DNA from: an uncultured Bacteroidota bacterium
GTDB taxonomy: Bacteria; Bacteroidota; Bacteroidia; Chitinophagales; Chitinophagaceae
DNA: 64,000 bases
Assembly: GCA_903910765.1 (NCBI GenBank)
Contig: CAIWBA010000291.1
Location: 1-64,000, forward strand
Direction: 5' to 3'
This document shows, in pieces, positions 1 through 64,000 of the stretch. Position numbers and translations under genes: made by a program. The notes below the pieces were generated by a model, which worked only from the letters and a program-made list of their open reading frames with translations, made no database searches and was not told where the DNA came from. Within the stretch, counting starts at the first letter, position 1. The number at the start of each line of letters is the position of its first letter.

Positions 1-1917
1 GGTTCAAATGGTTCTTCTGGAACTAGTGGAACTTCTGGTTCAAATGGAAGCTCAGGTACTTCTGGTTCAAATGGTTCTAGTGGAACCTCTGGTACGTCAG
101 GTTCAAACGGTTCTTCAGGTACTTCAGGTTCAAATGGTTCTTCTGGAACTAGTGGAACTTCTGGTTCAAATGGAAGCTCAGGTACTTCTGGTTCAAATGG
201 TTCTAGTGGAACCTCTGGAACATCCGGTTCAAATGGATCAAATGGTTCTAGTGGAACCTCTGGTACGTCAGGTTCAAATGGTTCTAGTGGTACATCAGGT
301 ACTTCTGGTTCAAACGGTTCTTCTGGTACCTCAGGTACTTCAGGCTCAAATGGTTCTTCCGGTACTTCTGGTTCTAACGGCTCAAATGGAAGCTCTGGTA
401 CTTCAGGTTCAAATGGCTCAAGCGGAACATCCGGTACTTCAGGTTCAAATGGATCTTCTGGAACTTCAGGCTCAAGTGGAAGCTCAGGTACATCAGGTTC
501 TAATGGTTCTTCAGGTACAAGCGGTACTTCTGGTTCAAATGGTAGTTCAGGTACATCAGGTACTTCAGGTTCTAACGGCTCAAGTGGAACTTCTGGATCT
601 AACGGTAGCTCAGGAACAAGTGGGACTTCTGGATCTAATGGTAGCTCAGGAACATCAGGTACATCAGGTTCAAACGGTAGCTCAGGTACATCCGGTTCAA
701 ATGGTTCTAGTGGAACATCAGGTTCAAATGGTAGCTCCGGTACTTCAGGAACTTCCGGTTCTAATGGATCAAGTGGAACATCTGGTAGCTCAGGAACATC
801 AGGTTCAAACGGTAGCTCAGGTACTTCTGGTTCAAACGGTACTTCTGGTACGTCCGGTTCTAATGGATCAAGTGGAACATCAGGTAGCTCAGGAACAAGC
901 GGTTCTTCCGGTACCTCTGGTTCTAATGGTTCTTCTGGAACAAGCGGAACATCTGGAACTTCAGGAACATCAGGTTCTAATGGATCAAGTGGTACTTCTG
1001 GAACTAGTGGAACATCAGGTTCAAATGGTAGCTCTGGAACATCAGGTTCAAGCGGTACATCTGGTTCTAATGGTAGTTCAGGAACATCTGGTTCTAATGG
1101 TTCATCCGGTACTTCTGGAACTTCCGGTTCAAATGGTTCAAGTGGTACCTCTGGAACTAGCGGTTCTTCAGGAACTTCTGGTTCAAATGGTTCAAATGGT
1201 AGCTCAGGAACTTCAGGTTCAAATGGTTCTTCTGGAACATCTGGAACTTCTGGTTCTAATGGATCTTCCGGTACATCTGGTACATCAGGTTCAAATGGTT
1301 CTTCTGGAACTTCTGGTTCTAATGGATCAAGTGGAACATCTGGTAGCTCAGGAACATCAGGTTCAAATGGTTCTTCTGGTACTTCTGGTTCAAACGGTAG
1401 CTCAGGAACTTCAGGAACATCTGGTTCTAGCGGAACTTCCGGTTCTAATGGTTCTTCTGGAACAAGCGGCTCTAACGGTTCAAATGGTTCTTCTGGTACT
1501 TCTGGTTCAAACGGTAGCTCAGGAACTTCAGGAACATCTGGTTCTAATGGATCAAGCGGAACATCAGGTTCTTCAGGAACAAGTGGTTCAAATGGATCAT
1601 CTGGAACAAGTGGGACGTCAGGTTCAAATGGTAGCTCAGGTACTTCTGGTTCAAATGGTTCTTCTGGTACTTCTGGTACAAGCGGTTCTAATGGTTCTTC
1701 TGGAACATCTGGAACTTCAGGTTCAAATGGGTCAAGTGGAACTTCTGGTTCAAATGGATCATCCGGTACTTCTGGTACAAGCGGTTCAAATGGTTCTAGC
1801 GGAACTTCTGGTACTTCAGGTTCTAATGGAAGCTCTGGTACTTCCGGTTCAAATGGAAGCTCTGGTACATCTGGATCAAACGGTTCAAGTGGAACAAGTG
1901 GTAGCTCTGGAACTTCG
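1..1917 (+). repeat. Collagen-like Gly-X-Y repeat, 213 triplets (GSN/GSS/GTS)
   Basis: Nine-base units encode Gly-Ser-Asn, Gly-Ser-Ser or Gly-Thr-Ser. Synonymous codons are mixed freely (TCA, TCT, AGC, AGT; GGT, GGA), so the repeat is much better conserved as protein than as DNA. There is no proline, unlike ordinary collagen and most phage collagen-like fibres. The array begins upstream of the window. Confidence 0.9.
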
Positions 1918-2931
1918 GTATTTTTAACTCCATACGCTAGAACTCTATTTGTTGATCCTAGCGGTAATGACTCAACTGCAGTATTAGGAAATTTAGCAAA
2001 ACCTTGGTTAACTATAAATGGAGCTCTTGCCTATATAAATGCAAACTTCTTAAGTGGATATACCGTACATATATTTATGGGTAACTATACTGAAACCTCT
2101 GCTGTTACTATTGTAACCGATTTATATGTTAATCTATATTTTGAAGCTGGTGCTAACTTAACCGTGACACTATCTGCAGGAGCAGCAAACCAACACTGGT
2201 TATCTAATACTGCAAGTGTAGGTGTTATTAATATTACTGGTACAAGTAAAAACTCTAATTTTATTACATGTAATTATGGAGTATTTACTAGTCAAGGTTC
2301 ATCTGCTGCATCTAAATCTAAATTAAGTATTAGCAATATAGAAATTAGTTCATATGGTACTGGATTTGAGGACGTTATTAATGCTCGATATTGTCTATTA
2401 AGAATTGATAATTCATCAATAGGTAATGATACAACTAATGCAAATGGGTGCTATATAATACAGTCAACTGAATCATTTATTTGGATTAAAGGTTCAAGAC
2501 TTAATTTAAAGACAAGTCGTAACTGGAATGGTCTGCTAACTGATTCTCCATCTTCTATAATTTTTGAAACTGGCACAACTGCTGGAGGTTCAATTATATC
2601 GCCTAGAATAAGACTTCATCAAACGTCCTTTGCCCTAAATGGAACGTATGGTAATTTCATAATGACTACACCTAGCGATGCTAATAATTCTATATTATTC
2701 GCTGATATTTATATGTATCATCCATATTCAGCAGAGTTAGTTGCTGGTACTGCTGGTGCTGTTTATAATATGGGATCATATCAAGATGTATATTACGTAG
2801 GTGGAACAATTGTATCAGCCGGTCAAAAACCACTTGGTGCAACTTTCTCTTGGATAAAACAAGGACCGACTACTAGTGGTGGAACTATTGAAAATTGGCA
2901 ACAATTTAAAGGAACTGCCGCTCCTTACTAA
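1..2931 (+). CDS. Tail fibre, 3' part: collagen-like repeats plus beta-helix-like domain
   Basis: The gene is open from the first base in frame 1 to a stop at 2929-2931 (976 residues visible); its start lies upstream of the window. Residues 1-639 are an unbroken series of Gly-X-Y triplets made of GSN, GSS and GTS. Residues about 640-976 form a non-repetitive domain opening with LFVDPSGNDST and KPWLTINGAL, the usual entry of right-handed beta-helix (pectin-lyase-like) domains in phage fibres and tailspikes. The protein is likely a long, flexible fibre with a distal receptor-binding or glycan-binding tip. It is followed by two more adhesin-like genes and then by glycosyltransferases that may modify it. 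The Gly-X-Y frame has no start codon until 2077, so a start-to-stop search would truncate the gene. Frame and repeat are seen directly; the fibre role is inferred. Confidence 0.85.
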   Translation, partial: GSNGSSGTSGTSGSNGSSGTSGSNGSSGTSGTSGSNGSSGTSGSNGSSGTSGTSGSNGSSGTSGSNGSSGTSGTSGSNGSNGSSGTSGTSGSNGSSGTSGTSGSNGSSGTSGTSGSNGSSGTSGSNGSNGSSGTSGSNGSSGTSGTSGSNGSSGTSGSSGSSGTSGSNGSSGTSGTSGSNGSSGTSGTSGSNGSSGTSGSNGSSGTSGTSGSNGSSGTSGTSGSNGSSGTSGSNGSSGTSGSNGSSGTSGTSGSNGSSGTSGSSGTSGSNGSSGTSGSNGTSGTSGSNGSSGTSGSSGTSGSSGTSGSNGSSGTSGTSGTSGTSGSNGSSGTSGTSGTSGSNGSSGTSGSSGTSGSNGSSGTSGSNGSSGTSGTSGSNGSSGTSGTSGSSGTSGSNGSNGSSGTSGSNGSSGTSGTSGSNGSSGTSGTSGSNGSSGTSGSNGSSGTSGSSGTSGSNGSSGTSGSNGSSGTSGTSGSSGTSGSNGSSGTSGSNGSNGSSGTSGSNGSSGTSGTSGSNGSSGTSGSSGTSGSNGSSGTSGTSGSNGSSGTSGSNGSSGTSGTSGSNGSSGTSGTSGSNGSSGTSGSNGSSGTSGTSGSNGSSGTSGTSGSNGSSGTSGSNGSSGTSGSNGSSGTSGSSGTSVFLTPYARTLFVDPSGNDSTAVLGNLAKPWLTINGALAYINANFLSGYTVHIFMGNYTETSAVTIVTDLYVNLYFEAGANLTVTLSAGAANQHWLSNTASVGVINITGTSKNSNFITCNYGVFTSQGSSAASKSKLSISNIEISSYGTGFEDVINARYCLLRIDNSSIGNDTTNANGCYIIQSTESFIWIKGSRLNLKTSRNWNGLLTDSPSSIIFETGTTAGGSIISPRIRLHQTSFALNGTYGNFIMTTPSDANNSILFADIYMYHPYSAELVAGTAGAVYNMGSYQDVYYVGGTIVSAGQKPLGATFSWIKQGPTTSGGTIENWQQFKGTAAPY

Positions 2932-2936
2932 AATGA

Positions 2937-2945
2937 ATAAATAAC
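2937..2945 (+). promoter_or_regulatory. T4-late-like promoter element ATAAATAAC
   Basis: ATAAATAAC lies in the gap before the gene at 2967, 21 nt before its ATG. It belongs to a family of 19 such elements in the window and resembles the T4 late promoter TATAAATA. Confidence 0.55.
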
Positions 2946-2966
2946 TTAACAATATAATTATATTAA

Positions 2967-3848
2967 ATGGGAATATTTCAAAATACACAAGCCTGTACAT
3001 CAACTACTAACTATGTTATCACACCTAGTGATTATGACAAATATTTAATTGATGATGATACCTTTGGCGGAGGAGGTGGATCATTTGAGTTACCTCAAAT
3101 TTCTGAAATTGGAGTAGGCGATACTATTGTTATAGCTGATCCAAATGGGCACATTAGTGCACCAGGGCCTTCATTAACTATTTATCATAATGATACAGGT
3201 CCAGTTAGAGTTAATGGAACAGACGTTGATGGTGTACTGATTTATCCATTTGCTAAAGCTAACGTATTTTATACACTACGATATGATGGAGATAATTGTT
3301 TTAACTTAACTGATAGTAGTCTAAATTCAGTATTTACTCCAACCTTTATTGCAGGTTATGGTTTAACACCAATGCAGGGAACAATTATAGGTGGTGTCAC
3401 CTCAGTATTGGGAAATTTGCAAAATTATATTAACGATGACTCATACACAGGAGAAGTATTATATTCAGAAACATCAGGAGAACCATTTGTATTTGGGCAA
3501 TTATGTTATAGAAAGGATGATGGTAAATGGTATTTAGCTGATGCTACTGCAGCTACTGCACAATCAACTTATATGTTGGGTATTTGTTTAGTTGATTGTA
3601 GAAGCGCAAATAGCCCAACCTCAATATTAACTAGAGGTTATCTAGCCTCTGCCATCACCACCGCTTCAAAGACTGGAGAGCCATTATTCATGAGTGCAGC
3701 ATCTGCTGGTAGTATAACATATGTAGCACCTTCAACCTCAGGTAATGTGGTGAGAATAGTAGGTCACACTTTTTGGGATGGTGGATTACAAACAAACGGG
3801 GCTACTGTGATGTATTTCAACCCAGACAATACTTGGTTGGAATTATAA
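2967..3848 (+). CDS. Tail-fibre or adhesin-type virion protein
   Basis: A 293-residue protein with no signal peptide or membrane segment, rich in Gly, Thr, Asn and short beta-type stretches, with a Gly5 run near residue 36. The C-terminal half (about 165-293, with GEPFVFGQLCYRKDDGKWYL and VVRIVGHTFWDGG) resembles short beta domains at the ends of phage fibre or capsid-surface proteins, where a value-update pattern is followed by GYLASA-like strands. It follows the collagen-like fibre behind its own late-type promoter and precedes a lectin-domain gene, so a fibre tip or accessory adhesin is most likely. No catalytic motif was found. Confidence 0.55.
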   Translation: MGIFQNTQACTSTTNYVITPSDYDKYLIDDDTFGGGGGSFELPQISEIGVGDTIVIADPNGHISAPGPSLTIYHNDTGPVRVNGTDVDGVLIYPFAKANVFYTLRYDGDNCFNLTDSSLNSVFTPTFIAGYGLTPMQGTIIGGVTSVLGNLQNYINDDSYTGEVLYSETSGEPFVFGQLCYRKDDGKWYLADATAATAQSTYMLGICLVDCRSANSPTSILTRGYLASAITTASKTGEPLFMSAASAGSITYVAPSTSGNVVRIVGHTFWDGGLQTNGATVMYFNPDNTWLEL

Positions 3849-3858
3849 TAATTAACTT

Positions 3859-5232
3859 ATGAAAATAAACGCAACCAATACAACAGCAATCACTAAGATT
3901 AATGGAGTCTCTGTTTTAAATATTACAAAAATAAACGGATCATCATTTACAATAATCCCAGCAGGTATAGTCCTATCTGATTTAATAATGTACTTAGATG
4001 CTGGAGTGATTGCCAGTTATCCTGGAACTGGAACAAATTGGAATGATCTTACTGTTAATAATAATGATGCAACTTTAACTAATGGGCCAACCTATAACTC
4101 ATCTAATGGTGGTAGCATTGTATTTGATGGAGCTAATGATTATGGTCAATTACTTAGCACTGTTGATATAGGGACAGTTGGAACTTGGTCAATATGGATA
4201 AACGCAAATAGCTTTAGTGGTGTTATAATCGGTAGTAATATTGCAAATTACTATATGATTTTCAATTACGCAAGTGTTTTTTATATAAATTATGGTGGGG
4301 CACTTGGAAGTGTTTCTCACTCATTATCAACAGGGGCTTGGTATAATATTACCATAACTAGAAATGGAAATACTCATGAGATATTTGTAAATGGTGAATC
4401 AATAGGAACAACTACAATAAGCACAGCAAACACCTCTAAATTTTCTATTATAGGTGATGAAAGGTCAACATCTCCTTATCCATTTAATGGTAAAATATCT
4501 TCTTTTTTAGTGTATGATAGAGTTTTAACTTCATCAGAAGTTATCCAAAATTTTAACGCGTTAGTTGATAGATATCTACCATTACCGTCCAATAAATTTG
4601 ATGCCAGTAATGTATTAAGTTACCCAGGTTCTGGTACTACTTGGTACAATATAAGTGGAAGTAGTAATACAACTCTATATAACGGAGTTACTTATAGTAC
4701 GGATGGAGGAGGAAGTTTAGTATTTGATGGAACAAGTAATTATGGTATAGTACCATATGACTCAACTTTTAATTTTTCAACAGGAGATTACACAATGAAT
4801 ACTTGGGTTAAATTTAATAATTTATCTTCTCCAATGAATATAACATCTAAAGATACTTATGGTTCCAATTTTGATTGGTCTATATATATACCGAACGCAA
4901 ATAATATAATTGATTATAGTAATGGTACCGCAACTAATGTATCCGCTTATTTGGGTACGGCATTAAGTACAGGTACATGGTATTTAATAACAATTTCATC
5001 TATTTCAAGTTATGTTAGTATATATGTTAATGGTGTACAATATGGTTCAACTACTTATATGAGTACATCTAATAGTAACACTACCGCACTTACGATAGGT
5101 TGTTATTCGTGGAACAATCCAGGAGCGTTATTTAATGGTAAAATATCAGTTATGGAATATTATAATGTTGGTCTTACCAGTACTGAAGCACTAATGTCAT
5201 TTACAAAAAATAAAACAAGATTTGGATATTAA
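3859..5232 (+). CDS. Adhesin with two LamG/concanavalin-like lectin domains
   Basis: A 457-residue protein with a short N-terminal part (MKINATNTTAITKINGVSV, likely an attachment segment) and two related jelly-roll domains at about 42-235 and 243-457. Each starts with LDAG/FDAS, then a SYPGTGTNW or SYPGSGTTW motif, an (S)IVFDGANDYG/SLVFDGTSNYG strand and a TWSIWIN/YTMNTWVKF strand, and each ends with an IGDE/IGCY-SSPFNGKIS-type strand. This is the Laminin_G_3 pattern, a carbohydrate-binding fold common in phage fibres. The two copies are diverged, so the duplication is old. It sits 10 nt after the preceding gene. Role in receptor binding is inferred from family and place. Confidence 0.75.
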   Translation: MKINATNTTAITKINGVSVLNITKINGSSFTIIPAGIVLSDLIMYLDAGVIASYPGTGTNWNDLTVNNNDATLTNGPTYNSSNGGSIVFDGANDYGQLLSTVDIGTVGTWSIWINANSFSGVIIGSNIANYYMIFNYASVFYINYGGALGSVSHSLSTGAWYNITITRNGNTHEIFVNGESIGTTTISTANTSKFSIIGDERSTSPYPFNGKISSFLVYDRVLTSSEVIQNFNALVDRYLPLPSNKFDASNVLSYPGSGTTWYNISGSSNTTLYNGVTYSTDGGGSLVFDGTSNYGIVPYDSTFNFSTGDYTMNTWVKFNNLSSPMNITSKDTYGSNFDWSIYIPNANNIIDYSNGTATNVSAYLGTALSTGTWYLITISSISSYVSIYVNGVQYGSTTYMSTSNSNTTALTIGCYSWNNPGALFNGKISVMEYYNVGLTSTEALMSFTKNKTRFGY

Positions 5233-5233
5233 T

Positions 5234-5482
5234 ATGGAAAGAAATTATATGATATTTAATGTTAGTGAATTACCTAGCATTAATTTTAATGAAGTTTTAG
5301 AAACTTCAAGTGAAACTGTTAGAAAATCAGTGAATGGTACTAAAACATTTGTCAAATGGGATGGTTCTACCCCAGCTTGTGTAAATTCTCTAACTACAAA
5401 AGAAGGACCTTATGATTCTACTGAAATTTTAGCAATTTTAAATGGTGAAGCCTGGTTCAACCCAATTGATTTTATATCCTAA
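5234..5482 (+). CDS. Small protein following the fibre genes, unknown
   Basis: An 82-residue soluble protein. I chose ATG 5234, which begins one base after the preceding stop; a TTG at 5222 would overlap the lectin gene. It contains KTFVKWDGSTPACV and ILNGEAWF but no domain I recognise. The position directly after the fibre genes fits a fibre-assembly chaperone or minor fibre protein, but nothing in the sequence proves it. Confidence 0.6.
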   Translation: MERNYMIFNVSELPSINFNEVLETSSETVRKSVNGTKTFVKWDGSTPACVNSLTTKEGPYDSTEILAILNGEAWFNPIDFIS

Positions 5483-5521
5483 TTAAATTTAGGTAAAGGG
5501 TTAACCTTATTTGTAAACTTT

Positions 5522-5530
5522 AGTATAAAA
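5522..5530 (+). promoter_or_regulatory. Possible -10 element (TAGTATAAAAT)
   Basis: TAGTATAAAAT lies about 20 nt before the glycosyltransferase start at 5551. It matches the TAGTATAAT group seen before several non-virion genes. No clear -35 box. Confidence 0.35.
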
Positions 5531-5550
5531 TAAAAAGTTTATATTAAGGC

Positions 5551-8358
5551 ATGCCAATTACAATTAAAGCGCATACGTCAATTATTGGCGAAACTGGTTA
5601 CAACTGTCATTCTAGAAATTTCTTTAAGGCCTTAAATTTATTACCTGATTTAAGGGTTCAGGTTAGAAATTGGACAGTTGGTTCAACTTGGGAAGGTTAT
5701 CATAATGATGAACCTCATAATGGCGAGTACTATATTGACACTGAGTTAAAAACAATGTTAACTCAGCAAACACTAAAGACCTCAACCGGTTCTCAAGAGT
5801 TTCCACTATACAAAAACTATCCAAATACCTCACATCCAGATCTCAATATTGTGCTAAATGATGTTAATCATGGATATTTTAATGAGGCCTATTCTGGTCT
5901 AAAGATTGCCTATAATGTTTGGGAAACTACTAAATATCCAGAGGACTTCTTTAATAACTTACAAAAATTTGATCAAGTTTGGGTACCTAGTGAATGGCAA
6001 AAAGCTTGTACAATTAGTCAAGGTATTCCTTCTCATAAAGTAAAAGTTGTTCCAGAAGGAGTTGACACCAACATGTTTAAACCTCTTTCTCAGGATACTA
6101 ATTTTCCTGAAGGTCGACCATTCAGATTTGTAGTAGTAGGTCGTTGGGAATATCGAAAATCAACAAAAGAGATTATAAAAGCATTTATTGATACGTTTTC
6201 AGAAGATGAAAATGTTGAACTTATCCTAAATGTTGAAAATCCATTCTCAACTGATAATTGTCAAAATACTCAAGAGAGGCTTGATAAATTTGGACTAAAA
6301 CATTCTGGAATTAAGATACTTAGTCATTTAAGTAAAGAAGAATATGTAACACTATTACAAACAGCCGATGTGTTTATTTCTTGTGCTCGTAGTGAAGGTT
6401 GGAATCTTCCACTTATTGAGGCAATGGCTTGTGGTATCCCATCCGTCTATTCAAATTGGGGAGCTCAACTTCAATTTGCAGAAGGTAAAGGTATTCCAGT
6501 TTCAATTGTTGGAGAAGTTCCAGCAGCCGTTGTAAATGATGAATCCTGGAATCAAAATGCTCCAGGTAATTTTTGTGAACCAGATTTTACAGATCTAACT
6601 AGTAGACTTAGAGAAGTTTATGATAATTATGAAATTTTTAAAAAATCCGCGTTAATGGAATCAGAAAAAATCCGAACCCAATTTACTTGGGAAAATGCAG
6701 CAAATATCGCACAAGATCACATTCAGGAACTCATTAATCCAGCGGTAATTGAATACTCAACTGACTTTGCATGGGTGACCTGTGGTAATCTAGGTTACAT
6801 GCCAATCATTCAGAAACTAGCTGAGTCTCTATTAGAGTTCTCAACCAGAAAACTTATTGTTTATGGAATTGACTGTGATGTTCCATTTAGTTTACCAAAT
6901 GTAATTTCTCATAGATTAAAGGTTCCATATCATTCAATTCATGATAAATGGTACTGGAAACAATATGCATGTATTGAAGCCCTTAATGAAAGCCCTAGTC
7001 AATTTATTTGGTTAGATGGTGATATTATTGCAAATCATACCGTTGATAAATTAGCTGATCATTTTTCTGAAGTAGAAAATTATCCATTAGCCGATATTCA
7101 TGTACAAGAAGATTTTATTGCATATTATACAAAACCTGATGGTTCAAGAGGACAACAACTTTTTAATGAAAATTTATGTAAAGCTAAAGGCGTTAATCGA
7201 CTTCATAAAAAAGCCCATATTTGCATGTATCTTTATAACCGAACTTGTGAATGGTGGTTTAATGAAATACTTGAGGTTTATAAACAAGTTGACTTAGCTG
7301 ATTACCCTAACCTATTACAATGGAATGATGAAGGTATCGATAATTACCTAAGATGTAAATATACGTATAATAAGTTTCTACCAATTTCAAATTTTGATGT
7401 TTCTGAATGGGATGGAGATCTTCTTGGAACTACTGGTAAAGTAATGGAGCACTTTATCTCTTTTTGGAGAGACCAGGGCCCTAAGAATTTTGGCAAGATT
7501 TACGGTTGGCAATTTATACCAAAGAATAAAGATCAGATCCTATATTTTCATGGTAATAAAAACCTGGAGTTTGCTCAAATTATGATTGACTATATTAAAG
7601 CTCAAAGAGACCAAAATTTTCATGATACTGAATACTTCTTTGTTGCTAAGAATGAGGTTAAAAATTTAGGATCAATTAAAGAGGTTCAAGGTGGAACAAT
7701 GGATATTGCCAATAAATATGGATGGGACTATGCAATATATCATGAGATTTATAACTTAACTGACTATGAACACCCACATAAATCTGACAATCCATTAGTT
7801 AAGGTAAAACCTGGAGATGTCGTAGTTGATCTTGGTGGAAATATTGGAATCTTTACTCGTTATGCATATCATATGGGTGCAAGTAAAATTGTAACATTTG
7901 AACCTGACCGTAGATATTTTGAGATCTTAAAACAAAATGCTCCAGCAAATGCGGTCCTATTTAATGCAGCAATTGGAGATCAATTAGGAACCTTAACCTT
8001 AACTGAAAGTTCCCATCTAGGCGGATCAAATTTATGGCATCAAAAAGATCCAACGGTTACTCAATATGATGTTAACTTATATACACTAGACTATATTTTA
8101 GAAACCGGTTTAATAGATAGAATTGACTTCTTAAAAGTTGATATTGAAGGTTCTGAACTTATTGCACTAAAGGGAATTAGTGATGCAAACCTATCTAATA
8201 TTCGAAATGTTGCAGTTGAATATCATCATGAACACCTTAATTTTAATGAGGACTTGCGCAATGAATTTATTTCAAGATTTAACCGATTAGGATTTAATTC
8301 TTACTTACTATTCTGTGGACCTAATAATGCACTACAATTAATTTACTTTTGGAAATAA
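5551..8358 (+). CDS. Three-domain protein: GT-B glycosyltransferase, GT-A-like domain, FkbM methyltransferase
   Basis: A 935-residue fusion. Residues 1-400 are a GT-B glycosyltransferase of GT4 type: KVVPEGVDTNMF linker, FVVVGRWEYRKS strand, and SEGWNLPLIEAMACGIPSV with the E-x7-E signature near residue 282. Residues about 405-720 look like a GT-A nucleotide-sugar transferase with WLDGDIIAN near 486 as the metal-binding D-x-D. Residues about 745-935 are an FkbM-family SAM methyltransferase (VVDLGGNIGIF near 757, FLKVDIEGSE). One chain could therefore build and O-methylate a glycan. It is the first of four such genes directly after the fibre genes. Target unknown; the fibre and other virion proteins are candidates. 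Confidence 0.8.
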   Translation: MPITIKAHTSIIGETGYNCHSRNFFKALNLLPDLRVQVRNWTVGSTWEGYHNDEPHNGEYYIDTELKTMLTQQTLKTSTGSQEFPLYKNYPNTSHPDLNIVLNDVNHGYFNEAYSGLKIAYNVWETTKYPEDFFNNLQKFDQVWVPSEWQKACTISQGIPSHKVKVVPEGVDTNMFKPLSQDTNFPEGRPFRFVVVGRWEYRKSTKEIIKAFIDTFSEDENVELILNVENPFSTDNCQNTQERLDKFGLKHSGIKILSHLSKEEYVTLLQTADVFISCARSEGWNLPLIEAMACGIPSVYSNWGAQLQFAEGKGIPVSIVGEVPAAVVNDESWNQNAPGNFCEPDFTDLTSRLREVYDNYEIFKKSALMESEKIRTQFTWENAANIAQDHIQELINPAVIEYSTDFAWVTCGNLGYMPIIQKLAESLLEFSTRKLIVYGIDCDVPFSLPNVISHRLKVPYHSIHDKWYWKQYACIEALNESPSQFIWLDGDIIANHTVDKLADHFSEVENYPLADIHVQEDFIAYYTKPDGSRGQQLFNENLCKAKGVNRLHKKAHICMYLYNRTCEWWFNEILEVYKQVDLADYPNLLQWNDEGIDNYLRCKYTYNKFLPISNFDVSEWDGDLLGTTGKVMEHFISFWRDQGPKNFGKIYGWQFIPKNKDQILYFHGNKNLEFAQIMIDYIKAQRDQNFHDTEYFFVAKNEVKNLGSIKEVQGGTMDIANKYGWDYAIYHEIYNLTDYEHPHKSDNPLVKVKPGDVVVDLGGNIGIFTRYAYHMGASKIVTFEPDRRYFEILKQNAPANAVLFNAAIGDQLGTLTLTESSHLGGSNLWHQKDPTVTQYDVNLYTLDYILETGLIDRIDFLKVDIEGSELIALKGISDANLSNIRNVAVEYHHEHLNFNEDLRNEFISRFNRLGFNSYLLFCGPNNALQLIYFWK

Positions 8359-8367
8359 TTAAAATAT

Positions 8368-9063
8368 ATGATAATGAACTTTAAGCAAGACCCTAAAATA
8401 CTTAACTCAATTAGTCCAAAAAACTATTTAGAGAGTTATTTTATAAACAATGAAAAACGAAAAATTCATAAATGGTTTCACTATTTAGAAATTTATGAGG
8501 CTCACTTTAGTAAATTTAGAGATACTCCGGTAAATATCCTTGAGATTGGAATTGATAATGGCGGCTCTTTACAAATGTGGAAAGACTATTTTGGTAAAAA
8601 CTGCCGAATTTATGGAATTGATATTCTTGAAAAATGTAAAGAATATGAAGATGACCAAATTGAAATAATTATTGGATCGCAAGAAGATCGTAACTTTTGG
8701 AAAACGGTCAAAGATACTTGTCCAAAATTTGATATTATAATAGACGATGGTGGCCATACTATGAATCAACAGATTGTTACATATGAAGAAATGTTTCCAT
8801 TTTTAAATAATAATGGTATTTATTTATGTGAAGATTTACATACATCATATTGGCCTGGAGGATACGGTGGTGGTTATAAAGGAAATACCTTCATTGAATA
8901 TTCTAAAAATTTCATAGACTATTTACATGCATCATATTCATCAGATGTACCTAAAACCTATTCAGGAGATAATATTCACGGTATTCATTATTATGATAGT
9001 ATGATAGTAATTGAAAAAAGACAAAAACCACAAATATTTCATACTATTACTGGAAAAATATAA
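8368..9063 (+). CDS. SAM-dependent methyltransferase, CmcI/MycE-like
   Basis: A 231-residue class I methyltransferase. NILEIGIDNGGSLQMW is motif I, GIDIL the acidic strand-2 end, and DIIIDDGGHTMNQQ the metal-binding motif of the CmcI/MycE-type sugar O-methyltransferases, which need Mg2+. A Gly-rich YWPGGYGGGYKG loop follows. A second ATG lies at 8374. It probably methylates a sugar hydroxyl made by the neighbouring glycosyltransferases; the acceptor is not visible in the sequence. Confidence 0.75.
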   Translation: MIMNFKQDPKILNSISPKNYLESYFINNEKRKIHKWFHYLEIYEAHFSKFRDTPVNILEIGIDNGGSLQMWKDYFGKNCRIYGIDILEKCKEYEDDQIEIIIGSQEDRNFWKTVKDTCPKFDIIIDDGGHTMNQQIVTYEEMFPFLNNNGIYLCEDLHTSYWPGGYGGGYKGNTFIEYSKNFIDYLHASYSSDVPKTYSGDNIHGIHYYDSMIVIEKRQKPQIFHTITGKI

Positions 9064-9070
9064 ATTAATT

Positions 9071-9703
9071 ATGAAAAGATACGATATAATAAACCAATTA
9101 ATTTTAAAAAATGGTTTTACCAAATATTTAGAAATTGGAGTTAGGGAGCCTAATGACTGCTTTAACCTAATTAATATTAATACAAAACATTCAGTTGATC
9201 CATGTTTTGAAGTTGATGCTCAAATTGACTATAAACATACATCTGACCAATTCTTTAAGTCATTAAGAGATTCAGAATTAAATTTAGACCCTAATTATAA
9301 ATGGGATATTATTTTTATTGACGGCCTTCATGAATCTGAACAAGTTGATCGTGATATTCAAAATGCACTAATTCATCTTAGTCAAAATGGTTATATTGTT
9401 TTACATGATTGTAATCCACCAACCATTCATCATGCTAGAGAAGATTTCTATGATAAATCTACGCCAGCTGAAGGTAACTGGAATGGAACTGTTTGGAAAG
9501 CAATCTATAAGTATCGAGCAACCAGGCCTGATCTTGAAATTTTTACAATTGATACAGATTGGGGTGTTGGTATTATTAAAATAGGCAGTCAAGAATGTTG
9601 CAATTTAGATAATCAATATTATGAATATAATAAATTTAGCAATAATAGAGTTAACTACCTAAACTTAATTAGCATAGACGAATTTTTAAAAAACAAATTA
9701 TAA
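9071..9703 (+). CDS. Class I SAM-dependent methyltransferase
   Basis: A 210-residue protein. ATG 9071 is preferred, since an earlier start at 9011 would overlap the preceding methyltransferase by 53 nt. KYLEIGVREPNDCF is motif I, followed by HSVDPCF, WDIIFIDGLHESEQVDRDI and GYIVLHDCNPP, a pattern of the methyltransferase-24 group. It stands between two other glycan-modifying genes, 7 nt after one and 3 nt before the next, so all four are probably co-transcribed. Likely an O-methyltransferase for phage glycans. Confidence 0.7.
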   Translation: MKRYDIINQLILKNGFTKYLEIGVREPNDCFNLININTKHSVDPCFEVDAQIDYKHTSDQFFKSLRDSELNLDPNYKWDIIFIDGLHESEQVDRDIQNALIHLSQNGYIVLHDCNPPTIHHAREDFYDKSTPAEGNWNGTVWKAIYKYRATRPDLEIFTIDTDWGVGIIKIGSQECCNLDNQYYEYNKFSNNRVNYLNLISIDEFLKNKL

Positions 9704-9706
9704 TAA

Positions 9707-12481
9707 ATGGCACATAAAGAACAACAAGATTTTTGTAAAAAGATCAAATTAAATTTTCCAAAATACTTCCAAAATAAAAAAGTATTAGATATTGGATCGC
9801 TTGACGTTAATGGAAATAACCGTTTTCTATTTGATAATTGTAACTATATTGGATTAGATGTTGGCAATGGCGCTAACGTTGATGTAGCAGTCCCAGGCAA
9901 TCTATACGATGCACCATCTGAGCAATTTGATGTAATTATTTCAACTGAAGTATTTGAACATGATCTGTATTATGAAACTACTATTCAAAATATAATTCGT
10001 ATGTTAAAGCCAGGTGGAATGTTTATTTTTACTTGTGCCTCAGGTCAACGCCCTGAGCATGGAACTAGAAGATGCGGAGAAACTGATGCTCCTCTATTAA
10101 TTCAACAATCAAGTGAATGGTCTGACTATTATAAAAACCTTGAGGCTAATGATTTTTTAAAAATTAATGGATTTGAAACAACTTTTCCAGATGGGGTATT
10201 TGAATACGGTTCACATGGACACTATAACCATGAATGGACAAATCCAAACATGCATAATATACATTCAGATATTTATTTCTTTGGGGTTAAAGGCGGTATC
10301 CAAAATGATCTAAAATATTCAGAAGAGAATCGTCAATCTATTATACAACCTGGAGAATATCCAGATGATATTTTTGTTGTTGATACTTGGCCAAATACTC
10401 CAGAAAAAGAATCAGACCTAATTGAGTGTATTAAAAAACTTAGAGAATTTTCAGGAATTCCTATCTTATTAGTTTCACATTATTCAATTAAACCTGAAAT
10501 TCAAAAATTAGTTGACTATTACATATATGATAAAGAAAATCCATTGCTATTAAATTCAGAATTTGAACAATATTCAGTAGCTAGTGGAAGATGGTCCTCT
10601 ACTGGAAATACCCGAATTGATACTGAAATGGAATATCATCATGACTATGCAATATGGAGATCAATGACGCATGCTTTTAATTTCTGTAAATATTTAGGAA
10701 AGAAGACCATTCACTTTATGGAATATGATAACCTAATTGATACCTTCCAATATCGTCAAGCTTTTTTAGAAAGAGCCCCAAATCATGATGCCGTAATTTA
10801 TGAATATCATGAAGGTTCAGTAACTGATTCACACTTATCTAAATTTATGGCAACCTTTATTTTTTCAATCAAAACTGATGTTGCCATAAATATTATAAAT
10901 GAAGTAAAAAGCAAACGTGAATACTTTACAAATAGACCAAACGGTTGGCAATTAGAACGAGTATTTTTACACTATTTAGAAAAACATGCTAAAGATATTT
11001 GGGTAACTAACTATATTGCAAATTCAAATGAATTAAATACTCAAGCCGTTTGGAATAGAGATGGTATCCTAAGAGATGATGCTAAATTCCAAATTTATAC
11101 AGCAGCTGATGACTTTGAAAATCTATATTTACATCTAGTTTCAGGATTTCATGATGAACCTGCTACCAAAGATTATCTACTTGAAATTAAATATAATGGA
11201 CACTCTCAATTTAAAAATCTTAAAAAGGGAGAGTTTGTGATGCTTAATTTAGGAGAATATCGAAAAGGCTATACCGTAACTGTTAACTATTTAGGTAAGC
11301 GAGCATTCACTCAATTTTTAGCAGATGACTATTTAACTTTTGTAAAAATGAATCATGTAACAGTTGATGGAGCAAATGAAGTACCTACCGTGAATCATAA
11401 CTTGATGGATGGTCCATTAATCGAAATTATTTCTAAGAGCCCAATGAAATATTGTGTAAATTTTATTGATGATAAAGATAACCGATTAGTATATTCAACT
11501 ACACTAAAAGGCGGTACTTGGGCAAAGAGCTCAATTAAATATTTTAAACAATGGAAAATTGAAATTAAAGATCAGTATGGTCAAGAACTATTAGCTTTTA
11601 CTACTGACCTAGCAGATCGTCGTGTCTATATTTCACTTGAGTCTAGAGCACTTGGAGATAACCTAGCATGGTTTCCATATGTTGAAGAATTTAGAAAGAA
11701 ACACAAATGTACAGTAATTTGTTCAACTTTTTGGAATGGTTTATTTAAAGACCAATATCCAGCAATTGAGTTTGTTGAGCCTGGCCAAATGGTTCCAAAT
11801 TTACATGCAATGTATAAAGTAGGTTGGTTCCATAATGGTACTGATATTGACAATTCTAGAAATCCTAACGATTTTAAATTAGGTCCTTTACAAAAAACTG
11901 CATCTGATATTTTAGGATTAGAATATAAAGAGATTAAGCCAAGCCTTAATTGTCCAATTGGTCCATTCGTTAAGAAAAAGGTAGGACTTGGAATTCATGG
12001 AACGGCTCAAGCAAAATATTGGAATAATCCAACTGGTTGGCAAGAAGTTACTGATTGGTTAATTGAAAATGGTTATGAACCTATTATTTTATCAAGAGAA
12101 GAGTCTGGTTATATGGGAAATCACCATCCAACTGGAGCCACTAAACTTGAAGCTGGGGATATTTCTACTGTAATTAAACAATTAAGTGAATGTGCTGCAT
12201 TTATTGGAATAAGTAGTGGATTGACGTGGTTGTCTTGGGCAACGGCTACTCCAACCATTCAAATTTCTGGATTTACTGAGGCATATAATGAACCAGATAA
12301 TGGAATCTTTAAATTAGCTGCACCAGAAGGAGCTTGTTCAGGTTGTGCTAATCGATTGAGACTTGATGCAGGTGACTGGAATTGGTGCCCAGATCAAAAA
12401 GGTACCCCTAGGCAATTTGAATGTTCGAAACTGATCACAGCAGAACAGGTAATTGAAAAGTTAAAGACAATTCTAATATAG
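9707..12481 (+). CDS. Methyltransferase fused to BAHT-like O-heptosyltransferase
   Basis: A 924-residue multidomain protein. Residues 20-150 are a type-11 SAM methyltransferase (VLDIGSLDVNGN, DVIISTEVFEH, MLKPGGMFIFT). Residues about 215-630 are a poorly recognised region, perhaps another transferase. Residues 636-924 resemble bacterial autotransporter heptosyltransferases (TibC/Aah family): GIHGTAQAKYWN near 763, FIGISSGLTWLSWA, PTIQISGFTEAYNE, and a cysteine set C877-x2-C880-x13-C894-x11-C906 like the four-cysteine iron site of TibC. Those enzymes O-glycosylate serines in repetitive adhesins. The Ser/Thr-rich fibre lies upstream in the same gene cluster. Family assignment is by motif; donor sugar and target are inferred. 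Confidence 0.75.
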   Translation: MAHKEQQDFCKKIKLNFPKYFQNKKVLDIGSLDVNGNNRFLFDNCNYIGLDVGNGANVDVAVPGNLYDAPSEQFDVIISTEVFEHDLYYETTIQNIIRMLKPGGMFIFTCASGQRPEHGTRRCGETDAPLLIQQSSEWSDYYKNLEANDFLKINGFETTFPDGVFEYGSHGHYNHEWTNPNMHNIHSDIYFFGVKGGIQNDLKYSEENRQSIIQPGEYPDDIFVVDTWPNTPEKESDLIECIKKLREFSGIPILLVSHYSIKPEIQKLVDYYIYDKENPLLLNSEFEQYSVASGRWSSTGNTRIDTEMEYHHDYAIWRSMTHAFNFCKYLGKKTIHFMEYDNLIDTFQYRQAFLERAPNHDAVIYEYHEGSVTDSHLSKFMATFIFSIKTDVAINIINEVKSKREYFTNRPNGWQLERVFLHYLEKHAKDIWVTNYIANSNELNTQAVWNRDGILRDDAKFQIYTAADDFENLYLHLVSGFHDEPATKDYLLEIKYNGHSQFKNLKKGEFVMLNLGEYRKGYTVTVNYLGKRAFTQFLADDYLTFVKMNHVTVDGANEVPTVNHNLMDGPLIEIISKSPMKYCVNFIDDKDNRLVYSTTLKGGTWAKSSIKYFKQWKIEIKDQYGQELLAFTTDLADRRVYISLESRALGDNLAWFPYVEEFRKKHKCTVICSTFWNGLFKDQYPAIEFVEPGQMVPNLHAMYKVGWFHNGTDIDNSRNPNDFKLGPLQKTASDILGLEYKEIKPSLNCPIGPFVKKKVGLGIHGTAQAKYWNNPTGWQEVTDWLIENGYEPIILSREESGYMGNHHPTGATKLEAGDISTVIKQLSECAAFIGISSGLTWLSWATATPTIQISGFTEAYNEPDNGIFKLAAPEGACSGCANRLRLDAGDWNWCPDQKGTPRQFECSKLITAEQVIEKLKTILI

Positions 12482-12491
12482 ATAATTCTAT

Positions 12492-13106
12492 ATGATATTA
12501 AACGCTAGACAAAATAGTTTTTTTATAAACTTTCCAATAGACTTCTTTAATGATGAGGTACAATTAAAGTACAACAAGTATTATAGAAGTCTACTATTGC
12601 CATATAAATCACTATCTGATTTTATGGCATCTACTATACAAAGTGTGAATTTCCCAGGATTTTCTTCTACTTTACCAACTCAAACCAGAACTTTGGGTAA
12701 GCTTCAAGAATTACAGAGTGCAAAACCAATTGCTGATCAATTTTCTAGAGAGCTAAAAATTACATTTAAGCTAACTGATGCATACTTAAATTATTTTATA
12801 TTTTTAGATAATGCGCTAAATTATTTAGAACCAGCAAATGCAAATCCTGAAAATACTGGAACCTCATTAGGTCAAGCTTTATCAGTAAATCCAATATCTA
12901 ATGTAAATCATCCATTCTTTGGTCCAATTCGATTAACTCTCCTAAATAATGAAGGTTATGCAATATCGTCTATTATTTTTAATAGACCAATGATAAAATC
13001 GTTAAGTGAAATGACTCTATCATATTCATCAATCACTCCACAATTTACAACATTTACTACAACTTTCCAATATTATAATTTTGATTTGGAATTAGATTTT
13101 GATTAA
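12492..13106 (+). CDS. Tail-tube-like virion protein
   Basis: A 204-residue beta-rich protein without signal peptide or cysteines. It has SVNFPGF near residue 54, RELKITFKLTDAYLNYFIFLDNAL near 94 and a C-terminal FTTFTTTFQYYNFDLELD strand pair. The order (PG-containing strand, central helix, terminal strand repeat) recalls the tail-tube fold of T4 gp19/gp54. It lies between the glycan-modifying genes and the gp15-like/gp6-like tail genes. A tube, tube-initiator or other tail role is likely, but similarity is weak. Confidence 0.45.
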   Translation: MILNARQNSFFINFPIDFFNDEVQLKYNKYYRSLLLPYKSLSDFMASTIQSVNFPGFSSTLPTQTRTLGKLQELQSAKPIADQFSRELKITFKLTDAYLNYFIFLDNALNYLEPANANPENTGTSLGQALSVNPISNVNHPFFGPIRLTLLNNEGYAISSIIFNRPMIKSLSEMTLSYSSITPQFTTFTTTFQYYNFDLELDFD

Positions 13107-13111
13107 TTGGA

Positions 13112-14551
13112 TTACGCGTTTTGATCAACAAATCCAAAACAAACATTGCAGTAATATTCAGATGCAGTATAGTTAAAAGTTACACTACTTACTGTACCGT
13201 CTATTCGAATAATACAAAATCCTTCAGTTCCAGTCAGTTGAGTATACTGAGTTACACCTACTGGGTTTTGAAAGGTAGTTGATGTACTCCAAATTGGCGT
13301 AAATGGTGCAGATACTATAATTGGTACTTGAGTTGATGGATTACCTATACTTGCAAATCCAACAAGTGCATCAGTAACTGGTTCACTAAAGGTTGCAGTA
13401 AAAATTCCAGAATTTTGATTTAAGATTTGATTACCGTCAAATGGTACACCATATTCCTCTGGAAATGTTGTTGGATTATACATTCCATTAGTTACATTCA
13501 TACCTCCGCCGCTTTGGGTAACAGAAATCGTGATTGAGTTTTGACCTATTCCAGTTGCAGTAGTTGACGTAATTGAATTTATTGTCATCCATTGAAATCC
13601 TGAACTACCAAAGCTTGTCCAACTATTCCAATAACCATTAGCCGTTAACCAGGTACTTGCAGCATTTCCGCTTGCAAAATCTTGGCCACTTACACTATTT
13701 GCAACTTCAATGAAAGAGGCTTCAGTTAATGAGGCTGCTCTATTAAATCCAACTGCAGCAGTTTCATCACCAAATAATTTACAATTTCTAGGTGTTCCAT
13801 ATGCTGCACTATTTTGTATTGTCATTGAAGCTACATAGCCAGGACATAATACTGGATAAAATGGAGCATAGATAATTTCAATACCACCCACATTTGTTTC
13901 AGGATTATGAGTTGCGTTATTATTCCAATAACCGCCATTTACTCTAACCCACATTCCATTTACATTATTATTAATAACAATATCAATTACGTCATCATCA
14001 CCCCAAGTTTGAAGACCTGCCACATATTGACTACCGCTGTACCAGATAGTCCCATCACTACGATAACCCATACTTTGATTATCATTACCTGGGTATGCAT
14101 TATACGGGTCTGGGGTAACACCATTATAATTCATAGCAGCCGTACCAATACCAATAGAGTGACTATCTGGTAAAGTTGCAGGTTCCCCTAAACTAACTAG
14201 AACGCTGAACATCACTATGTCATTATCCCCAATTGATTTAGTTCCTAATGTTGATTGTATGTATCCAAATTGTTGTTGGACGGTTTGATTATTATTACTT
14301 AAACCTGCGCTATTACCTAAACGGGTTGGGTCTAAATAGAGATAGTCAGCTACTGGAGTTGGTTGTGTATCATTTGGAACAGTATGCGCAATAACATAAC
14401 CCAAGTCCTGATCTGGACCTTGCCACCATTGAACTCCACCTGGCGAAGTTGTATAATCTTGGTCGGCTACACTAATCGCTAAATTTCCAACTTGGTCAGT
14501 TCCAGAAATTGGAGAACCTGTATTATATGCAAATGATCTTGAAGTTGCCAT
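13112..14551 (-). CDS. Virion surface protein with SPRY-like domain
   Basis: A 479-residue protein on the minus strand, 16 nt downstream of the gp15-like gene. Residues about 100-270 look like a SPRY/B30.2 beta-sandwich: SIGIGTAAMNYNG, GYRSDGTIWYSG, TWGDDDVIDIVINNNVNGMWVRVNGGYWNNN-type strands (given in parts here). The remainder is Ser/Thr/Gly/Asn-rich with strand-like spacing and a C-terminal YYCNVCFGF. SPRY domains mediate protein binding in eukaryotes and appear in phage virion and fibre proteins. The role is probably a fibre or decoration protein. Confidence 0.6.
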   Translation of the reverse strand: MATSRSFAYNTGSPISGTDQVGNLAISVADQDYTTSPGGVQWWQGPDQDLGYVIAHTVPNDTQPTPVADYLYLDPTRLGNSAGLSNNNQTVQQQFGYIQSTLGTKSIGDNDIVMFSVLVSLGEPATLPDSHSIGIGTAAMNYNGVTPDPYNAYPGNDNQSMGYRSDGTIWYSGSQYVAGLQTWGDDDVIDIVINNNVNGMWVRVNGGYWNNNATHNPETNVGGIEIIYAPFYPVLCPGYVASMTIQNSAAYGTPRNCKLFGDETAAVGFNRAASLTEASFIEVANSVSGQDFASGNAASTWLTANGYWNSWTSFGSSGFQWMTINSITSTTATGIGQNSITISVTQSGGGMNVTNGMYNPTTFPEEYGVPFDGNQILNQNSGIFTATFSEPVTDALVGFASIGNPSTQVPIIVSAPFTPIWSTSTTFQNPVGVTQYTQLTGTEGFCIIRIDGTVSSVTFNYTASEYYCNVCFGFVDQNA

Positions 14552-14567
14552 TGTTTATATTATTTTA

Positions 14568-15323
14568 TTAAGGGTTTGGCGTATTTTGGTCAACCCATTC
14601 TCTACTAATTAGAGTATTTTCGCCTGGAGATTTACGATTAACTTCAAATCTCTCAATAACATTTGAACTTTTACGTTTAGAGGTATGTTCAAAACTTGGT
14701 AAATATGTTTCAACATCAATTGATAATGTAACATTTAGTTTATTATTGTCCATCATTGTAAACTTATATGTTTTATCAACAGTTTCATTTGCTGGAAATT
14801 GAAATTGCGCAGGAATTCTTACTCCATGATATTGAAAGTACATAACCCTATTTGCATAATAAATATGTAACATATTTTCAGCAATCTTAAATGCTTTATT
14901 TAAGTTATCACAAATAATTTTAATATCAAATCTAACTGACATTGGAAAAGAGAATAGTTTAGCTGAATATCCGGTTAAGATATTTTGGTCATTTTCTCCA
15001 CGTTCAGGTTCAGTAAAACTACCTCTAATAAATTTATTCGTAATATCAGATGGTTTAACTTGGAAACTTGAAAGGGTTACAATACCTCTTGGAATAATAT
15101 CATAGGTTCCTTCAGCTGCTGGAATTCTGCAATTGTCAGGAAGTCCAATATAAAAATCCTTTAAGAAACCTTCATCTGTTCCATAATTATAAACAAATGG
15201 AACTTTGAATGTTTCAGTATGATCATTTCTTGCCATGTTAATCTCCATTTCTCCATTTAACAAATCGAGCAAGGCAATTGTTAAATTTCTTAGAAAAATA
15301 TCGTCAGTGTTTAATGTTTTCAT
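14568..15323 (-). CDS. Proximal tail sheath stabiliser / tail terminator, T4 gp15-like
   Basis: A 251-residue protein matching the layout of T4 gp15 (272 residues): an N-terminal helix followed by NMARNDHTETFKVPFVYNY, a PRGIVTLSSFQV strand, FSFPMSVRFDIKIICDNLNKAFKIAEN and a C-terminal strand NVTLSIDVETYLP. gp15 caps the finished tail and joins it to the head. The start at 15323 leaves only 4 nt to a late promoter-like element at 15328-15336, so the message may be nearly leaderless; an internal ATG after GGAG near 15238 is an alternative start. It shares the minus strand with the SPRY protein. Confidence 0.65.
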   Translation of the reverse strand: MKTLNTDDIFLRNLTIALLDLLNGEMEINMARNDHTETFKVPFVYNYGTDEGFLKDFYIGLPDNCRIPAAEGTYDIIPRGIVTLSSFQVKPSDITNKFIRGSFTEPERGENDQNILTGYSAKLFSFPMSVRFDIKIICDNLNKAFKIAENMLHIYYANRVMYFQYHGVRIPAQFQFPANETVDKTYKFTMMDNNKLNVTLSIDVETYLPSFEHTSKRKSSNVIERFEVNRKSPGENTLISREWVDQNTPNP

Positions 15324-15327
15324 CTAG

Positions 15328-15336
15328 GTTATTTAT
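15328..15336 (-). promoter_or_regulatory. T4-late-like promoter element ATAAATAAC, 4 nt from start codon
   Basis: Reverse complement of GTTATTTAT. It faces the gp15-like gene but is only 4 nt from ATG 15323, where other members of the group sit about 20 nt away. Confidence 0.45.
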
Positions 15337-15353
15337 TTAGAACAAATCCTAAC

Positions 15354-15385
15354 TAAAAAAGGTACCCGATTGGATACCTTTTTTG
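15354..15385 (-). terminator. Rho-independent terminator of the tmRNA gene
   Basis: On the minus strand the stem GGTATCC/GGGTACC (7 bp with one G-U pair, loop AATC) is followed by six T. On the plus strand the same hairpin has one mismatch and a T6 tail, so it may work both ways. Confidence 0.75.
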
Positions 15386-15390
15386 TGATG

Positions 15391-15763
15391 TGGAGATAGC
15401 CGGGTACGATCCGGCGTCCAAAAAACCTCTAATTAAGCTTTCGTTTACGCGCTTAGTCACATTTGCTAATCTGACGAACTTCACAATTCCCTTATTTTAG
15501 CAGTTCGGTTTACTGAGAACTAATCTTCTGCTCACTGTTACGGTAGTGAATTCCGCTGTGCAACTTTGTTTAGTCAAGCAGTTGCCGCTTGGTCACCTAT
15601 GCAGCTAAAAGCTCTTCAGTAACAGGAGTGTTAACAGTTTCGTTAACTAAGCTCCAGAAAGTAGTGTTGCCACTTATTGTTTGTAATACATTTTAACGAG
15701 TCTTAGCATTTTCCTCGGCGTGCAAGCGTAATCGATAATTTCTGTCAAAACCACGTTATCCCC
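15391..15763 (-). ncRNA. ssrA: Phage tmRNA (ssrA-like), 24-residue tag
   Basis: Read on the minus strand. The 5' end GGGGATA pairs with 3' UAUCUCC to give a 7-bp acceptor stem with the G3-U pair typical of alanine tmRNA, discriminator A follows. GUGGUUUUGACAGAAAUUAUCGAU after the 5' strand is the conserved tRNA-like start. The T arm is GCCGG/CCGGC with loop AUCGUAC. CCA is not encoded (A is followed by CAT). The resume codon GGC (15671-15669) follows AUAAGU; the tag reads GNTTFWSLVNET, then VNTPVTEELLAA, and ends at TAG (15599-15597). Tags are usually 8-15 residues, so this one is long, but it keeps an LLAA proteolysis-type end. A late promoter-like element lies upstream and a terminator downstream. 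Confidence 0.92.
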
Positions 15764-15785
15764 ATATAACTATTATTATACCTAA

Positions 15786-15793
15786 TTATTTAT
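15786..15793 (-). promoter_or_regulatory. Late-type promoter for tmRNA (TATATAAATAA)
   Basis: The minus strand reads TATATAAATAA here, including a full TATAAATA. It lies 22 nt before the mature tmRNA 5' end, which leaves room for a short leader removed by RNase P. Confidence 0.6.
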
Positions 15794-15829
15794 ATAGGTG
15801 GCTCTTTTCGTAAACGTTTTACTCTGCTG

Positions 15830-15838
15830 ATAAATAAC
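15830..15838 (+). promoter_or_regulatory. T4-late-like promoter element ATAAATAAC
   Basis: It lies 21 nt before the gp6-like start at 15860 and is back-to-back with the tmRNA promoter 36 nt away. Confidence 0.55.
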
Positions 15839-15859
15839 CTAAAAGAAGTTACTCCTTAA

Positions 15860-17554
15860 ATGGCAAATCTTACTAATCAAAATAATAGTTTAAAGCTCTT
15901 TACAAGTTTAAATATACGAGTTAGGGATATCCTTAGTGAAACTATTCAATTCTTACAGACAAAGTTCAAGCAGAGTCGTTCTGTCTTTACAGCAGCCTCT
16001 CCATTTGGTCAATTATTGATTGTTGTAGAAAACTTAAGTCAACTTATTTTTTACTATATTGAAGATTCAATAACTGAATTAAATATAAATGAAGCAAGTC
16101 GAGTTTCATCAATCTATTCACTAGCTACTCTTGCTGGTCATAATCCAAGTAGAGCAATTGGTGCAACTGGTCAAATCCGAATTGCTAGAAAACCTGGTAT
16201 TACTGCACCGGCCTCAAAAGTTATTCTTAATAACCTATTTAGAGTTCGTTGTGAGAATAGTGGACTTACCTATGCAATTGAACTTACTCAAGAAGAGGTT
16301 AGACTTGCATTAACTGGAACAGAGTCTAATTCAATTTTTAATATTAGACAAGGTCAAATTGAATCTCAAACATTTACTGCAAAAGGTATTGCATTTGAAA
16401 GTTTCCAAATGGGAGCTCCAAATAATTTCTATATTGATAATTTTATCGTTAATGTCTATGTGAATGGCGAAAAATGGACAAAATATGAGTCTCTATTAGA
16501 TATGCCAAGAGGTGCAAAATGTTTTATTGCAAAAACTGGTATAACAAATGGCCTAGACATTTATTTTGGAAATGGTTCATTTGGTAAAATCCCAACAACA
16601 GGTTCAACCATTGTAGTTGAATACTTAAATACAGACGGTTCTGCTGGAAATGTTAAAGTTGATAATAATTCACAAGTAGTATTTTCTTTTGTTGATACTG
16701 GATTCTCTCCAATTGGCGAAGAGATTATAATGAGTGACTACTTTACAATTGTAACAATTAGTGCTCCAAATTTTGGAGTTGATCCAGAAGATCCAAACTT
16801 AACCCGATTAATTGCTCCAAAAGCATCAAAGAGTTTTGCTCTAGTTAATCTAGATAATTATGAAGTCCTATTACAGAAGATTCAAATGTTTTCAACTATT
16901 AAAGTATTCTTAGATAAAGACTCAACTGGAAATATTCTTGACTCCAGAATGATTAACCTATTCTTAGTTCCAGATGTTACGCAAATGTTTAAAAATGGTA
17001 CTGACTATTTTAATTTACCTATTACTAATTTTAAGTTAACTGATTTCCAAAAGAATGAATTAATGAAGTATATTGAAAAGTCTGGAACAAAAATGATTTC
17101 AACTGACTTAAAAATACTTGATCCAGTAATAACCCGATATATTATCAACTTAAGTATTATTGCATTTGACGATGTTTCGCAAGATATTATTAAGTCGGAT
17201 ATTGCTGATGCTCTTGGAAAATATTTTATTAAATTAAAACGCCATGATCGTGTTCCAAAAAGTGATTTAATTACAGTAGTTGAAGCAGTTAATGGAGTTG
17301 ACTCAGTTAGTATCAATATCCTAAGTGAATTAAATGAGCTTAACCAAATTACCAGTCCATCAGCTGACACTCTACTTGGATTAGATGATTTTAATGATAT
17401 TATTATTGGATTAGATCAATTTCCAGTAATACGTGGAGGTTGGACTGATTCACAAGGTAATACCTATGCTGAAGGTTTATCTGATGCTGCACTAGGGGCA
17501 CTAAATATTTCAATTAAAGCACAAGTAGTTCGTAAAAATATAGGTATTGTATGA
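15860..17554 (+). CDS. Baseplate wedge protein, T4 gp6-like (baseplate J family)
   Basis: A 564-residue protein (T4 gp6 has 660). An N-terminal helical part (FTSLNIRVRDILSETIQFLQ... and ITELNINEASRVSSIYSLATLAGHNPSRAIGA) is followed by the wedge-type beta region: TGQIRIARKPG, GLDIYFGNGSFGKIPTTGS and VVEYLNTDGSAGNV, all usual in gp6/baseplate-J proteins. The C-terminal half has the AIADALGKYFIKL-type repeat of the dimerisation domain. gp6 forms the wedge ring that triggers contraction. It overlaps the next gene by 4 nt (ATGA) and starts a run of co-directional morphogenesis genes. Confidence 0.8.
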   Translation: MANLTNQNNSLKLFTSLNIRVRDILSETIQFLQTKFKQSRSVFTAASPFGQLLIVVENLSQLIFYYIEDSITELNINEASRVSSIYSLATLAGHNPSRAIGATGQIRIARKPGITAPASKVILNNLFRVRCENSGLTYAIELTQEEVRLALTGTESNSIFNIRQGQIESQTFTAKGIAFESFQMGAPNNFYIDNFIVNVYVNGEKWTKYESLLDMPRGAKCFIAKTGITNGLDIYFGNGSFGKIPTTGSTIVVEYLNTDGSAGNVKVDNNSQVVFSFVDTGFSPIGEEIIMSDYFTIVTISAPNFGVDPEDPNLTRLIAPKASKSFALVNLDNYEVLLQKIQMFSTIKVFLDKDSTGNILDSRMINLFLVPDVTQMFKNGTDYFNLPITNFKLTDFQKNELMKYIEKSGTKMISTDLKILDPVITRYIINLSIIAFDDVSQDIIKSDIADALGKYFIKLKRHDRVPKSDLITVVEAVNGVDSVSINILSELNELNQITSPSADTLLGLDDFNDIIIGLDQFPVIRGGWTDSQGNTYAEGLSDAALGALNISIKAQVVRKNIGIV

Positions 17555-17796
17555 TAAGAAACTCTCTATACCAAACGGTGTATAATAGAAAAGACAAACG
17601 ACTTCATCTTGGTTATATGTACAAAAATAACTTAATGAAACGAGTCCTTTCTAATCAAATGTTCGGAGCTAATCCAATACTAGATTCGTTTATTGCATAT
17701 ATTGAAGCTTACTTGTATGAGCACATTGAAGCAGTTAAACAAATTAAAATATTTGCAAATCCAGCACTAGATAAGAACGAAAACCGACTAAACTAG
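17551..17796 (+). CDS. Small protein between baseplate and terminase genes
   Basis: An 81-residue soluble, mostly helical, basic protein (many Tyr, Asn, Lys). Its ATG overlaps the baseplate gene stop by 4 nt, which suggests translational coupling. It ends 3 nt before the small terminase start. I recognise no domain; a small baseplate or packaging accessory is possible. Confidence 0.6.
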   Translation: MIRNSLYQTVYNRKDKRLHLGYMYKNNLMKRVLSNQMFGANPILDSFIAYIEAYLYEHIEAVKQIKIFANPALDKNENRLN

Positions 17797-17799
17797 TAT

Positions 17800-18546
17800 A
17801 TGGCTACTCAAGTATTTTCAAAAGAAAAAAAGGCTCATATTAAAGGTGAGCTTGAATCTCTATTAAACTCCTATTCAGGCGGACCTAATCAAGAAGATAG
17901 TAATATTGATGAGCAGCTTGCTGAAATTGCAGCAGCTCCTCCATTGGATTTTATTGAAATGAATGCAGGCTTTGAAAAACAGGCTAAAAGTATTACTGAT
18001 TCGTTACTTTCATTTTATGTTGAGCTTGGAGTATTAGACAAGCACGAATATATTAAACAGAAACAAATACTTGATAATTCAAGTATTCAAAATATATTTT
18101 TTCAATTAAAGACAATAAGAATGGCAATTGAAAAAATTACTGAAGAAATTAATCAAGGAAATACGCATCCTCGACTTTTTGAAGTATTTGGTCAACTTCA
18201 GGATAAACTAACCTCAGTTGTAAAAACTCAGGCAAATTACATGCTATTCTTGGAAGATACTTACAGAAAAGTAAATCAAGATGTAGCTCAAAAAGAAGCA
18301 GGCGCAACTGGTACCCAAACTAGAGTACTACCTCAAAGTTCTAGTGATTATTATATAACTGCTGGTACTAAAAATTTAATAAAAGAAATTGACGCACTTG
18401 AAATAGAAGAAGATACTTCTGACTCTAGGCACTTAACTCATCCAGGTAAAAAGGCTGAAGTTATGCTAGAACGTGGAATATCTAATGTTATTATTGCTGA
18501 AGACAGTGATATTGACTATATGGATGACGTCAATTCATTAATATGA
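17800..18546 (+). CDS. Terminase small subunit, T4 gp16-like
   Basis: A 248-residue protein immediately upstream of, and overlapping by 4 nt, the large terminase gene. The central helical region has NTHPRLFEVFGQLQDKLTSV, close to the PRHMEVFATLMGQMT motif of T4 gp16, followed by a coiled-coil hairpin. A long N-terminal region and a C-terminal acidic tail (EDSDIDYMDDVNSL) lie outside the T4-like core; T4 gp16 is 164 residues. It should form the ring that binds DNA and stimulates the gp17-like motor. Confidence 0.8.
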   Translation: MATQVFSKEKKAHIKGELESLLNSYSGGPNQEDSNIDEQLAEIAAAPPLDFIEMNAGFEKQAKSITDSLLSFYVELGVLDKHEYIKQKQILDNSSIQNIFFQLKTIRMAIEKITEEINQGNTHPRLFEVFGQLQDKLTSVVKTQANYMLFLEDTYRKVNQDVAQKEAGATGTQTRVLPQSSSDYYITAGTKNLIKEIDALEIEEDTSDSRHLTHPGKKAEVMLERGISNVIIAEDSDIDYMDDVNSLI

Positions 18547-20498
18547 AAGACTTTATAGCAAATACCGGAAGTAGAACCCAAATGAAACTTTCCAATCTTG
18601 ATCAGGAAAATAGTGCAATTTGGACATCAGTTAAAATTCAACAATTACTTGATGATTTTGAGAATGGTGTAATTGATATTAAAACAATTAAAAATTCTCC
18701 ATTCAAAGATAATGATCCAGTTTGGAAGAAGGCTAATATTGTATTTGAATATACGCCAGATGAACTTGATGAAATCAGAAAATGTAAAGCTGATCCAGTA
18801 TATTTTGCTGGTAAATATGCCCAAGTAATGCAGGAGACTGGTATTGAGCAAATTACATTACGTGATTATCAAGAAGAGATTATCCGATCATTTAAGAATA
18901 ATCGATTTAACTGCTTAATGGCAAGTCGTCAAATTGGAAAGACTGTAATGTCTGGTGTATTTATTGCATGGTACCTACTATTTCATACTGATAAAAATGT
19001 CCTAGCTGTAGCAAATATTGCATCAACTACAAAAGAGGTTTTAGATAAAATAAAGTCAGTACTTGAAAATTTACCGTTTTTCCTAAAGCCAGGTTGTATT
19101 TCAAATAATGTAATGTCAATGAAATTTGATAATGGTTGCAGATTAATTGGACGTACTACCACCAAAAATACAGGTATTGGTTTTACAATTCATGTACTAT
19201 ACATTGATGAGTTTGCCCATATTAATCCATCTTATCTGGATTTCTTCTATCGAGCAATTTATCCAACTATTTCAGCCTCATCCAATTCAAAGATTATAAT
19301 AACCTCTACCCCAAATGGTATGAACCGTTTTTATGATATTTACATGGATGCAATGAACGGAGATAATACGTATATTCCATTAAGAGTAGATTGGTGGCAA
19401 GTACCTGGCCGTGATGAACAATGGAGACAAATGACAATTGCCAACTTAGGATCAGAAGAAGATTTTAATCAAGAATACGGATTACAGTTCTTCTCGTCAG
19501 ATAAGCTCCTATTGCCTTCCAAAGATCTTAAGAAAATATTTAATTTACGCACATCATACGTCACTCCAGAATGGTCTCAAAGTCCAGAGCATTTAGCAAT
19601 ATTAGAAGGGTTCACAGTTCATCCAAACCTTTCCAAATTAACACCAGATGATATTCGTAATGATGGTAATAACTATATTTTTGCAATTGATACAGCTGAC
19701 GGACTTGGTAGAGATTATTCAGTAATTAATATTTTTAAATTAGCCGCGCTTCCTCTAAAAATGCTAGAACAAGTAAAGGATTTTATTAAAAATGAAGGCG
19801 ATATTTTTACCCTCGTTCAGGTTGCAACATTTAGATCAAATAAAAAAGATATTAATGAATACTGTAATACGTTAGAACATTTGTTGTATAATATATTTAA
19901 TGCTGAAAAGGTTAAATTACTTATTGAGCTTAACCATAAAGGAGAATGGGTAATGGATAAACTATCACAAAATGAAGATTTTTGGCCAGGTCAAGTAATT
20001 CATTCAAAACATACAATTACCTCTACTCATTGGAAGCCTGGATTAAAAATGACAGAAACAAATAAGACTAAATATTGCGAACGTTTTAAATATCTTGCTG
20101 CTGTGAATAAAATTTTGCCTAATGAACATAAAACAGTTCATGAGCTTGGAGCATTTGGTCGATCAAGTAATGGTAATTACAGAAGTCAAAGCGGCAATGA
20201 TGATTTGGCAATTACCTGTGTTGAAACTGCTGCATTTTTTGAATCTCCAAATTTTTGGGAATTAGTAAATGAAGAACTTGACAGATTACCAAAAGCATAT
20301 TTAGAAAAAGTATACGCTACATATTTAGGAGAAGCCTATCTTGGAACGTCTTCAGGATACGATCACTCTGCTCTAAGAGAATTAAATACAACTGCTGAAA
20401 TTAAAAAACCTGGAGCAGTGATTAATGTATTTGATGAAATGACTGTTGCTCAAATAAAAAGAACCCGTGATAATTTTTACGGAAACAATTCAAAATGA
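18543..20498 (+). CDS. Terminase large subunit, T4 gp17-like
   Basis: A 651-residue packaging motor. Walker A-like SRQIGKT is near residues 128-134 (T4 has SRQLGKT) and Walker B VLYIDEFAH near 217. ITSTPNGMNRFYDIYMDA is the coupling motif. The C-terminal nuclease has FAIDTADGLGRDYSV (first Asp), a middle LIELNHKG segment and NDDLAITCVETAAFF (last Asp pair). The subunit cleaves concatemers and pumps DNA into the prohead. Length and motif order match the T4 family. Confidence 0.95.
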   Translation: MKDFIANTGSRTQMKLSNLDQENSAIWTSVKIQQLLDDFENGVIDIKTIKNSPFKDNDPVWKKANIVFEYTPDELDEIRKCKADPVYFAGKYAQVMQETGIEQITLRDYQEEIIRSFKNNRFNCLMASRQIGKTVMSGVFIAWYLLFHTDKNVLAVANIASTTKEVLDKIKSVLENLPFFLKPGCISNNVMSMKFDNGCRLIGRTTTKNTGIGFTIHVLYIDEFAHINPSYLDFFYRAIYPTISASSNSKIIITSTPNGMNRFYDIYMDAMNGDNTYIPLRVDWWQVPGRDEQWRQMTIANLGSEEDFNQEYGLQFFSSDKLLLPSKDLKKIFNLRTSYVTPEWSQSPEHLAILEGFTVHPNLSKLTPDDIRNDGNNYIFAIDTADGLGRDYSVINIFKLAALPLKMLEQVKDFIKNEGDIFTLVQVATFRSNKKDINEYCNTLEHLLYNIFNAEKVKLLIELNHKGEWVMDKLSQNEDFWPGQVIHSKHTITSTHWKPGLKMTETNKTKYCERFKYLAAVNKILPNEHKTVHELGAFGRSSNGNYRSQSGNDDLAITCVETAAFFESPNFWELVNEELDRLPKAYLEKVYATYLGEAYLGTSSGYDHSALRELNTTAEIKKPGAVINVFDEMTVAQIKRTRDNFYGNNSK

Positions 20499-20502
20499 AG
20501 CT

Positions 20503-20796
20503 ATGAAACATAATGATTTTTTAAAATTTGATTACGATACTAATAAAAAACAAATTTTTGATATAGTAGTAGGTCAAATAGAGATTGCTCTTAACGATAA
20601 GAAGCCTCAAATTTATATTAAAGGACTAAAGGTAATTGACGAAGAATTAGATGTTATTGCTGAAAGTAAAGATTGGCCAGACTGTCTTTCTAAAGCACTG
20701 GTATTTTATAAGCAGCTTGAAGATTATGAGTCTTGTGCAAAGTGTCAAAAGATACTAGACAAGATTAATATTAAACCCAAAAAAAAGAACCACTAA
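20503..20796 (+). CDS. Small protein between terminase and PhoH, unknown
   Basis: A 97-residue protein. ATG 20503 is preferred since an earlier start at 20467 would lie inside the terminase gene. It is helical, charged, with a CAKC motif near residue 83 and a Lys-rich tail (KKNH). No known family recognised. It is in the same transcription direction and only 3 nt before phoH. Confidence 0.65.
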   Translation: MKHNDFLKFDYDTNKKQIFDIVVGQIEIALNDKKPQIYIKGLKVIDEELDVIAESKDWPDCLSKALVFYKQLEDYESCAKCQKILDKINIKPKKKNH

Positions 20797-20799
20797 TTT

Positions 20800-21522
20800 A
20801 TGGCTGAAAAAGCGCAATCCAAAAGAAAGACTCAATCATTTAAACCTGAATTAACGGAAAAGGAATTACGTCAAGTTAACTTAAAGCCTTCTCAATCTGA
20901 CTATTTGCAAAAAATAATGTCAAGCGATATAACTTTGTGTTATGGCCCAGCCGGTACAAGTAAAACATTTACTGCATGCCTAGCAGCTTTAAAACTTTAT
21001 TTAGGTGGAAAAATTAAGAAAATTATCTTAACCAAACCAATCCAGGAGTCTGGAGAAAAACTTGGATTTCTACCTGGTGAAATAAAAGATAAAATTGATC
21101 CATTTATGGAAAGTTATCGATCAAATTTGGTAAAATTATTAAACGACCCAAATAATGTTAGCTGGTTAGAAACAACTGGAGTTATTGAATTTAGACCTCT
21201 TGCCTATATGAGAGGAGCAACCTTTGATAATTGTTTAATGATTTTAGATGAAGCTCAAAATGCTGATTTTAAACAGTTAATGCTATTCATTACTAGAATG
21301 GGTAAAGATTCTAAAGTATTAATATGTGGAGATGTAAGCCAATATGACATAGCAAAGAGTAAAGTAGCTTTACCTGACTTTATTGAACTGCTTAGTGGAA
21401 TTAATGGACTAAGTATTCATACATTTAAAGATGAGGATATTGTTAGAAATAAAATATTAATCCAGATAACTGAAAGATATGAAAAATGGAAGTCTGCTAA
21501 TCCTAATAAACACACGAACTAA
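20800..21522 (+). CDS. phoH: PhoH-like ATPase
   Basis: A 240-residue PhoH family P-loop ATPase. Walker A GPAGTSKT is at about residues 49-56, LTKPIQESGEKLGFLPG follows, with MRGATFDNCLMILDEAQNAD holding Walker B and LICGDVSQYD sensor I. PhoH proteins are widespread in large phages and are linked with RNA metabolism or phosphate stress; their phage role is not settled. Length fits the short form of the family. Confidence 0.9.
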   Translation: MAEKAQSKRKTQSFKPELTEKELRQVNLKPSQSDYLQKIMSSDITLCYGPAGTSKTFTACLAALKLYLGGKIKKIILTKPIQESGEKLGFLPGEIKDKIDPFMESYRSNLVKLLNDPNNVSWLETTGVIEFRPLAYMRGATFDNCLMILDEAQNADFKQLMLFITRMGKDSKVLICGDVSQYDIAKSKVALPDFIELLSGINGLSIHTFKDEDIVRNKILIQITERYEKWKSANPNKHTN

Positions 21523-21535
21523 TTAAACTACATAA

Positions 21536-22162
21536 ATGAGCGCATACGATCTACTGAATAAGCAATTAAACAATGAAATGCAAAGCCTAGCTGAACTAAT
21601 TAAATCAGGCAATTATACAGAAAGGGATCGAAATAGATTAGCCTCAATTATGTATCCAAAATTAAAATATTTTATCTGGAAATTTTTTAATGATACTGAT
21701 GAGACGGATGAGGTATTACACAATACTCTTTTTAAAATATTCAAAGGAATCTCATCATATAGTGACACTTATCGATTTACTACCTGGATCTATACAATTG
21801 CAAAAAATGAGGCTCTATTGCACCAACATAAATTAAAGCAGAACTTTGCAATCCGATTAGATAATTTAACTCATCCTCCAATTATATTAGATGATTCAGC
21901 CTATAATTTTGAAAAGGAGATGTATTTTGATGATTTATATAATATGACTAAGGTTGAAATTAATGCTCTACCTGAATGTATTGAAAAACTAATATTAATT
22001 GATAAGGAATTAAATCATATGCGAGGTAATGAGATTGCTGAGAAATATGAAATGAATCTAAACACAGTTAAAACCAAAATACGAAAAGCTCGTAAAATGT
22101 TAAAAGAGGCAGTATTGACAAATAACCCTCATATGATTGATAAACTAGAAGACTATTTTTAA
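21536..22162 (+). CDS. Phage RNA polymerase sigma factor
   Basis: A 208-residue sigma-70/ECF-type factor. Region 2 lies at about 35-105 (LKYFIWKFFNDTDETDEVLHN, YRFTTWIYTIAKNEALL) and region 4 at about 140-195 (ALPECIEKLILIDKELNHM, then GNEIAEKYEMNLNTVKTKIRKARKMLKE helix-turn-helix). It lacks regions 1 and 3 of primary sigma factors. A likely job is to direct host RNA polymerase to phage promoters; the ATAAATAA(C/T) late element is the obvious candidate site, by analogy with T4 gp55. That link is an inference. Confidence 0.85.
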   Translation: MSAYDLLNKQLNNEMQSLAELIKSGNYTERDRNRLASIMYPKLKYFIWKFFNDTDETDEVLHNTLFKIFKGISSYSDTYRFTTWIYTIAKNEALLHQHKLKQNFAIRLDNLTHPPIILDDSAYNFEKEMYFDDLYNMTKVEINALPECIEKLILIDKELNHMRGNEIAEKYEMNLNTVKTKIRKARKMLKEAVLTNNPHMIDKLEDYF

Positions 22163-22164
22163 TT

Positions 22165-22671
22165 ATGAAATTACTTAATTACCTAAATCCAGTTGAGGCA
22201 TTTAACTCAGCTAAAATAATTGCCAAAGATATCAGCAATTACCGATTCTACAGAAATAAAATAACCAGTCTTGAAGAGAAAGGTTTTTTAAAGCAATGGA
22301 ATATGCGAGCAGACTGGATAAAACGAGTATACTATGTTATTAATTTAGAACCAGAAACCCTATTAGCAACTGGTGATTTAGCGGATTTAGAAAAGAGTCG
22401 AGTATTTGACTCAGTTGCTAAATTCCAAGGTAAATTTGCAGACTTAAATCTTACTGAAATTGTTGATATTTCAACTGAACGCATTAAAGATTCTGAATAT
22501 TATGCATATTTAATTTGGGTAAAGTGTAAATTCTTTGCAGAAAGGTCTGACTTTTTTAGAGTTATTGTATTTAGCATTGCTTTATATTATTCAGTTAACA
22601 CCGGGTTATGGGTTTATCATAATAATGCTGATCTGCAACAGTGGGTAATGGATAAATTAACTACTAAGTAA
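22165..22671 (+). CDS. Membrane-anchored protein, unknown
   Basis: A 168-residue protein with a soluble N-terminal region and one likely membrane segment near the C-terminus (VIVFSIALYYSVNTGLWVYH, about 133-152). No signal peptide or known domain. It starts 2 nt after the sigma gene. A lysis, superinfection or membrane role is possible but unsupported. Confidence 0.6.
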   Translation: MKLLNYLNPVEAFNSAKIIAKDISNYRFYRNKITSLEEKGFLKQWNMRADWIKRVYYVINLEPETLLATGDLADLEKSRVFDSVAKFQGKFADLNLTEIVDISTERIKDSEYYAYLIWVKCKFFAERSDFFRVIVFSIALYYSVNTGLWVYHNNADLQQWVMDKLTTK

Positions 22672-22680
22672 ATAAATAAC
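22672..22680 (+). promoter_or_regulatory. T4-late-like promoter element ATAAATAAC
   Basis: It lies 17 nt before ATG 22698 and is preceded by A, as in most other copies (AATAAATAAC). Confidence 0.5.
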
Positions 22681-22697
22681 TAAAAAGATATTTAATC

Positions 22698-22988
22698 ATG
22701 AATTTTATTAAAACTCATTTTGATAAATTTATATTGGCATTTATGTTAATTGTAATTCTTCAACAATGCAATAATTCAAGTCGCATTTCAAAAATTGAAA
22801 AACAAGAAAAGCTTACAAATTCTAAACTAGATTCAATTTGTACAACCACTGAACTTAGTAAATACCTAGAATTAGAAGGTTTAAAAGCTGAAAAACGTAT
22901 GATCCAATCAATTGATCGTAAGCTTCTTGATGTTAACCGTCAATCTGAAATTGACCTAGCAATTAAAAAATTAGAATCTTCTAAATAA
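22698..22988 (+). CDS. Small N-anchored coiled-coil protein
   Basis: A 96-residue protein with one N-terminal membrane segment (FILAFMLIVILQQC) and a charged helical remainder able to form a coiled coil. The cysteine after the hydrophobic stretch is not in a good lipobox. It overlaps the next membrane-protein gene by one base. Spanin-like or virion-membrane roles are possible; no direct evidence. Confidence 0.55.
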   Translation: MNFIKTHFDKFILAFMLIVILQQCNNSSRISKIEKQEKLTNSKLDSICTTTELSKYLELEGLKAEKRMIQSIDRKLLDVNRQSEIDLAIKKLESSK

Positions 22989-23671
22989 TGGGAAAGAAAG
23001 CGGCTAGTTATTTTATAATAGGCACGTTTGTTACTCTCTACTTATTAGTTTCAATAATCTCAACAATACATGTTATTGACTTTTTTAGCATGTCTAATCC
23101 ACAATGGCTAGCAGTAAGTTTAGCAATTGCGTTTGAGGTAGGAGCAGCAGCATCACTTGCATCAATTATTACCCTTGACAAAATGAATAAGGGTATTGTT
23201 TGGGGTCTATTCATCCTATTAACTGCAATGCAGGCAATGGGAAATACCTATTATACATATGTTCACTTAAATAATTTTCAAGGTTGGATTGAGCTATTTG
23301 GTCTAGTTGAGGAAGAACTAATTTATCAAAAAAGGGTTCTTTCGATTGTAAGTGGTGCAATTTTACCAATTGTTGCACTAGGTTTTATTAAATCATTAGT
23401 TGACTATATTAAACCTAATGAAGATGGTAGTAGTCCAATAATGGCTGAAGTAACTCCTCAAATAACTGATTCAGTTACCGTTTTAGAAAAACCGGTAGTA
23501 ATAGATGAACCGGTCGTGACTCAAACCACTACATTGGATATACCTATTCCAGAAAATGCTGACGAACCTAAGGTAGATAATACTATACCAAGAGAGCGAC
23601 CGACTGACAAGATATTAGCTAGAGGAACACATTCAACTTCTAATAAAGTAATGTTTAACGATCGTCTTTAA
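22988..23671 (+). CDS. Four-helix integral membrane protein
   Basis: A 227-residue protein with four hydrophobic segments (about 8-33, 42-62, 70-92 and 112-133) and a soluble, Thr/Pro/Glu-rich tail. No recognisable domain. It could be a membrane component used during lysis or host takeover; genes of this layout occur in Bacteroidetes phages. Confidence 0.6.
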   Translation: MGKKAASYFIIGTFVTLYLLVSIISTIHVIDFFSMSNPQWLAVSLAIAFEVGAAASLASIITLDKMNKGIVWGLFILLTAMQAMGNTYYTYVHLNNFQGWIELFGLVEEELIYQKRVLSIVSGAILPIVALGFIKSLVDYIKPNEDGSSPIMAEVTPQITDSVTVLEKPVVIDEPVVTQTTTLDIPIPENADEPKVDNTIPRERPTDKILARGTHSTSNKVMFNDRL

Positions 23672-23686
23672 AAAAGTTTATAACAA

Positions 23687-24406
23687 ATGGCCTATATTAA
23701 TTTTCAAGATGATCCAATTGCCAAAAGATTTAATAATTCTTTTGCAAACCTATGCGCCGGTGACCCAACTAAAAAGGTTCTAAAGTTATTAGACAAATGT
23801 TTTAATATCTATAATAAAGGTCAATCTGAAGCAGGCTTTTGTAACCTAAAGGACTTTATCTATCCAGTTGATAGTTATCAAATTATTAATTTCGAAGTTT
23901 GTGCAGGTGATACCTTATCATTATTTAATAATGAATTAAATATTCAAATAAGTATGGTTTCTCCAGGAGATCCAGACCCAGCTCATCCAGGAGACTTTAT
24001 ATCAGTTGACCTAAATTATCCATTTGGACTAAGCTCTGAATATATTGCATATGGAGGTAGCGAATTATCACCAGAGTATTATATTTTGCCAAATGATAAG
24101 AATTTTAGTAGAGGCTGTCTTTTATATATTGAGTATCCTAAAACTGATAAAAACGGCGAAGATATTATGCCAGCAAACATGTCAAGTACACTAACCCTGG
24201 GGGCATTTAATAATGGATCAACTTCTGAAATTAATTTTCCAATTTCTCAATTCTTTTCTAATTTCAGTAACCCTGAGACACTTAACGCAAACAACCTAAT
24301 AAATAAGATAGAACTAACTAATCCTAACCTTAATTTTAGTATTAAGGTATCAGGTTTAATTGTCTACCTAAAAAGCAATAACGATCCAAACAATTGTGCT
24401 TGCTAA
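23687..24406 (+). CDS. Probable virion protein, unknown
   Basis: A 239-residue, beta-rich, acidic protein without signal peptide or membrane segment. The C-terminal half has regular strand-like spacing and the end is CAC. It is in a series of co-directional genes reaching the baseplate-type gene at 25223, so a virion component is likely. I recognise no family. Confidence 0.5.
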   Translation: MAYINFQDDPIAKRFNNSFANLCAGDPTKKVLKLLDKCFNIYNKGQSEAGFCNLKDFIYPVDSYQIINFEVCAGDTLSLFNNELNIQISMVSPGDPDPAHPGDFISVDLNYPFGLSSEYIAYGGSELSPEYYILPNDKNFSRGCLLYIEYPKTDKNGEDIMPANMSSTLTLGAFNNGSTSEINFPISQFFSNFSNPETLNANNLINKIELTNPNLNFSIKVSGLIVYLKSNNDPNNCAC

Positions 24407-24421
24407 AAATATTAAAAACAA

Positions 24422-24751
24422 ATGAACACTAGTATTGCTAAAATTTTAAAAACCCATACCGACTCGGACAATGGTACTAACTATTCACCAGTATTTGTTA
24501 ACCAAGGTGATATTAATAATGGTGCTAATAGCAGTATCGGTTATTATACTGCTACCTTTTTTGGAATTCATAATCCAAGCAGTTCAGCAATTACAGTAAA
24601 TGTAAAAACTGCGGATCAAGGAATAACTGGAGATGGAGTAGATGTCCGAATTAACTCAGGTGAAACCTTTTATACAATAATTTCAAAAATAACAGTTGAT
24701 TCTGGAGTTACAGTAGTTCTACTTGCAATTCCTACTAACTTTAGTAGATAA
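24422..24751 (+). CDS. Small beta-sandwich-type protein, unknown
   Basis: A 109-residue protein with alternating hydrophobic strands (YYTATFFGIHNPSSSAITVNV, then SGETFYTIISKITVDSGVTVVLL, each quoted in part). This resembles small capsid or tail decoration proteins, but no family can be named. Its stop overlaps the next start by one base (TAATG). Confidence 0.5.
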   Translation: MNTSIAKILKTHTDSDNGTNYSPVFVNQGDINNGANSSIGYYTATFFGIHNPSSSAITVNVKTADQGITGDGVDVRINSGETFYTIISKITVDSGVTVVLLAIPTNFSR

Positions 24752-25203
24752 TGGTACCAGTATTAACATTCGGTCAACGACAGCAAGCAATGAAAGGTTT
24801 GCCTTTTTATGGAAGAGGCGATTTTAGCTTTGTGTCAAACCGTAGTGGTTTTACAAATGGTATATCAGTTCATCTATTACCTCTATCTGATCTTTCATTA
24901 CCTCAACAAATTGAAGTTGATGACTTTGATCAAGAGATTAAAGCTCTTAATAATATGTTTAAAAAAGGATCTCGCCTTGGTGGAGTAGTTGTTAACTCAA
25001 CTTTTAAAAATACCAAAGGATCTCCAGAAAGTATTGTTGGAAAGTTTGATAGTTTTAAAATTGATACAAAACACAAAACAATTAGAGCATTCATTAGAGA
25101 TCCAAAATCTATGAAATTAGTTGAAGTTTATGCAGAGACTCTATCTAAGCTTAATGAATCTAACTCTCACCTAGCGAAAACTTTTCTAGAGTTTTTGATA
25201 TAA
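24751..25203 (+). CDS. Probable tail or baseplate protein, unknown
   Basis: A 150-residue soluble protein starting at the TAATG junction with the preceding gene. It has FKKGSRLGGVVVNSTFKN and FDSFKIDTKHKTIRAFIRDP strands and a C-terminal helix. No known motif. It precedes the hub-like gene by 19 nt. Confidence 0.5.
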   Translation: MVPVLTFGQRQQAMKGLPFYGRGDFSFVSNRSGFTNGISVHLLPLSDLSLPQQIEVDDFDQEIKALNNMFKKGSRLGGVVVNSTFKNTKGSPESIVGKFDSFKIDTKHKTIRAFIRDPKSMKLVEVYAETLSKLNESNSHLAKTFLEFLI

Positions 25204-25222
25204 TTTAATAAACACGTATTTA

Positions 25223-26242
25223 ATGGCAAAAGAAAATATGACTCCAAATTCGGAGGATGAAGTGCTATCTTTCCTTGAAAAAGAGGATCTAAAGTACGGC
25301 AAGAATACAAATGCACCAATTGAGACAAAAAAGGTTGAACCGGTTAATGGATTAGGTCAAGCCGTTTCTTTACCACCTACCTCTACTGTTTCTGGAGCAA
25401 ATGATAATTATTGGAAGAATATTCCATTAGAGAATTTACCATCCCGTGGTATGTTTTATGCAGAAGGTTCTGAATTAACAATTAGAGCAGCAACTGTTTC
25501 TGAAATTAGGCACTGGTCAACAATTGATGAATCTGATATACTAGATATTGATGATAAGCTAAATTTTATTATTGAAAAGTGTACACGATTTAAAATAAAA
25601 GGTGGACAATCTTGGTTAACTTGGAGAGACATTGTTGAAGTTGATCGTCTCTATATTATTTTTATAATACACGAAATTACCTTTCCAGAAGGACAAAATG
25701 AACTTTCCACAAAAATGGAGTGTACTCAAACTTGTTCAGAAGATGGAGCTTGGTCAGATGATGTTAAAGTTAAGAGTAATATGTTACAATTATTTGAAAT
25801 GCCAGAAGAAATAAATCAATGGTATTCTTCTCAGTATCGTTGTTTTGAAGTAGTTTCTTCAAAATTAAATGAAACGTTTTATTTGTATATGCCAACAATT
25901 GGTGTAATTGAAAGACTTCGTAAACGAATCTCTGAAGCAAAATCTCAAAGCAAAACAATTGATAAATCATTTATTAAAGTTGCTCCTTATCTTGTGCAGG
26001 ATTGGTCAAAATTTGGTCAACCTGAATATTCAACACTACAATCTGAAACCTTTAGCTGGCACCTTAATAAATTTACATTTGTTACTAAGTTTGCTGAACT
26101 TATGCAAGGTTCTAGAGAAAGTGCAATAACTACTGTCTGTCCTAAATGTGGATCAAATTTATCCAGTTCAATTTTTTCGTCAGACAGCTTCACGATCAAA
26201 GATCTTTTCCTTATTTCAGGTAGACTTAATGAACTTATTTGA
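25223..26242 (+). CDS. Baseplate hub-type protein, possibly T4 gp26-like, with zinc ribbon
   Basis: A 339-residue protein. After a disordered N-terminus, residues about 72-165 (LPSRGMFYAEGSELTIRAATV, then ESDILDIDDKLNFIIEKCT and a DRLYIIFIIHEITF helix) recall the T4 baseplate family that includes gp26. Cysteine pairs CTQTC near 170 and CPKCG near 305 could bind one zinc. gp26 is a small hub part, so this longer version may have a further role. Its C-terminus overlaps the following small gene by 14 nt. Confidence 0.5.
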   Translation: MAKENMTPNSEDEVLSFLEKEDLKYGKNTNAPIETKKVEPVNGLGQAVSLPPTSTVSGANDNYWKNIPLENLPSRGMFYAEGSELTIRAATVSEIRHWSTIDESDILDIDDKLNFIIEKCTRFKIKGGQSWLTWRDIVEVDRLYIIFIIHEITFPEGQNELSTKMECTQTCSEDGAWSDDVKVKSNMLQLFEMPEEINQWYSSQYRCFEVVSSKLNETFYLYMPTIGVIERLRKRISEAKSQSKTIDKSFIKVAPYLVQDWSKFGQPEYSTLQSETFSWHLNKFTFVTKFAELMQGSRESAITTVCPKCGSNLSSSIFSSDSFTIKDLFLISGRLNELI

Positions 26243-26399
26243 GACTAACCGTCTCTTGGCCGTGAAGCTGAACCAATCGATTACTGAACTTTACTCATTA
26301 CCTTTATATGAGTATTTAAGTTACGTTAAATTTTTAGTAAATGAATCTGGCGAATCGAACCAGCAAACTTTTGAAATTCAGACTGGACTTGAGGACTAA
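26229..26399 (+). CDS. Small protein overlapping the hub-like gene
   Basis: A 56-residue protein from ATG 26229 (a start at 26148 would lie deep in the preceding gene). LFETNRLLAVKLNQSITELY and LPLYEYLSYVKFLVNESGE form two helices. Overlap by 14 nt suggests coupled translation. The size and place recall tail-assembly chaperones, but no match is claimed. Confidence 0.55.
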   Translation: MNLFETNRLLAVKLNQSITELYSLPLYEYLSYVKFLVNESGESNQQTFEIQTGLED

Positions 26400-26422
26400 T
26401 CCACTCAAGTCCTTCTTTTTTT
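26385..26422 (+). terminator. Rho-independent terminator
   Basis: A 9-bp stem GGACTTGAG/CTCAAGTCC with a 10-nt loop is followed by TTCTTTTTTT. It overlaps the last codons and stop of the small gene ending at 26399 and separates it from the late-promoted gene at 26450. Confidence 0.85.
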
Positions 26423-26423
26423 A

Positions 26424-26432
26424 ATAAATAAC
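26424..26432 (+). promoter_or_regulatory. T4-late-like promoter element ATAAATAAC
   Basis: It lies 17 nt before the GTG start at 26450, directly after a terminator, and continues as TAAAA like several other copies. Confidence 0.55.
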
Positions 26433-26449
26433 TAAAAGAACTTAATTAA

Positions 26450-27928
26450 GTGAAATATAATTTAAAATACGAAACATCGAGTTCGCGATACTCAATGGAA
26501 GTTCCGTCAACTTTGACCGAGTCAATGAAAATTGCTCCACCAGATAGTCGCATTGTTATCCGTGTTATGAATATTGAAACAGGAGAAATTGGTCCAGTAG
26601 CTGATTCCTCAGGATTAAGTTCAAACTTAGAACAGGTATACGAATCCGCAATGTCTGAGATAAAAACTAAATTGGCTGAAAAAAATATTAGTGGAGTAAT
26701 TTTACCAAGTTTTAATCAGTTAAAGGAAAATGAAGATATTATATTATCTCCATTAACACCTTTACCTGGAAGTATTATATCGTCTGATATTAGTTCATTA
26801 ACTCCAGCTTCTATTTTAGAAACTGCAATTGCTAAACCTACAACTACTAGTAACATTCCAACTAGTGAAACTGTTTTATCAAAAGAAACATCAAAGCCTT
26901 CTCCTAACTTAACGGCAACTGCCAATATTAAACCAGTTAGAATTGAACAGCCTTCGCCTAACCAAGAAGAGCCTATCAAATTAACTTCTCCTGAACAAAC
27001 TAGTGCAATTGCTGCAACTAGCGGAAATGTTGCTACTATCGCTAGTGCTCCAGCCATTCAGACTCAAGTACAGGCTCCGTCAATTACAAATACTACCATT
27101 AATAATAATATTACTAATGCTAAATCTGAATCTGCTAATAACTCAAATAGTGTAGTAAATTCAAAAAATGTATTAAACAACGAGTCTAAATCGGAAACGG
27201 CTAACCAGTCAACTAGCTCAGCTAACAATAAGAATACCACCTCAACATCTGACTCATATATAACAAATATGTTTGAAACGTTAATTGGAGGATCTATATC
27301 GAAACCTGCGGATCAGACTAACGTTAATCAAAAATATTCACCATTAAGTTCTGTAAATAAAGTAAAAGAGTCAACTGATCCAAAACTTTTAAATATACTT
27401 AAATCAACAATTGACAGTAAAACTACCTCAACTGAAGAAGATATTCAAACTAAAAAGAATGAATCAATGTTAAATACGTTACTTGGAATATCAAATACGT
27501 CTGAAACTACTGAAGTTAATAAAACCAATATTAATAAAACAAATACAAATGAGTCAGTTAACCTAAAATCTACTAAATTAGTTGAATCATCTAGCGTAAA
27601 GAAATTATTGGAACCAGATAAAACACTAGAAAAAAGTGTAGGCAAATTATCAAAAGATTTACCAGCTGCTGTAAATAACCTAAGTTCATCAGTTACTTCA
27701 ATGAATCCACAAACAAGTTCATCAAGTTCAGTTACGAATGAAGGTACTAAAATCGATCAAAGTTCAAAAACTGTAATTAATCAAAACTCTGGACAAACTG
27801 GTCCACAGGAACAATCATCACAAGCTAAAGAGTTAACTCAAACTTCACAAGGAAATGATTTTTATTTACAGGCAATATATTCAGCACTTATGTCAGGCAA
27901 AATTAAAGTAACTCTAAACTATCAATAA
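26450..27928 (+). CDS. Ser/Thr/Asn-rich long linker-type protein
   Basis: A 492-residue protein starting at GTG. The first 90 residues look folded (RIVIRVMNIETGEIGPVADS). From about 100 to 470 the sequence is Ser/Thr/Asn/Lys-rich and probably disordered, with ANNSNSVVNSKNVLNNESKS-type stretches. A short C-terminal helix and strand (DFYLQAIYSALMSGKIKVTL) end it. Long disordered virion proteins with folded ends occur as scaffold, tape-like or injected proteins; the role is unknown. Its stop overlaps the next ATG. Confidence 0.6.
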   Translation: MKYNLKYETSSSRYSMEVPSTLTESMKIAPPDSRIVIRVMNIETGEIGPVADSSGLSSNLEQVYESAMSEIKTKLAEKNISGVILPSFNQLKENEDIILSPLTPLPGSIISSDISSLTPASILETAIAKPTTTSNIPTSETVLSKETSKPSPNLTATANIKPVRIEQPSPNQEEPIKLTSPEQTSAIAATSGNVATIASAPAIQTQVQAPSITNTTINNNITNAKSESANNSNSVVNSKNVLNNESKSETANQSTSSANNKNTTSTSDSYITNMFETLIGGSISKPADQTNVNQKYSPLSSVNKVKESTDPKLLNILKSTIDSKTTSTEEDIQTKKNESMLNTLLGISNTSETTEVNKTNINKTNTNESVNLKSTKLVESSSVKKLLEPDKTLEKSVGKLSKDLPAAVNNLSSSVTSMNPQTSSSSSVTNEGTKIDQSSKTVINQNSGQTGPQEQSSQAKELTQTSQGNDFYLQAIYSALMSGKIKVTLNYQ

Positions 27929-28158
27929 TGGAATATTTAAACGAAATCAAAGAAATCGTAACTGAATACGATAAAATTAATGCAGGTCTTTCAGAATTAG
28001 AAAAAATGGCAAACCTATTAGAGATTAGAAAGAATGAGTTAATCCAGGCATTGGATACAAATAGACTAAAGGAGAAGACTCTAATAGATAAAATAGTAGC
28101 AGAAACTGGTAAAACTCCAGACTATTATAAAATAATGCTAGAATTAAATGAACATTAA
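27928..28158 (+). CDS. Small coiled-coil protein
   Basis: A 76-residue, almost fully helical protein with heptad-like spacing (GLSELEKMANLLEIRKNEL). It starts on the last base of the preceding gene and overlaps the following membrane-anchored gene by 11 nt. It could be a partner of one of them. Unknown family. Confidence 0.6.
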   Translation: MEYLNEIKEIVTEYDKINAGLSELEKMANLLEIRKNELIQALDTNRLKEKTLIDKIVAETGKTPDYYKIMLELNEH

Positions 28159-28774
28159 AAACCTACTTAGCGTTAAAAATATACTGGTAATTGTCCTAAT
28201 TATCATTATTATATTAATGAGAACTTGTGATGGATCAGGAGATAAACCTGGAGAAACTATTAAAATTGATGGTAAGAAGTATGAAGTACTTAAGCATGAT
28301 ATTGATACCTTAATTATACCTCATGATACAATTGTTTACAGAAAAGGTAAAGACATTTATCATGATACTACAATTTATGTACCAGTACCTACTGATATTG
28401 ATACAGGAACTGTTATTAAAGACTATTATGCAAAGAGAGTATTTATTGATACGTTAAAATTAGCAGATTCATTAGGTTATGTTATTGTAAATGATACAGT
28501 CTCTCAAAATTCATTACTTGGAAGATTATGGAATGCTCACATAAATAAAATGCAAATTAATGAGACCTTAATTGTTAAAGAGCTTCCTAAAAATCAACTA
28601 TACATTGGATTAGCTGGCGGATTTGATAAAGTAAATGTGGTTAATTTTGCAGGACCTTCTCTAGTATTAAAAACTAAAAGTGACAAAATGTACAGTATTG
28701 GAGTTGGCTACTCTGCTAGTAAAACAATTTCTCTTCAAGGAGGTATTTACTGGAAAATTAAGCTAAAGAAATAA
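28148..28774 (+). CDS. N-anchored envelope protein with beta-strand C-terminus
   Basis: A 208-residue protein with one N-terminal membrane segment (NILVIVLIIIIILM), a periplasm-like linker full of Asp-Thr and Tyr-His-Asp-Thr motifs, and a C-terminal strand series (LYIGLAGGFDKVN, SIGVGYSASKTISLQGGIYW). This layout occurs in small envelope proteins of Bacteroidetes phages. A spanin-like link between membranes is possible; not proven. Confidence 0.55.
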   Translation: MNIKNLLSVKNILVIVLIIIIILMRTCDGSGDKPGETIKIDGKKYEVLKHDIDTLIIPHDTIVYRKGKDIYHDTTIYVPVPTDIDTGTVIKDYYAKRVFIDTLKLADSLGYVIVNDTVSQNSLLGRLWNAHINKMQINETLIVKELPKNQLYIGLAGGFDKVNVVNFAGPSLVLKTKSDKMYSIGVGYSASKTISLQGGIYWKIKLKK

Positions 28775-28786
28775 TAATTAAAATCA

Positions 28787-30718
28787 ATGACTTCTAGATT
28801 CGTAACTTTATCTGACTATTGTATATTAGAATATATGATGACACCATTAGGCGATCCTGCCCCTAATATTGTTAATTCTGATTACTACTTTGTTAAGAAT
28901 ACCAATGTTGATCTATATCAGATCTATAATATTGATGCAGATGCAGCAGCTACTAAAAATGCTAGAGGTTCAAGTGTTGTTCCAATTGGAGACTCTAGAT
29001 TAGTTAGAGTTGACTTAACCTCAAATCCAATCTATACTGCATATGATCCAAATATTATTGAATCTAGCGTATCGCCAAGTTTATCAAGTGCTCTGGTAAT
29101 GGATACTATGAGATTCCACTTTGCTTCAGGCTTTAACTTTACTGAAGTTGAAAATATAGTAGTTGGAGCAAGAGGCAAGCTAAATAACTTAACTCAAATC
29201 CAATTAGCAAATGTTTTAATTAATGCAGCCTCATATCAAGAACTGTTAACCTTTAATACAAGACCTCTATTTTTAGCAAATACAATTTACGATAAATATG
29301 TTGATATTAAAATTCCAACATTAGCATATTTAGATGCTGACTTTTCTACATTTGGATCAGCTTCATTTGAACATGTTGTAACTGAAGGTACTGGTCTAAT
29401 TACTGGAGCTCCAATTACAGTATCATTAGCTGAAGTAAGTTATGAAGACTATTATGCAGATAATGGAGAAACATACGAACTATATAGAGTAGTTTCTTAT
29501 TTTGAAGGATCAGTTCCTCAAACTAATGAATTTGATAGTTTAGGAGCAGTTATTCAAGAAGCAACTGACGGAGACTATATTGAATTCTTTGCAACTTGGA
29601 ATGGTGCTTTTCCAGATCAATTAATTTCAACACTTGATGCTCAAACTTCAGGTAATGATTGGATCTTTGTTCATCAGCTTCAAGTATATGAACAAATTGG
29701 AAGTAACCTAGTACCATCTGGTAATTTCTTAGTATATCAAGAAGATAATTTTGATGTACCATTAAGTTACAGACCAATTTTAAAAGAGGCTGGTTTTGCT
29801 GTATCTATGTCAATTGACTATACTCTTAGACTCCTAAATAAAAATACTGGAGATCAGATTATCCGAACTGGGTCAATGAGCTTATTCAATCCAAACAAAT
29901 ACGGAAAGAATTTAATGAAATTAGCATTAGCTGAGGCTCCTCAATCCTTAAAGGTTTATAATAAAATCGTACAAAAAAATATTGATGTTACTAACTTATT
30001 TACTGGTAAAAAATTGGCCCCAGTAGCTGCACCTGCTGCTAGTACTATTGTATATGTACCTACTACAGTAAATGTATCAGTTCCAACTTTTTATAAACAG
30101 GCAAATATCCGAATTAGCCAAAAAAATGCCCTATTAAAAGCAACTGACGGTTCTACTGAATTAATTTTTGGACAAGGAGAATTAATATTACCAATTGATC
30201 CAACTGATAATTTTATAAAAATTTCAGTATATGAAGCTGATACATTAAACCCAGGTATTCAAAAACCGGCGAACCTAAATAATAATTCAACCTTTTCTCT
30301 TAATTTTGGAATGGATGCAAAATATTCATATTCTTCATTAAAAGATGCAGCTTTTGAAAATCCTAGCCAAGGTCAAATTGCATTTAGAATACCTAAAGAT
30401 CAATCTAAAAAGATTTTAGACTTAACTGACCAAATGGTGTACATATCATTAATTGCAGAAGATGGTACTGAAACTCTTTTATATACTGGTACATGGCTAC
30501 CATCTAATGAATATGCATCTATTTTAAAAGCAGCAGATGCTGCTAAAACTGCCCTAGTTAATGACCCATATGCAACAATTGCAGGTTTACAAAAATCAAT
30601 TCAAACCTTACAAGCTGAAAATGATAAACTAAAAGCAGCTACCCAGACTGGAAAAGCATATGCCACCTCTACTAAAAAGGAAAAAGTATCTAATATTAAC
30701 TCACTTTCTGCTATGTAA
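28787..30718 (+). CDS. Large virion protein, unknown
   Basis: A 643-residue soluble protein. The core is beta-rich (SMSIDYTLRLLNKNTGDQII, TGSMSLFNPNKYGKNLMKLA) and the C-terminus has a coiled coil (AGLQKSIQTLQAENDKLKAA) with a Lys/Ser tail. Length and place fit a tail or neck structural protein. It does not start like a sheath protein, so I do not call it gp18. The next gene is preceded by tandem late-type promoters. Confidence 0.55.
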   Translation: MTSRFVTLSDYCILEYMMTPLGDPAPNIVNSDYYFVKNTNVDLYQIYNIDADAAATKNARGSSVVPIGDSRLVRVDLTSNPIYTAYDPNIIESSVSPSLSSALVMDTMRFHFASGFNFTEVENIVVGARGKLNNLTQIQLANVLINAASYQELLTFNTRPLFLANTIYDKYVDIKIPTLAYLDADFSTFGSASFEHVVTEGTGLITGAPITVSLAEVSYEDYYADNGETYELYRVVSYFEGSVPQTNEFDSLGAVIQEATDGDYIEFFATWNGAFPDQLISTLDAQTSGNDWIFVHQLQVYEQIGSNLVPSGNFLVYQEDNFDVPLSYRPILKEAGFAVSMSIDYTLRLLNKNTGDQIIRTGSMSLFNPNKYGKNLMKLALAEAPQSLKVYNKIVQKNIDVTNLFTGKKLAPVAAPAASTIVYVPTTVNVSVPTFYKQANIRISQKNALLKATDGSTELIFGQGELILPIDPTDNFIKISVYEADTLNPGIQKPANLNNNSTFSLNFGMDAKYSYSSLKDAAFENPSQGQIAFRIPKDQSKKILDLTDQMVYISLIAEDGTETLLYTGTWLPSNEYASILKAADAAKTALVNDPYATIAGLQKSIQTLQAENDKLKAATQTGKAYATSTKKEKVSNINSLSAM

Positions 30719-30763
30719 TATTCTGGAGGTATCACTAATTTCATTAAATTAAACTGGCGTAAG

Positions 30764-30772
30764 ATAAATAAC
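30764..30772 (+). promoter_or_regulatory. T4-late-like promoter element ATAAATAAC (upstream copy)
   Basis: The first of two elements in the 124-nt gap before the gene at 30843; it lies 70 nt before the ATG. Confidence 0.45.
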
Positions 30773-30812
30773 TGTACAAGTATAATATAAATAAATTTAG
30801 CAGCAAAAGCTG

Positions 30813-30821
30813 ATAAATAAT
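30813..30821 (+). promoter_or_regulatory. T4-late-like promoter element ATAAATAAT (downstream copy)
   Basis: The second element lies 21 nt before ATG 30843, the usual spacing. A small CAGC/GCTG hairpin lies just upstream. Confidence 0.55.
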
Positions 30822-30842
30822 AAAAAAGACAAACGCGTTTCA

Positions 30843-32381
30843 ATGAACGGTCTCATACAAGAACTAACTAACGAGCTCAAAACTAATTCGAGCATAAATT
30901 CTAATATTGCTGCAAAAGTAGTATTGGAATCAATTAATAACTCATTACTTTTAGGAGTTGCTCCTGATCAAATTTTAGAAAATTCTCTAAATACACTAGA
31001 ACAGTTTGCTAAAGAATTAGTAAATGAAAACCTTGCAGAAGTAGTTGCCAAATTTAAGAAAATGGCAGACAAACCTACTAAACGTCTTCAAGATATGGCT
31101 AAGGAAGCAGGTCTTTCAGTAAAACTTAAAGCCTTAAAAGAAAGCGAAATTTATGCAGATCCAGTAGTTAAACACACAGTTGCTAAATTAGAAGAAGCAG
31201 TTGCATCAATGCCAGAATTTAGAGCATTAACTTTTGTTTATAACGGATTATCTAAATTTGCATATGATAAATCAGTTTCAACTATTTTAGAATCTATTAC
31301 TAATTATGTAAAAGAAAACTCAGTAAAACTTGAAATCTTAAATTCTATTTATGAAATGAGAGTTACTGGTGCAATTCTTTATAAAGATGCATGTTCTTTA
31401 TTGGAAGAAGCTTTACTTGAAAAAATTGAGACTTCAGATTCATTAAAAATGAAATTACGTTCTCATGCTAAATTACCAGTAGTTACTCAGTTAATTAACA
31501 AAATTAGTATGTTGGAATCAAAAAATATTGGTACCTTTAATTTAGGAATTGGTAATAGTGATTCTGAAGTAAAACCTATTATTGCTCCATTCTATAAAAT
31601 TAGTGAAAGTGATGCCTTAGTCTTTATTGATAACAAATTTATTAAAGTATCAGAAGATGCTGATCCTACTCAAGTATCAATGGAAGAAGCTAGTGAATTT
31701 CCTGAGTTTTTTGAAACTTGCGAAGCATTTGCAGCCTTAAACTTTAAAGAACACAGTACTGAATTAGTATCTACTTGCAAAAACTTAACCGTTGCATTTG
31801 GACTTAATGAGAATGGTACACTAAATTTAAAGATTAATAATTCAATTATTGAAAATATCAAGAATATTAAATTATCTGAAATTTTCTTAATGGAAAATAT
31901 TGAAACCCGTAATGCTTTATCTAAAGTATTTAATAATTTAGATATAATCGTTAACCTTGAATTTGGAAAAACTATTATTAACGAAAGACTTGGAAGAGAA
32001 TCATTTGTTCTTAACTTAGACGAAAATATATTTGTTTTTGAAAAACTTGGAGAAACTAGAGTAGTTAAGAAAATGAAAGGTTTAACTTTCCATAATTATG
32101 TTATGGAGAACTTTAAATATGACATTAGTGAAATGTACTCAATTCAATTAGAAGAAAGAGAATCTAATATTAAAGCATTTGATCTTGAAAAGAAATCAAT
32201 TGAAGAAAGTCTTGCTAAATTAGAAGAGTCAATTTCTAAAATTGAAGACGCTCTATCTGATACAAGTATTACTAATGATTATCAAGAAAAATTGACTGAA
32301 CTTAAAGTATCTATAGAGAAAAATGTAAATGCTCTTAAGAGTCAATATATTGTAGTTGATCAATTCAAAAAAAAAGCTTAA
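30843..32381 (+). CDS. Helical virion or internal protein, possible frameshift donor
   Basis: A 512-residue, mostly helical protein with a long C-terminal coiled coil (about 435-508). The N-terminus (MNGLIQELTNELKTN) ends in a (I/L)xE-like motif but is weaker than the targeting-type leaders elsewhere. The last codons run through nine A bases (32367-32375) to the stop at 32379. A -1 slip there would join it to the reading frame ending at 32671. Tandem late-type promoters lie upstream. Function unknown; abundance in the virion is plausible. Confidence 0.6.
   Translation: MNGLIQELTNELKTNSSINSNIAAKVVLESINNSLLLGVAPDQILENSLNTLEQFAKELVNENLAEVVAKFKKMADKPTKRLQDMAKEAGLSVKLKALKESEIYADPVVKHTVAKLEEAVASMPEFRALTFVYNGLSKFAYDKSVSTILESITNYVKENSVKLEILNSIYEMRVTGAILYKDACSLLEEALLEKIETSDSLKMKLRSHAKLPVVTQLINKISMLESKNIGTFNLGIGNSDSEVKPIIAPFYKISESDALVFIDNKFIKVSEDADPTQVSMEEASEFPEFFETCEAFAALNFKEHSTELVSTCKNLTVAFGLNENGTLNLKINNSIIENIKNIKLSEIFLMENIETRNALSKVFNNLDIIVNLEFGKTIINERLGRESFVLNLDENIFVFEKLGETRVVKKMKGLTFHNYVMENFKYDISEMYSIQLEERESNIKAFDLEKKSIEESLAKLEESISKIEDALSDTSITNDYQEKLTELKVSIEKNVNALKSQYIVVDQFKKKA
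32366..32376 (+). other. Candidate -1 frameshift site (A AAA AAA G)
   Basis: In the frame of the upstream gene the sequence is TTC AAA AAA AAA GCT TAA, so a slippery heptamer A AAA AAA ends 3 nt before the stop. The -1 frame stays open for about 99 codons to 32671 and encodes a likely domain. Confidence 0.5.
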
Positions 32382-32446
32382 GTGAGTCGGAAGATATTAC
32401 TTTAGTTTCACCTACTTCTTCTAAATACATAACTGGCCAAGAGGTC

Positions 32447-32671
32447 ATGTTAAAATCTGGTCACACTGCTAAAATTATAGGAGTTGATCCGACTTCCAAA
32501 ACATATAAGGTTATGGGTTCTGATAATCAAGTTAAATCAGTTAAATCTGATGAGATTGAAAAAGCTGAACCTAGTAGATATGATAATTATCAAACTACTG
32601 GACCTAATCCAGAAAATCCTGACCAACTTTTAATTAAACAAAAAGACGTTAATGTAGACCAAAGCCTATAA
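32447..32671 (+). CDS. C-terminal KOW/SH3-like domain, probably made by -1 frameshift
   Basis: A start-to-stop reading gives 74 residues from ATG 32447. Upstream of that ATG the same frame is open back through the A run at 32367-32375, with the coding-like stretch VSPTSSKYITGQEV and no start codon other than rare ones. GQEVMLKSGHTAKIIGVDP is a typical first strand of a KOW/SH3-like barrel and would be cut by a start at 32447. I therefore favour a fusion to the preceding 512-residue protein. A separate short protein remains possible. Confidence 0.55.
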   Translation: MLKSGHTAKIIGVDPTSKTYKVMGSDNQVKSVKSDEIEKAEPSRYDNYQTTGPNPENPDQLLIKQKDVNVDQSL

Positions 32672-32675
32672 TCTG

Positions 32676-32684
32676 TAGTATAAT
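32676..32684 (+). promoter_or_regulatory. -10-like element TAGTATAAT
   Basis: It lies 21 nt before ATG 32706 and is one of several exact TAGTATAAT copies upstream of genes. Confidence 0.45.
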
Positions 32685-32705
32685 TAGTCTAAATAACAAT
32701 TATAA

Positions 32706-33518
32706 ATGGCAGACGTATTATGTTCAATTGAAGAGGCTCGACAAAATGGAACCCTTCAGGTTTTTAAAAAGAAAACCAAATATCACGAGTATCAATTCTT
32801 AGTTAGATCAGAGGAAGAGATTAAGTTTAATGTATCTCAAAATATTTCAACCAAACCAACTGGTGGAGAATATTTCAAACCTCTATTCATACCGCACTAT
32901 GCGCAAAATGGAGGTCCAATGGTTCTAGAAGATCTTGATCATGAAGATGTTTGGTTAGATGCAGGTGGACATATTGGAATATTTGCAACACGTTTGCTAA
33001 CTCAATTTCCAAAAGTAAAGAAAGTCTATTCTTACGAACCTTTCCATAATAATGTAGAGTTCTTAGAACAAAACGTTCAAATGAATGGAGTTCAAGATCG
33101 TTGTGAAATTATTGAAAAGGCAATTGTAGCTGATGATTCAGAACAAGTAGAATTTTACCTATCTCAAGATTCGGGTAAACATAGTGTACACCACATCAGA
33201 GGGCGTCAGGTTACAACTGTTCCAGCTGAGAATATAAACACTATAATTAAAGAAAAGGGTATCACAGCGATCAAGATGGATATTGAAGGATTAGAGTATG
33301 ATATGATTAGAGCATTAAATCAAGAGAGCTTAGATCAAATCAGACTATTTATTGTTGAATATCACTTTCACTATAGCTGGTTACTTGAAAATCGTTCAGC
33401 TAAATTTACTGAGATCTTAGATATTTTCAGAGCAAACTTTGGAGAATTATTTGTTAATCCAAAAACAATAAATGGCAAACATTTTATTACCCACTTTGCT
33501 GGATTTAAAGGACGTTAG
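32706..33518 (+). CDS. FkbM-family SAM methyltransferase
   Basis: A 270-residue protein. WLDAGGHIGIFATRLL is motif I near residue 80, VYSYEPFHNN the acidic strand-2 motif, and AIKMDIEGLEYDMI the FkbM signature, with FIVEYHFHY after it. FkbM enzymes O-methylate sugars or other hydroxyls. It has its own -10-like element and is followed by a possible glycosyltransferase, so this is a second glycan-modifying pair. Confidence 0.8.
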   Translation: MADVLCSIEEARQNGTLQVFKKKTKYHEYQFLVRSEEEIKFNVSQNISTKPTGGEYFKPLFIPHYAQNGGPMVLEDLDHEDVWLDAGGHIGIFATRLLTQFPKVKKVYSYEPFHNNVEFLEQNVQMNGVQDRCEIIEKAIVADDSEQVEFYLSQDSGKHSVHHIRGRQVTTVPAENINTIIKEKGITAIKMDIEGLEYDMIRALNQESLDQIRLFIVEYHFHYSWLLENRSAKFTEILDIFRANFGELFVNPKTINGKHFITHFAGFKGR

Positions 33519-33521
33519 TCT

Positions 33522-33530
33522 TATAGTATA
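33522..33530 (+). promoter_or_regulatory. -10-like element TAGTATAAT
   Basis: It lies 9 nt before ATG 33540, in the 21-nt gap after the FkbM gene. Confidence 0.4.
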
Positions 33531-33539
33531 ATAATAATT

Positions 33540-34598
33540 ATGGAAAAGGCTTTATATGCATACTTTGGTGAGCTAGGAATATTTAATGATAATATTCCTG
33601 GCCATACCTTTTATCAATTAGGATTAATTGATGAACTTTCAAAACAATATTCAGTTGACAAATTTGATTTTGTAAATTATTTAGATACTGGTGAAGTTGA
33701 GACTGGAACCAGACCTAACTTTCCAGAAGATAGGTTAGGCGATGTTTTTAGAGAATTTTCAGATAAGTTAATAGATCAATATAGACTACCCCAGTCTACG
33801 GTATTTGCGTCAATTAGGAATAAGACATATTCAAAATTATTCTTAAAAGCAAGATTCCGTAATCTTTCAACTCTTGAAAAGAAGCTAAAGGATGCAGCTT
33901 ATTTTGAAACCATTATCTATACTGCACTAGATGCAGGCTATGAAGCCTGCAATATTATTATATTAGATACAGATCTTTCATTATCACATGAGTTTCTTGT
34001 TAAATTAAATGAATTAGGTATTTCTATAGAAATTCCATCAATTACTATTCCTGGATGTAGTAAAGACTTTATTGATGCATGTTTAGATGTACACCAAACC
34101 CATATAAGTAAAGTTTCAACTCATTTAATGTATTATGGAAACTTAGCATTTGATAATTACAAAGAAGGTCATTCTAAAAATCCAATAATTAATGATATTA
34201 TTTCTGCAATTGATACTACCTGTAAATTTGATGGAAGTTCATTTAATATGACGGTTGCGGCAAAACATACATACTCTTTAGAAAGCTGGATGGACTCAAT
34301 GAACCGGGTTGCTCTTTGCCCAAGAGAAAATCGTGAAGCAATCTGGGTGGACATGCAGATGTCTCAAGTTTCAATAAATGTAAGTAAAGATTTATATCTA
34401 AAAGAAAAGTTTATTCCAGCTAGAGTTTATGAATCTGTTATATTTGGAACAATTCCAGTTTCTTATAAAGACCCAAGTTTTCATCCAGCCATGTCGTTTG
34501 ATACAGTTGATGATTTCTTTGAGATTTGTAAATTTCTATCAGATTGTTCAACTGGCGACTATTTTAAAATATTACGCCAGATTGCAAATTCACTTTAA
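33540..34598 (+). CDS. Possible glycosyltransferase
   Basis: A 352-residue soluble protein. The N-terminus (YAYFGELGIFNDNIPGHTFY) and the C-terminal segment ARVYESVIFGTIPVSYKD look like a GT-B fold, the latter like the donor-binding helix with a Glu and a Gly-x-x-Pro turn. It is paired with an FkbM methyltransferase. Similarity is weak, and the acceptor is unknown. Confidence 0.45.
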   Translation: MEKALYAYFGELGIFNDNIPGHTFYQLGLIDELSKQYSVDKFDFVNYLDTGEVETGTRPNFPEDRLGDVFREFSDKLIDQYRLPQSTVFASIRNKTYSKLFLKARFRNLSTLEKKLKDAAYFETIIYTALDAGYEACNIIILDTDLSLSHEFLVKLNELGISIEIPSITIPGCSKDFIDACLDVHQTHISKVSTHLMYYGNLAFDNYKEGHSKNPIINDIISAIDTTCKFDGSSFNMTVAAKHTYSLESWMDSMNRVALCPRENREAIWVDMQMSQVSINVSKDLYLKEKFIPARVYESVIFGTIPVSYKDPSFHPAMSFDTVDDFFEICKFLSDCSTGDYFKILRQIANSL

Positions 34599-34613
34599 TA
34601 CCAGATCACTCGA

Positions 34614-34622
34614 ATAAATAAT
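34614..34622 (+). promoter_or_regulatory. T4-late-like promoter element ATAAATAAT
   Basis: It lies 22 nt before ATG 34645. Confidence 0.55.
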
Positions 34623-34644
34623 AAGAAATTACCATTACTACCTA

Positions 34645-37065
34645 ATGAGATATGTAATTTCAGCAGACCAATACTTTAAACAAGGTTCTAAACCAGTTAA
34701 TGAAAAACTTGTTCAGTATTTTGAAAGTATCCCTGAGTCTTTTTGGACTGCACTTGATGCAGTTGACTTTAGTAAACCAAGTAAACCTAGAACCTCGGTT
34801 CATTCAGAACAAGAAATATTTGAACATCAAGTTTTTTTACTTGAGAATTTTGAAGACATTAATGATATTATCAAAAAGGAAGACTTTTTGGTTAGACAAG
34901 GATATGATACAATTAAGCTTAGACTTAACGAATCATACTTAGCACAAGTTCAATTAATTAATGAAAGCGTACTTAGTTCAGTTATGAACTTTGTAAAAGC
35001 CCTAGTTGCAGATGATGATCCAGTTGAAATGGGTCTAAATGTACTAAGGCTAGTATTGGATGTAATTGGAATTGTTCCATTTAGTTGGGCAGGCTTTCCA
35101 ATTGATAGTGTTGCTAATTTTTTATCTGCTATAATTTCATTATATAAAGGCGAATATATTTCAATGGTTCTTAGTCTTATTGCAGTAGTTGATGTTACTA
35201 AAACCAGTAATATATTAAAAGCTATTAAATTTTTACCTAAACCTATACTTAAAATACTTGAGAAATTAGCAAAGATTTTATGTAGAGCAGGAAATAGTTC
35301 TACTGAATTAACCGCAAGTGTTCTTGCACTAAAGGACGGTATCAGAACACTAGGTGATAAAAGTGTTATTGGAATAATTGTTTCTTTATTTAAAGGAATT
35401 GCAAATTTCTTTTCAACAATTGCAGTAGGTCTACTTAAATTCATTAGCAATTTTATCAAAACCATATTTGGTCCTTTTCCAATTGTTGGTAAATACGCAG
35501 TTAAAGCAATTGAATCAATTGAAAGATTAGGACTTGAAGCTCAACTTACGCTATTTGGCAGAAATTTTGAAACTGCTGCTAAATTACTTGAAAAAGAAGG
35601 TACTCAAAAAGAAATTATTGCTGGCGCTGAGGAACTTGCATCTAAAGCAAAAGGTAAAACTCAAGTTGGCGATACTGTTTTTTCTAAAAAAGGCGTAGAG
35701 TTTTTAGCAACAAGTACACAAGGAAAGGCTATACTTCAATCAAATGCCTATAAAAACTTTGATCCAGGTATAGTTGATGCATATTCAAAATCTGGAAGTT
35801 ACACAGCTGACTTATTAAAAACCGTTGAGTCAGATACTAAATTTATGGCATCCATTGCACATCAACCAATTGAGCTTCAACAATTAGCAAAGGCTGCAAA
35901 AGTTGAAAATGAATTAATTGGAGCATCAATTGACCAAATTGACATAATCATTAAAAATGATCCAAACTTAGCAGAATATTTTACAAAAAAATATGATTGG
36001 AAACCTAGTAGTGAATATATTACTAAAATGGCAAAAGATGGAAATGTTACTGAAATTAAGAGAGTATTTCAGATGATGTTAACTGACCCAGCTGTTTCTA
36101 AAAATTTATCAAAGGCTGAGATTAGAGCATTTACTCCATGGGCAACCAAGCCTGAAATTTTTATACAAGGTGTTAAAAACTTTAATGATACGGCTTATGT
36201 ACTTGCTAAATTAACTAAAGCCGGTGGGATTCTTGCAACACGTGGAATACTAACTAGAAGAATGATTACCTTTGTAAGTAGAATTATATGGCAAAGATAT
36301 AGTAGTTTAGAGTGTATTAAAGAAACTGCAATGAATGCAGTTGGCTCAACTGCTACTGATTTAGCTGGATCTGCTCTAAAATCTTCGCTAAATGAAGAAT
36401 TTATATCTACTGGTGATTCTATAGTAGATGCAAATAATGCAGCTGCAAATCAAGTAGCTACAAATCAAGCAAATATTACAAATCCTGAAAAAACCTCAAC
36501 TGATGGTTTATCTGAGATTGAAAATATTATTAAAAAGAATGATGAGAATTCAAAGACTGCAAAAGAAAAAGGCGGTAAAACCAATTGTAAATTACTAAGT
36601 GAGACCGTTAAAGCTGCCACTGGAGCACATTGTGCTAATTTCCCAGGGTCAACTGCTCTACTTGGAGGTACTGGTAATATGGGAAATGATCCAAAAGCAG
36701 CAGAAGAATTTCAAAAGAAGAGTACTGAATATACTAAGCAGATTTTAAAGTCAATGGGATTAGATGATACTATTGATGTTCAGCATGCACTAGAGTCACA
36801 ATCGCCTGGTACTAAATTAGTATTTAGTGAAGTATTTGACTATAATACAGGTATTATAAGTTTAAATATGGAAGATGCTCCAAGAATTCATGAAATTGCT
36901 CAGCAATGGGTTAAAGAAGGTGTAATGACTCAAGAAGTTGCAGATGCTGCTGAGAAAGAAGCGCTTGAAATGATTAAGACTGGAAATATACCTGAACTAA
37001 AAGTTCCTCAAAGTAAATCAACAAATGAAGGTTTATTTAGGACTAAAACCTTTAACTTTGCATAA
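34645..37065 (+). CDS. Large hydrophobic-core protein, possible injected protein
   Basis: An 806-residue protein behind a late-type promoter. Residues about 130-285 hold hydrophobic segments (VLRLVLDVIGIVPFSWAGFP, SMVLSLIAVV, KSVIGIIVSLFKGIANFF, then SFFSTIAVGLLKFISNFIKT-like helices) that resemble the pre-toxin or pore-type module of polymorphic toxins; a smaller copy of this layout is at 59290. Residues about 300-800 are helical. Several (L/I)NE sites occur (RLNE, LINE), which a T4-like prohead protease could cut. I infer a virion protein delivered into the host with DNA. Confidence 0.5.
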   Translation: MRYVISADQYFKQGSKPVNEKLVQYFESIPESFWTALDAVDFSKPSKPRTSVHSEQEIFEHQVFLLENFEDINDIIKKEDFLVRQGYDTIKLRLNESYLAQVQLINESVLSSVMNFVKALVADDDPVEMGLNVLRLVLDVIGIVPFSWAGFPIDSVANFLSAIISLYKGEYISMVLSLIAVVDVTKTSNILKAIKFLPKPILKILEKLAKILCRAGNSSTELTASVLALKDGIRTLGDKSVIGIIVSLFKGIANFFSTIAVGLLKFISNFIKTIFGPFPIVGKYAVKAIESIERLGLEAQLTLFGRNFETAAKLLEKEGTQKEIIAGAEELASKAKGKTQVGDTVFSKKGVEFLATSTQGKAILQSNAYKNFDPGIVDAYSKSGSYTADLLKTVESDTKFMASIAHQPIELQQLAKAAKVENELIGASIDQIDIIIKNDPNLAEYFTKKYDWKPSSEYITKMAKDGNVTEIKRVFQMMLTDPAVSKNLSKAEIRAFTPWATKPEIFIQGVKNFNDTAYVLAKLTKAGGILATRGILTRRMITFVSRIIWQRYSSLECIKETAMNAVGSTATDLAGSALKSSLNEEFISTGDSIVDANNAAANQVATNQANITNPEKTSTDGLSEIENIIKKNDENSKTAKEKGGKTNCKLLSETVKAATGAHCANFPGSTALLGGTGNMGNDPKAAEEFQKKSTEYTKQILKSMGLDDTIDVQHALESQSPGTKLVFSEVFDYNTGIISLNMEDAPRIHEIAQQWVKEGVMTQEVADAAEKEALEMIKTGNIPELKVPQSKSTNEGLFRTKTFNFA

Positions 37066-37073
37066 TAAATAAC
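37065..37073 (+). promoter_or_regulatory. T4-late-like promoter element ATAAATAAC
   Basis: It lies 22 nt before ATG 37096 and continues as TAAAA. Confidence 0.55.
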
Positions 37074-37095
37074 TAAAAATAAGTAAACAACAAAT

Positions 37096-38157
37096 ATGAC
37101 ACTTGTTAAAAAATTTAATGACTTTATAAAGCCTGAGGTATCTCAGGATATTAATGAAGCAGATATTACACCAGTAAGTAAAGGTACTCCAGAAAAAGGC
37201 GAGGTTGCAAGATGGGATATTGTTATTAAAGACCGAAAAGAGGGAGCAGTTGATGTAGCAAATCCATCACAAACCTATATTGAATTATTGGCTAGAGACC
37301 CTGAATTTAAAACTTGGTGGAATGAATCTGATCCAGGAAAACAATATAAATCGCCAAACGCACAAACTATACCTAATCATAATATGTTAGCTGTAATTGA
37401 TTTAGGTGTTTCAAATAAAACTAACCTATTTGGTAAAAAAGTATTTAAAGCAAGTATTGCATTTCTACCTTATTCAGATAAAAATACCGGTACTGGTACT
37501 CAAGATGTAATGTATGATGTTACTAAAGTTAAACACCGAGCTCTTTCAGAAGTTAGTGGATCTGGTGTTAAACTTGCTGCCTGGAATAGAACTGATTTAC
37601 CTGCTATTAAATTACCTGCACCAATTCCAGCAAAAGATAAAGCCGGAAATTTGGTTGATAGAAATTTAGTTAGTCCAGCGTATATGGAAGAAGCTGGCGG
37701 TGCTCCAACTACCGTTGCTGCTACTTCCACTACTACTGATACTACAACTACCACTAATACAACTACAGCTAGTGTACCAGGATCTACTAATACAACTTCA
37801 TATGTTGGATTAAAAGCAACCCAAAACTTTGATCAAAAAATTCAAGACTTACAGAAAAAAATTATTGCTAGTGGAAATGTTGAAGCAGCTAATGCAATTA
37901 AAATTAAAGGTGGAGCTGTTGGAAAATATGGAAGTGGAACCGGTCTAGCAATTGGTATCTTAACTGGTACAAATAAAGAAGAGGGAGAAATTACTCCAGA
38001 CTTAGCCGCTAAATTAGATGCAGCCTTAAAGAATGTAACTCCTGAACAAATTGCAGCGGTTAAAGCGCCAGCTGTTCAAGCAGCAACTACTGCTAAGCCT
38101 GCAGAAAAGGTAGCAGCTATCACAGTAACGACTAAAAAGGGAACATTAACTTTCTAA
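37096..38157 (+). CDS. Probable capsid-targeted protein with Thr-rich linker
   Basis: A 353-residue protein. The leader MTLVKKFNDFIKPEVSQDI-NE ends in I-N-E, like a prohead-protease site. A folded N-terminal domain (to about 200) is joined by a Thr-rich linker (TTTDTTTTTNTTTA) to a C-terminal helical domain of about 130 residues. No enzyme motif is visible. It lies between two other late genes of the same leader type. Confidence 0.55.
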   Translation: MTLVKKFNDFIKPEVSQDINEADITPVSKGTPEKGEVARWDIVIKDRKEGAVDVANPSQTYIELLARDPEFKTWWNESDPGKQYKSPNAQTIPNHNMLAVIDLGVSNKTNLFGKKVFKASIAFLPYSDKNTGTGTQDVMYDVTKVKHRALSEVSGSGVKLAAWNRTDLPAIKLPAPIPAKDKAGNLVDRNLVSPAYMEEAGGAPTTVAATSTTTDTTTTTNTTTASVPGSTNTTSYVGLKATQNFDQKIQDLQKKIIASGNVEAANAIKIKGGAVGKYGSGTGLAIGILTGTNKEEGEITPDLAAKLDAALKNVTPEQIAAVKAPAVQAATTAKPAEKVAAITVTTKKGTLTF

Positions 38158-38173
38158 AAAATAAAATCTATTT

Positions 38174-39208
38174 ATGAATATTTCAAATTACGCAAGGGGC
38201 TTAGAGCTATCAAAATATAAAATTAATGAGTCTGCTATTTTAGAAGCTGATGCTGATCCAGCAAAAGCACTTGATCAAATAAAAAGCGGAAAGGCTGGAG
38301 GATCGTATGCAGCTCAATGGAAACAAGTACAAACTGCCGTTATTACTGGTCATGAAGCTGACCTAGATACTGGAACTGTAATGGTTAAACATGATAATGG
38401 TTCAGACATGACTACAGTTAATTGGAAAATTACAGACGGCAAAGTTGAACTTTCAGTAGACGGTGCCGCTACTGTAAATACAAGTACTGGCCAAGCTAAA
38501 GGTATTAGTTTTGATCAACTTAATAAAACATATGATCCAAAAAATAAATTTACTGAATTCCTTACGGCATTAGTTGCATATTCAAAAATTGCAGTTGGAA
38601 ATACAACTTGGGGACCAGCTAATATTAAATGGATTAGAGAACAGGTAGCTCTATTAGATTCTTCAAATAAATTCACAAATTCACAAATCTCTAATTCAAG
38701 TTTAAAGAAGAGAATGGAAGATTGTCTATTTTTAAATGGTACAGGTGATGTATCAGGACCAATTAGAGCATTAACTGGTTCTGATGCAACCTCTGGAGCA
38801 GTTAAAATAATTCAAAAATTCTCTCTTGCCGGGTCAGCTAAATCAGCTGAGGATATTCAATTAATATTAATTGCAATTCATGGAAAATTAGGTGAAGTGC
38901 AGACCACGGTAACCGATGAAAAGGCAATGGTTTCTATGTACCAATTAATTTCACCAGAAGTTAAGTATGATATTATTTCTAAAATATGTAAAGACAATGC
39001 GCTGGATCCTATGCCAACTAGTATTATTCTTGAAATTGACACCATGTCTAACGCACATGCACTCAGTTTAATAATTTGGATGATTGGTACTAGCGGTTTT
39101 GGTAACAACATTGGTGCTGGTATAGCATCCATTCCCGCAGTCAAAGGATCATTTGATCAGGCTGCATATACTGCTGCACTGTCTGCAATTAAGTCTTCAA
39201 TCGTATAA
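38174..39208 (+). CDS. Probable capsid-targeted protein, unknown
   Basis: A 344-residue protein with leader MNISNYARGLELSKYK-INE ending in I-N-E. The rest is a folded, partly beta, partly helical protein with a hydrophobic helix near residues 296-312 (AHALSLIIWMIGTSGF). No motif identifies its function. It runs into the Nudix gene with a 2-nt gap, so both are probably co-expressed. Confidence 0.55.
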   Translation: MNISNYARGLELSKYKINESAILEADADPAKALDQIKSGKAGGSYAAQWKQVQTAVITGHEADLDTGTVMVKHDNGSDMTTVNWKITDGKVELSVDGAATVNTSTGQAKGISFDQLNKTYDPKNKFTEFLTALVAYSKIAVGNTTWGPANIKWIREQVALLDSSNKFTNSQISNSSLKKRMEDCLFLNGTGDVSGPIRALTGSDATSGAVKIIQKFSLAGSAKSAEDIQLILIAIHGKLGEVQTTVTDEKAMVSMYQLISPEVKYDIISKICKDNALDPMPTSIILEIDTMSNAHALSLIIWMIGTSGFGNNIGAGIASIPAVKGSFDQAAYTAALSAIKSSIV

Positions 39209-39210
39209 TA

Positions 39211-39678
39211 ATGATACAAACATTTTCTAATTTCTTGGCAGAAAAAAAGAAATATTCAGATGGAGCTGGTGTAGCTATTCTTTATGGAAAAAAGATTCTA
39301 CTAGTTCATCCAACTAATGGCAGTTGGACCAGACCAATTATGGGAATTCCCAAAGGTGGAATTGAAGAAGGCGAAGAAATACTTGATGCGGCTCTTAGAG
39401 AACTTAAGGAAGAGACTGGAATTAGACTATCACCTGATAAACTTGAACCAGCAATTCAAACGGTTGATGTTTTTAATAAAGAAGGCCAATATAAATGCTC
39501 ACTACACTATTTTATCTGCCGAATTTCTAGTCTCTCTGAAATAGGACTTGACTCATTAGCTGTTCCAAAGAGCCAATTACAGGCAAAGGAAGTTGACTGG
39601 GCAGGTTTTATTGATATTAAAGAAGCCTATTCAAAAGTATCAAGATCACAATTATTAATTTTAGATAGACTTTCTTAA
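39211..39678 (+). CDS. Nudix hydrolase with capsid-targeting-like leader
   Basis: A 155-residue Nudix protein. The box GGIEEGEEILDAALRELKEE followed by TGI matches G-x5-E-x7-REUxEExGU exactly. Nudix enzymes cleave nucleoside diphosphates linked to another group, for example (d)NTPs, ADP-ribose, dinucleotides or RNA caps; the substrate cannot be read here. The first 11 residues, MIQTFSNFLAE, closely match the T4 internal protein leader MKTYQEFIAE and lie before the Nudix fold, which begins near residue 17. It may therefore be packaged in the head and injected. It is transcribed with the two leader-type genes upstream. Confidence 0.85.
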   Translation: MIQTFSNFLAEKKKYSDGAGVAILYGKKILLVHPTNGSWTRPIMGIPKGGIEEGEEILDAALRELKEETGIRLSPDKLEPAIQTVDVFNKEGQYKCSLHYFICRISSLSEIGLDSLAVPKSQLQAKEVDWAGFIDIKEAYSKVSRSQLLILDRLS

Positions 39679-39694
39679 AACTCCTTCACCATTT

Positions 39695-39705
39695 TTAGTA
39701 AAATA
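39695..39705 (+). promoter_or_regulatory. Possible -10-like element TAGTAAAATAG
   Basis: A variant of TAGTATAAT, 25 nt before ATG 39731. Weak, but placed like the others. Confidence 0.3.
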
Positions 39706-39730
39706 GCTAAACAACAAATTTTATATAAAA

Positions 39731-40273
39731 ATGGAAAATCAAAACGACTTACTTACTAATGAATTAGTAATGGACGAAGCTACCTCAGCTATCGAAGAAC
39801 CTCAAACTGAAATGGAAATGGAAGGGCCAACTCAAGAACCTCAACCTCAAATGTCAGATTTAGACATGTTAATAAACAAAAGAACTGGATTTTTCCAAGT
39901 TAATTTGGATATTAAAGATTTGAAATGGATTAAGAACTCGTGTAATAATGGGTTTAACTTCACTGGACCAAATGAAGCATTTATGTTAATGAATTGTTAC
40001 ATGGGATTCTCTTCAGCAATTTCTCGTCTTGAAACAGAAGAAGCTTCTGCTGAATCAGCTGGAGTTCAAATTCAAGCTGCTGCTGTTGAAGCTGCTGCAA
40101 TTCTTATCAATAAATTCGAAGGTTCTAGTTTAGAATCAGCTCAACGAATTTTTAGAGTTGCAATTGCTCTTAACAGTCCAGTAATGGAAATGAAAGAACT
40201 TGACTCTATAATTAATCAACTTAAGTTAGCTCAAGCTAAGAGTGACGAACTTAATAATTCATCAAACGATTAA
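39731..40273 (+). CDS. Helical protein, unknown
   Basis: A 180-residue protein with an acidic, Gln/Glu/Pro-rich N-terminus and a helical core (GFFQVNLDIKDLKWIKNSCN, Ala-rich VQIQAAAVEAAAILINKF). Ends with SNSSND-type tail. No signal peptide. It is transcribed alone between a -10-like element and a strong terminator. Family not recognised. Confidence 0.6.
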   Translation: MENQNDLLTNELVMDEATSAIEEPQTEMEMEGPTQEPQPQMSDLDMLINKRTGFFQVNLDIKDLKWIKNSCNNGFNFTGPNEAFMLMNCYMGFSSAISRLETEEASAESAGVQIQAAAVEAAAILINKFEGSSLESAQRIFRVAIALNSPVMEMKELDSIINQLKLAQAKSDELNNSSND

Positions 40274-40290
40274 TTTTTTAACCATTTATG

Positions 40291-40316
40291 AAAAAGCCGC
40301 GTCTGCGGCTTTTTTT
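40291..40316 (+). terminator. Rho-independent terminator
   Basis: AAAAAGCCGC, loop GTCT, GCGGCTTTTTTT: a GC-rich stem with flanking A and T runs. It ends transcription of the gene at 39731 and excludes a ligase start at 40288, which would lie within it. Confidence 0.9.
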
Positions 40317-40320
40317 GTTT

Positions 40321-40329
40321 GGTATAATA
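40321..40329 (+). promoter_or_regulatory. -10-like element GGTATAATAA
   Basis: It lies between the terminator and ATG 40336 and matches the TAGTATAAT group except at the first bases. Confidence 0.45.
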
Positions 40330-40335
40330 ACCCAT

Positions 40336-41625
40336 ATGACAAAACAAGATTTTCAAGAAGTTGTGCAATTCATTGAAGAAATGAAGGCAACCTCATCTAC
40401 TAATGATAAGAAAGTTATACTTCAAAAGTATGATACTCCAAACTTACGTAAACTATTTGAATATGTATACTCTCCATTTAAACAGTATTATGTTACTTCA
40501 GATAACTTAAAGAAGCGTCAGGATCTTAATTTAGATAATGACTATGAACTATTTGATTTACTTGATGATCTGAATGAAAGACTAATCACTGGGCACAATG
40601 CTATACAGGTGGTTAATGGTTTTATTGCCAAGAATCAGGAGTTCTCAGAAGTCATATATGATGTGATAGACCGTAACTTAAAAACGAGAGCAACTACTAC
40701 ATTAATTAACTCAGTACTTCCAGGAACAGTTCCTACTTTTGATGTTGCCCTTGCTGAGAAGTTTGACGGTAATGAAAAGAAGGTAAACTTTGACTCTGGT
40801 GAATGGTGGGCAAGTCGTAAGCTTGATGGAGTTCGTTGTATTACAGTAATTGATGAACACGGAGAACCTAAATTTTATTCACGAGCTGGAAATGAGTTCC
40901 TAACTCTTTCAGTCCTGGCCCAAGATATTAAGAGACTTGGATTAAAGAATAAAGTATTGGATGGAGAAGTTTGTGTCTTAAAAGAAGGCGGGCTTGAAGA
41001 TTTTCAAGGAGTCATTAAAGAAATTGGTAAAAAGAATCATACTATCCAGATGCCAAAGTATTATATATTTGACTTCTTAGAAGCATTTGAATTTTGGAAT
41101 CAATCTGGAGACGTTTCTCTTTCAGCTAGATTAATTATCCTAAATGCGCTAGTAACTGACTTAACGTATGCAGAACCTCTTCCGCAATTCCAAATAAAAT
41201 CAGTTGAAGAATTTGAAAAGATTGCAGCTGATGCAACTGAAATGGGTTATGAAGGCGTAATGATGCGTAAGGATATTGGTTATGAAGGTAAACGATCAAA
41301 GAATTTACTTAAGGTTAAGAAGATGCATGATGCCGAATATGTTGTAATTGGCCTTGACTCAGACGTAAATCGTATTATTGATATGGGTAAAGAGGTTGAA
41401 GAGGTTATGCTAAAAGCAGTAATTGTAGAGCATAAAGGCAATACAGTAAGAGTTGGTTCAGGCTTTAATATTGAACAACGTCGATATTATCATGAAAACC
41501 CAAATGAAATTATAGGTAAAACAATTACAGTTCAATTTTTTGAAGAAAGTCAAGATATGAAAGGAAATTTTTCTCTTAGGTTTCCAGTATTCAAAGGTAT
41601 TTACGGAGATAAAAGAGAATTTTAA
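40336..41625 (+). CDS. ATP-dependent DNA ligase
   Basis: A 429-residue ligase. ATG 40336 is chosen because the in-frame ATG at 40288 lies before a terminator and promoter. Nucleotidyltransferase motifs are complete: SRKLDGVRC with the AMP-binding Lys near residue 163 (motif I), FYSRAGNEF (Ia region), VLDGEVCVL (III), YEGVMMRKD (IV) and LLKVKKM (V). The C-terminal OB domain ends with FSLRFPVFKGIY. It seals nicks in phage replication and repair; the N-terminal helical part resembles that of phage T4-type and related ligases. Confidence 0.9.
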   Translation: MTKQDFQEVVQFIEEMKATSSTNDKKVILQKYDTPNLRKLFEYVYSPFKQYYVTSDNLKKRQDLNLDNDYELFDLLDDLNERLITGHNAIQVVNGFIAKNQEFSEVIYDVIDRNLKTRATTTLINSVLPGTVPTFDVALAEKFDGNEKKVNFDSGEWWASRKLDGVRCITVIDEHGEPKFYSRAGNEFLTLSVLAQDIKRLGLKNKVLDGEVCVLKEGGLEDFQGVIKEIGKKNHTIQMPKYYIFDFLEAFEFWNQSGDVSLSARLIILNALVTDLTYAEPLPQFQIKSVEEFEKIAADATEMGYEGVMMRKDIGYEGKRSKNLLKVKKMHDAEYVVIGLDSDVNRIIDMGKEVEEVMLKAVIVEHKGNTVRVGSGFNIEQRRYYHENPNEIIGKTITVQFFEESQDMKGNFSLRFPVFKGIYGDKREF

Positions 41626-41634
41626 TTACAATAT

Positions 41635-42528
41635 ATGCGCAAACAAATATACAATTGTAAATATTGTAATAATCTAGTAAAAACCACAAATATATTCTGT
41701 ACTTCATGTAATTTGAAATTATGGAATAGGTCATGCCCTACTTGTAATACCGAAATATATTATTCAACTGTATATACATTACAATCTGCAATTAAAAATA
41801 ACTCAAATTGTTCAGTATGCTGTCTAACTAAACATAATATAGAACTAGGTAAATTATTGCATGAAGGTAAACGGATTGCACCATGGAAAGGTTATAAACA
41901 CTCTAATCAAACTAAAAATAAATTACGAGAAAAATCAAAAGATCCAAAAATCAATAAAATGATAGGCTCTTCATTACCAAACCTAATGATACAAAAGTAT
42001 GGTAATTTAGCTGAAATAAAGATATCTGACTGGAAGTCTAATATTGCTAATGCATTATCTGGTAAAAATAATCCAATGTATGGAAAACCCTCGCCAATTG
42101 GTTCAGGTAATGGTTGGCAAGGATGGTACAAACAGTGGAGATTTAGGAGCTTATTAGAATTATCATTTGTTGTAAATATAATGGAACGGTTTAATTTTAA
42201 ATGGAAAAGTGCAGAATCGATTGACTATAGAATTTCATATATTGATTATGATGGAAAAGACAGAACATATGTTGCTGATTTTATAGTTGAAGATACTTGG
42301 CTAGTAGAAGTTAAACCGATTGCTTTCCATAATTCAACATTAGTTAAAATAAAAAAAGATGCAGCTGACAATTTTTGTAAATCAAATGGATTAATTTATA
42401 AAATAATAGATCCTGGTACAATATCCACTGAGAAAATTATAAAATTATATAAAACCGGTCTTATTAAATTTGATATAAAATACACAAATATGTTTAATAC
42501 AAAATACCTAAAAAATGAAAAATCATAA
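41635..42528 (+). CDS. Free-standing homing endonuclease, PD-(D/E)XK type with NUMOD3
   Basis: A 297-residue protein. The N-terminus has zinc-ribbon-like cysteine pairs (CKYC, CTSC, CPTC, CSVC). Residues about 95-170 contain NUMOD3-like DNA-binding motifs (KNKLREKSKD, NALSGKNNPMYGKPSP). Residues about 165-270 look like a PD-(D/E)XK nuclease: RSLLELSFVVN, then VADFIVEDTWLVEVKP with Asp and Glu-x-Lys. Its codon use is more AT-rich than its neighbours. It lies between ligase and guanylate kinase and overlaps the latter by 14 nt, typical of an inserted homing gene. Confidence 0.75.
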   Translation: MRKQIYNCKYCNNLVKTTNIFCTSCNLKLWNRSCPTCNTEIYYSTVYTLQSAIKNNSNCSVCCLTKHNIELGKLLHEGKRIAPWKGYKHSNQTKNKLREKSKDPKINKMIGSSLPNLMIQKYGNLAEIKISDWKSNIANALSGKNNPMYGKPSPIGSGNGWQGWYKQWRFRSLLELSFVVNIMERFNFKWKSAESIDYRISYIDYDGKDRTYVADFIVEDTWLVEVKPIAFHNSTLVKIKKDAADNFCKSNGLIYKIIDPGTISTEKIIKLYKTGLIKFDIKYTNMFNTKYLKNEKS

Positions 42529-43000
42529 ACGAATAATTTTAGTTGGCACTGGAGGTGCAGGAAAAGACTATGCTAGAAAGAAATTTGCAGACCGTGGGTT
42601 TAAATACGCGGTAAGTTACACAACTCGTCCACCAAGAGTAAGTGAAGTAGATGGAAAGGATTATTTCTTTTTAACTCCTGAACAGGCAGTTAAGATGATT
42701 GAATTTGGAGAATTTTATGAATGGGTAGAATTTAATGGATGGGTATATGGAACGTCAGTTGAACAATTTGAAAATGATGACGTCTTTATTATGACTCCAA
42801 CTGGACTTTCTCATTTAAGTCCAGAAGACAGAGCCACTTCTCTTGTAATCTTTTTTGATATTGATGAAGAGGTTAGACGTCAGCGTATGCTTGCAAGAAG
42901 CATGCCAGGAGACTCAGTTGACCGTCGACTTGAGGCAGACCGCAAAGATTTTGAAAATTTTACTGATTATGACGTAAAGATAACTAATTGTGATTTTTGA
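42515..43000 (+). CDS. gmk: Guanylate/deoxynucleotide kinase
   Basis: A 161-residue P-loop kinase. GTGGAGKD near residue 11 is the phosphate-binding loop, SYTTRPPRVSEVDGKDYFFL the guanylate kinase GMP-binding segment, and GEFYEWVEFNGWVYGT follows. An LARSMPGDSVDRRLEADRKD lid is near 130-145. It is shorter than cellular Gmk (about 205 residues), as in other phage versions. It would supply dGDP for DNA synthesis. Homing endonuclease genes lie on both sides. Confidence 0.8.
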   Translation: MKNHKRIILVGTGGAGKDYARKKFADRGFKYAVSYTTRPPRVSEVDGKDYFFLTPEQAVKMIEFGEFYEWVEFNGWVYGTSVEQFENDDVFIMTPTGLSHLSPEDRATSLVIFFDIDEEVRRQRMLARSMPGDSVDRRLEADRKDFENFTDYDVKITNCDF

Positions 43001-43008
43001 TTTACTAT

Positions 43009-43839
43009 ATGATAATTTATAAAATCACAAATTTAATAACTAGTAAAATATACATAGGCCAAGATTCTAAGAATAGAAGTGGATATTTCGGAAGTGGAAT
43101 TTATATTAAACGGGCTATTAAAAAATATGGATTAATAAATTTTTCAAAAGAAATACTTCAACATTGTAAAACAATTGATGAATTAAATTTAGCTGAAATA
43201 TTTTGGATTAATAAATTAAATTCAATTGATCCTAATGTTGGGTATAATATTGCAAAAGGCGGAAATTCAGTAATGCATGGAAGAACTCATAGTATCAACT
43301 CGAAAAATCTTATGAGCTCTTCTCAAATAAAATTTTATGAAACACATAATGGACCATTTACTGGTAAAAACCATACTTTTGAAACTAAAGCTACCTTAGT
43401 TAAATCTAGAAAAAAATTCTTAAATTCAAGAGAAGGCTTGATATACAAGGAAAACTTATCTAAAATTAGAACTGGCAAACCTGGTAGTACTAAGCCTAGA
43501 ACCGCTAGACAGCGAAAAAATATATCAAATGGTAAAATAGAATTTTATAAAACTTCTGAAGGACAAAAAATGATAGAAACAGCTAGACTTTCTAGAATAG
43601 AATTTTATAAAACTACAAAAGGAAAGACTTGTATAAAAAATTCATCTATTGCTAAATGCAAAAATCTTTATAAAATAGACCAACTTACAATAAATGGTGA
43701 ATTTGTTAAAACTTGGGAAAATATTTTAGAAATAAAAAGAACTAATTCAAATTTTAGTACTTCTAATATAAGTAACTGCATACATAACAAATATAAACAA
43801 GCATATGGTAGCATATGGAAAAAATCTAAAAACAATTAA
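43009..43839 (+). CDS. GIY-YIG homing endonuclease with NUMOD3 repeats
   Basis: A 276-residue nuclease. ATG 43009 is preferred to TTG 42997. IYKITNLITSKIYIGQD is the GIY-YIG motif at residues 3-19, followed by a YFGSGIYIKRAIKKYG segment and FWINKLNSIDPNVGYNIAKGG. NUMOD3-like motifs repeat in the middle (MHGRTHS, GKNHTF, GKPGSTKPRT), and the C-terminal 50 residues may be a DNA-contact helix domain. It starts 8 nt after the kinase stop and is AT-rich, typical of a mobile element inserted between essential genes. Confidence 0.85.
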   Translation: MIIYKITNLITSKIYIGQDSKNRSGYFGSGIYIKRAIKKYGLINFSKEILQHCKTIDELNLAEIFWINKLNSIDPNVGYNIAKGGNSVMHGRTHSINSKNLMSSSQIKFYETHNGPFTGKNHTFETKATLVKSRKKFLNSREGLIYKENLSKIRTGKPGSTKPRTARQRKNISNGKIEFYKTSEGQKMIETARLSRIEFYKTTKGKTCIKNSSIAKCKNLYKIDQLTINGEFVKTWENILEIKRTNSNFSTSNISNCIHNKYKQAYGSIWKKSKNN

Positions 43840-43841
43840 CT

Positions 43842-44258
43842 ATGGCATTTGAATTAACAGGAATAATAATAGAGGTATTCCCAGCACAAACATTTAATAA
43901 AGGCTTTCGCAAAAGAGAGTTTGTAATTGAGGCAGGCGATAAGTACCCTCAAAAAATAGTATTTGGTCTTGTCCAAGATAAATGTGATATGATTGATTCA
44001 TATGGCATTGGCGATACTGTAGCAGTTTCATTTGATGTAAAGGGCAGAGACTGGACTGATAAGTCAGGTCAAGTAAAATACTTTAATAGTCTTGAAGCAT
44101 ACAGAATTAATGGACAACAACGTTCATCAACTAAAAGTAAACAGGTTGAAGATGAAGATGATGACGAAATTTTTCGCAGCTTAGGAATTGAAACTGGGCC
44201 AAAAAAATCATCAGCACCAGCTAGTTCGTTTAGTGATGATGACGATTTACCATTTTAA
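43842..44258 (+). CDS. DUF3127-like OB-fold protein with SSB-type acidic tail
   Basis: A 138-residue protein. Residues 1-85 (FELTGIIIEVFPAQTFNKGF, KREFVIEAGDKYPQKIVFGL, DTVAVSFDVKGRDW) match the DUF3127 pattern common in Bacteroidetes, an OB-like fold. The C-terminal DDDDLPF resembles the acidic tail by which SSB recruits replication partners. It stands just before a DnaQ-like exonuclease. I infer single-stranded DNA binding. Confidence 0.7.
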   Translation: MAFELTGIIIEVFPAQTFNKGFRKREFVIEAGDKYPQKIVFGLVQDKCDMIDSYGIGDTVAVSFDVKGRDWTDKSGQVKYFNSLEAYRINGQQRSSTKSKQVEDEDDDEIFRSLGIETGPKKSSAPASSFSDDDDLPF

Positions 44259-44260
44259 TT

Positions 44261-44887
44261 ATGAAGTTTATAAGTATTGATATTGAGACTACTGGATTAG
44301 ATCCAGAGTCTTGTCAAATTCTTCAAATTGGTGCAGTAATTGAAGATACTCAAAATGTGCGACCGTATGATCAGCTTCCTAAATTTCAGTGTATTATTGA
44401 GAATGACTCATATACTGGAAGCCCATTTGCGCTTTCACTAAATTCATGGATCCTAAAAATTCTTGGAGGTCTTGAAAATAAAACCAAAGAAGAGAGATTA
44501 GCCTATCGAAAAGAGCATAATATTTTACCAGTTGGACTAGTTGCAAAGTCTTTTCAAATGTGGTTAATCACAAATGGATTTCCATGCGAAACTACTGGTG
44601 GAGTAAAGATTAATGCTGCTGGTAAAAACTTTGCAAGCTTTGATAAGGTATTTCTTCAAAAACTTCCAAATTGGGGTTCGTCTATTCAAATTAGACAGCG
44701 TATCCTAGACCCAGCTATTCTATTAACCGACTGGCAAGCGGATGAAAGTTTACCAAATTTACAGACGTGTATGAATCGATGCGGTTTATCTGGAGAAGTA
44801 ACTCATGATGCTCTCCAGGATGCATTAGATGTGGTCCGAGTTATCCGATTGGTTACGGATGAGTACAAATCAACTGGTTTAATTTAG
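44261..44887 (+). CDS. DnaQ-like 3'-5' exonuclease
   Basis: A 208-residue DEDDh exonuclease. ISIDIETTGLD (Asp7, Glu9) is Exo I, NAAGKNFASFDKVFL Exo II with Asp, and THDALQDALDVVRV Exo III with His and Asp. It could proofread for a phage polymerase outside the window or process repair intermediates. It is 2 nt after the OB-fold gene, so both may work on the same DNA. Confidence 0.85.
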   Translation: MKFISIDIETTGLDPESCQILQIGAVIEDTQNVRPYDQLPKFQCIIENDSYTGSPFALSLNSWILKILGGLENKTKEERLAYRKEHNILPVGLVAKSFQMWLITNGFPCETTGGVKINAAGKNFASFDKVFLQKLPNWGSSIQIRQRILDPAILLTDWQADESLPNLQTCMNRCGLSGEVTHDALQDALDVVRVIRLVTDEYKSTGLI

Positions 44888-44900
44888 GTAATTAGAATGG

Positions 44901-44909
44901 ATAAATAAC
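44901..44909 (+). promoter_or_regulatory. T4-late-like promoter element ATAAATAAC
   Basis: It lies 15 nt before ATG 44925 and 21 nt before ATG 44931; the second fits the spacing of the other copies better. Confidence 0.5.
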
Positions 44910-44924
44910 ATTCTAAAAACATTA

Positions 44925-45521
44925 ATGACTATGATTAAGAATTTTGACGATTTTGTAAATGAAGCAGTTACTCCAGCTATTTTAGCTAATGCAATTAACG
45001 ACTGTAAAGCTCAACAACTTAAGAGTATTTCTGACTTTAAAAGTAAGTATAAAACTGAATTAGATAAAGCAAATAAGGTTGTTAATGTATATCAAGTAAT
45101 TGATAAATTTAGTAATTGGGTAGTTGGTAAAACACCAGCAATGGTTCAGGCTGCTTTATCAAATTCTCCAGGAACCGCTGATAAACTAGTAATTGAGGCA
45201 TATACTTTCATTTATATGGAAATACAGAACCAGTTAAAGTCAATTGGTACACTTAAAAAATCCGCAATTAAATTATTAGCTCCATCAGCCGCCGATTTTG
45301 ATTCTCAAAAAATTGACTCAGACCTAGAGGCTCAAATTTTTCAATTGGCTGAGAATATATTTGATGCAGGTTTTGCCATTGGTTATAGATTTGATGATAA
45401 GTCACTTGAGGCAAATAATGCTTCAACCTGGTCAGTTGCTTTTGTCAAATCTCTTAATGCTAGAGAATCATTAATTATCAAAAATATTAGATTATTAATT
45501 CGTAACTTTTTATATAACTAA
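44925..45521 (+). CDS. Probable capsid-targeted internal protein
   Basis: A 198-residue, mainly helical protein with leader MTMIKNFDDFVNE, or MIKNFDDFVNE if the second ATG (44931) is used. The shorter form is almost identical in style to MSIIKNFKDFVNE at 59018 and to T4 MKTYQEFIAE. No other motif is visible. A late-type promoter precedes it. I infer packaging into the head and processing after V-N-E. Confidence 0.6.
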   Translation: MTMIKNFDDFVNEAVTPAILANAINDCKAQQLKSISDFKSKYKTELDKANKVVNVYQVIDKFSNWVVGKTPAMVQAALSNSPGTADKLVIEAYTFIYMEIQNQLKSIGTLKKSAIKLLAPSAADFDSQKIDSDLEAQIFQLAENIFDAGFAIGYRFDDKSLEANNASTWSVAFVKSLNARESLIIKNIRLLIRNFLYN

Positions 45522-45527
45522 TTATTT

Positions 45528-45800
45528 ATGACAAAATTAAAAGAGTGTTTATTACTATTTGCTATTCAGCTTATACTTTATGGAATTTTATGTATAAATT
45601 TCAGAGCCGTTGCTGAAACTCAATATCACTTAGCAGCAGTTAGTGATTTTGCAATTGCTTCACTAAATTTTTTCGTAATCCGTAAAATTGCCAAGAGTGA
45701 AGATGCACTACATCAGTGGTTTGGTTATGTTGCTGGTTCAGTAGTTGGTTCATATTTAGGTATTTGGTTATCTGTTCAGCTAGCAAGTATGGCTTTGTAG
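45528..45800 (+). CDS. Small membrane protein, three helices
   Basis: A 90-residue protein with likely membrane segments at about 5-24, 34-53 and 64-88 (GYVAGSVVGSYLGIWLSVQL). No domain recognised. It follows the internal-protein gene by 6 nt. Holin-like or host-membrane roles are possible. Confidence 0.55.
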   Translation: MTKLKECLLLFAIQLILYGILCINFRAVAETQYHLAAVSDFAIASLNFFVIRKIAKSEDALHQWFGYVAGSVVGSYLGIWLSVQLASMAL

Positions 45801-45805
45801 TATAA
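45797..45805 (+). promoter_or_regulatory. -10-like element TAGTATAAT
   Basis: It overlaps the stop of the membrane protein gene and lies 7 nt before ATG 45813. Confidence 0.45.
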
Positions 45806-45812
45806 TAACTAC

Positions 45813-46787
45813 ATGAAAAATACAGATATACGATTAGGCTACTGTTGCATTAACTTGTCATTAGCTGACCAAAAGATTACCGCTAATCGAGGTATGATCA
45901 AGAAAACTTTTCAAGAAAATGGCCAATCATATTGCGGAGAGCTTGCCCATAAAAATGTTCAAGATATTCTTAAAATTCTGCAATGGAATTTAGCAAATGA
46001 CATTTATGTGTACAGAATGTCAAGTGATATTTTTCCATGGATGTCAGAATATGAAATCCAGCAATTACCTAATTTTTCAGAAATTTTACCAGACATGCAG
46101 GCAATTGGCAGATTTGTAGTTGATAATGGCATGCGAGTTTCAATGCACCCTGGCCAATTTGATGTCTTGCCTTCTCCAACTCCAGCAGTTGTCACAAAAA
46201 CAGTAAAAGATCTTGACCAGCACTGTGAAATTATGGATCTTATGGGTTTACCAATTAACGTAGGTTTTCCAATTAATATTCATGTAGGCGGTACATATGG
46301 AGATAAAGTTGCAGCAGCTGACCGATTTTGTCAAAATTTCAAATTACTTAAACCAAATACCCAAGCCAGGCTTGTTGTAGAAAATGACGATAAGGCTACT
46401 CAATATTCAGTACTCGATCTATTTAATCTGGTGCATCTTAAAATAGGTATTCCTATTACATTTGATTTCCACCATCACCGATTTAATACTGGCGATCTTA
46501 CTGAAGAGGCTGCCATTCAGTTAGCTTCTATTACTTGGCAAAAGTACACCCCGCTAACCCATTATTCAAGTTGCAAAAAAACGTTTGAGGATGCAGGTGT
46601 AATTGCACGATCCCATGCAGATTATATTTATGAGCAAATAAATAATTATGGTAAGACTATTGATATTGAATTAGAGTGTAAAGCAAAAGACTTGGCTCTA
46701 CTTAAGTATCGTACTAGTTTTAACTCCTTACTTGAAAACTATTTAGAGTTTGACGATAAGAGACTATTTGAAAAAATCGAATTATAA
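45813..46787 (+). CDS. uvsE: UV damage endonuclease UvdE
   Basis: A 324-residue UVDE family TIM-barrel nuclease. RLGYCCINLSL starts the barrel; FPWMSEYEIQQLPNF, RVSMHPGQFDVLPSP, NIHVGGTYGDKVAAADRF, LVVENDDKATQYS and ITFDFHHHRFN give the His/Glu/Asp metal ligands. It nicks DNA 5' to UV photoproducts, a repair route independent of UvrABC. A -10-like element right before it suggests separate expression, and a zinc-ribbon gene overlaps its last base. Confidence 0.9.
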   Translation: MKNTDIRLGYCCINLSLADQKITANRGMIKKTFQENGQSYCGELAHKNVQDILKILQWNLANDIYVYRMSSDIFPWMSEYEIQQLPNFSEILPDMQAIGRFVVDNGMRVSMHPGQFDVLPSPTPAVVTKTVKDLDQHCEIMDLMGLPINVGFPINIHVGGTYGDKVAAADRFCQNFKLLKPNTQARLVVENDDKATQYSVLDLFNLVHLKIGIPITFDFHHHRFNTGDLTEEAAIQLASITWQKYTPLTHYSSCKKTFEDAGVIARSHADYIYEQINNYGKTIDIELECKAKDLALLKYRTSFNSLLENYLEFDDKRLFEKIEL

Positions 46788-47047
46788 TGACTGATCAAAC
46801 AACCCAAGGCTGCGGATGCGGTGCCAAACAACCAGTTCAATTAAATACTACCTTAAGTAGAATTATGAATAAGGTATTTGTATCTGATGATGAGAAAAAA
46901 CGCCGTATGGATATTTGTAGAGCGTGTCCTCATTTTGGAGAGCTCTTATCTCAATGCGAACTTTGTGGATGTTTCTTAGAAGCAAAGACCAGATTAGTAG
47001 CATCTCACTGCGCACTAGATCAAATTGGCGAAGAGCCGAAGTGGTAA
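46787..47047 (+). CDS. Small zinc-ribbon protein (DUF6171-like)
   Basis: An 86-residue protein with cysteines CGCG near residue 9 and C-x2-C and C-x2-CxC sets (ICRACPHF, CELCGCFLEAK), then HCALDQIG. The pattern fits a small phage zinc-ribbon family. Its start overlaps the UvdE stop (ATGA-type). Function unknown. Confidence 0.65.
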   Translation: MTDQTTQGCGCGAKQPVQLNTTLSRIMNKVFVSDDEKKRRMDICRACPHFGELLSQCELCGCFLEAKTRLVASHCALDQIGEEPKW

Positions 47048-47055
47048 TAAATAAG
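47047..47055 (+). promoter_or_regulatory. T4-late-like promoter element ATAAATAAG
   Basis: It overlaps the stop of the zinc-ribbon gene and lies 14 nt before ATG 47070. Confidence 0.45.
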
Positions 47056-47069
47056 CTTAAATTTATGCC

Positions 47070-47300
47070 ATGCGAGACAGCTTATCAATAATTAATGAAG
47101 TATTAACTAGTTCAGATAATACTAAATATCGAGTTAAAGACTTTAGTGTTACCTACCTAAACCATACGTATATTACACTTGAGTGTTGTACAACTAAGTG
47201 TCGTATTAATTATAGATTTACCGATTTTAGGTCATTCCTAACTGATAATGGATTCTCATTAGCCAAGTCAACTGCAAAATCCTATCAATTTAACAGTTAA
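47070..47300 (+). CDS. Small protein with targeting-like leader
   Basis: A 76-residue protein. MRDSLSIINE ends in I-N-E and could be a short capsid-targeting leader. The rest is a small basic domain with CCTTKC. An ATG at 47065 in another frame is closed after eight codons. Function unknown. Confidence 0.5.
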   Translation: MRDSLSIINEVLTSSDNTKYRVKDFSVTYLNHTYITLECCTTKCRINYRFTDFRSFLTDNGFSLAKSTAKSYQFNS

Positions 47301-47325
47301 TAAGTTAACCACTTTTTATATTATA

Positions 47326-47334
47326 TAGTATAAT
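47326..47334 (+). promoter_or_regulatory. -10-like element TAGTATAAT
   Basis: It lies 6 nt before ATG 47341, in a 40-nt gap. Confidence 0.45.
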
Positions 47335-47340
47335 ATTAGT

Positions 47341-47565
47341 ATGGGATTTAATAAATTTTTTGTACCTGAACCAACCGAAGTAGTTAGACAGGTAAAATTG
47401 AACGGGCCAACCAAGTTCATTAATCGTAAAATTGATGCAGTAATTGGTAATACTACCAGTATCAAAATGTTGGATCATATTGAGTTAGAGGTTAACTCAG
47501 GTAAATTAGATAAGCAGATATTAACTAGCTTATGTAAAAAATTTCCAAAGTATTTTAATGCCTAG
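47341..47565 (+). CDS. Small protein, unknown
   Basis: A 74-residue basic soluble protein (FINRKIDAVIGNTTSIKMLD). It overlaps the next gene by 8 nt, and both probably share the TAGTATAAT promoter and the terminator at 47851. Confidence 0.55.
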   Translation: MGFNKFFVPEPTEVVRQVKLNGPTKFINRKIDAVIGNTTSIKMLDHIELEVNSGKLDKQILTSLCKKFPKYFNA

Positions 47566-47848
47566 CCCAACAAGAGCAAAAACTGTCTGTTTAATAACAG
47601 TAGTTGTTGGAGAGACTGAATCTCATGTTTGTGTAACCGGTACATTTAGAGGAGCATATAAACTTGCACTATTTGAGGCAGGGATTTCATTTCCTAACTT
47701 AAGCGAAAGAGCTTCACAAACCCTAATGAGGCAAAATGGGTCAGTTAAACTTTGGGATACTAAAAAGTTTGCATACGAAGAAGAGGCCAAGTGGTCTCCA
47801 ATTGGAAAGATAATTTCAGTCTGTAAAGTTCCAGTAAAACACACATAA
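47558..47848 (+). CDS. Small protein, unknown
   Basis: A 96-residue basic, beta-rich protein (AKTVCLITVVVGETESHVCV, GTFRGAYKLALFEAG). It ends right before a terminator. No known motif. Confidence 0.6.
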   Translation: MPSPTRAKTVCLITVVVGETESHVCVTGTFRGAYKLALFEAGISFPNLSERASQTLMRQNGSVKLWDTKKFAYEEEAKWSPIGKIISVCKVPVKHT

Positions 47849-47877
47849 AAAAAGAGAGCAACCGCTCTCTTTTTTAT
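47847..47877 (+). terminator. Rho-independent terminator, bidirectional type
   Basis: AAAAAGAGAGC, loop AACC, GCTCTCTTTTTTA. It lies between the plus-strand gene ending at 47848 and the minus-strand gene ending at 47892, and both orientations have a T run. Confidence 0.85.
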
Positions 47878-47891
47878 TTAAGTAATTGGAG

Positions 47892-48089
47892 TTACTCAAT
47901 TAATCCTAGGATTTTTGACTCTTGAACTAATTCTAATTGACATGGAGAAATTCCTTCACCAAATCTTTTTAATAATTTTTCTTCAGCTTCTCCAATTGAA
48001 GTTGCATCAACTAAATACACTTCACGAATCTTTTTGTTTTTTCCATTGTCATCTTCTGACTCAAATCTTAATCTTGCTAAGTAATACAT
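47892..48089 (-). CDS. DUF4494-like small protein
   Basis: A 65-residue protein (YYLARLRFESEDDNGKNKKI, REVYLVDATSIGEAEEKLL). The order of a first strand, a KKIREVYLVDA strand and an EAE helix matches DUF4494, known from Bacteroidetes and their phages, though this copy is short (the family is often near 150 residues). Function unknown. Confidence 0.6.
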   Translation of the reverse strand: MYYLARLRFESEDDNGKNKKIREVYLVDATSIGEAEEKLLKRFGEGISPCQLELVQESKILGLIE

Positions 48090-48130
48090 ATTATATGGTT
48101 TTAAATTTATTAAACTGTTATACTCGTAAA

Positions 48131-48697
48131 TTATCGAGTAGTTTTATGAGGTCTTAAAGATTGTACACTTTTACCTTTTTCCATGTTTGATTTTTTAGAT
48201 GGTGTACTTAATATTCCATTATCTGGGATATTGCTAGTTTTAGAAAATACCTTGTTTTTATTCATAGACTCTTCGGTCTTTTGTGCAGATTTCAAAGCTT
48301 TTGCATCTGGGTAACTTTTATCTCCAGGTTTTGCAGGTTTTTCTCCACGCTTTCTTTTTGCATTGATATTATCCCATAAACCTTTTTTCTTTTCGGAAAT
48401 GTTTAGACTTGCCAATAGTGTGTCAGATTCATCTGCAAAACTTTGTGCAATATCTTCTCCTTCTAAATTATTAATCTTTAAAATAAGATCATTTTGTAAA
48501 TCTTTAATTCTGGTATGGGTTTCATACTTTTCTGTATGCTGGTCAATTTCAATAGGCGAAGTTGCATATTGATTAGCTAAGTCAATTAGTTCCTGGGTAA
48601 TATTGTGATAAATTGGGTCAGATTTCATATTTGGAGCCTGGTGAAATTTATCATAACCTTCTTCAAATTTTTCAAATAGTGCAATGTAACGTTTCAT
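48131..48697 (-). CDS. Probable capsid-targeted basic protein
   Basis: A 188-residue protein with leader MKRYIALFEKFEE (L-F-E or F-E-E as possible cut). A helical part follows, and the C-terminal half is Lys/Ser-rich and probably disordered (KRKRGEKPAKPGDKSYPDA). This basic composition fits a DNA-associated internal protein. A late-type promoter faces it at 48723-48731. Confidence 0.55.
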   Translation of the reverse strand: MKRYIALFEKFEEGYDKFHQAPNMKSDPIYHNITQELIDLANQYATSPIEIDQHTEKYETHTRIKDLQNDLILKINNLEGEDIAQSFADESDTLLASLNISEKKKGLWDNINAKRKRGEKPAKPGDKSYPDAKALKSAQKTEESMNKNKVFSKTSNIPDNGILSTPSKKSNMEKGKSVQSLRPHKTTR

Positions 48698-48722
48698 TAG
48701 TTTTTGGTATAATTTTAATAAA

Positions 48723-48731
48723 GTTATTTAT
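48723..48731 (-). promoter_or_regulatory. T4-late-like promoter element ATAAATAAC
   Basis: Reverse complement of GTTATTTAT, 25 nt before the start at 48697; continues as TTAATAAAA-like sequence on the coding strand. Confidence 0.5.
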
Positions 48732-48790
48732 CTAAAAGAAATGGGTTACCTAATTAAAAAACTTCATACTGGGTTCAAATTATAAAACAG

Positions 48791-48799
48791 TAGTATAAT
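48791..48799 (+). promoter_or_regulatory. -10-like element TAGTATAAT
   Basis: It lies 5 nt before ATG 48805 and is divergent from the late element at 48723. Confidence 0.45.
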
Positions 48800-48804
48800 A
48801 GAAT

Positions 48805-49158
48805 ATGAAAGATATTATTGACTTAGGCAATTTGGTATTTAATCAACTAGTAAAATCACATGGTGAACTTGAAGAGTCTAGAACCCTATTTCTTTATGGA
48901 ATTACAGTTGGTTCAAATTGGCAAGTACTAGGTTCAATAAAAGTAGTAATAATTGATCAGACTGGGGTATCAATTAATTTTGAAGACTCTATAATTACTG
49001 ATGTAAATAGTCAATGGAAACAAATAATTGAGAATCGCCAAGGAGTTAAAGCAGCTGCTGAAATTTCAAAAATAAAATCAAATAACAAACAATTTAAGGA
49101 CGGAGAAACTTATGAATTTTGGCAAAATGAAGGTCCTTGGAGAGAAATAAATTTTTAA
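48805..49158 (+). CDS. Small protein, unknown
   Basis: A 117-residue soluble protein (VLGSIKVVIIDQTGVSINFE; ends with YEFWQNEGPWREINF). No family recognised. First of three small genes before thymidylate synthase, probably one transcript from the -10-like element at 48791. Confidence 0.6.
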   Translation: MKDIIDLGNLVFNQLVKSHGELEESRTLFLYGITVGSNWQVLGSIKVVIIDQTGVSINFEDSIITDVNSQWKQIIENRQGVKAAAEISKIKSNNKQFKDGETYEFWQNEGPWREINF

Positions 49159-49160
49159 CT

Positions 49161-49409
49161 ATGAATAATAAATTGTCTTTAATAAATCATGAAGGCGATT
49201 GCTTATGGGCAGTTCGTAATGAGGTAGATGAAATTGTAATATATGATCAATGGAGATCATTAGTTACTACCTTAACTATTCCAGAGTTTTGCTCATGGAT
49301 AGATGGTGAGTTTGATATAACGGACTCTCATGATAAGCCCTGGAATTGGAATAAAGAACATAAAGAGGCTAAACCTAGTATGTTTAAATTACTTAATTTT
49401 TTAAAATAA
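49161..49409 (+). CDS. Small protein, unknown
   Basis: An 82-residue acidic protein. ATG 49161, 2 nt after the preceding stop, is preferred to TTG 49137. Contains two Trp-rich segments (CLWAVRNEVDEIVIYDQWRS). Function unknown. Confidence 0.6.
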   Translation: MNNKLSLINHEGDCLWAVRNEVDEIVIYDQWRSLVTTLTIPEFCSWIDGEFDITDSHDKPWNWNKEHKEAKPSMFKLLNFLK

Positions 49410-49414
49410 AAGAT

Positions 49415-49561
49415 ATGAATAAAGAAGAAGCAAAAGACGAGTTAATCAAGATATTATACTCTCAAGTAATGGACTTAACAATGATGTCCAAAATAGAATT
49501 AGGTGATGATGTAATTGCTGAGATTAAACGATTGCAAGATATTATCCACGCTCCATTTTAG
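49415..49561 (+). CDS. Very small helical protein, unknown
   Basis: A 48-residue protein (MNKEEAKDELIKILYSQVMD to IIHAPF) filling the gap between its neighbours (5 nt after one, 2 nt before thyA). Helix-rich, acidic. The fit in the operon and the absence of stops support it. Confidence 0.55.
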   Translation: MNKEEAKDELIKILYSQVMDLTMMSKIELGDDVIAEIKRLQDIIHAPF

Positions 49562-49563
49562 TT

Positions 49564-50892
49564 ATGAACAAACTAGATAAAGATTATCAAGCACTACTCC
49601 AAGATATCTTAGATAATGGAGTAACCAAGTCCGACAGAACAGGAACTGGAACAATATCAGTATTTGGAAGACAGATACGTCATAAGATGAGTGACGGCTT
49701 TCCATTACTTACAACCAAAAAGATGGCTTGGAAGACAATGGTGACAGAATTAATATGGTTCCTACGTGGTGATACAAACATCAAATACCTTGTTGATAAT
49801 AATTGTCATATTTGGGATGGTGATGCATATAAACATTACTTAAACAAAGCTAAAAACTACACAACCGAAGATTTATTTTACAATAAATTATCTGGTGTGG
49901 GCGATGTAATTGAAGGTATGTTAGAAGCACATACCAGAGATTTTAGACCTTATACTCAAGAAGAATTTATCAACAAAATCAAAACCGATGATGAGTTTGC
50001 TAAACAGTGGGGTGAGTTAGGATCAATTTATGGTAAGCAATGGAGAAGTTGGAGCCGAAATGCAACTCGTGATGAGAAAATAGTTGACCCTGGTGTTTAT
50101 ACAAAACAAATAGACCAAATCCAAAACCTAATCAACGATCTTAAAACAAATCCAGACTCGAGACGATTAATGGTTTCAGCTTGGAATGTAGGTGAATTAG
50201 ATCAAATGGTTCTTCCACCTTGTCATTATGGATTTCAAGTTTATACAAGAGAGTTGAGTGAAAGCGAAAGATTTAATTGGTATGGAAACAAAATAGGTTC
50301 TCACATGCATCATGACCACATTGAACAGGAAATGAATGAGAATAATGTTCCAACCAGAGCATTATCGTTAATGTGGAATCAACGTTCAGTAGATACATTT
50401 TTAGGTTTACCATTCAATATAGCTTCTTATGGTTTACTACTTGAAATCATTGCTAAAGCAGTTAATATGGTTCCTGATGAATTGGTTGGAAACTTAGGTG
50501 ATGTACATTTATATTCAAATCATATTGACCAGGCAAAAGAACAAATTGGTAGAGAATATTCAGTTGATGAAAGACTTGATCTACTATATAAAATTGAACC
50601 TGACTTTAATGCAGTTTCTAGATTTGGAATAGCTGGACATATTAATAGCTATTGTAATTCTATAATTGATGAATATGGAATCGCCAAAAGAACTAGAGAG
50701 CCATTCAAATTACCAACCTTAAATATCAATACTGAGTTTTGGCCTAAGGAAACTGAAGATGGTCCATTAGATGCAGTTGCAATAGTTAACGGATTTAGTG
50801 ATGCCAATTTTTGTAAATGCCTATTAGAAGAAGATATTCAATTAGGTAATTATCAATCACATCCAACAATTAAAGCACCTTTATCAAATTAG
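49564..50892 (+). CDS. thyA: Thymidylate synthase, enlarged
   Basis: A 442-residue ThyA; cellular enzymes have about 264. SDRTGTGTISVFGRQIRHKM is the dUMP-site Arg loop, MVTELIWFLRGDTNIKYL follows, LPPCHYGFQVY carries the active-site Cys near residue 218, and QRSVDTFLGLPFNIASY and YSNHIDQAKEQ match further on. The end YQSHPTIKAPLSN corresponds to the C-terminal segment. Extra sequence lies at about 95-165 (between WDGDAYKHYL and GSIYGKQWRSW) , 230-270 (MHHDHIEQEMNENN) and 340-420. It makes dTMP for phage DNA. Its stop overlaps the stop of the convergent lysin gene. Confidence 0.9.
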   Translation: MNKLDKDYQALLQDILDNGVTKSDRTGTGTISVFGRQIRHKMSDGFPLLTTKKMAWKTMVTELIWFLRGDTNIKYLVDNNCHIWDGDAYKHYLNKAKNYTTEDLFYNKLSGVGDVIEGMLEAHTRDFRPYTQEEFINKIKTDDEFAKQWGELGSIYGKQWRSWSRNATRDEKIVDPGVYTKQIDQIQNLINDLKTNPDSRRLMVSAWNVGELDQMVLPPCHYGFQVYTRELSESERFNWYGNKIGSHMHHDHIEQEMNENNVPTRALSLMWNQRSVDTFLGLPFNIASYGLLLEIIAKAVNMVPDELVGNLGDVHLYSNHIDQAKEQIGREYSVDERLDLLYKIEPDFNAVSRFGIAGHINSYCNSIIDEYGIAKRTREPFKLPTLNINTEFWPKETEDGPLDAVAIVNGFSDANFCKCLLEEDIQLGNYQSHPTIKAPLSN

Positions 50893-52223
50893 GCAATATT
50901 TTTTGAGTCTAATGAACTAGCAAAAGCTTTTGCTTTTTGTAAACCTGCTGAAACTACTGCTCCATCTAATGAAGTTCCCCAACCTGCATTTGCTCTAATA
51001 TAGTCAGTAACTGCAGAATCTAGGTCAGAATAATCATTTGGGTTTTTATTATGTCTCTTAAATGTATCAACAAAATATAGAATTGCAAATTCAGCTGCAA
51101 CCTCAGGTTTTTCAAGAAGTTCAGGGTTTTTAACAATATCAATACTACCTAAAGACTGATTTGACTTATTATAAATCTTTTGTAAGTTTTCGTAATTTCC
51201 TTTGAATGTTATTCCGTTAAAACCTCGACCTTTATATTTTTCTCCATCACCTGGTTCAGTATTACCGTACATTCCTCCATATACTGCTTCCCAAAATTTA
51301 CTGTCAAATCCAGCTTTACCTAATTGTCTCCAACCTTCAATTTCTTCATCTGAGTATTTTGAAATTCGGTTACCAAATACCTCTTTCATTCTGGTAAGTG
51401 GTGTACTAAAATATGAAGTTTCACTACCTCCTTTTGCTGACTCTTTTGAAATTACTCCAAGTATTGCTTTACGAGCAAATTCATTAGTTATTCCATGTTT
51501 GTCCATTGACTTTTCCAAGGCTTTCATATTTGCCTCTGGAAAAGCACTTACTGCTTTAAAGTTTGCGCCTTTACCTGCAGTTAATTGTGTTGAATATTTG
51601 TCTAAATCAGCTTGTGAAAAATTCTTTTCTTTTAATTTTGTAACAAGTCTCTTAATTAAGTCTGAGTCGATTACAATACCGCTTGCTGATAAATTGCTAG
51701 TAGTTGCCTCTGCTCCAGTTAATCCGCTAACGATAATAGGGTCTTCTACTTTAGCATTTGCAGTTTTAGAATTTTCTGCACTTTTTCCATATGATAAATG
51801 AAAGTGACCTGCTGTTGCAGCTGCCGTTGGATTAGTATATTCATCTATATAACTAAAACCTGGAGTTCCAGCTGAAACTCGATTAAGTACAGAAATCATT
51901 TGTTCATGAGCTTCATCTGAGTTAGGTGAAATTACAAGATCAATGGCTTGACCTTTTGTATGTCTACTTACATATGATAAGTTATGGTGAAATGCATCAT
52001 TTCCTCCAGTAACTGTAACTTTAACACTTGGTGCAAGTTTTTTAAATTCTTCAAGAACTACTTCAGAAATCTTTTGAATATCATCAGTAATATCTCCACC
52101 ACTACTAAGCTCTGATGATTTTTCAGAATATCCAAGTTCGGCTAATTTATCTCTAAGCTCGTCAGATTGAGTTGCTTCATTAAGTCCATTTTTAAAATCA
52201 GTATACGATTTAATTTTGGTCAT
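50889..52223 (-). CDS. Two-domain peptidoglycan hydrolase (M15 peptidase + GH19-like) with targeting-like leader
   Basis: A 444-residue protein. Residues about 45-150 look like an M15-type D,D-peptidase: SRHTKGQAIDLVI with His88 and Asp95, and AGHFHLSYGK with His140/His142. Residues about 235-440 resemble GH19 lysozyme/chitinase: ISKESAKGGSETSYFSTPL, TRMKEVFGNRISKYSDEEI and KYKGRGFNGITFKGNYENL. The leader MTKIKSYTDFKNGLNE ends in L-N-E, as in the other putative internal proteins. Either this is the endolysin, or it is a virion-borne hydrolase used at entry. It is expressed with the peptidoglycan-binding gene upstream. Confidence 0.75.
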   Translation of the reverse strand: MTKIKSYTDFKNGLNEATQSDELRDKLAELGYSEKSSELSSGGDITDDIQKISEVVLEEFKKLAPSVKVTVTGGNDAFHHNLSYVSRHTKGQAIDLVISPNSDEAHEQMISVLNRVSAGTPGFSYIDEYTNPTAAATAGHFHLSYGKSAENSKTANAKVEDPIIVSGLTGAEATTSNLSASGIVIDSDLIKRLVTKLKEKNFSQADLDKYSTQLTAGKGANFKAVSAFPEANMKALEKSMDKHGITNEFARKAILGVISKESAKGGSETSYFSTPLTRMKEVFGNRISKYSDEEIEGWRQLGKAGFDSKFWEAVYGGMYGNTEPGDGEKYKGRGFNGITFKGNYENLQKIYNKSNQSLGSIDIVKNPELLEKPEVAAEFAILYFVDTFKRHNKNPNDYSDLDSAVTDYIRANAGWGTSLDGAVVSAGLQKAKAFASSLDSKNIA

Positions 52224-52588
52224 TAGATTCCTTGAGTTTTTTTAGTATCTTCATTAAACTTCTTAATTGCAGAAGCTGTTTCTGGACCAAAATATCCATC
52301 AATTCCATATTTTTCAAGCTTATAACCTAAAAATTCTAGTGCAAGTTGAATATCTTCAACCATTTTAGAATATTTCATTTCTCCTGACTTTTCAACAGGA
52401 ATAGACTTTTTAGAACCTGCAAAATCTTCAAGAGTTTTATAAAATTCAGAGAGCTTATCATCAAGTATATCCTGGTTCTCAGTGTTTCCTTGTTTCTTAG
52501 CTTCACCTTCTTCACTTTTTCCAGTTAGCCAGTCCCAAAAACCGCCTTCATTAATAGTTGAGTTAAACTCAGTAAATGTTTTAATCAT
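52223..52588 (-). CDS. Peptidoglycan-binding protein with targeting-like leader
   Basis: A 121-residue protein. Residues about 70-118 (MVEDIQLALEFLGYKLEKYG, IDGYFGPETASAIKKFNED) are a PG_binding_1 domain. Leader MIKTFTEFNSTINE ends in I-N-E and is close to the T4 type. GGFWDWLTGKSEEGEAKKQG links the two. Start and stop of the pair overlap at TAATG (52221-52225), so the binding protein and the hydrolase are probably made together. Confidence 0.75.
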   Translation of the reverse strand: MIKTFTEFNSTINEGGFWDWLTGKSEEGEAKKQGNTENQDILDDKLSEFYKTLEDFAGSKKSIPVEKSGEMKYSKMVEDIQLALEFLGYKLEKYGIDGYFGPETASAIKKFNEDTKKTQGI

Positions 52589-52625
52589 GTTAAACTTTAA
52601 TTGTTTATTGTGTAATAGATACTAA

Positions 52626-52634
52626 ATTATTTAT
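52626..52634 (-). promoter_or_regulatory. T4-late-like promoter element ATAAATAAT
   Basis: Reverse complement of ATTATTTAT, 37 nt before the start at 52588, a wider gap than usual; continues as TTTAG. Confidence 0.45.
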
Positions 52635-52637
52635 CCA

Positions 52638-53390
52638 ATGTCTGAATCAATTAAACGAGTTGTGCTAAATGGGTTTCGATATTATCAAGTATCTGATTCA
52701 ACTGGAATACTTGGAACCTTTCCTAGTGTAACCTCTGTCCTTGGAGATACATCGGATAAATCTGGGCTTGACTCTTGGCGTAATAGAATTGGCCATCAAA
52801 AGGCTGATCAAATAGGCCAGGATGCAGCAAATAGAGGAACTGTGATGCACCGACTATGCGAAATTTATCTTAACTTACCTCAATCAATGAAATCCAAGGA
52901 CAGGCTTGAAGATACTCTTGCCCTTGCAAGATTAGATGATGAAATTGACCAGTTTGATAATCGAGCAAAAATTGTAGGCGGGATGCTTTTCTATAATTTT
53001 ATTAAATCAAATTCGTTTGATGAAATAAAGAAGGTAATTGCTCAAGAGAGGTTTCTATGGACCTCCAGAGATGGTGGATTTGCTGGAACAGTTGATAATG
53101 TTTCAGAATTAATAACTGGTGACCATGCAATTGTTGACTTCAAGACTGCTCGTAAACCAAAGGATGAAAAATGGATTGAGGATTATAAAAATCAGGTAGC
53201 TGCATATTCAGTTGCAGTTTGGGATCGAATGCAGATTAAGACAGTTACTTGCCGAATTTGGATCTCAAATGAACTACATATAGCTCCACAAAATTTTAGA
53301 ATGGACTCAAGTGAAATGCGTGAGTACTATTTTAAATTTAGAGAAAGATTAGCGGATTTCTATAAGAAGAATCCGCCAATTATACTTTAG
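52638..53390 (+). CDS. PD-(D/E)XK exonuclease, RecB/Cas4-like
   Basis: A 250-residue nuclease. GTVMHRLCEIYL supplies the His/Glu motif near residue 70, GGFAGTVDNVSEL the Asp, AIVDFKTARKP the Asp-x-Lys core near 168, and YKNQVAAYSVAVWD the QxxxY motif. The family includes RecB-type and phage exonucleases for recombination or degradation of host DNA. It is bordered by convergent or divergent late genes and ends 4 nt into the next minus-strand gene. Confidence 0.8.
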   Translation: MSESIKRVVLNGFRYYQVSDSTGILGTFPSVTSVLGDTSDKSGLDSWRNRIGHQKADQIGQDAANRGTVMHRLCEIYLNLPQSMKSKDRLEDTLALARLDDEIDQFDNRAKIVGGMLFYNFIKSNSFDEIKKVIAQERFLWTSRDGGFAGTVDNVSELITGDHAIVDFKTARKPKDEKWIEDYKNQVAAYSVAVWDRMQIKTVTCRIWISNELHIAPQNFRMDSSEMREYYFKFRERLADFYKKNPPIIL

Positions 53391-55357
53391 TCAATTTCAA
53401 AACGGTCAGTCAGCTTTCTTAATAGATCTAATCTAACTGGGGTAGGTCTTTCAAATCCACCAAATGTTCTTAGGTAGATAAATGGTTGATTTGCAGTATT
53501 TCTGGTTGTATAGTCGCATTTAGCTAAAATACCCCAGTTGTTTTGATGATTTGCAATATAATAATGATCTCCAGCACGTGCTCTTAATTTATCATCTTCA
53601 GTAACTGGTGCTAATTGATATGCAACTAATCCCATTCCAACAAATGGACCCTCAACCTCTTTACCAGTAACCACATTAATTAAAACAATACCGTCAGGAT
53701 TAGTGGTTAACTCTCGTGGATTTTCAACAGATCGTATACCTGATCTACCTACTTTTTCAATTGCAACAAATACTGGAAGTCCAACCGCTCCTCTAAGACT
53801 TGACTGTTGAGGTTCGGTTAAGACTACAAATTTTGCAAAATCGCCAGTTCTGATTTTTTTAAGAAGTTCAATATTACCTAAAGTTTGACGATGTCTAACT
53901 ATATCCTTTAATTCAGCTCCACTAAAATCAAGTCTACCAAATAGTGCTTTATCACTAGCTCTTCCTAAGTTTTGAGAACGATCTCTTTGAATTCTTTCTC
54001 TTTCAGCCTCAACTTCAGCATCTCTGCGTTGCTGAATTGCTTCTGGTCTTAATCTAGCAGTGATATATTGTATACCGTTTGAAGTTAGGTTAACGTTATT
54101 TAGATCAGGTATATTATTAATATTTACTTTAACCCATTGTGATTTATTGTCAGTTGTTCGGGTATCACCAGCATTACTTGCAGTAAATTCACCATGCTCA
54201 ATTCTGATAGCATCATCAATAGATACAGCAATATATGTTCCATTTCGGCGGTCAGCAACATATCTAATAGGCAGAGTATTATAGTTTGCATCATATAAGT
54301 ATTGTTTAACTACAATAAAGTCTCCAACCGTCCATTCATTATCTGGCTCAGCACCATATTGTGCAATACGAGTTGCTAATCTTCTTCTGGTTTCAGCCTC
54401 TTCACGAGATAGTCTCTCTCTATCTATTGCCTCTTGGCGTTCTCTACGTTCTCTTTCAAGTCTTTCAGTTTCTGACCGAACTGAGTTAATTGCAGTTAAT
54501 CTTGCATTTGAAATACGACCATCAGCCGCTAGTGATGTTAAATATGTATCATCTAATTTTGTTAATAATGAATCCGGTAAAATTTCCAAAAGTTCATCAT
54601 CAATATCAAATTTATTGGGTTGAGTATTACGAACACCAATTGAGTCTGTAATAAATCTAGTGGCTACATTAATTTTCTCAGAGGTAGGTACTCCTTTATC
54701 CATTGCTAACCAGTTTGCTGCTCCAATTATTGCAAGAGCATCATCAACTGATGGAGTTCCATCTGGGTTTGCTTTATAATCTAACATTGACCCCCAAGCT
54801 TTATCCTTTTCTGAACTTCCACTTGAATTTGAAGAAATATAACCTGCATATTTTAATAGTGTTCTGTATAATTTATAACCTAATCCAGTACCTCTAATTG
54901 CTGGTGGAATTCCATCATTTGGAAAATGACTTCTTTGAAAAGAGTCAGGACCCTCTGTTTTAAAATGAATTGCATCATTATTAGTTGGGTAAATATCTCT
55001 CCATCTACCAAAATCATTTTTAGTTCGGGCTTCATCTAATTGTTTAGCCTCTTTAATCAGAGCAACAATTTGTGCAGGTAATTTTGGATAATAGTTTCTG
55101 GTATTATTAGGATTTTCCATTGTAATATCAGTTCTAACAACATTCTTAAATGCACGAGTTAGCTCAACTGCAACTTCTGCATAGGTTCTTCTAACTGGTT
55201 GATTTGCTGTTGCTGCGCGTCGGTCAACTGTACCTTGTCTAACTCTACCGATATGACTTCCAGAAAGTCGTTCAGGTCTCTTAACCCCCATTTCATCAAC
55301 TAGTCCATTCTGGTTAAAATTTGATTCATTAATTGCTTCTATAAAAGAATTTGCCAT
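53387..55357 (-). CDS. Large internal protein with GNAT-like segment
   Basis: A 656-residue protein with leader MANSFIEAINE ending in I-N-E, behind a late-type promoter at the usual 22 nt spacing. Residues about 150-185 (RGTGLGYKLYRTLLKYAGYI, then SSEKDKAWGSML) look like the acetyl-CoA loop of GNAT acetyltransferases, but the rest of the fold is not clear. A coiled, Arg/Glu-rich helix (about 290-330) precedes beta-rich parts with repeated WTVGDFIVVKQYL-like strands. I infer a virion-packaged protein, possibly modifying a host target. Confidence 0.5.
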   Translation of the reverse strand: MANSFIEAINESNFNQNGLVDEMGVKRPERLSGSHIGRVRQGTVDRRAATANQPVRRTYAEVAVELTRAFKNVVRTDITMENPNNTRNYYPKLPAQIVALIKEAKQLDEARTKNDFGRWRDIYPTNNDAIHFKTEGPDSFQRSHFPNDGIPPAIRGTGLGYKLYRTLLKYAGYISSNSSGSSEKDKAWGSMLDYKANPDGTPSVDDALAIIGAANWLAMDKGVPTSEKINVATRFITDSIGVRNTQPNKFDIDDELLEILPDSLLTKLDDTYLTSLAADGRISNARLTAINSVRSETERLERERRERQEAIDRERLSREEAETRRRLATRIAQYGAEPDNEWTVGDFIVVKQYLYDANYNTLPIRYVADRRNGTYIAVSIDDAIRIEHGEFTASNAGDTRTTDNKSQWVKVNINNIPDLNNVNLTSNGIQYITARLRPEAIQQRRDAEVEAERERIQRDRSQNLGRASDKALFGRLDFSGAELKDIVRHRQTLGNIELLKKIRTGDFAKFVVLTEPQQSSLRGAVGLPVFVAIEKVGRSGIRSVENPRELTTNPDGIVLINVVTGKEVEGPFVGMGLVAYQLAPVTEDDKLRARAGDHYYIANHQNNWGILAKCDYTTRNTANQPFIYLRTFGGFERPTPVRLDLLRKLTDRFEID

Positions 55358-55378
55358 ATTATGTAAAAAATACTTTTA

Positions 55379-55387
55379 GTTATTTAT
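55379..55387 (-). promoter_or_regulatory. T4-late-like promoter element ATAAATAAC
   Basis: Reverse complement of GTTATTTAT, 21 nt before the start at 55357; continues as TAAAA like several plus-strand copies. Confidence 0.55.
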
Positions 55388-55438
55388 TCATGAATCCGGT
55401 TAGATAATAGTAGTAGAAGACTTAAAAAGACCTTGACT

Positions 55439-56164
55439 ATGCAGAAACTCACATTTACTAAACACTCCATTCTAATTTCATTTTGGGATGACTCTTCTGA
55501 AAAATGGATTAATCGAGATATTGCTGAATCAAGTCCACCAATTACTTGGTACCTAGCATATGATGTCTATATAGAAAAGGATGTTACAATTAGAGATATT
55601 ATTACAATATTAACTCCATATGCTGAACAATTAAATTTTGTATTTATTGCATACCTTAGTGGAATGCAAATGGAGGATATTTTTATTGAGTTAATTAATA
55701 GTCCAGCTGAGGAACCTAATCTTAAAATTGATGCACTATGTATGTTATGGGTAGGTCAAGTAAAGAAGGAGCCAACTGCTGAGGATCCAACCTTAAATAC
55801 GGTTGCCACATTATTAGCTCTGGAAATTATTGATGAGGATGATGAAGACTCTGAAGATGAATTGCATATTATTTATGATATAACTGCAAATCAACTATTA
55901 GATACACCAGTTGTGCTTGACGATTTTTTAGAATATTATGATGATTCAAAAGATATTGAAGAGTCTGTATTTAGTGGAATATCAGGTTGGAAGTTTTTTG
56001 ATTTTATGAAAACTCTGCTAAATGAATTAGTCCTATATAGTTTCACAACTAATATTATTAAAAGAACTGATATAAGTACTGAACCAATTGGGACAACTGA
56101 ATTATTTAGGCACCTTGATGATTTAGATAAAGTCTTTAAAGATAAACCAACCAGACAAAACTAG
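55439..56164 (+). CDS. Acidic soluble protein, unknown
   Basis: A 241-residue protein; ATG 55439 is preferred to TTG 55433. It is very acidic in the middle (DEDDEDSEDE) with hydrophobic helices around it (LNFVFIAYLSGMQMEDIF). No domain recognised. The next gene starts 18 nt later behind its own -10-like element. Confidence 0.6.
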   Translation: MQKLTFTKHSILISFWDDSSEKWINRDIAESSPPITWYLAYDVYIEKDVTIRDIITILTPYAEQLNFVFIAYLSGMQMEDIFIELINSPAEEPNLKIDALCMLWVGQVKKEPTAEDPTLNTVATLLALEIIDEDDEDSEDELHIIYDITANQLLDTPVVLDDFLEYYDDSKDIEESVFSGISGWKFFDFMKTLLNELVLYSFTTNIIKRTDISTEPIGTTELFRHLDDLDKVFKDKPTRQN

Positions 56165-56172
56165 TAGTATAT
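56164..56172 (+). promoter_or_regulatory. -10-like element TAGTATATT
   Basis: TAGTATATTATAT lies at the end of the preceding gene, 10 nt before ATG 56183. A near match of the TAGTATAAT group. Confidence 0.35.
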
Positions 56173-56182
56173 TATATGTACT

Positions 56183-57193
56183 ATGAGATCAAAGAAAATA
56201 AAAACATTTTATAACACAAAGCAGGTTTTAGAAAATGATAAGACTTCTAATTATAGTAAGTCTCCATTGAAACCTAAATTACTTTTGGAATATTTAAAAA
56301 ACAAGAAATTAATTAACAATTTTTCAGTAACTGATGATTTTAGACCATTCACAAAGACTGATTTTAAAATGGCACATCACCAAAATTATGTTGATGATTT
56401 TTTTAATGGTATAGGTTTATGTAGTTCAAATTCATTAGCTTGGTCAAAACAGTTTGCTGAATCAGTTAGATACACAAATTCATCTCTATATTCAGCAATC
56501 AGACATTCAATCGTTAATCCAAAACAGGTTAGTTTCAGCCCAACTAGCGGATTCCACCATGCTGGTCCAGATAGAGGTAGAGGATTTTGTACATTTAGTG
56601 GACAAGTAATTGCATCGCTTAAAATCTATAATGAATTTGGATTAAGTGGAGCATATCTAGATTTAGATGGGCACTTTGGAAATTCAATAGAAGATAGTAG
56701 AGAATTTTGTAAAAAATTAAATAAAGCGGTTCCACCAAATTTTAATATTAATCCAGAAGGTTATGACTCTAGCTATTTAGCAAATCTTGCAACTTGGTTA
56801 GAGAGAACTAAATATGCAATACTATCAAATAGAATTCATTATGTAGTTTGGTGTCATGGAGCAGATTCTCATGCTGACGATAATTTAGGAAGACAGTGTA
56901 ATACTGAACACTGGATTGCATGTTCAACTCTTTTTTGGAAATGGGTAAAAGAAATGGATGGGTTACTTGGAAGACCATTACCAGTTTCATGTGCACTATT
57001 TGGTGGATATAGAGATGATGACTATAATTCTGTCCTTAGTTTACATACAGGTGACTTTGTAGAGTGCTTTAAAGAATTACTTGGAGTCGACGTTAAATAT
57101 ACTATAGAGGTACATCCTCGTCAAAAAATTGAGTATTATGACAATACTAGACTACGTAGAAAACGAAGATCTTTGGATAAAAAAGGCCGCTGA
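56183..57193 (+). CDS. HDAC-like deacetylase (arginase/HDAC fold)
   Basis: A 336-residue protein with every active-site motif of the class I/II deacetylase family: HHQNYVDDF near residue 65; TSGFHHAG with the His125/His126 pair; LDLDGHFGN with Asp162 and His164 as zinc ligands; CHGADSHADDNLG with Asp228 as the third ligand; and FGGY with catalytic-type Tyr276. Members act on acetyl-lysine or acetylated polyamines. Its target in infection is unknown; host or polymerase acetyl-lysine, or acetylpolyamine, are possible. The last 56 nt overlap the next gene. Confidence 0.8.
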   Translation: MRSKKIKTFYNTKQVLENDKTSNYSKSPLKPKLLLEYLKNKKLINNFSVTDDFRPFTKTDFKMAHHQNYVDDFFNGIGLCSSNSLAWSKQFAESVRYTNSSLYSAIRHSIVNPKQVSFSPTSGFHHAGPDRGRGFCTFSGQVIASLKIYNEFGLSGAYLDLDGHFGNSIEDSREFCKKLNKAVPPNFNINPEGYDSSYLANLATWLERTKYAILSNRIHYVVWCHGADSHADDNLGRQCNTEHWIACSTLFWKWVKEMDGLLGRPLPVSCALFGGYRDDDYNSVLSLHTGDFVECFKELLGVDVKYTIEVHPRQKIEYYDNTRLRRKRRSLDKKGR

Positions 57194-57338
57194 TCTTGAC
57201 AGTAACGGAATTACCTCAACCTATTGGCCAGAAGTTCTTTCAGTAATTGGGTATTTAGAATACAAGGAAAATTACGAAAGCTGCCAACAATTATGGCAAT
57301 ACTATACCGATATTTCTGGAGATAAAGAATCTAACTAA
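57138..57338 (+). CDS. Small helical protein overlapping the HDAC-like gene
   Basis: A 66-residue protein from ATG 57138 (a TTG at 57129 is also in frame). MTILDYVENEDLWIKKAADL and YESCQQLWQYYTDISG suggest a helical, acidic protein. It overlaps the HDAC-like gene by 56 nt in another frame and is followed by a terminator. Unknown. Confidence 0.55.
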   Translation: MTILDYVENEDLWIKKAADLDSNGITSTYWPEVLSVIGYLEYKENYESCQQLWQYYTDISGDKESN

Positions 57339-57340
57339 AC

Positions 57341-57371
57341 AAAAATAGCCCAATTGATTGGGCTATTTTTT
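57341..57371. terminator. Bidirectional Rho-independent terminator
   Basis: ATAGCCCAA, loop TTGA, TTGGGCTAT with five A before and T6 after. It lies between convergent genes (57338 and 57386) and suits both strands. Confidence 0.85.
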
Positions 57372-57385
57372 GTAAATAACATTAA

Positions 57386-57694
57386 TTAAGAATTAATTGC
57401 TTGATCTTTAACCGCTGGTTCAACTGTTTCAGTTGCTGCTGGTTTTTTACCATTCATAACATTTTTAACACCAAGTAAAGTTGCTCCAATCAAGGTAAAT
57501 GTAATTGCTTGAGTAATTACATCAATTGATTTACTAATCCATAACTTATCAATACATCCTAATAGAAAGCATGCACCTCCAATAAAGATAATATACAGAC
57601 CAGCAACTGAAGTACCTGAAGTTTTACCATTATCATTTGAAGTCATTTCACCAAATGAAAAACGTTTAACATCTCCGATTTTAGGAATTTGCAT
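57386..57694 (-). CDS. Small membrane protein, two helices
   Basis: A 102-residue protein with membrane segments at about 29-47 (VAGLYIIFIGGACFLLGCI) and 62-80 (AITFTLIGATLLGVK), a hydrophilic N-terminus and an Ala/Glu/Thr tail. This size and layout occur among holins, but nothing specific shows it. It follows the metalloprotease gene in the same direction. Confidence 0.5.
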   Translation of the reverse strand: MQIPKIGDVKRFSFGEMTSNDNGKTSGTSVAGLYIIFIGGACFLLGCIDKLWISKSIDVITQAITFTLIGATLLGVKNVMNGKKPAATETVEPAVKDQAINS

Positions 57695-57710
57695 AGTAGT
57701 TTATATTTTT

Positions 57711-58514
57711 TTAGTTGACGTAGTTATTGAGAGCAGTTTCAAGATCGTCAGTCTTTTCAAGTGTTGATGAAGGCTCTCCATAATATAATTCGTATCGATC
57801 TTCTAAAAGATCTGATGCATTTACTTCATTTTTAAGATTAAGTAATCTAATTCCAAACCAGTCAGCCTCCATTTCTTGGCGCTCATTATACTGAGAAGCT
57901 TGGTCGTATTTAGGAGCAGAGTGTTCTAATTCAAAATGTGCAATTTCATGAGCTTCAATTGCAAGTAGATGATCATTTGTTAAATTTTCTTTCTCAATTA
58001 TTACTCCATCCATATAAATTGTCTTTGACTCTAGGTCAGCAAATGCAATTCCTAAATAGTTAAAAATCTTTGCAAAATCTGCATATAGAGAATCTTCTGG
58101 CCAAAGGGCTATAATTGTCCAATCCTGGTCAAGTTTACTTTTCCATGCACTAGGTTCTGAACCTTCTGATAAATTATAACGCTTCATTTTTGAAGCACGT
58201 TGACCAGTTAGGTCTCTCCATAACTCTCGTATATCAGGTTGAGCTAAAGTATCCGCTTGTACCATTGAATAAAATTGATTATCTGAGTTCTGCATCATTG
58301 CGAACCATTCTTCTAGTGTTGGTTTCTTAGGTAGAGCTTCTATTCTAGGCTTTAGCCTGCGGAACATTGGAAACAACTCTGTTTCATATTTGTCACCAGT
58401 ATGTGGGTTTCTACCAAATTTACGATTAATACCAAGATCACTTAATTGCTTAAGAGGTCTTGGATGCTCAATATTTTCAGATACCCATGTATTAAAAGTT
58501 AAGATAGTTGTCAT
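57711..58514 (-). CDS. Zinc metalloprotease with targeting-like leader
   Basis: A 267-residue protein. HEIAH at residues 189-193 is the zinc site and EMEAD (214-218) the downstream acidic ligand region; the overall fold may be ImmA/M48-like. Leader MTTILTFNTWVSE ends in V-S-E. An N-terminal region of about 130 residues has no recognised domain. Head packaging followed by injection would allow cleavage of host or defence proteins at once after entry; this is an inference. The ATG is only 5 nt from a late-type promoter element. Confidence 0.7.
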   Translation of the reverse strand: MTTILTFNTWVSENIEHPRPLKQLSDLGINRKFGRNPHTGDKYETELFPMFRRLKPRIEALPKKPTLEEWFAMMQNSDNQFYSMVQADTLAQPDIRELWRDLTGQRASKMKRYNLSEGSEPSAWKSKLDQDWTIIALWPEDSLYADFAKIFNYLGIAFADLESKTIYMDGVIIEKENLTNDHLLAIEAHEIAHFELEHSAPKYDQASQYNERQEMEADWFGIRLLNLKNEVNASDLLEDRYELYYGEPSSTLEKTDDLETALNNYVN

Positions 58515-58519
58515 TCTGT

Positions 58520-58528
58520 TTTATTTAT
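58520..58528 (-). promoter_or_regulatory. T4-late-like promoter element ATAAATAAA, close to start
   Basis: Reverse complement of TTTATTTAT, 5 nt from ATG 58514. Back-to-back with the element at 58540. Confidence 0.4.
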
Positions 58529-58539
58529 CCCTAGCATAG

Positions 58540-58548
58540 ATAAATAAT
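58540..58548 (+). promoter_or_regulatory. T4-late-like promoter element ATAAATAAT
   Basis: It lies 16 nt before ATG 58565 and continues as AAAAAAA. Confidence 0.5.
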
Positions 58549-58564
58549 AAAAAAATTAATACAA

Positions 58565-59002
58565 ATGATTCATAAATATCAACAATGGATTGAGGAATCT
58601 GAAAAGGTTGAAGCGAATGAACAAGTTCCATCAACTACTCCAGAAGAACCTGCAGCAACTGATGCATCAGCTTTACCAGTTACAACTGAAATGCCAGCAG
58701 TAACTACTCCAGAAATTCCAACTGAAATCGTATCAGCTGAGTCTGAAATCGAAGAATACCATACTTTAGATAAAGCTCGTAGAGAGGCAATTAAAGCATT
58801 TAAAGAAAAGCAAAATGAATTTTTAGAAATTCCAATGGACATTCGTAAGAATCCAGTTGAAGAGGCTGACAAGACTAAAGTTGAAGAGTTAAAGGCAACC
58901 TTAATTGAACTTAATAAAACAATGAAATCGGCAATTGCTGACTGGAATAAATTTAATTCACAGGCACTTGGTCTTGAAGATGACGAAGATATTGAACCAT
59001 AA
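58565..59002 (+). CDS. Probable capsid-targeted acidic protein
   Basis: A 145-residue protein with leader MIHKYQQWIEE (I-E-E). The next about 55 residues are Pro/Thr/Val/Glu-rich and disordered; a helical C-terminal part follows (LDKARREAIKAFKEKQNEFL) and ends in acidic LEDDEDIEP. It shares direction with the next two leader-type genes. Confidence 0.6.
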   Translation: MIHKYQQWIEESEKVEANEQVPSTTPEEPAATDASALPVTTEMPAVTTPEIPTEIVSAESEIEEYHTLDKARREAIKAFKEKQNEFLEIPMDIRKNPVEEADKTKVEELKATLIELNKTMKSAIADWNKFNSQALGLEDDEDIEP

Positions 59003-59017
59003 AATAAACAAAAGGCT

Positions 59018-59278
59018 ATGTCAATTATAAAGAATTTTAAAGATTTTGTTAATGAAAGCTCAGATCAATCGGATTTATCAGAATCGGTAAATAGCCCAAG
59101 ATCTAAACTTCATAGAATAGTAAAAGGAATACTGGTAGCAGCTAGGAGTACTGCACATGATGCTAAAGAAAGAGAAGAAAAACTTGAAAAAGAATTGGAT
59201 GATCTTATGGATGAACACCCAGAATTTACTCCTGAAATGGTTGAAAAGATTCAAGATGATATTGCAAAAAATTTATAA
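59018..59278 (+). CDS. Probable capsid-targeted small helical protein
   Basis: An 86-residue protein. MSIIKNFKDFVNE is the clearest T4-like leader here. The remainder is basic then acidic, helical (SKLHRIVKGILVAARSTAHD, REEKLEKELDDLMDEHPE). No enzyme motif. It follows the acidic leader-type gene by 15 nt. Confidence 0.65.
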   Translation: MSIIKNFKDFVNESSDQSDLSESVNSPRSKLHRIVKGILVAARSTAHDAKEREEKLEKELDDLMDEHPEFTPEMVEKIQDDIAKNL

Positions 59279-59289
59279 GTTATACTAAA

Positions 59290-60078
59290 ATGCAATACCT
59301 ATTAGAGTATACTGAGTGGACAAACCACCGAGAACAAGAGATTAATGAAGATTGGGGATGGGACGACCTTGCTCATCTTGGAGTTGATGTGATAAGTGCA
59401 CTAGCTGATTCATGGGTTCCAGGTTCAGGAAGTATAATTGACTTAATTCATGCACTTTCATACTCTATTCAAGCAAGCTTTGCAAAGACGGATGCTGAAC
59501 AAGTTTCTTTAAATATGCAAGGTTTAATAACTCTAGCCTCAGTTGCTGCAATTAGTGGAGCTCAAGCTATTGCCGTTGCACTAAAAGCTCAAATTAAAAT
59601 TGTGATGGCTGCTTTTACTGAAGGTCTTTCCAATCCATCTGCTTTAAAATTAGCAAAAGCTGCTGCCCCAGAAGTTTCAGCTAAAATTAAGACTCTTCTT
59701 GGAATGGTTGAAAATATTGGCAAATGGGTAGGTCAAAAAATTAGAGAGTTTAAAAATTCTCAATTAGGAGAATGGCTTATTGGTAAATTTGGATCAATTG
59801 ATATTGCAATTACTAAATTAGGAGACTTAATAACTAAAAGTATTCCAGCATCAATTAATAAGTTTCTACAATTTCTAGCAAAACTTAATCCACTAAAATT
59901 AGGAGCACATGGATCAACTGGAGAAACTGGAGAGCTTCTACTTAAAACTGCTGCCAAACACTATGCAACTGCTAAGACTACAAATACTACGATTACTGCT
60001 CTAACCAATACACAGACTAAAACTAAGCAAGAAATTGCAGGTCTGGCTAAAAAACCTGAAGCCAAACCTACTACTTAA
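59290..60078 (+). CDS. Hydrophobic toxin-like internal protein
   Basis: A 262-residue protein with leader MQYLLEYTEWTNHREQEINE ending in I-N-E. Residues about 25-110 form a hydrophobic module (DDLAHLGVDVISALADSWVP, SGSIIDLIHALSYSIQASF, then LITLASVAAISGAQAIAVAL) like the pre-toxin segment of polymorphic toxins and the larger protein at 34645. The C-terminal helical half could be an effector or DNA-binding part. No catalytic motif. Confidence 0.55.
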   Translation: MQYLLEYTEWTNHREQEINEDWGWDDLAHLGVDVISALADSWVPGSGSIIDLIHALSYSIQASFAKTDAEQVSLNMQGLITLASVAAISGAQAIAVALKAQIKIVMAAFTEGLSNPSALKLAKAAAPEVSAKIKTLLGMVENIGKWVGQKIREFKNSQLGEWLIGKFGSIDIAITKLGDLITKSIPASINKFLQFLAKLNPLKLGAHGSTGETGELLLKTAAKHYATAKTTNTTITALTNTQTKTKQEIAGLAKKPEAKPTT

Positions 60079-60116
60079 TCGATCCGCTTATAATATTATA
60101 ATTAGAATAAAACAAG

Positions 60117-60141
60117 AAAAGCTGGATATTCCAGCTTTTTT
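60117..60141. terminator. Rho-independent terminator
   Basis: AAAAGCTGG, loop ATATT, CCAGCTTTTTT. It lies 39 nt after the gene ending at 60078; flanking A and T runs let it act in both directions. The following sequence to 60232 shows no gene. Confidence 0.85.
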
Positions 60142-60232
60142 AATGTGATCTGAGATGATATTAGTTACTGGTTAGATTACTATTGACATATTAGTTAAAT
60201 AGTGGTCAGTGTCATCCAATAAGTGGGATCCT

Positions 60233-60886
60233 CTATTTAGAGGTAAACTTATAACCTGTTAATTTCTCAACTTGGGCTTTTGTAACTTTCCAATGATCTA
60301 GTCCAACTGGTTTCTCTGGTGTATTATTGAAAATATAATACTCCCAAGTTTTGGTCTTTTTAACAAACAAGACTTTCCAACACTGAGTTGGTACAGAGGT
60401 TGTTCCAATCTTTTTTGCTGATCCTACTGATCCACACCAAACCATTACTGAATCATGTTCAATTGCAAGTTTTCTGGTTTTTTCTTCAAGTTTCTTCCAG
60501 TCACCAGCATTTAAGGAATGATATTGTGGTGCCATATTTGAGAAATAGAAACACTCAACTTGTAGAGTTGAACTACACTGATTATCTGCAGCTGGACACA
60601 TATGACCTCGGTCAGTTCCTGAACCTACATAGTCTGTCATAAGATCAGTTTCAGCTGGAAGTAATGGATCTGGAGCAAATTGATCTTTACGAGGAACCTT
60701 GGTAGTTGGGCACTCAAGACGGGCTCGTGTATCCCACCATTCAACTTTAAGAGAATAGTGTAACTGCTTACTATAATATGCAGTGTAACCTGTGTGTTCC
60801 AACTTGATTGGGCTAGGATTTGGAACTAAACTAGCAAACAGTAGTAAAGAAATTATTGCTACTGATAAAAATTTAAAAGTTTTCAT
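60233..60886 (-). CDS. Secreted DNA/RNA non-specific endonuclease
   Basis: A 217-residue NUC1/Serratia-type beta-beta-alpha-metal nuclease. A signal peptide (FKFLSVAIISLLLFASLV) opens it. DRGHM at residues 92-96 holds the catalytic His95, and Asn117 in SNMAPQYHSLNAGDWKKLEE is the metal ligand. It cuts DNA and RNA without sequence preference after export. It has no leader like the internal proteins. A late-type element lies 5 nt upstream. Confidence 0.85.
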   Translation of the reverse strand: MKTFKFLSVAIISLLLFASLVPNPSPIKLEHTGYTAYYSKQLHYSLKVEWWDTRARLECPTTKVPRKDQFAPDPLLPAETDLMTDYVGSGTDRGHMCPAADNQCSSTLQVECFYFSNMAPQYHSLNAGDWKKLEEKTRKLAIEHDSVMVWCGSVGSAKKIGTTSVPTQCWKVLFVKKTKTWEYYIFNNTPEKPVGLDHWKVTKAQVEKLTGYKFTSK

Positions 60887-60890
60887 ATTT

Positions 60891-60899
60891 TTTATTTAT
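60891..60899 (-). promoter_or_regulatory. T4-late-like promoter element ATAAATAAA, close to start
   Basis: Reverse complement of TTTATTTAT, 4 nt before ATG 60886; divergent from the -10-like element at 60922. Confidence 0.4.
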
Positions 60900-60921
60900 C
60901 AGGAAAATTTATTTAAAAGAG

Positions 60922-60930
60922 TAGTATATT
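60922..60930 (+). promoter_or_regulatory. -10-like element TAGTATATT
   Basis: It lies 24 nt before ATG 60955 of the CAP gene. Confidence 0.35.
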
Positions 60931-60954
60931 AATCTTAACCAAACTACCCTAATT

Positions 60955-61485
60955 ATGAAAACCTTAATCACAATTATATTTTTAAGTTTTGCAATTACAA
61001 TCAGTGCTCAAGATTCAGCAAATAAAATATTTTTAGAATTAGTAAATGCACATAGAGCAAAGCACGGATTGAAACCAGTAGAGTATTCAGCACTGTTAGA
61101 TTCAGCTGCAACTTTACATGTTAATTGGATGGTAGCTGCTAATAAATTAAGTCACTATGAATCTCCATTAACACCAGATGCAGTGTATTATGGAGATCCA
61201 TTAGAAAGAATTAAGAAATTTGCTGGAATTGAAAACTTTGATACACGATGGAGAAACCACTTCTATTCTGTATTTGAAAATGCGGCTGGTCCATTATTAT
61301 GCACAAATATTGATAGAGAGTCAATCACTCAAATATTTAACTTATGGGTTTCATCAAAAGGCCATAATAAAGCTCTCCTTGATCCAAAGGTAAATATTGC
61401 AGCATTTAATTTACACGGAAACTATAACAGTTTAATAAAACGGTATAGTGCATATTCAGCGTGTTTATTAGTAACTAAATTATAG
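60955..61485 (+). CDS. Secreted CAP/SCP-domain protein
   Basis: A 176-residue protein with a signal peptide (MKTLITIIFLSFAITISA, likely cut before QDS). FLELVNAHRAKHGLKPVEYS and LDSAATLHVNWMVAANKLSH give the CAP N-terminal motif, and SVFENAAG and FNLWVSSKGHNKALLDPKVN the central and C-terminal ones. CAP domains are known in phage and bacterial secreted proteins, functions vary. It is transcribed away from the nuclease gene. Its stop touches the stop of the convergent next gene. Confidence 0.8.
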   Translation: MKTLITIIFLSFAITISAQDSANKIFLELVNAHRAKHGLKPVEYSALLDSAATLHVNWMVAANKLSHYESPLTPDAVYYGDPLERIKKFAGIENFDTRWRNHFYSVFENAAGPLLCTNIDRESITQIFNLWVSSKGHNKALLDPKVNIAAFNLHGNYNSLIKRYSAYSACLLVTKL

Positions 61486-63123
61486 TTAGCGCTGATTAAG
61501 CTTTGGACAAATATCAAGACCTGCACTTTTATTAGGAGCAAACGGTCCATCATAATTACCGCCTGGAGGACCTGGTATTTTAATTTTAATCGATTCATCT
61601 GCCCAACTAATAACTGATTTCCATTCGGTATTAGGTGTTGCAAATTCAGCAGGCGGTGTTGTATTTGTCTTGGCAATTGTATATGTTAGTTGAAAGAATG
61701 CTTGTGAATATCGCCATTGACCATATGTTGATTGATATAATGGAGATCTGTTGCCAAGTGGACCCCATTTTTGATCATCTCTTTTATCTGCATCAGTCCA
61801 CTGTGGACCACTATTAGGCATTGGATTATTTTTTGCTGCATCAGTAGTAGGAGTAATAGTTATTCCGTTTGCAGCAATAGAGTCAGCTAGAGCTTTATTA
61901 ATTGAGGCAATTCGGTCATTTGCTAATTGTACATTATTTGCTTGACTATACGTAGTACCATCTTTAGAACCATATTTTGTTCCTACTTGTGAAGTCCTTG
62001 ACCAACCCCAAGTAGAAATAGATGTTATTGTGCCGCCAGCTGCCTTAACTGCATCTAATGCTGATTTAACCATTGCATCTAATTCAGCTTTTTTATCTGG
62101 TTGAATTGTTATCCCATCATCTGGAAAAAGTTGTTGAGCTTTTTGGAATGCTGTACTATTAGGATCGCCATTTGGATCTGGTGGATATGAAAATGCTTGA
62201 ACAGTTGGAGCAGATGAAGCCTCTACTGATTCTGGAGAGTCAACTGTAATTGCTTGACCTTTAGGTGCAATACGTAAATTTGTAGCAATTAAAATAGCTT
62301 TATCAAAAGTTATACTAGAATCCTTTTTACGCGCAACATAGGTATCTGCCTTTGATTTAAAATTGTCTAATATTGCCTTCTTATCTGCATCAGTAATTGA
62401 GACAGCTGATGTCCAATAACTATTAACTGTGGATGAATTTGTTTGCTGGCTAACTAAAAAGTTAGCAGAGGTTAATGGGTCCTTCTTTAATTCTGGACTA
62501 GGTGTTGTAGCACTTAATTGCCATTTAACTAGTGCAGCTTTAAGACTATCTTTTATTTGATCTGCTGATTTTGAAAGTTCTTTTACTATATCTACTCCAT
62601 ATGCTGTTCCATTCACTAATGCCTCTGGTATAATAGAACCTAAAAGTCCAATATTTGCTAAATCAAAACCTTTTCTTTTTGCCTGCTTTAATTTATCAAT
62701 TGCCTGTTTAAGTTGAGAAATCTTTTCTGCAGTTACTCCAGCCTTTGCACCATTTGCAATAATTGCATCTGCTACTTTATAGAAAGTATCAGTAGTTGGG
62801 GCTTTTGCATTAACTACAGTTCCACCAGTCCAATAGTACATTGACTTAAGCGAATTTAGTTTATCAGATTTAGATGCTGAACCTTTTTTAAGAAGTGTCT
62901 TAACTAGATTAAGGTCGCCTCCTCCATTTTTCCACCATTGCATTACTGAGGTATATGCTGGATGAGCTTTAATCTCTGGTGAATCTGCTGCCATTGCTGC
63001 CTCAACTAAACCAGCTAGATTGCCAGCTTTATATAGTGCACCAATATCAACTCCTTCAGCTTCTGCAATTAATAGGTTTTCATTTAGCCAGGTAGTATAG
63101 TTCTTAATTATTTGAGTCTTCAT
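61486..63123 (-). CDS. Large internal protein with OmpA-like C-terminal region
   Basis: A 545-residue protein with leader MKTQIIKNYTTWLNE ending in L-N-E. Residues about 30-280 are helical with repeated Asp/Lys/Ala-rich units. Residues about 335-460 (KAELDAMVKSALDAVKAAGG, TSISTWGWSRTSQ, NNVQLANDRIASINKALADS) recall the OmpA-like peptidoglycan-binding fold. The end is Gly/Pro-rich. A virion protein acting at the cell wall or envelope is possible. The start region has no ATAAATAAC element. Confidence 0.55.
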   Translation of the reverse strand: MKTQIIKNYTTWLNENLLIAEAEGVDIGALYKAGNLAGLVEAAMAADSPEIKAHPAYTSVMQWWKNGGGDLNLVKTLLKKGSASKSDKLNSLKSMYYWTGGTVVNAKAPTTDTFYKVADAIIANGAKAGVTAEKISQLKQAIDKLKQAKRKGFDLANIGLLGSIIPEALVNGTAYGVDIVKELSKSADQIKDSLKAALVKWQLSATTPSPELKKDPLTSANFLVSQQTNSSTVNSYWTSAVSITDADKKAILDNFKSKADTYVARKKDSSITFDKAILIATNLRIAPKGQAITVDSPESVEASSAPTVQAFSYPPDPNGDPNSTAFQKAQQLFPDDGITIQPDKKAELDAMVKSALDAVKAAGGTITSISTWGWSRTSQVGTKYGSKDGTTYSQANNVQLANDRIASINKALADSIAANGITITPTTDAAKNNPMPNSGPQWTDADKRDDQKWGPLGNRSPLYQSTYGQWRYSQAFFQLTYTIAKTNTTPPAEFATPNTEWKSVISWADESIKIKIPGPPGGNYDGPFAPNKSAGLDICPKLNQR

Positions 63124-63203
63124 TATATTTCGGTTATATGTATTTTCTAGATATTATCTATCTGTTCTTTTGTACTATAAGTATATTGCAGGTTTTAAAG
63201 AGT

Positions 63204-63542
63204 TTATAGTGCCTCTCCAGTAATCATCCATTCAATCCAACCCAATTCGTTTGGGCTTAATTCCAATAAACCTTCAGTATAGTGATCCCAACCCTTTAGA
63301 TCAGCTGGCGTGTTAAGGTCTATCCATTTATCAATATACTGATTTGCCTTAGACTGTAGTACTCGAATTGCCTGATGAACTTCAGGATCACCGCCCCATT
63401 CATCAATCATTTTATCCAGACGTTCATCAAATGGTTCAGTGTTAACTAGTCCATAATTTTTCATATTATTTAAGGTTTCGCTATCTTCATCAGACTCCAC
63501 TGATTCTATTAAATACTGTTTAAATGGCTTAATTTCTCCCAT
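63204..63542 (-). CDS. Probable capsid-targeted small acidic protein
   Basis: A 112-residue protein with leader MGEIKPFKQYLIE (L-I-E). The rest is acidic and helical (DEWGGDPEVHQAIRVLQSKA, ELSPNELGWIEWMITGEAL). A late-type element is 20 nt upstream. No motif identifies its action. Confidence 0.6.
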   Translation of the reverse strand: MGEIKPFKQYLIESVESDEDSETLNNMKNYGLVNTEPFDERLDKMIDEWGGDPEVHQAIRVLQSKANQYIDKWIDLNTPADLKGWDHYTEGLLELSPNELGWIEWMITGEAL

Positions 63543-63561
63543 TACTCTGTGGTCATTTATG

Positions 63562-63570
63562 ATTATTTAT
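63562..63570 (-). promoter_or_regulatory. T4-late-like promoter element ATAAATAAT
   Basis: Reverse complement of ATTATTTAT, 19 nt before the start at 63542. Confidence 0.5.
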
Positions 63571-63645
63571 TAGCCAACTGACCAATTTAAAAAAATGTTG
63601 AGTACTTTAACTACATAATAATTTTAAATTAAAAATCAAAACCCT

Positions 63646-64000
63646 ATGAAAAAATCAACAAAAAAATCAGCAACTGCTCCAGTAGCAACAGTTGCAACAG
63701 TAAAAGTTAAAAAGGTAAAGGCTTCTAAAAAGTCAGCAATGGTTATTACTCCAGTTCAGACTCCAGAAGTTGTAGTTAAATCTAGTAGCCGTAAAGGTAC
63801 AACCTACAAAAGATTAACCGTTGAGCAAAAATTAGAGATCATCACTAGTCGCAAGCGTCGTGGAGATATTCAAAAGGTTGCAGCAGAGTTAAATGTACCT
63901 TCAACTTATGTAAGTGGAGTAGTTACTGGCCGTCGTAAAGACATTAAGGTTATTAATAACATATACGATAAAGTACGAGGTCGTAAGGTTGCTGAATATA
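63646..64000 (+). CDS. Lys-rich DNA-binding protein with helix-turn-helix (partial)
   Basis: Open from ATG 63646 through the window end (118 codons seen). Residues 1-45 are Lys/Ala/Thr/Val-rich, like histone H1-type tails (KKSTKKSATAPVATVATVKV, KKVKASKKSAM). Residues about 60-115 contain TVEQKLEIITSRKRRGDIQK and VAAELNVPSTYVSGVVTGRR, a helix-turn-helix like those of transposase-related or XRE-like proteins. It could organise phage DNA or regulate genes. The end is outside the window. Confidence 0.65.
   Translation, partial: MKKSTKKSATAPVATVATVKVKKVKASKKSAMVITPVQTPEVVVKSSSRKGTTYKRLTVEQKLEIITSRKRRGDIQKVAAELNVPSTYVSGVVTGRRKDIKVINNIYDKVRGRKVAEY

Follow-up and report, generated by a model that had tools for sequence, protein, structure and literature searches.

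Otherwise unrelated proteins in the window (the whole 64,000-nt stretch of DNA analyzed) and on the rest of its 254-kb contig, which is assigned to a giant relative of phage T4, open with one common short N-terminal leader (10-20 residues); this observation is confirmed. The leader is well supported as a T4-type capsid-targeting sequence. The original prediction of such a leader, cut after Glu, is supported by the ranks of T4 ipII and ipIII, by matching key positions, and by the presence of protease and capsid genes. Very probably the leader works as in T4: it docks, is cut, and its passenger leaves with the DNA into the next host. The evidence read from the sequence comprises the leader and its conserved positions, unrelated passengers, a predicted protease and capsid protein, a late-type motif, and gain and loss of the tag.

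Leader proteins in the window and on the contig

Window leaders were scored with a 9-position profile trained on 19 leaders from outside the window, which were chosen by a pattern written after leaders inside and outside the window had been viewed. The 15 leader proteins originally predicted in the window all have ORFs at the proposed starts, and at most 14 of them stand (Table 1). With the outside-trained profile, nine of the 15 reach at least 7 bits, compared to 0 of 59 other window ORFs and 0.49% of shuffled N-termini. Four more (38174, 50889-, 53387-, and 59290; a final minus denotes the reverse strand) have sub-threshold scores of 1.8 to 5.6 with null tails of 0.009 to 0.042, and 38174 and 59290 are the weakest of the 14 retained. 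The profile fails for 47070 (null tail 0.12) and 48697- (null tail 0.26). The latter represents another leader class, M(K)...LFE, that is absent from the profile's model and occurs in 8 of 327 contig ORFs (shuffle mean 0.14, maximum 2). The candidate at 47070 was rejected because neither of its two homologues retains the leader.

Table 1. Predicted leader proteins of the window, with the rejected candidate in the last line.
Feature	Coordinates	Strand	Leader	Other evidence
Leader protein, 353 aa	37096..38157	+	MTLVKKFNDFIKPEVSQDINE (37096-37158), long-spacer type like T4 ipI	Profile score 7.5, null tail 0.004; late-like ATAAATA 31 nt upstream; homologue in G003 begins MTFVKTFESFRATSLTE followed by A
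Possible leader protein, 344 aa	38174..39208	+	MNISNYARGLELSKYKINE, weak	Null tail 0.042; homologue in G003 retains MNISNYA...LVNE followed by A
Leader + NUDIX hydrolase, 155 aa	39211..39678	+	MIQTFSNFLAE (39211-39243)	PF00293 E=2e-13
Leader protein, 198 aa	44925..45521	+	MTMIKNFDDFVNE (44925-44963)	Profile score 15.1; late-like motif 24 nt upstream; no homologue found in three relatives
LFE-class leader protein, 188 aa	48131..48697	-	MKRYIALFEKFEE (48659-48697)	Late-like motif 34 nt upstream; homologue in G003 retains LFE leader, MKRYVALFESFEE
Leader + endolysin/chitinase-like domain, 444 aa	50889..52223	-	MTKIKSYTDFKNGLNE (52176-52223)	phrog_181 E=9e-19; leader in close homologue of each of three relatives; fourth, distant match (28%) without leader
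Leader + peptidoglycan-binding domain, 121 aa	52223..52588	-	MIKTFTEFNSTINE (52547-52588)	PF01471 E=5e-7; three homologues, all with leaders
Leader protein, 656 aa	53387..55357	-	MANSFIEAINE (55325-55357)	Late-like motif 30 nt upstream; homologues of 51-59% identity in three relatives, with leaders terminating in DIVNE or QMVNE; no known family matched in Pfam and PHROG comparisons
Leader + metalloprotease-like protein, 267 aa	57711..58514	-	MTTILTFNTWVSE (58476-58514)	phrog_87 E=3e-7; PF01435 E=0.008, under cut-off; three homologues carry leaders
Leader protein, 145 aa	58565..59002	+	MIHKYQQWIEE (58565-58597)	Profile score 15.6; late-like motif 25 nt upstream; three homologues with leaders
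Leader protein, 86 aa	59018..59278	+	MSIIKNFKDFVNE (59018-59056)	Profile score 18.3; no homologue found in three relatives
Probable leader protein, 262 aa	59290..60078	+	MQYLLEYTEWTNHREQEINE (59290-59349)	Null tail 0.017; no homologue found in three relatives
Leader protein, 545 aa	61486..63123	-	MKTQIIKNYTTWLNE (63079-63123)	Profile score 15.5; three homologues with leader-like starts
Leader protein, 112 aa	63204..63542	-	MGEIKPFKQYLIE (63504-63542)	Profile score 16.0; late-like motif 28 nt upstream; homologues in G005 and G008 likewise open with IKPFLxHINE leaders (alignment via their C-terminal halves)
Rejected as leader protein	47070..47300	+	MRDSLSIINE	Homologues read MQDSVQLEEL and MRDSIQLEDL

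The initial estimate of about 15 leader proteins proved too low; the true set is roughly threefold that size and reaches outside the window, with about 40 or more on the contig. The strict leader pattern is matched by 26 of 327 contig ORFs, compared to a mean of 1.42 and a maximum of 5 in 50 shuffles with start numbers matched. In the converse test, a profile built from 12 window leaders gave at least 9 bits in 20 of 253 ORFs outside the window, compared to 0.3-0.4% in two nulls that are somewhat too low because they allowed one start per ORF and the scan several. Three of these 20 matches look false (internal starts at 251220, 70266, and 96588); 64989- was retained, although an internal start is required there too. 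Counted by eye contig-wide, 46 leaders sit on 44 passenger families, the families being obtained by BLASTP of the hand-picked proteins minus their first 20 residues, which upholds the claim that the proteins are unrelated downstream of the leader. An initial hand-picked set of 48 was reduced to 46 by removing 47070 and 124318, the second being unconvincing by eye, and the strict pattern misses 20 of the 46 curated leaders. Passengers include NUDIX, muralytic, AAA, and 2H-phosphoesterase proteins. This scale, about 40 predicted tagged proteins on one genome, appears to be new; in the open-licence literature, titles and abstract starts among the matches listed included none on leaders of this kind in giant phages of Bacteroidota.

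The leaders are scarcely credible as products of chance, of similar composition, or of duplicated 5' ends in paralogous genes. Two pairs (37096/91532 and 83794/88515) are alike beyond the leader, and the closest DNA match across the first 39 nt reaches an identity of 0.90, which would fit duplication, but the mean identity over those 39 nt is 0.40, the shuffle nulls contradict chance, and homologues retain the leader pattern while their residues differ.

Leader grammar, protease, and capsid protein

Mutagenesis of T4 IPIII assigned targeting to residues 4 and 7 and processing to residues 8 and 10 (PMC9026906). Among 29 clean leaders chosen by eye, with the Glu fixed, position 4 is F or Y in 27, position 7 is F, W, or Y in 26, and position 8 is I, L, or V in 28. 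As aligned here, the conserved leader positions equal the T4 targeting and cutting positions. The residue after Glu (P1'), which lies outside the pattern definition, is S, N, A, or G in 22 of 26 (background 28%, P=4e-9). Some leaders retain the aromatics and have no Glu at the right place, so cutting may not be necessary for all. The window-trained profile places T4 ipII and ipIII within the top three of 282 T4 ORFs and ipI below 7 bits; T4 counts are not above nulls (profile, 6 vs. 4.0 expected; strict pattern, 4 vs. 1.4, maximum 5).

A gp21-like protease, expected outside the window, was found on the same contig at C291:181925-183943 (PF03420, E=1.3e-8). An AlphaFold model of the protease from the close relative L017 matches the solved T4 gp21 structure 5jbl (Foldseek E=8e-10). 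Residues H84 and S139/S140, which we take to be the catalytic His and Ser of the S77 fold, are invariant across 21 IMG/VR relatives, and a Pfam scan of the whole ORF gave matches confined to peptidase families S77 and S80, with none to the T4 scaffold gp22. The gene directly after it encodes a gp23-type major capsid protein (PF07068, E=4e-41). Three (I/L/V/M)-x-E sites lie in the N-terminal 120 residues of the capsid protein, one of which (INE followed by S, at 53) agrees at P3, P2, P1, and P1' with the residue most frequent in leaders.

The protease is fused to a region with nine tandem 14-residue leader-like units (I-x-Y-x-x-Y-L-A-E), an apparently new arrangement. We call this region scaffold-like from its position, its helical prediction (low pLDDT), and the annotation of a fused scaffold and protease in PTm1; because mean pLDDT per block of the predicted helical repeats is about 31-48, no structural claim is made for them. 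Among proteins with at least two strict matches, no tandem units were found in the protease or scaffold of T4, PTm1, PAU, and G012. The repeats are not the proteome's single best leader mimic: scored with the window profile, they stand at ranks 13, 17, 24, and 25 among 4100 internal Glu sites and are outranked by sites in other proteins, notably 152800. They are enriched (P=5.7e-4; 1e-4 to 5e-4 in four relatives), with cut-offs set after the ranks were seen.

By analogy with T4, we infer core binding, cutting, packaging into the virion, injection, and host-directed function for these proteins. Each protein, expressed late, would bind the prohead core through its two aromatics (T4 positions 4 and 7) soon after synthesis. 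Cleavage behind the Glu of (I/L/V)-x-Glu (positions 8 and 10) by the scaffold-fused S77 protease would then release the passenger within the shell, from which it would exit through the tail with the DNA into the next host. The approximately 40 proteins per genome would form a core set shared with relatives, including muralytic enzymes, and a fast-changing, probably host-directed set.

A different reading, which we consider unlikely, is that these are ordinary structural proteins of the prohead core or virion: the leader would anchor them in the scaffold and be cut to empty the head, and few or none would be injected. T4 gp22, gp67, and one more core protein are cut into fragments (PMC9026906), some leader proteins are small acidic or proline-rich (for example, 146301 and 209226-), and 19 of the 46 have homologues in all three relatives. 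However, NUDIX, muralytic, AAA, and 2H-phosphoesterase passengers are unlike scaffold, and for 15 of the 46 the three relatives yielded no homologue, compared to 28 of 194 other proteins (P=0.009, unmatched for length). As a caveat on the preferred reading, part of the leader set may consist of core proteins and never be ejected.

Capsid targeting followed by injection, the preferred reading, can be taken further in a form that we offer tentatively, as conceivable and somewhat doubtful. The leader would be a detached copy of the scaffold's 14-residue repeat unit, and any acquirer would join the core. Dialects of giant Bacteroidota phages would match their own core proteins, and the whole arsenal, including a cyclic-dinucleotide phosphodiesterase directed against CBASS, would be pre-loaded and reshuffled by 12-residue tag swaps.

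Late-type motif, relatives, and leader dialects

Most leader genes in the window had been predicted to have late-type promoters. This is narrowly so, with ATAAATA within 80 nt upstream of eight of the 14 genes looked at (47070 left out). Contig-wide, ATAAATAA, which we take to resemble the T4 late promoter consensus, is present in the 70 nt upstream of 25 of 46 leader genes, compared to 27 of the 194 remaining ORFs that have 100 aa or more. Its enrichment (P=3.5e-8, uncorrected) is the best among about 230 k-mers tried in an unbiased k-mer count. Of 28 copies of ATAAATA, 20 sit 24-34 nt ahead of the start, and the 7-mer has a similar upstream tendency in four relatives. TATAAT was not enriched (3 of 46 leader genes, 22 of 194 others).

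It is very improbable that the leader directs proteins elsewhere (membrane, host surface, or phage compartment) or serves as a regulatory N-terminus while packaging plays no part. Against this stand the match to T4 internal-protein leaders, the cut-site signature with its P1' preference, the presence of both S77 protease and gp23 on this contig, and the late-type motif upstream.

Strict leader counts in four relatives having scaffold repeats are 11-25, compared to null maxima of 3-4; in G012, PTm1, and PAU, all without scaffold repeats, they are within the null. The profile gives some excess in phages without repeats (PTm1, 10 vs. 3.8; PAU, 12 vs. 6.4) over a one-start null that is too low. 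T4 NudE, which has no leader, aligns with the NUDIX protein at 39211 only from query residue 9, and the leader is present in four of the six IMG/VR relatives with starts read (14 relatives found). Such apparent gain and loss of the tag on one enzyme is new, as is the other leader dialect that Sphingomonas phage PAU appears to use. In PAU, 20 of 308 ORFs open with M(K/G)...L(Y/F)E (shuffle mean 0.14, maximum 2), seven of these run on to (K/R)LNE, and LYE(S/A) recurs close to the C-termini of portal, protease, and gp155.

Known systems and biological meaning

The handful of proteins injected by T4 is the textbook case. T4 (IPI, IPII, IPIII, and Alt, cut by gp21) shares with the present phage a short N-terminal leader, key positions, the (I/L)-x-E cut site, protease fold, gp23-type capsid, and unrelated variable passengers. 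Unlike T4, with three IPs and Alt, about 40 proteins are tagged here as read from sequence, the scaffold-like region is fused to the protease and has leader-like repeats, and at least one passenger type (NUDIX) is tagged that is untagged in T4 (NudE). The giant phages phiKZ and SPN3US are similar in their many head proteins, ejected proteins, and prohead protease cutting after x-x-E, the reported sites being S/A/G-X-E in phiKZ (PMC13282480) and A-X-E in SPN3US (PMC10052503). In SPN3US, nine of 53 head proteins were found cut, and most propeptides are 111-254 residues with two short (PMC10052503), whereas leaders here are short with one common motif. The N-terminal signal of phage P1 DarB suffices to bring a reporter into the capsid (PMC9024508) and is likewise a packaging signal, but the passages on this signal describe no motif common to many proteins, and a separate scaffold is apparently absent in P1 (PMC9024508). 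PAU also has a common leader start, but in a different dialect and with protease and scaffold annotated as separate genes.

One tagged passenger, at 100179, is a predicted 2H phosphoesterase resembling the anti-CBASS nuclease Acb1, and the finding of such a tagged enzyme is apparently new. Both H-x-T/S motifs of the 2H fold (H62/T64 and H138/T140) are invariant in 21 sequences. Pfam did not accept it as Acb1 (19.5 bits vs. a gathering cut-off of 27), its 21 relatives match the 2'-5' RNA ligase family (best E 1.1e-13) better than Acb1 (2.2e-7), and PHROG labels the family RNA ligase. Against solved structures, its profile matched one protein, which we take to be a LigT-like archaeal protein, at E 5e-4, just ahead of phage Acb1 (9e-4). 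The 100179 protein looks like an enzyme that could silence a host alarm signal. If it cleaves CBASS messengers, this defence would be disarmed ahead of any phage gene expression, for which injection of Tad1 by phiKZ (PMC13282480) is a parallel.

With a T4-kind tag on about 40 proteins, the arsenal that an uncultured giant phage probably injects becomes readable from sequence, and the scaffold repeats suggest a testable binding partner for the T4 leader.

Phage setting and annotated features

By its sequence, C291, a 254,203-bp contig in a metagenome-assembled genome, is a T4-like giant phage; the window covers its bases 1-64000. Its nearest capsid proteins in the phages collection (best 40 of 2387 records) belong to uncultured giant phages, Prevotella Lak phages, and phages such as PTm1, pT24, PAU, MA9V-1, and MaF61. 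The remainder of C291 beyond the window was also analyzed, and the leader finding is to be judged on more than the window. IMG/VR relatives were encoded on 98 stretches, of which 80 were kept.

Features of C291 and T4 (ORFs are named by their lower coordinate; a trailing hyphen marks the minus strand)
Feature	Position	Strand	Basis
gp23-type capsid protein	C291:183968-185668		PF07068, E=4e-41
S77 prohead protease	C291:181925-183943 (L013:7925-9943)		Pfam
Portal	C291:155652-157331		phrog_213, E=9e-64
Sigma factor	C291:75603		
Endolysin/chitinase-like leader protein	50889-	minus	weaker or PHROG-based
Metalloprotease-like leader protein	57711-	minus	weaker or PHROG-based
HAD/NT5C-like leader protein	204754-	minus	weaker or PHROG-based
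Nucleotidyltransferase-like leader protein	94441		weaker or PHROG-based
2H phosphoesterase leader protein	100179		weaker or PHROG-based
ORF 152800	C291:152800-153693		
tmRNA gene	window 15390-15763	minus	ARAGORN prediction
Thymidylate synthase stretch	window 49950-50257		
Low-complexity repeats	window 8-1927; C291:253471-254196 (apparent)		
T4 gp61.1 (L192)	NC_000866:18966-19130		

At the DNA level the thymidylate synthase stretch shares 81-82% identity with Flavobacterium phage immuto, and no other near match was found in the phages collection for window 34000-58000. Both contig ends apparently carry low-complexity repeats, as though the assembly had broken at a single repetitive gene; the two ends showed no exact overlap at the six lengths tried. 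ORFs around gene 64989- (C291 about 65000-69600; L014 and L002) look odd and dissimilar to those of the remaining contig, possibly reflecting misassembly or a foreign insert. A repeated stretch reading LYLQSKPL precedes several small ORFs (C291 70759, 71037, and 74289; L002) and is perhaps a repeated upstream element.

A T4-like leader and its signal

The original prediction was that about 15 window proteins share a T4-like leader, a short N-terminal tag ending in (I/L/V)-x-Glu; a search for a gp21-like protease outside the window was suggested as a check. A prohead protease is indeed encoded there. A profile from 19 leaders outside the window scored at least 7 bits in nine of the 15 ORFs and in none of the 59 other window ORFs; the remaining six fell below 7 bits. 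A profile from 12 window leaders gave at least 9 bits in 20 of 253 ORFs outside the window; null rates at 9 bits were 0.3-0.4% (internal-Met and shuffle nulls, one start tried for each).

A strict leader pattern, composed once leaders had been seen, matched 26/327 ORFs in C291 and 21/343, 25/345, 16/312, and 11/219 in the related phages G003, G008, G005, and G009 (shuffle means 0.8-1.4, maxima 3-5). Matches were not above null in G012 (2/234), PTm1 (3/338), PAU (1/308), or T4 (4/282). T4 served as a positive control from outside: gp61.1, ipII, and ipIII scored highest among its 282 ORFs with the window-trained profile. The leader of ipI, which has a longer spacer, fell below 7 bits, and the T4 total was near expectation (six matches, 4.0 expected). 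T4 gp61.1 is a 54-aa hypothetical protein with an N-terminus (MKTFKEFIKE) like those of internal proteins, and it is possibly a further one.

In T4 IPIII, targeting is determined by residues 4 and 7 and processing by residues 8 and 10; an Asp at position 10 permits targeting but prevents cutting (PMC9026906). In a Glu-anchored alignment of 29 leaders chosen by eye, 27 have F/Y at position 4, 26 have F/W/Y at position 7, and 28 have I/L/V at position 8. The residue after Glu, which played no part in the strict pattern, is S/N/A/G in 22 of 26 leaders vs. 28% after internal (I/L/V/M)-x-E (P=4e-9). Three such sites occur in the first 120 residues of the capsid protein, and INE/S at 53 (slash after Glu) best fits the leader consensus. 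By-eye alignment places Asp at T4 Glu 10 in several leaders of a second, LFE class (MKYIKLFEEHEED, MKYIKLFEDHTTD, and MKHIKLFEDFDLD); these are predicted to be targeted but uncut. The sequence evidence argues strongly for a T4-type capsid-targeting system of unusual scale, with packaging, cutting, and injection predicted.

The motif ATAAATAA, which we take to resemble the T4 late promoter, lies upstream of 25/46 leader genes vs. 27/194 others (P=3.5e-8, uncorrected). The others include the protease-scaffold and baseplate-wedge (15860) genes; capsid and portal genes have no ATAAATAA upstream. The 7-mer follows this trend in G003, G005, G008, and G009 as well (P 1e-2 to 2e-4).

Passenger proteins and tag gain and loss

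As anticipated, the proteins are unrelated downstream of the leader: 46 hand-picked leader proteins fall into 44 families. Pfam covered 40 of them, and three reached the curated cut-off: NUDIX (39211), PG_binding_1 (52223-), and AAA_5 (141598). No homologue in G003, G005, or G008 was found for 15/46 leader genes vs. 28/194 other ORFs 100 aa or longer (P=0.009), with lengths unmatched and a bias toward rarer homologues in leader genes because trimmed leader proteins can be shorter.

The alignment of T4 NudE with 39211 begins only at residue 9 (29% identity, E=8e-5), and NUDIX homologues in G005 and G008 keep the aromatics and lack the Glu. Gene 64989- has a leader if translation starts 24 codons into the ORF, at an internal ATG. 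Alignment with the G005 and G008 homologues, which carry no leader, begins at residue 21, and the G003 counterpart forms the C-terminal portion of a fusion.

The 2H phosphoesterase family has 36 IMG/VR relatives. Clear leaders occur on three (L215, L219, and L212) of the 29 whose starts were read. Five (L202, L205, L206, L213, and L216) have a MIKLLDLLFE-like N-terminus, the domain begins directly at the start in L208, four (L220-L223) lie within longer proteins, and the frame is broken in L201 and L226. The structure model of the 2H phosphoesterase L196 has core block-mean pLDDT of 80-97 and about 40 at residues 1-20. Among solved structures it matches penguinpox cGAMP phosphodiesterase (E=4e-6) and the Burkholderia phage Acb1-type enzyme 9q2g (1e-5) best; next come human Usb1 (2e-5), FBB1 Acb1 (1e-4), and E. 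coli LigT (5e-4). The Pfam Acb1 score of 100179 is under the cut-off, relatives fit the general RNA-ligase family better than Acb1 (Pfam), and a LigT-like protein is the first sequence-profile match; 100179 is Acb1-like only.

Scaffold repeats and a possible origin of the tag

The protease ORF runs on into a scaffold-like region with nine tandem 14-residue units (e.g., TIDYSGYLGE and TVEYANYIAE) whose spacing is that of the leader. A further C-terminal domain (about residues 500-620) is better predicted in the model of the protease relative L017. In relatives, 28 ORFs lying upstream of the capsid gene were compared, and 25 have 7-11 unit-pattern matches, a few of which fall outside the array; the exceptions are L090 (one match), L093 (none), and the fragment L028 (none). 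Scored with the window profile, four units are among the 25 best of 4100 internal Glu sites (P=5.7e-4), but other sites, such as those in 152800, score higher, so the unit-leader resemblance is beyond chance and not unique.

ORF 152800 has two internal leader-like sites (FESFVNE/C and YENYLNE), with a similar form in G003, G005, and G008. ORF 171250 ends in GFADFIKEQNN, identically in G003 and similarly without Glu in G005, G008, and G009. PAU (L161-L171) has a leader different from that of C291: 20/308 ORFs begin M(K/G)...L(Y/F)E (shuffle mean 0.14, maximum 2), and LYE(S/A) occurs close to the C-termini of its portal, protease, and gp155. This correlative pattern suggests that leaders imitate motifs found in core proteins of the same phage, which would give the tag a plausible molecular origin.
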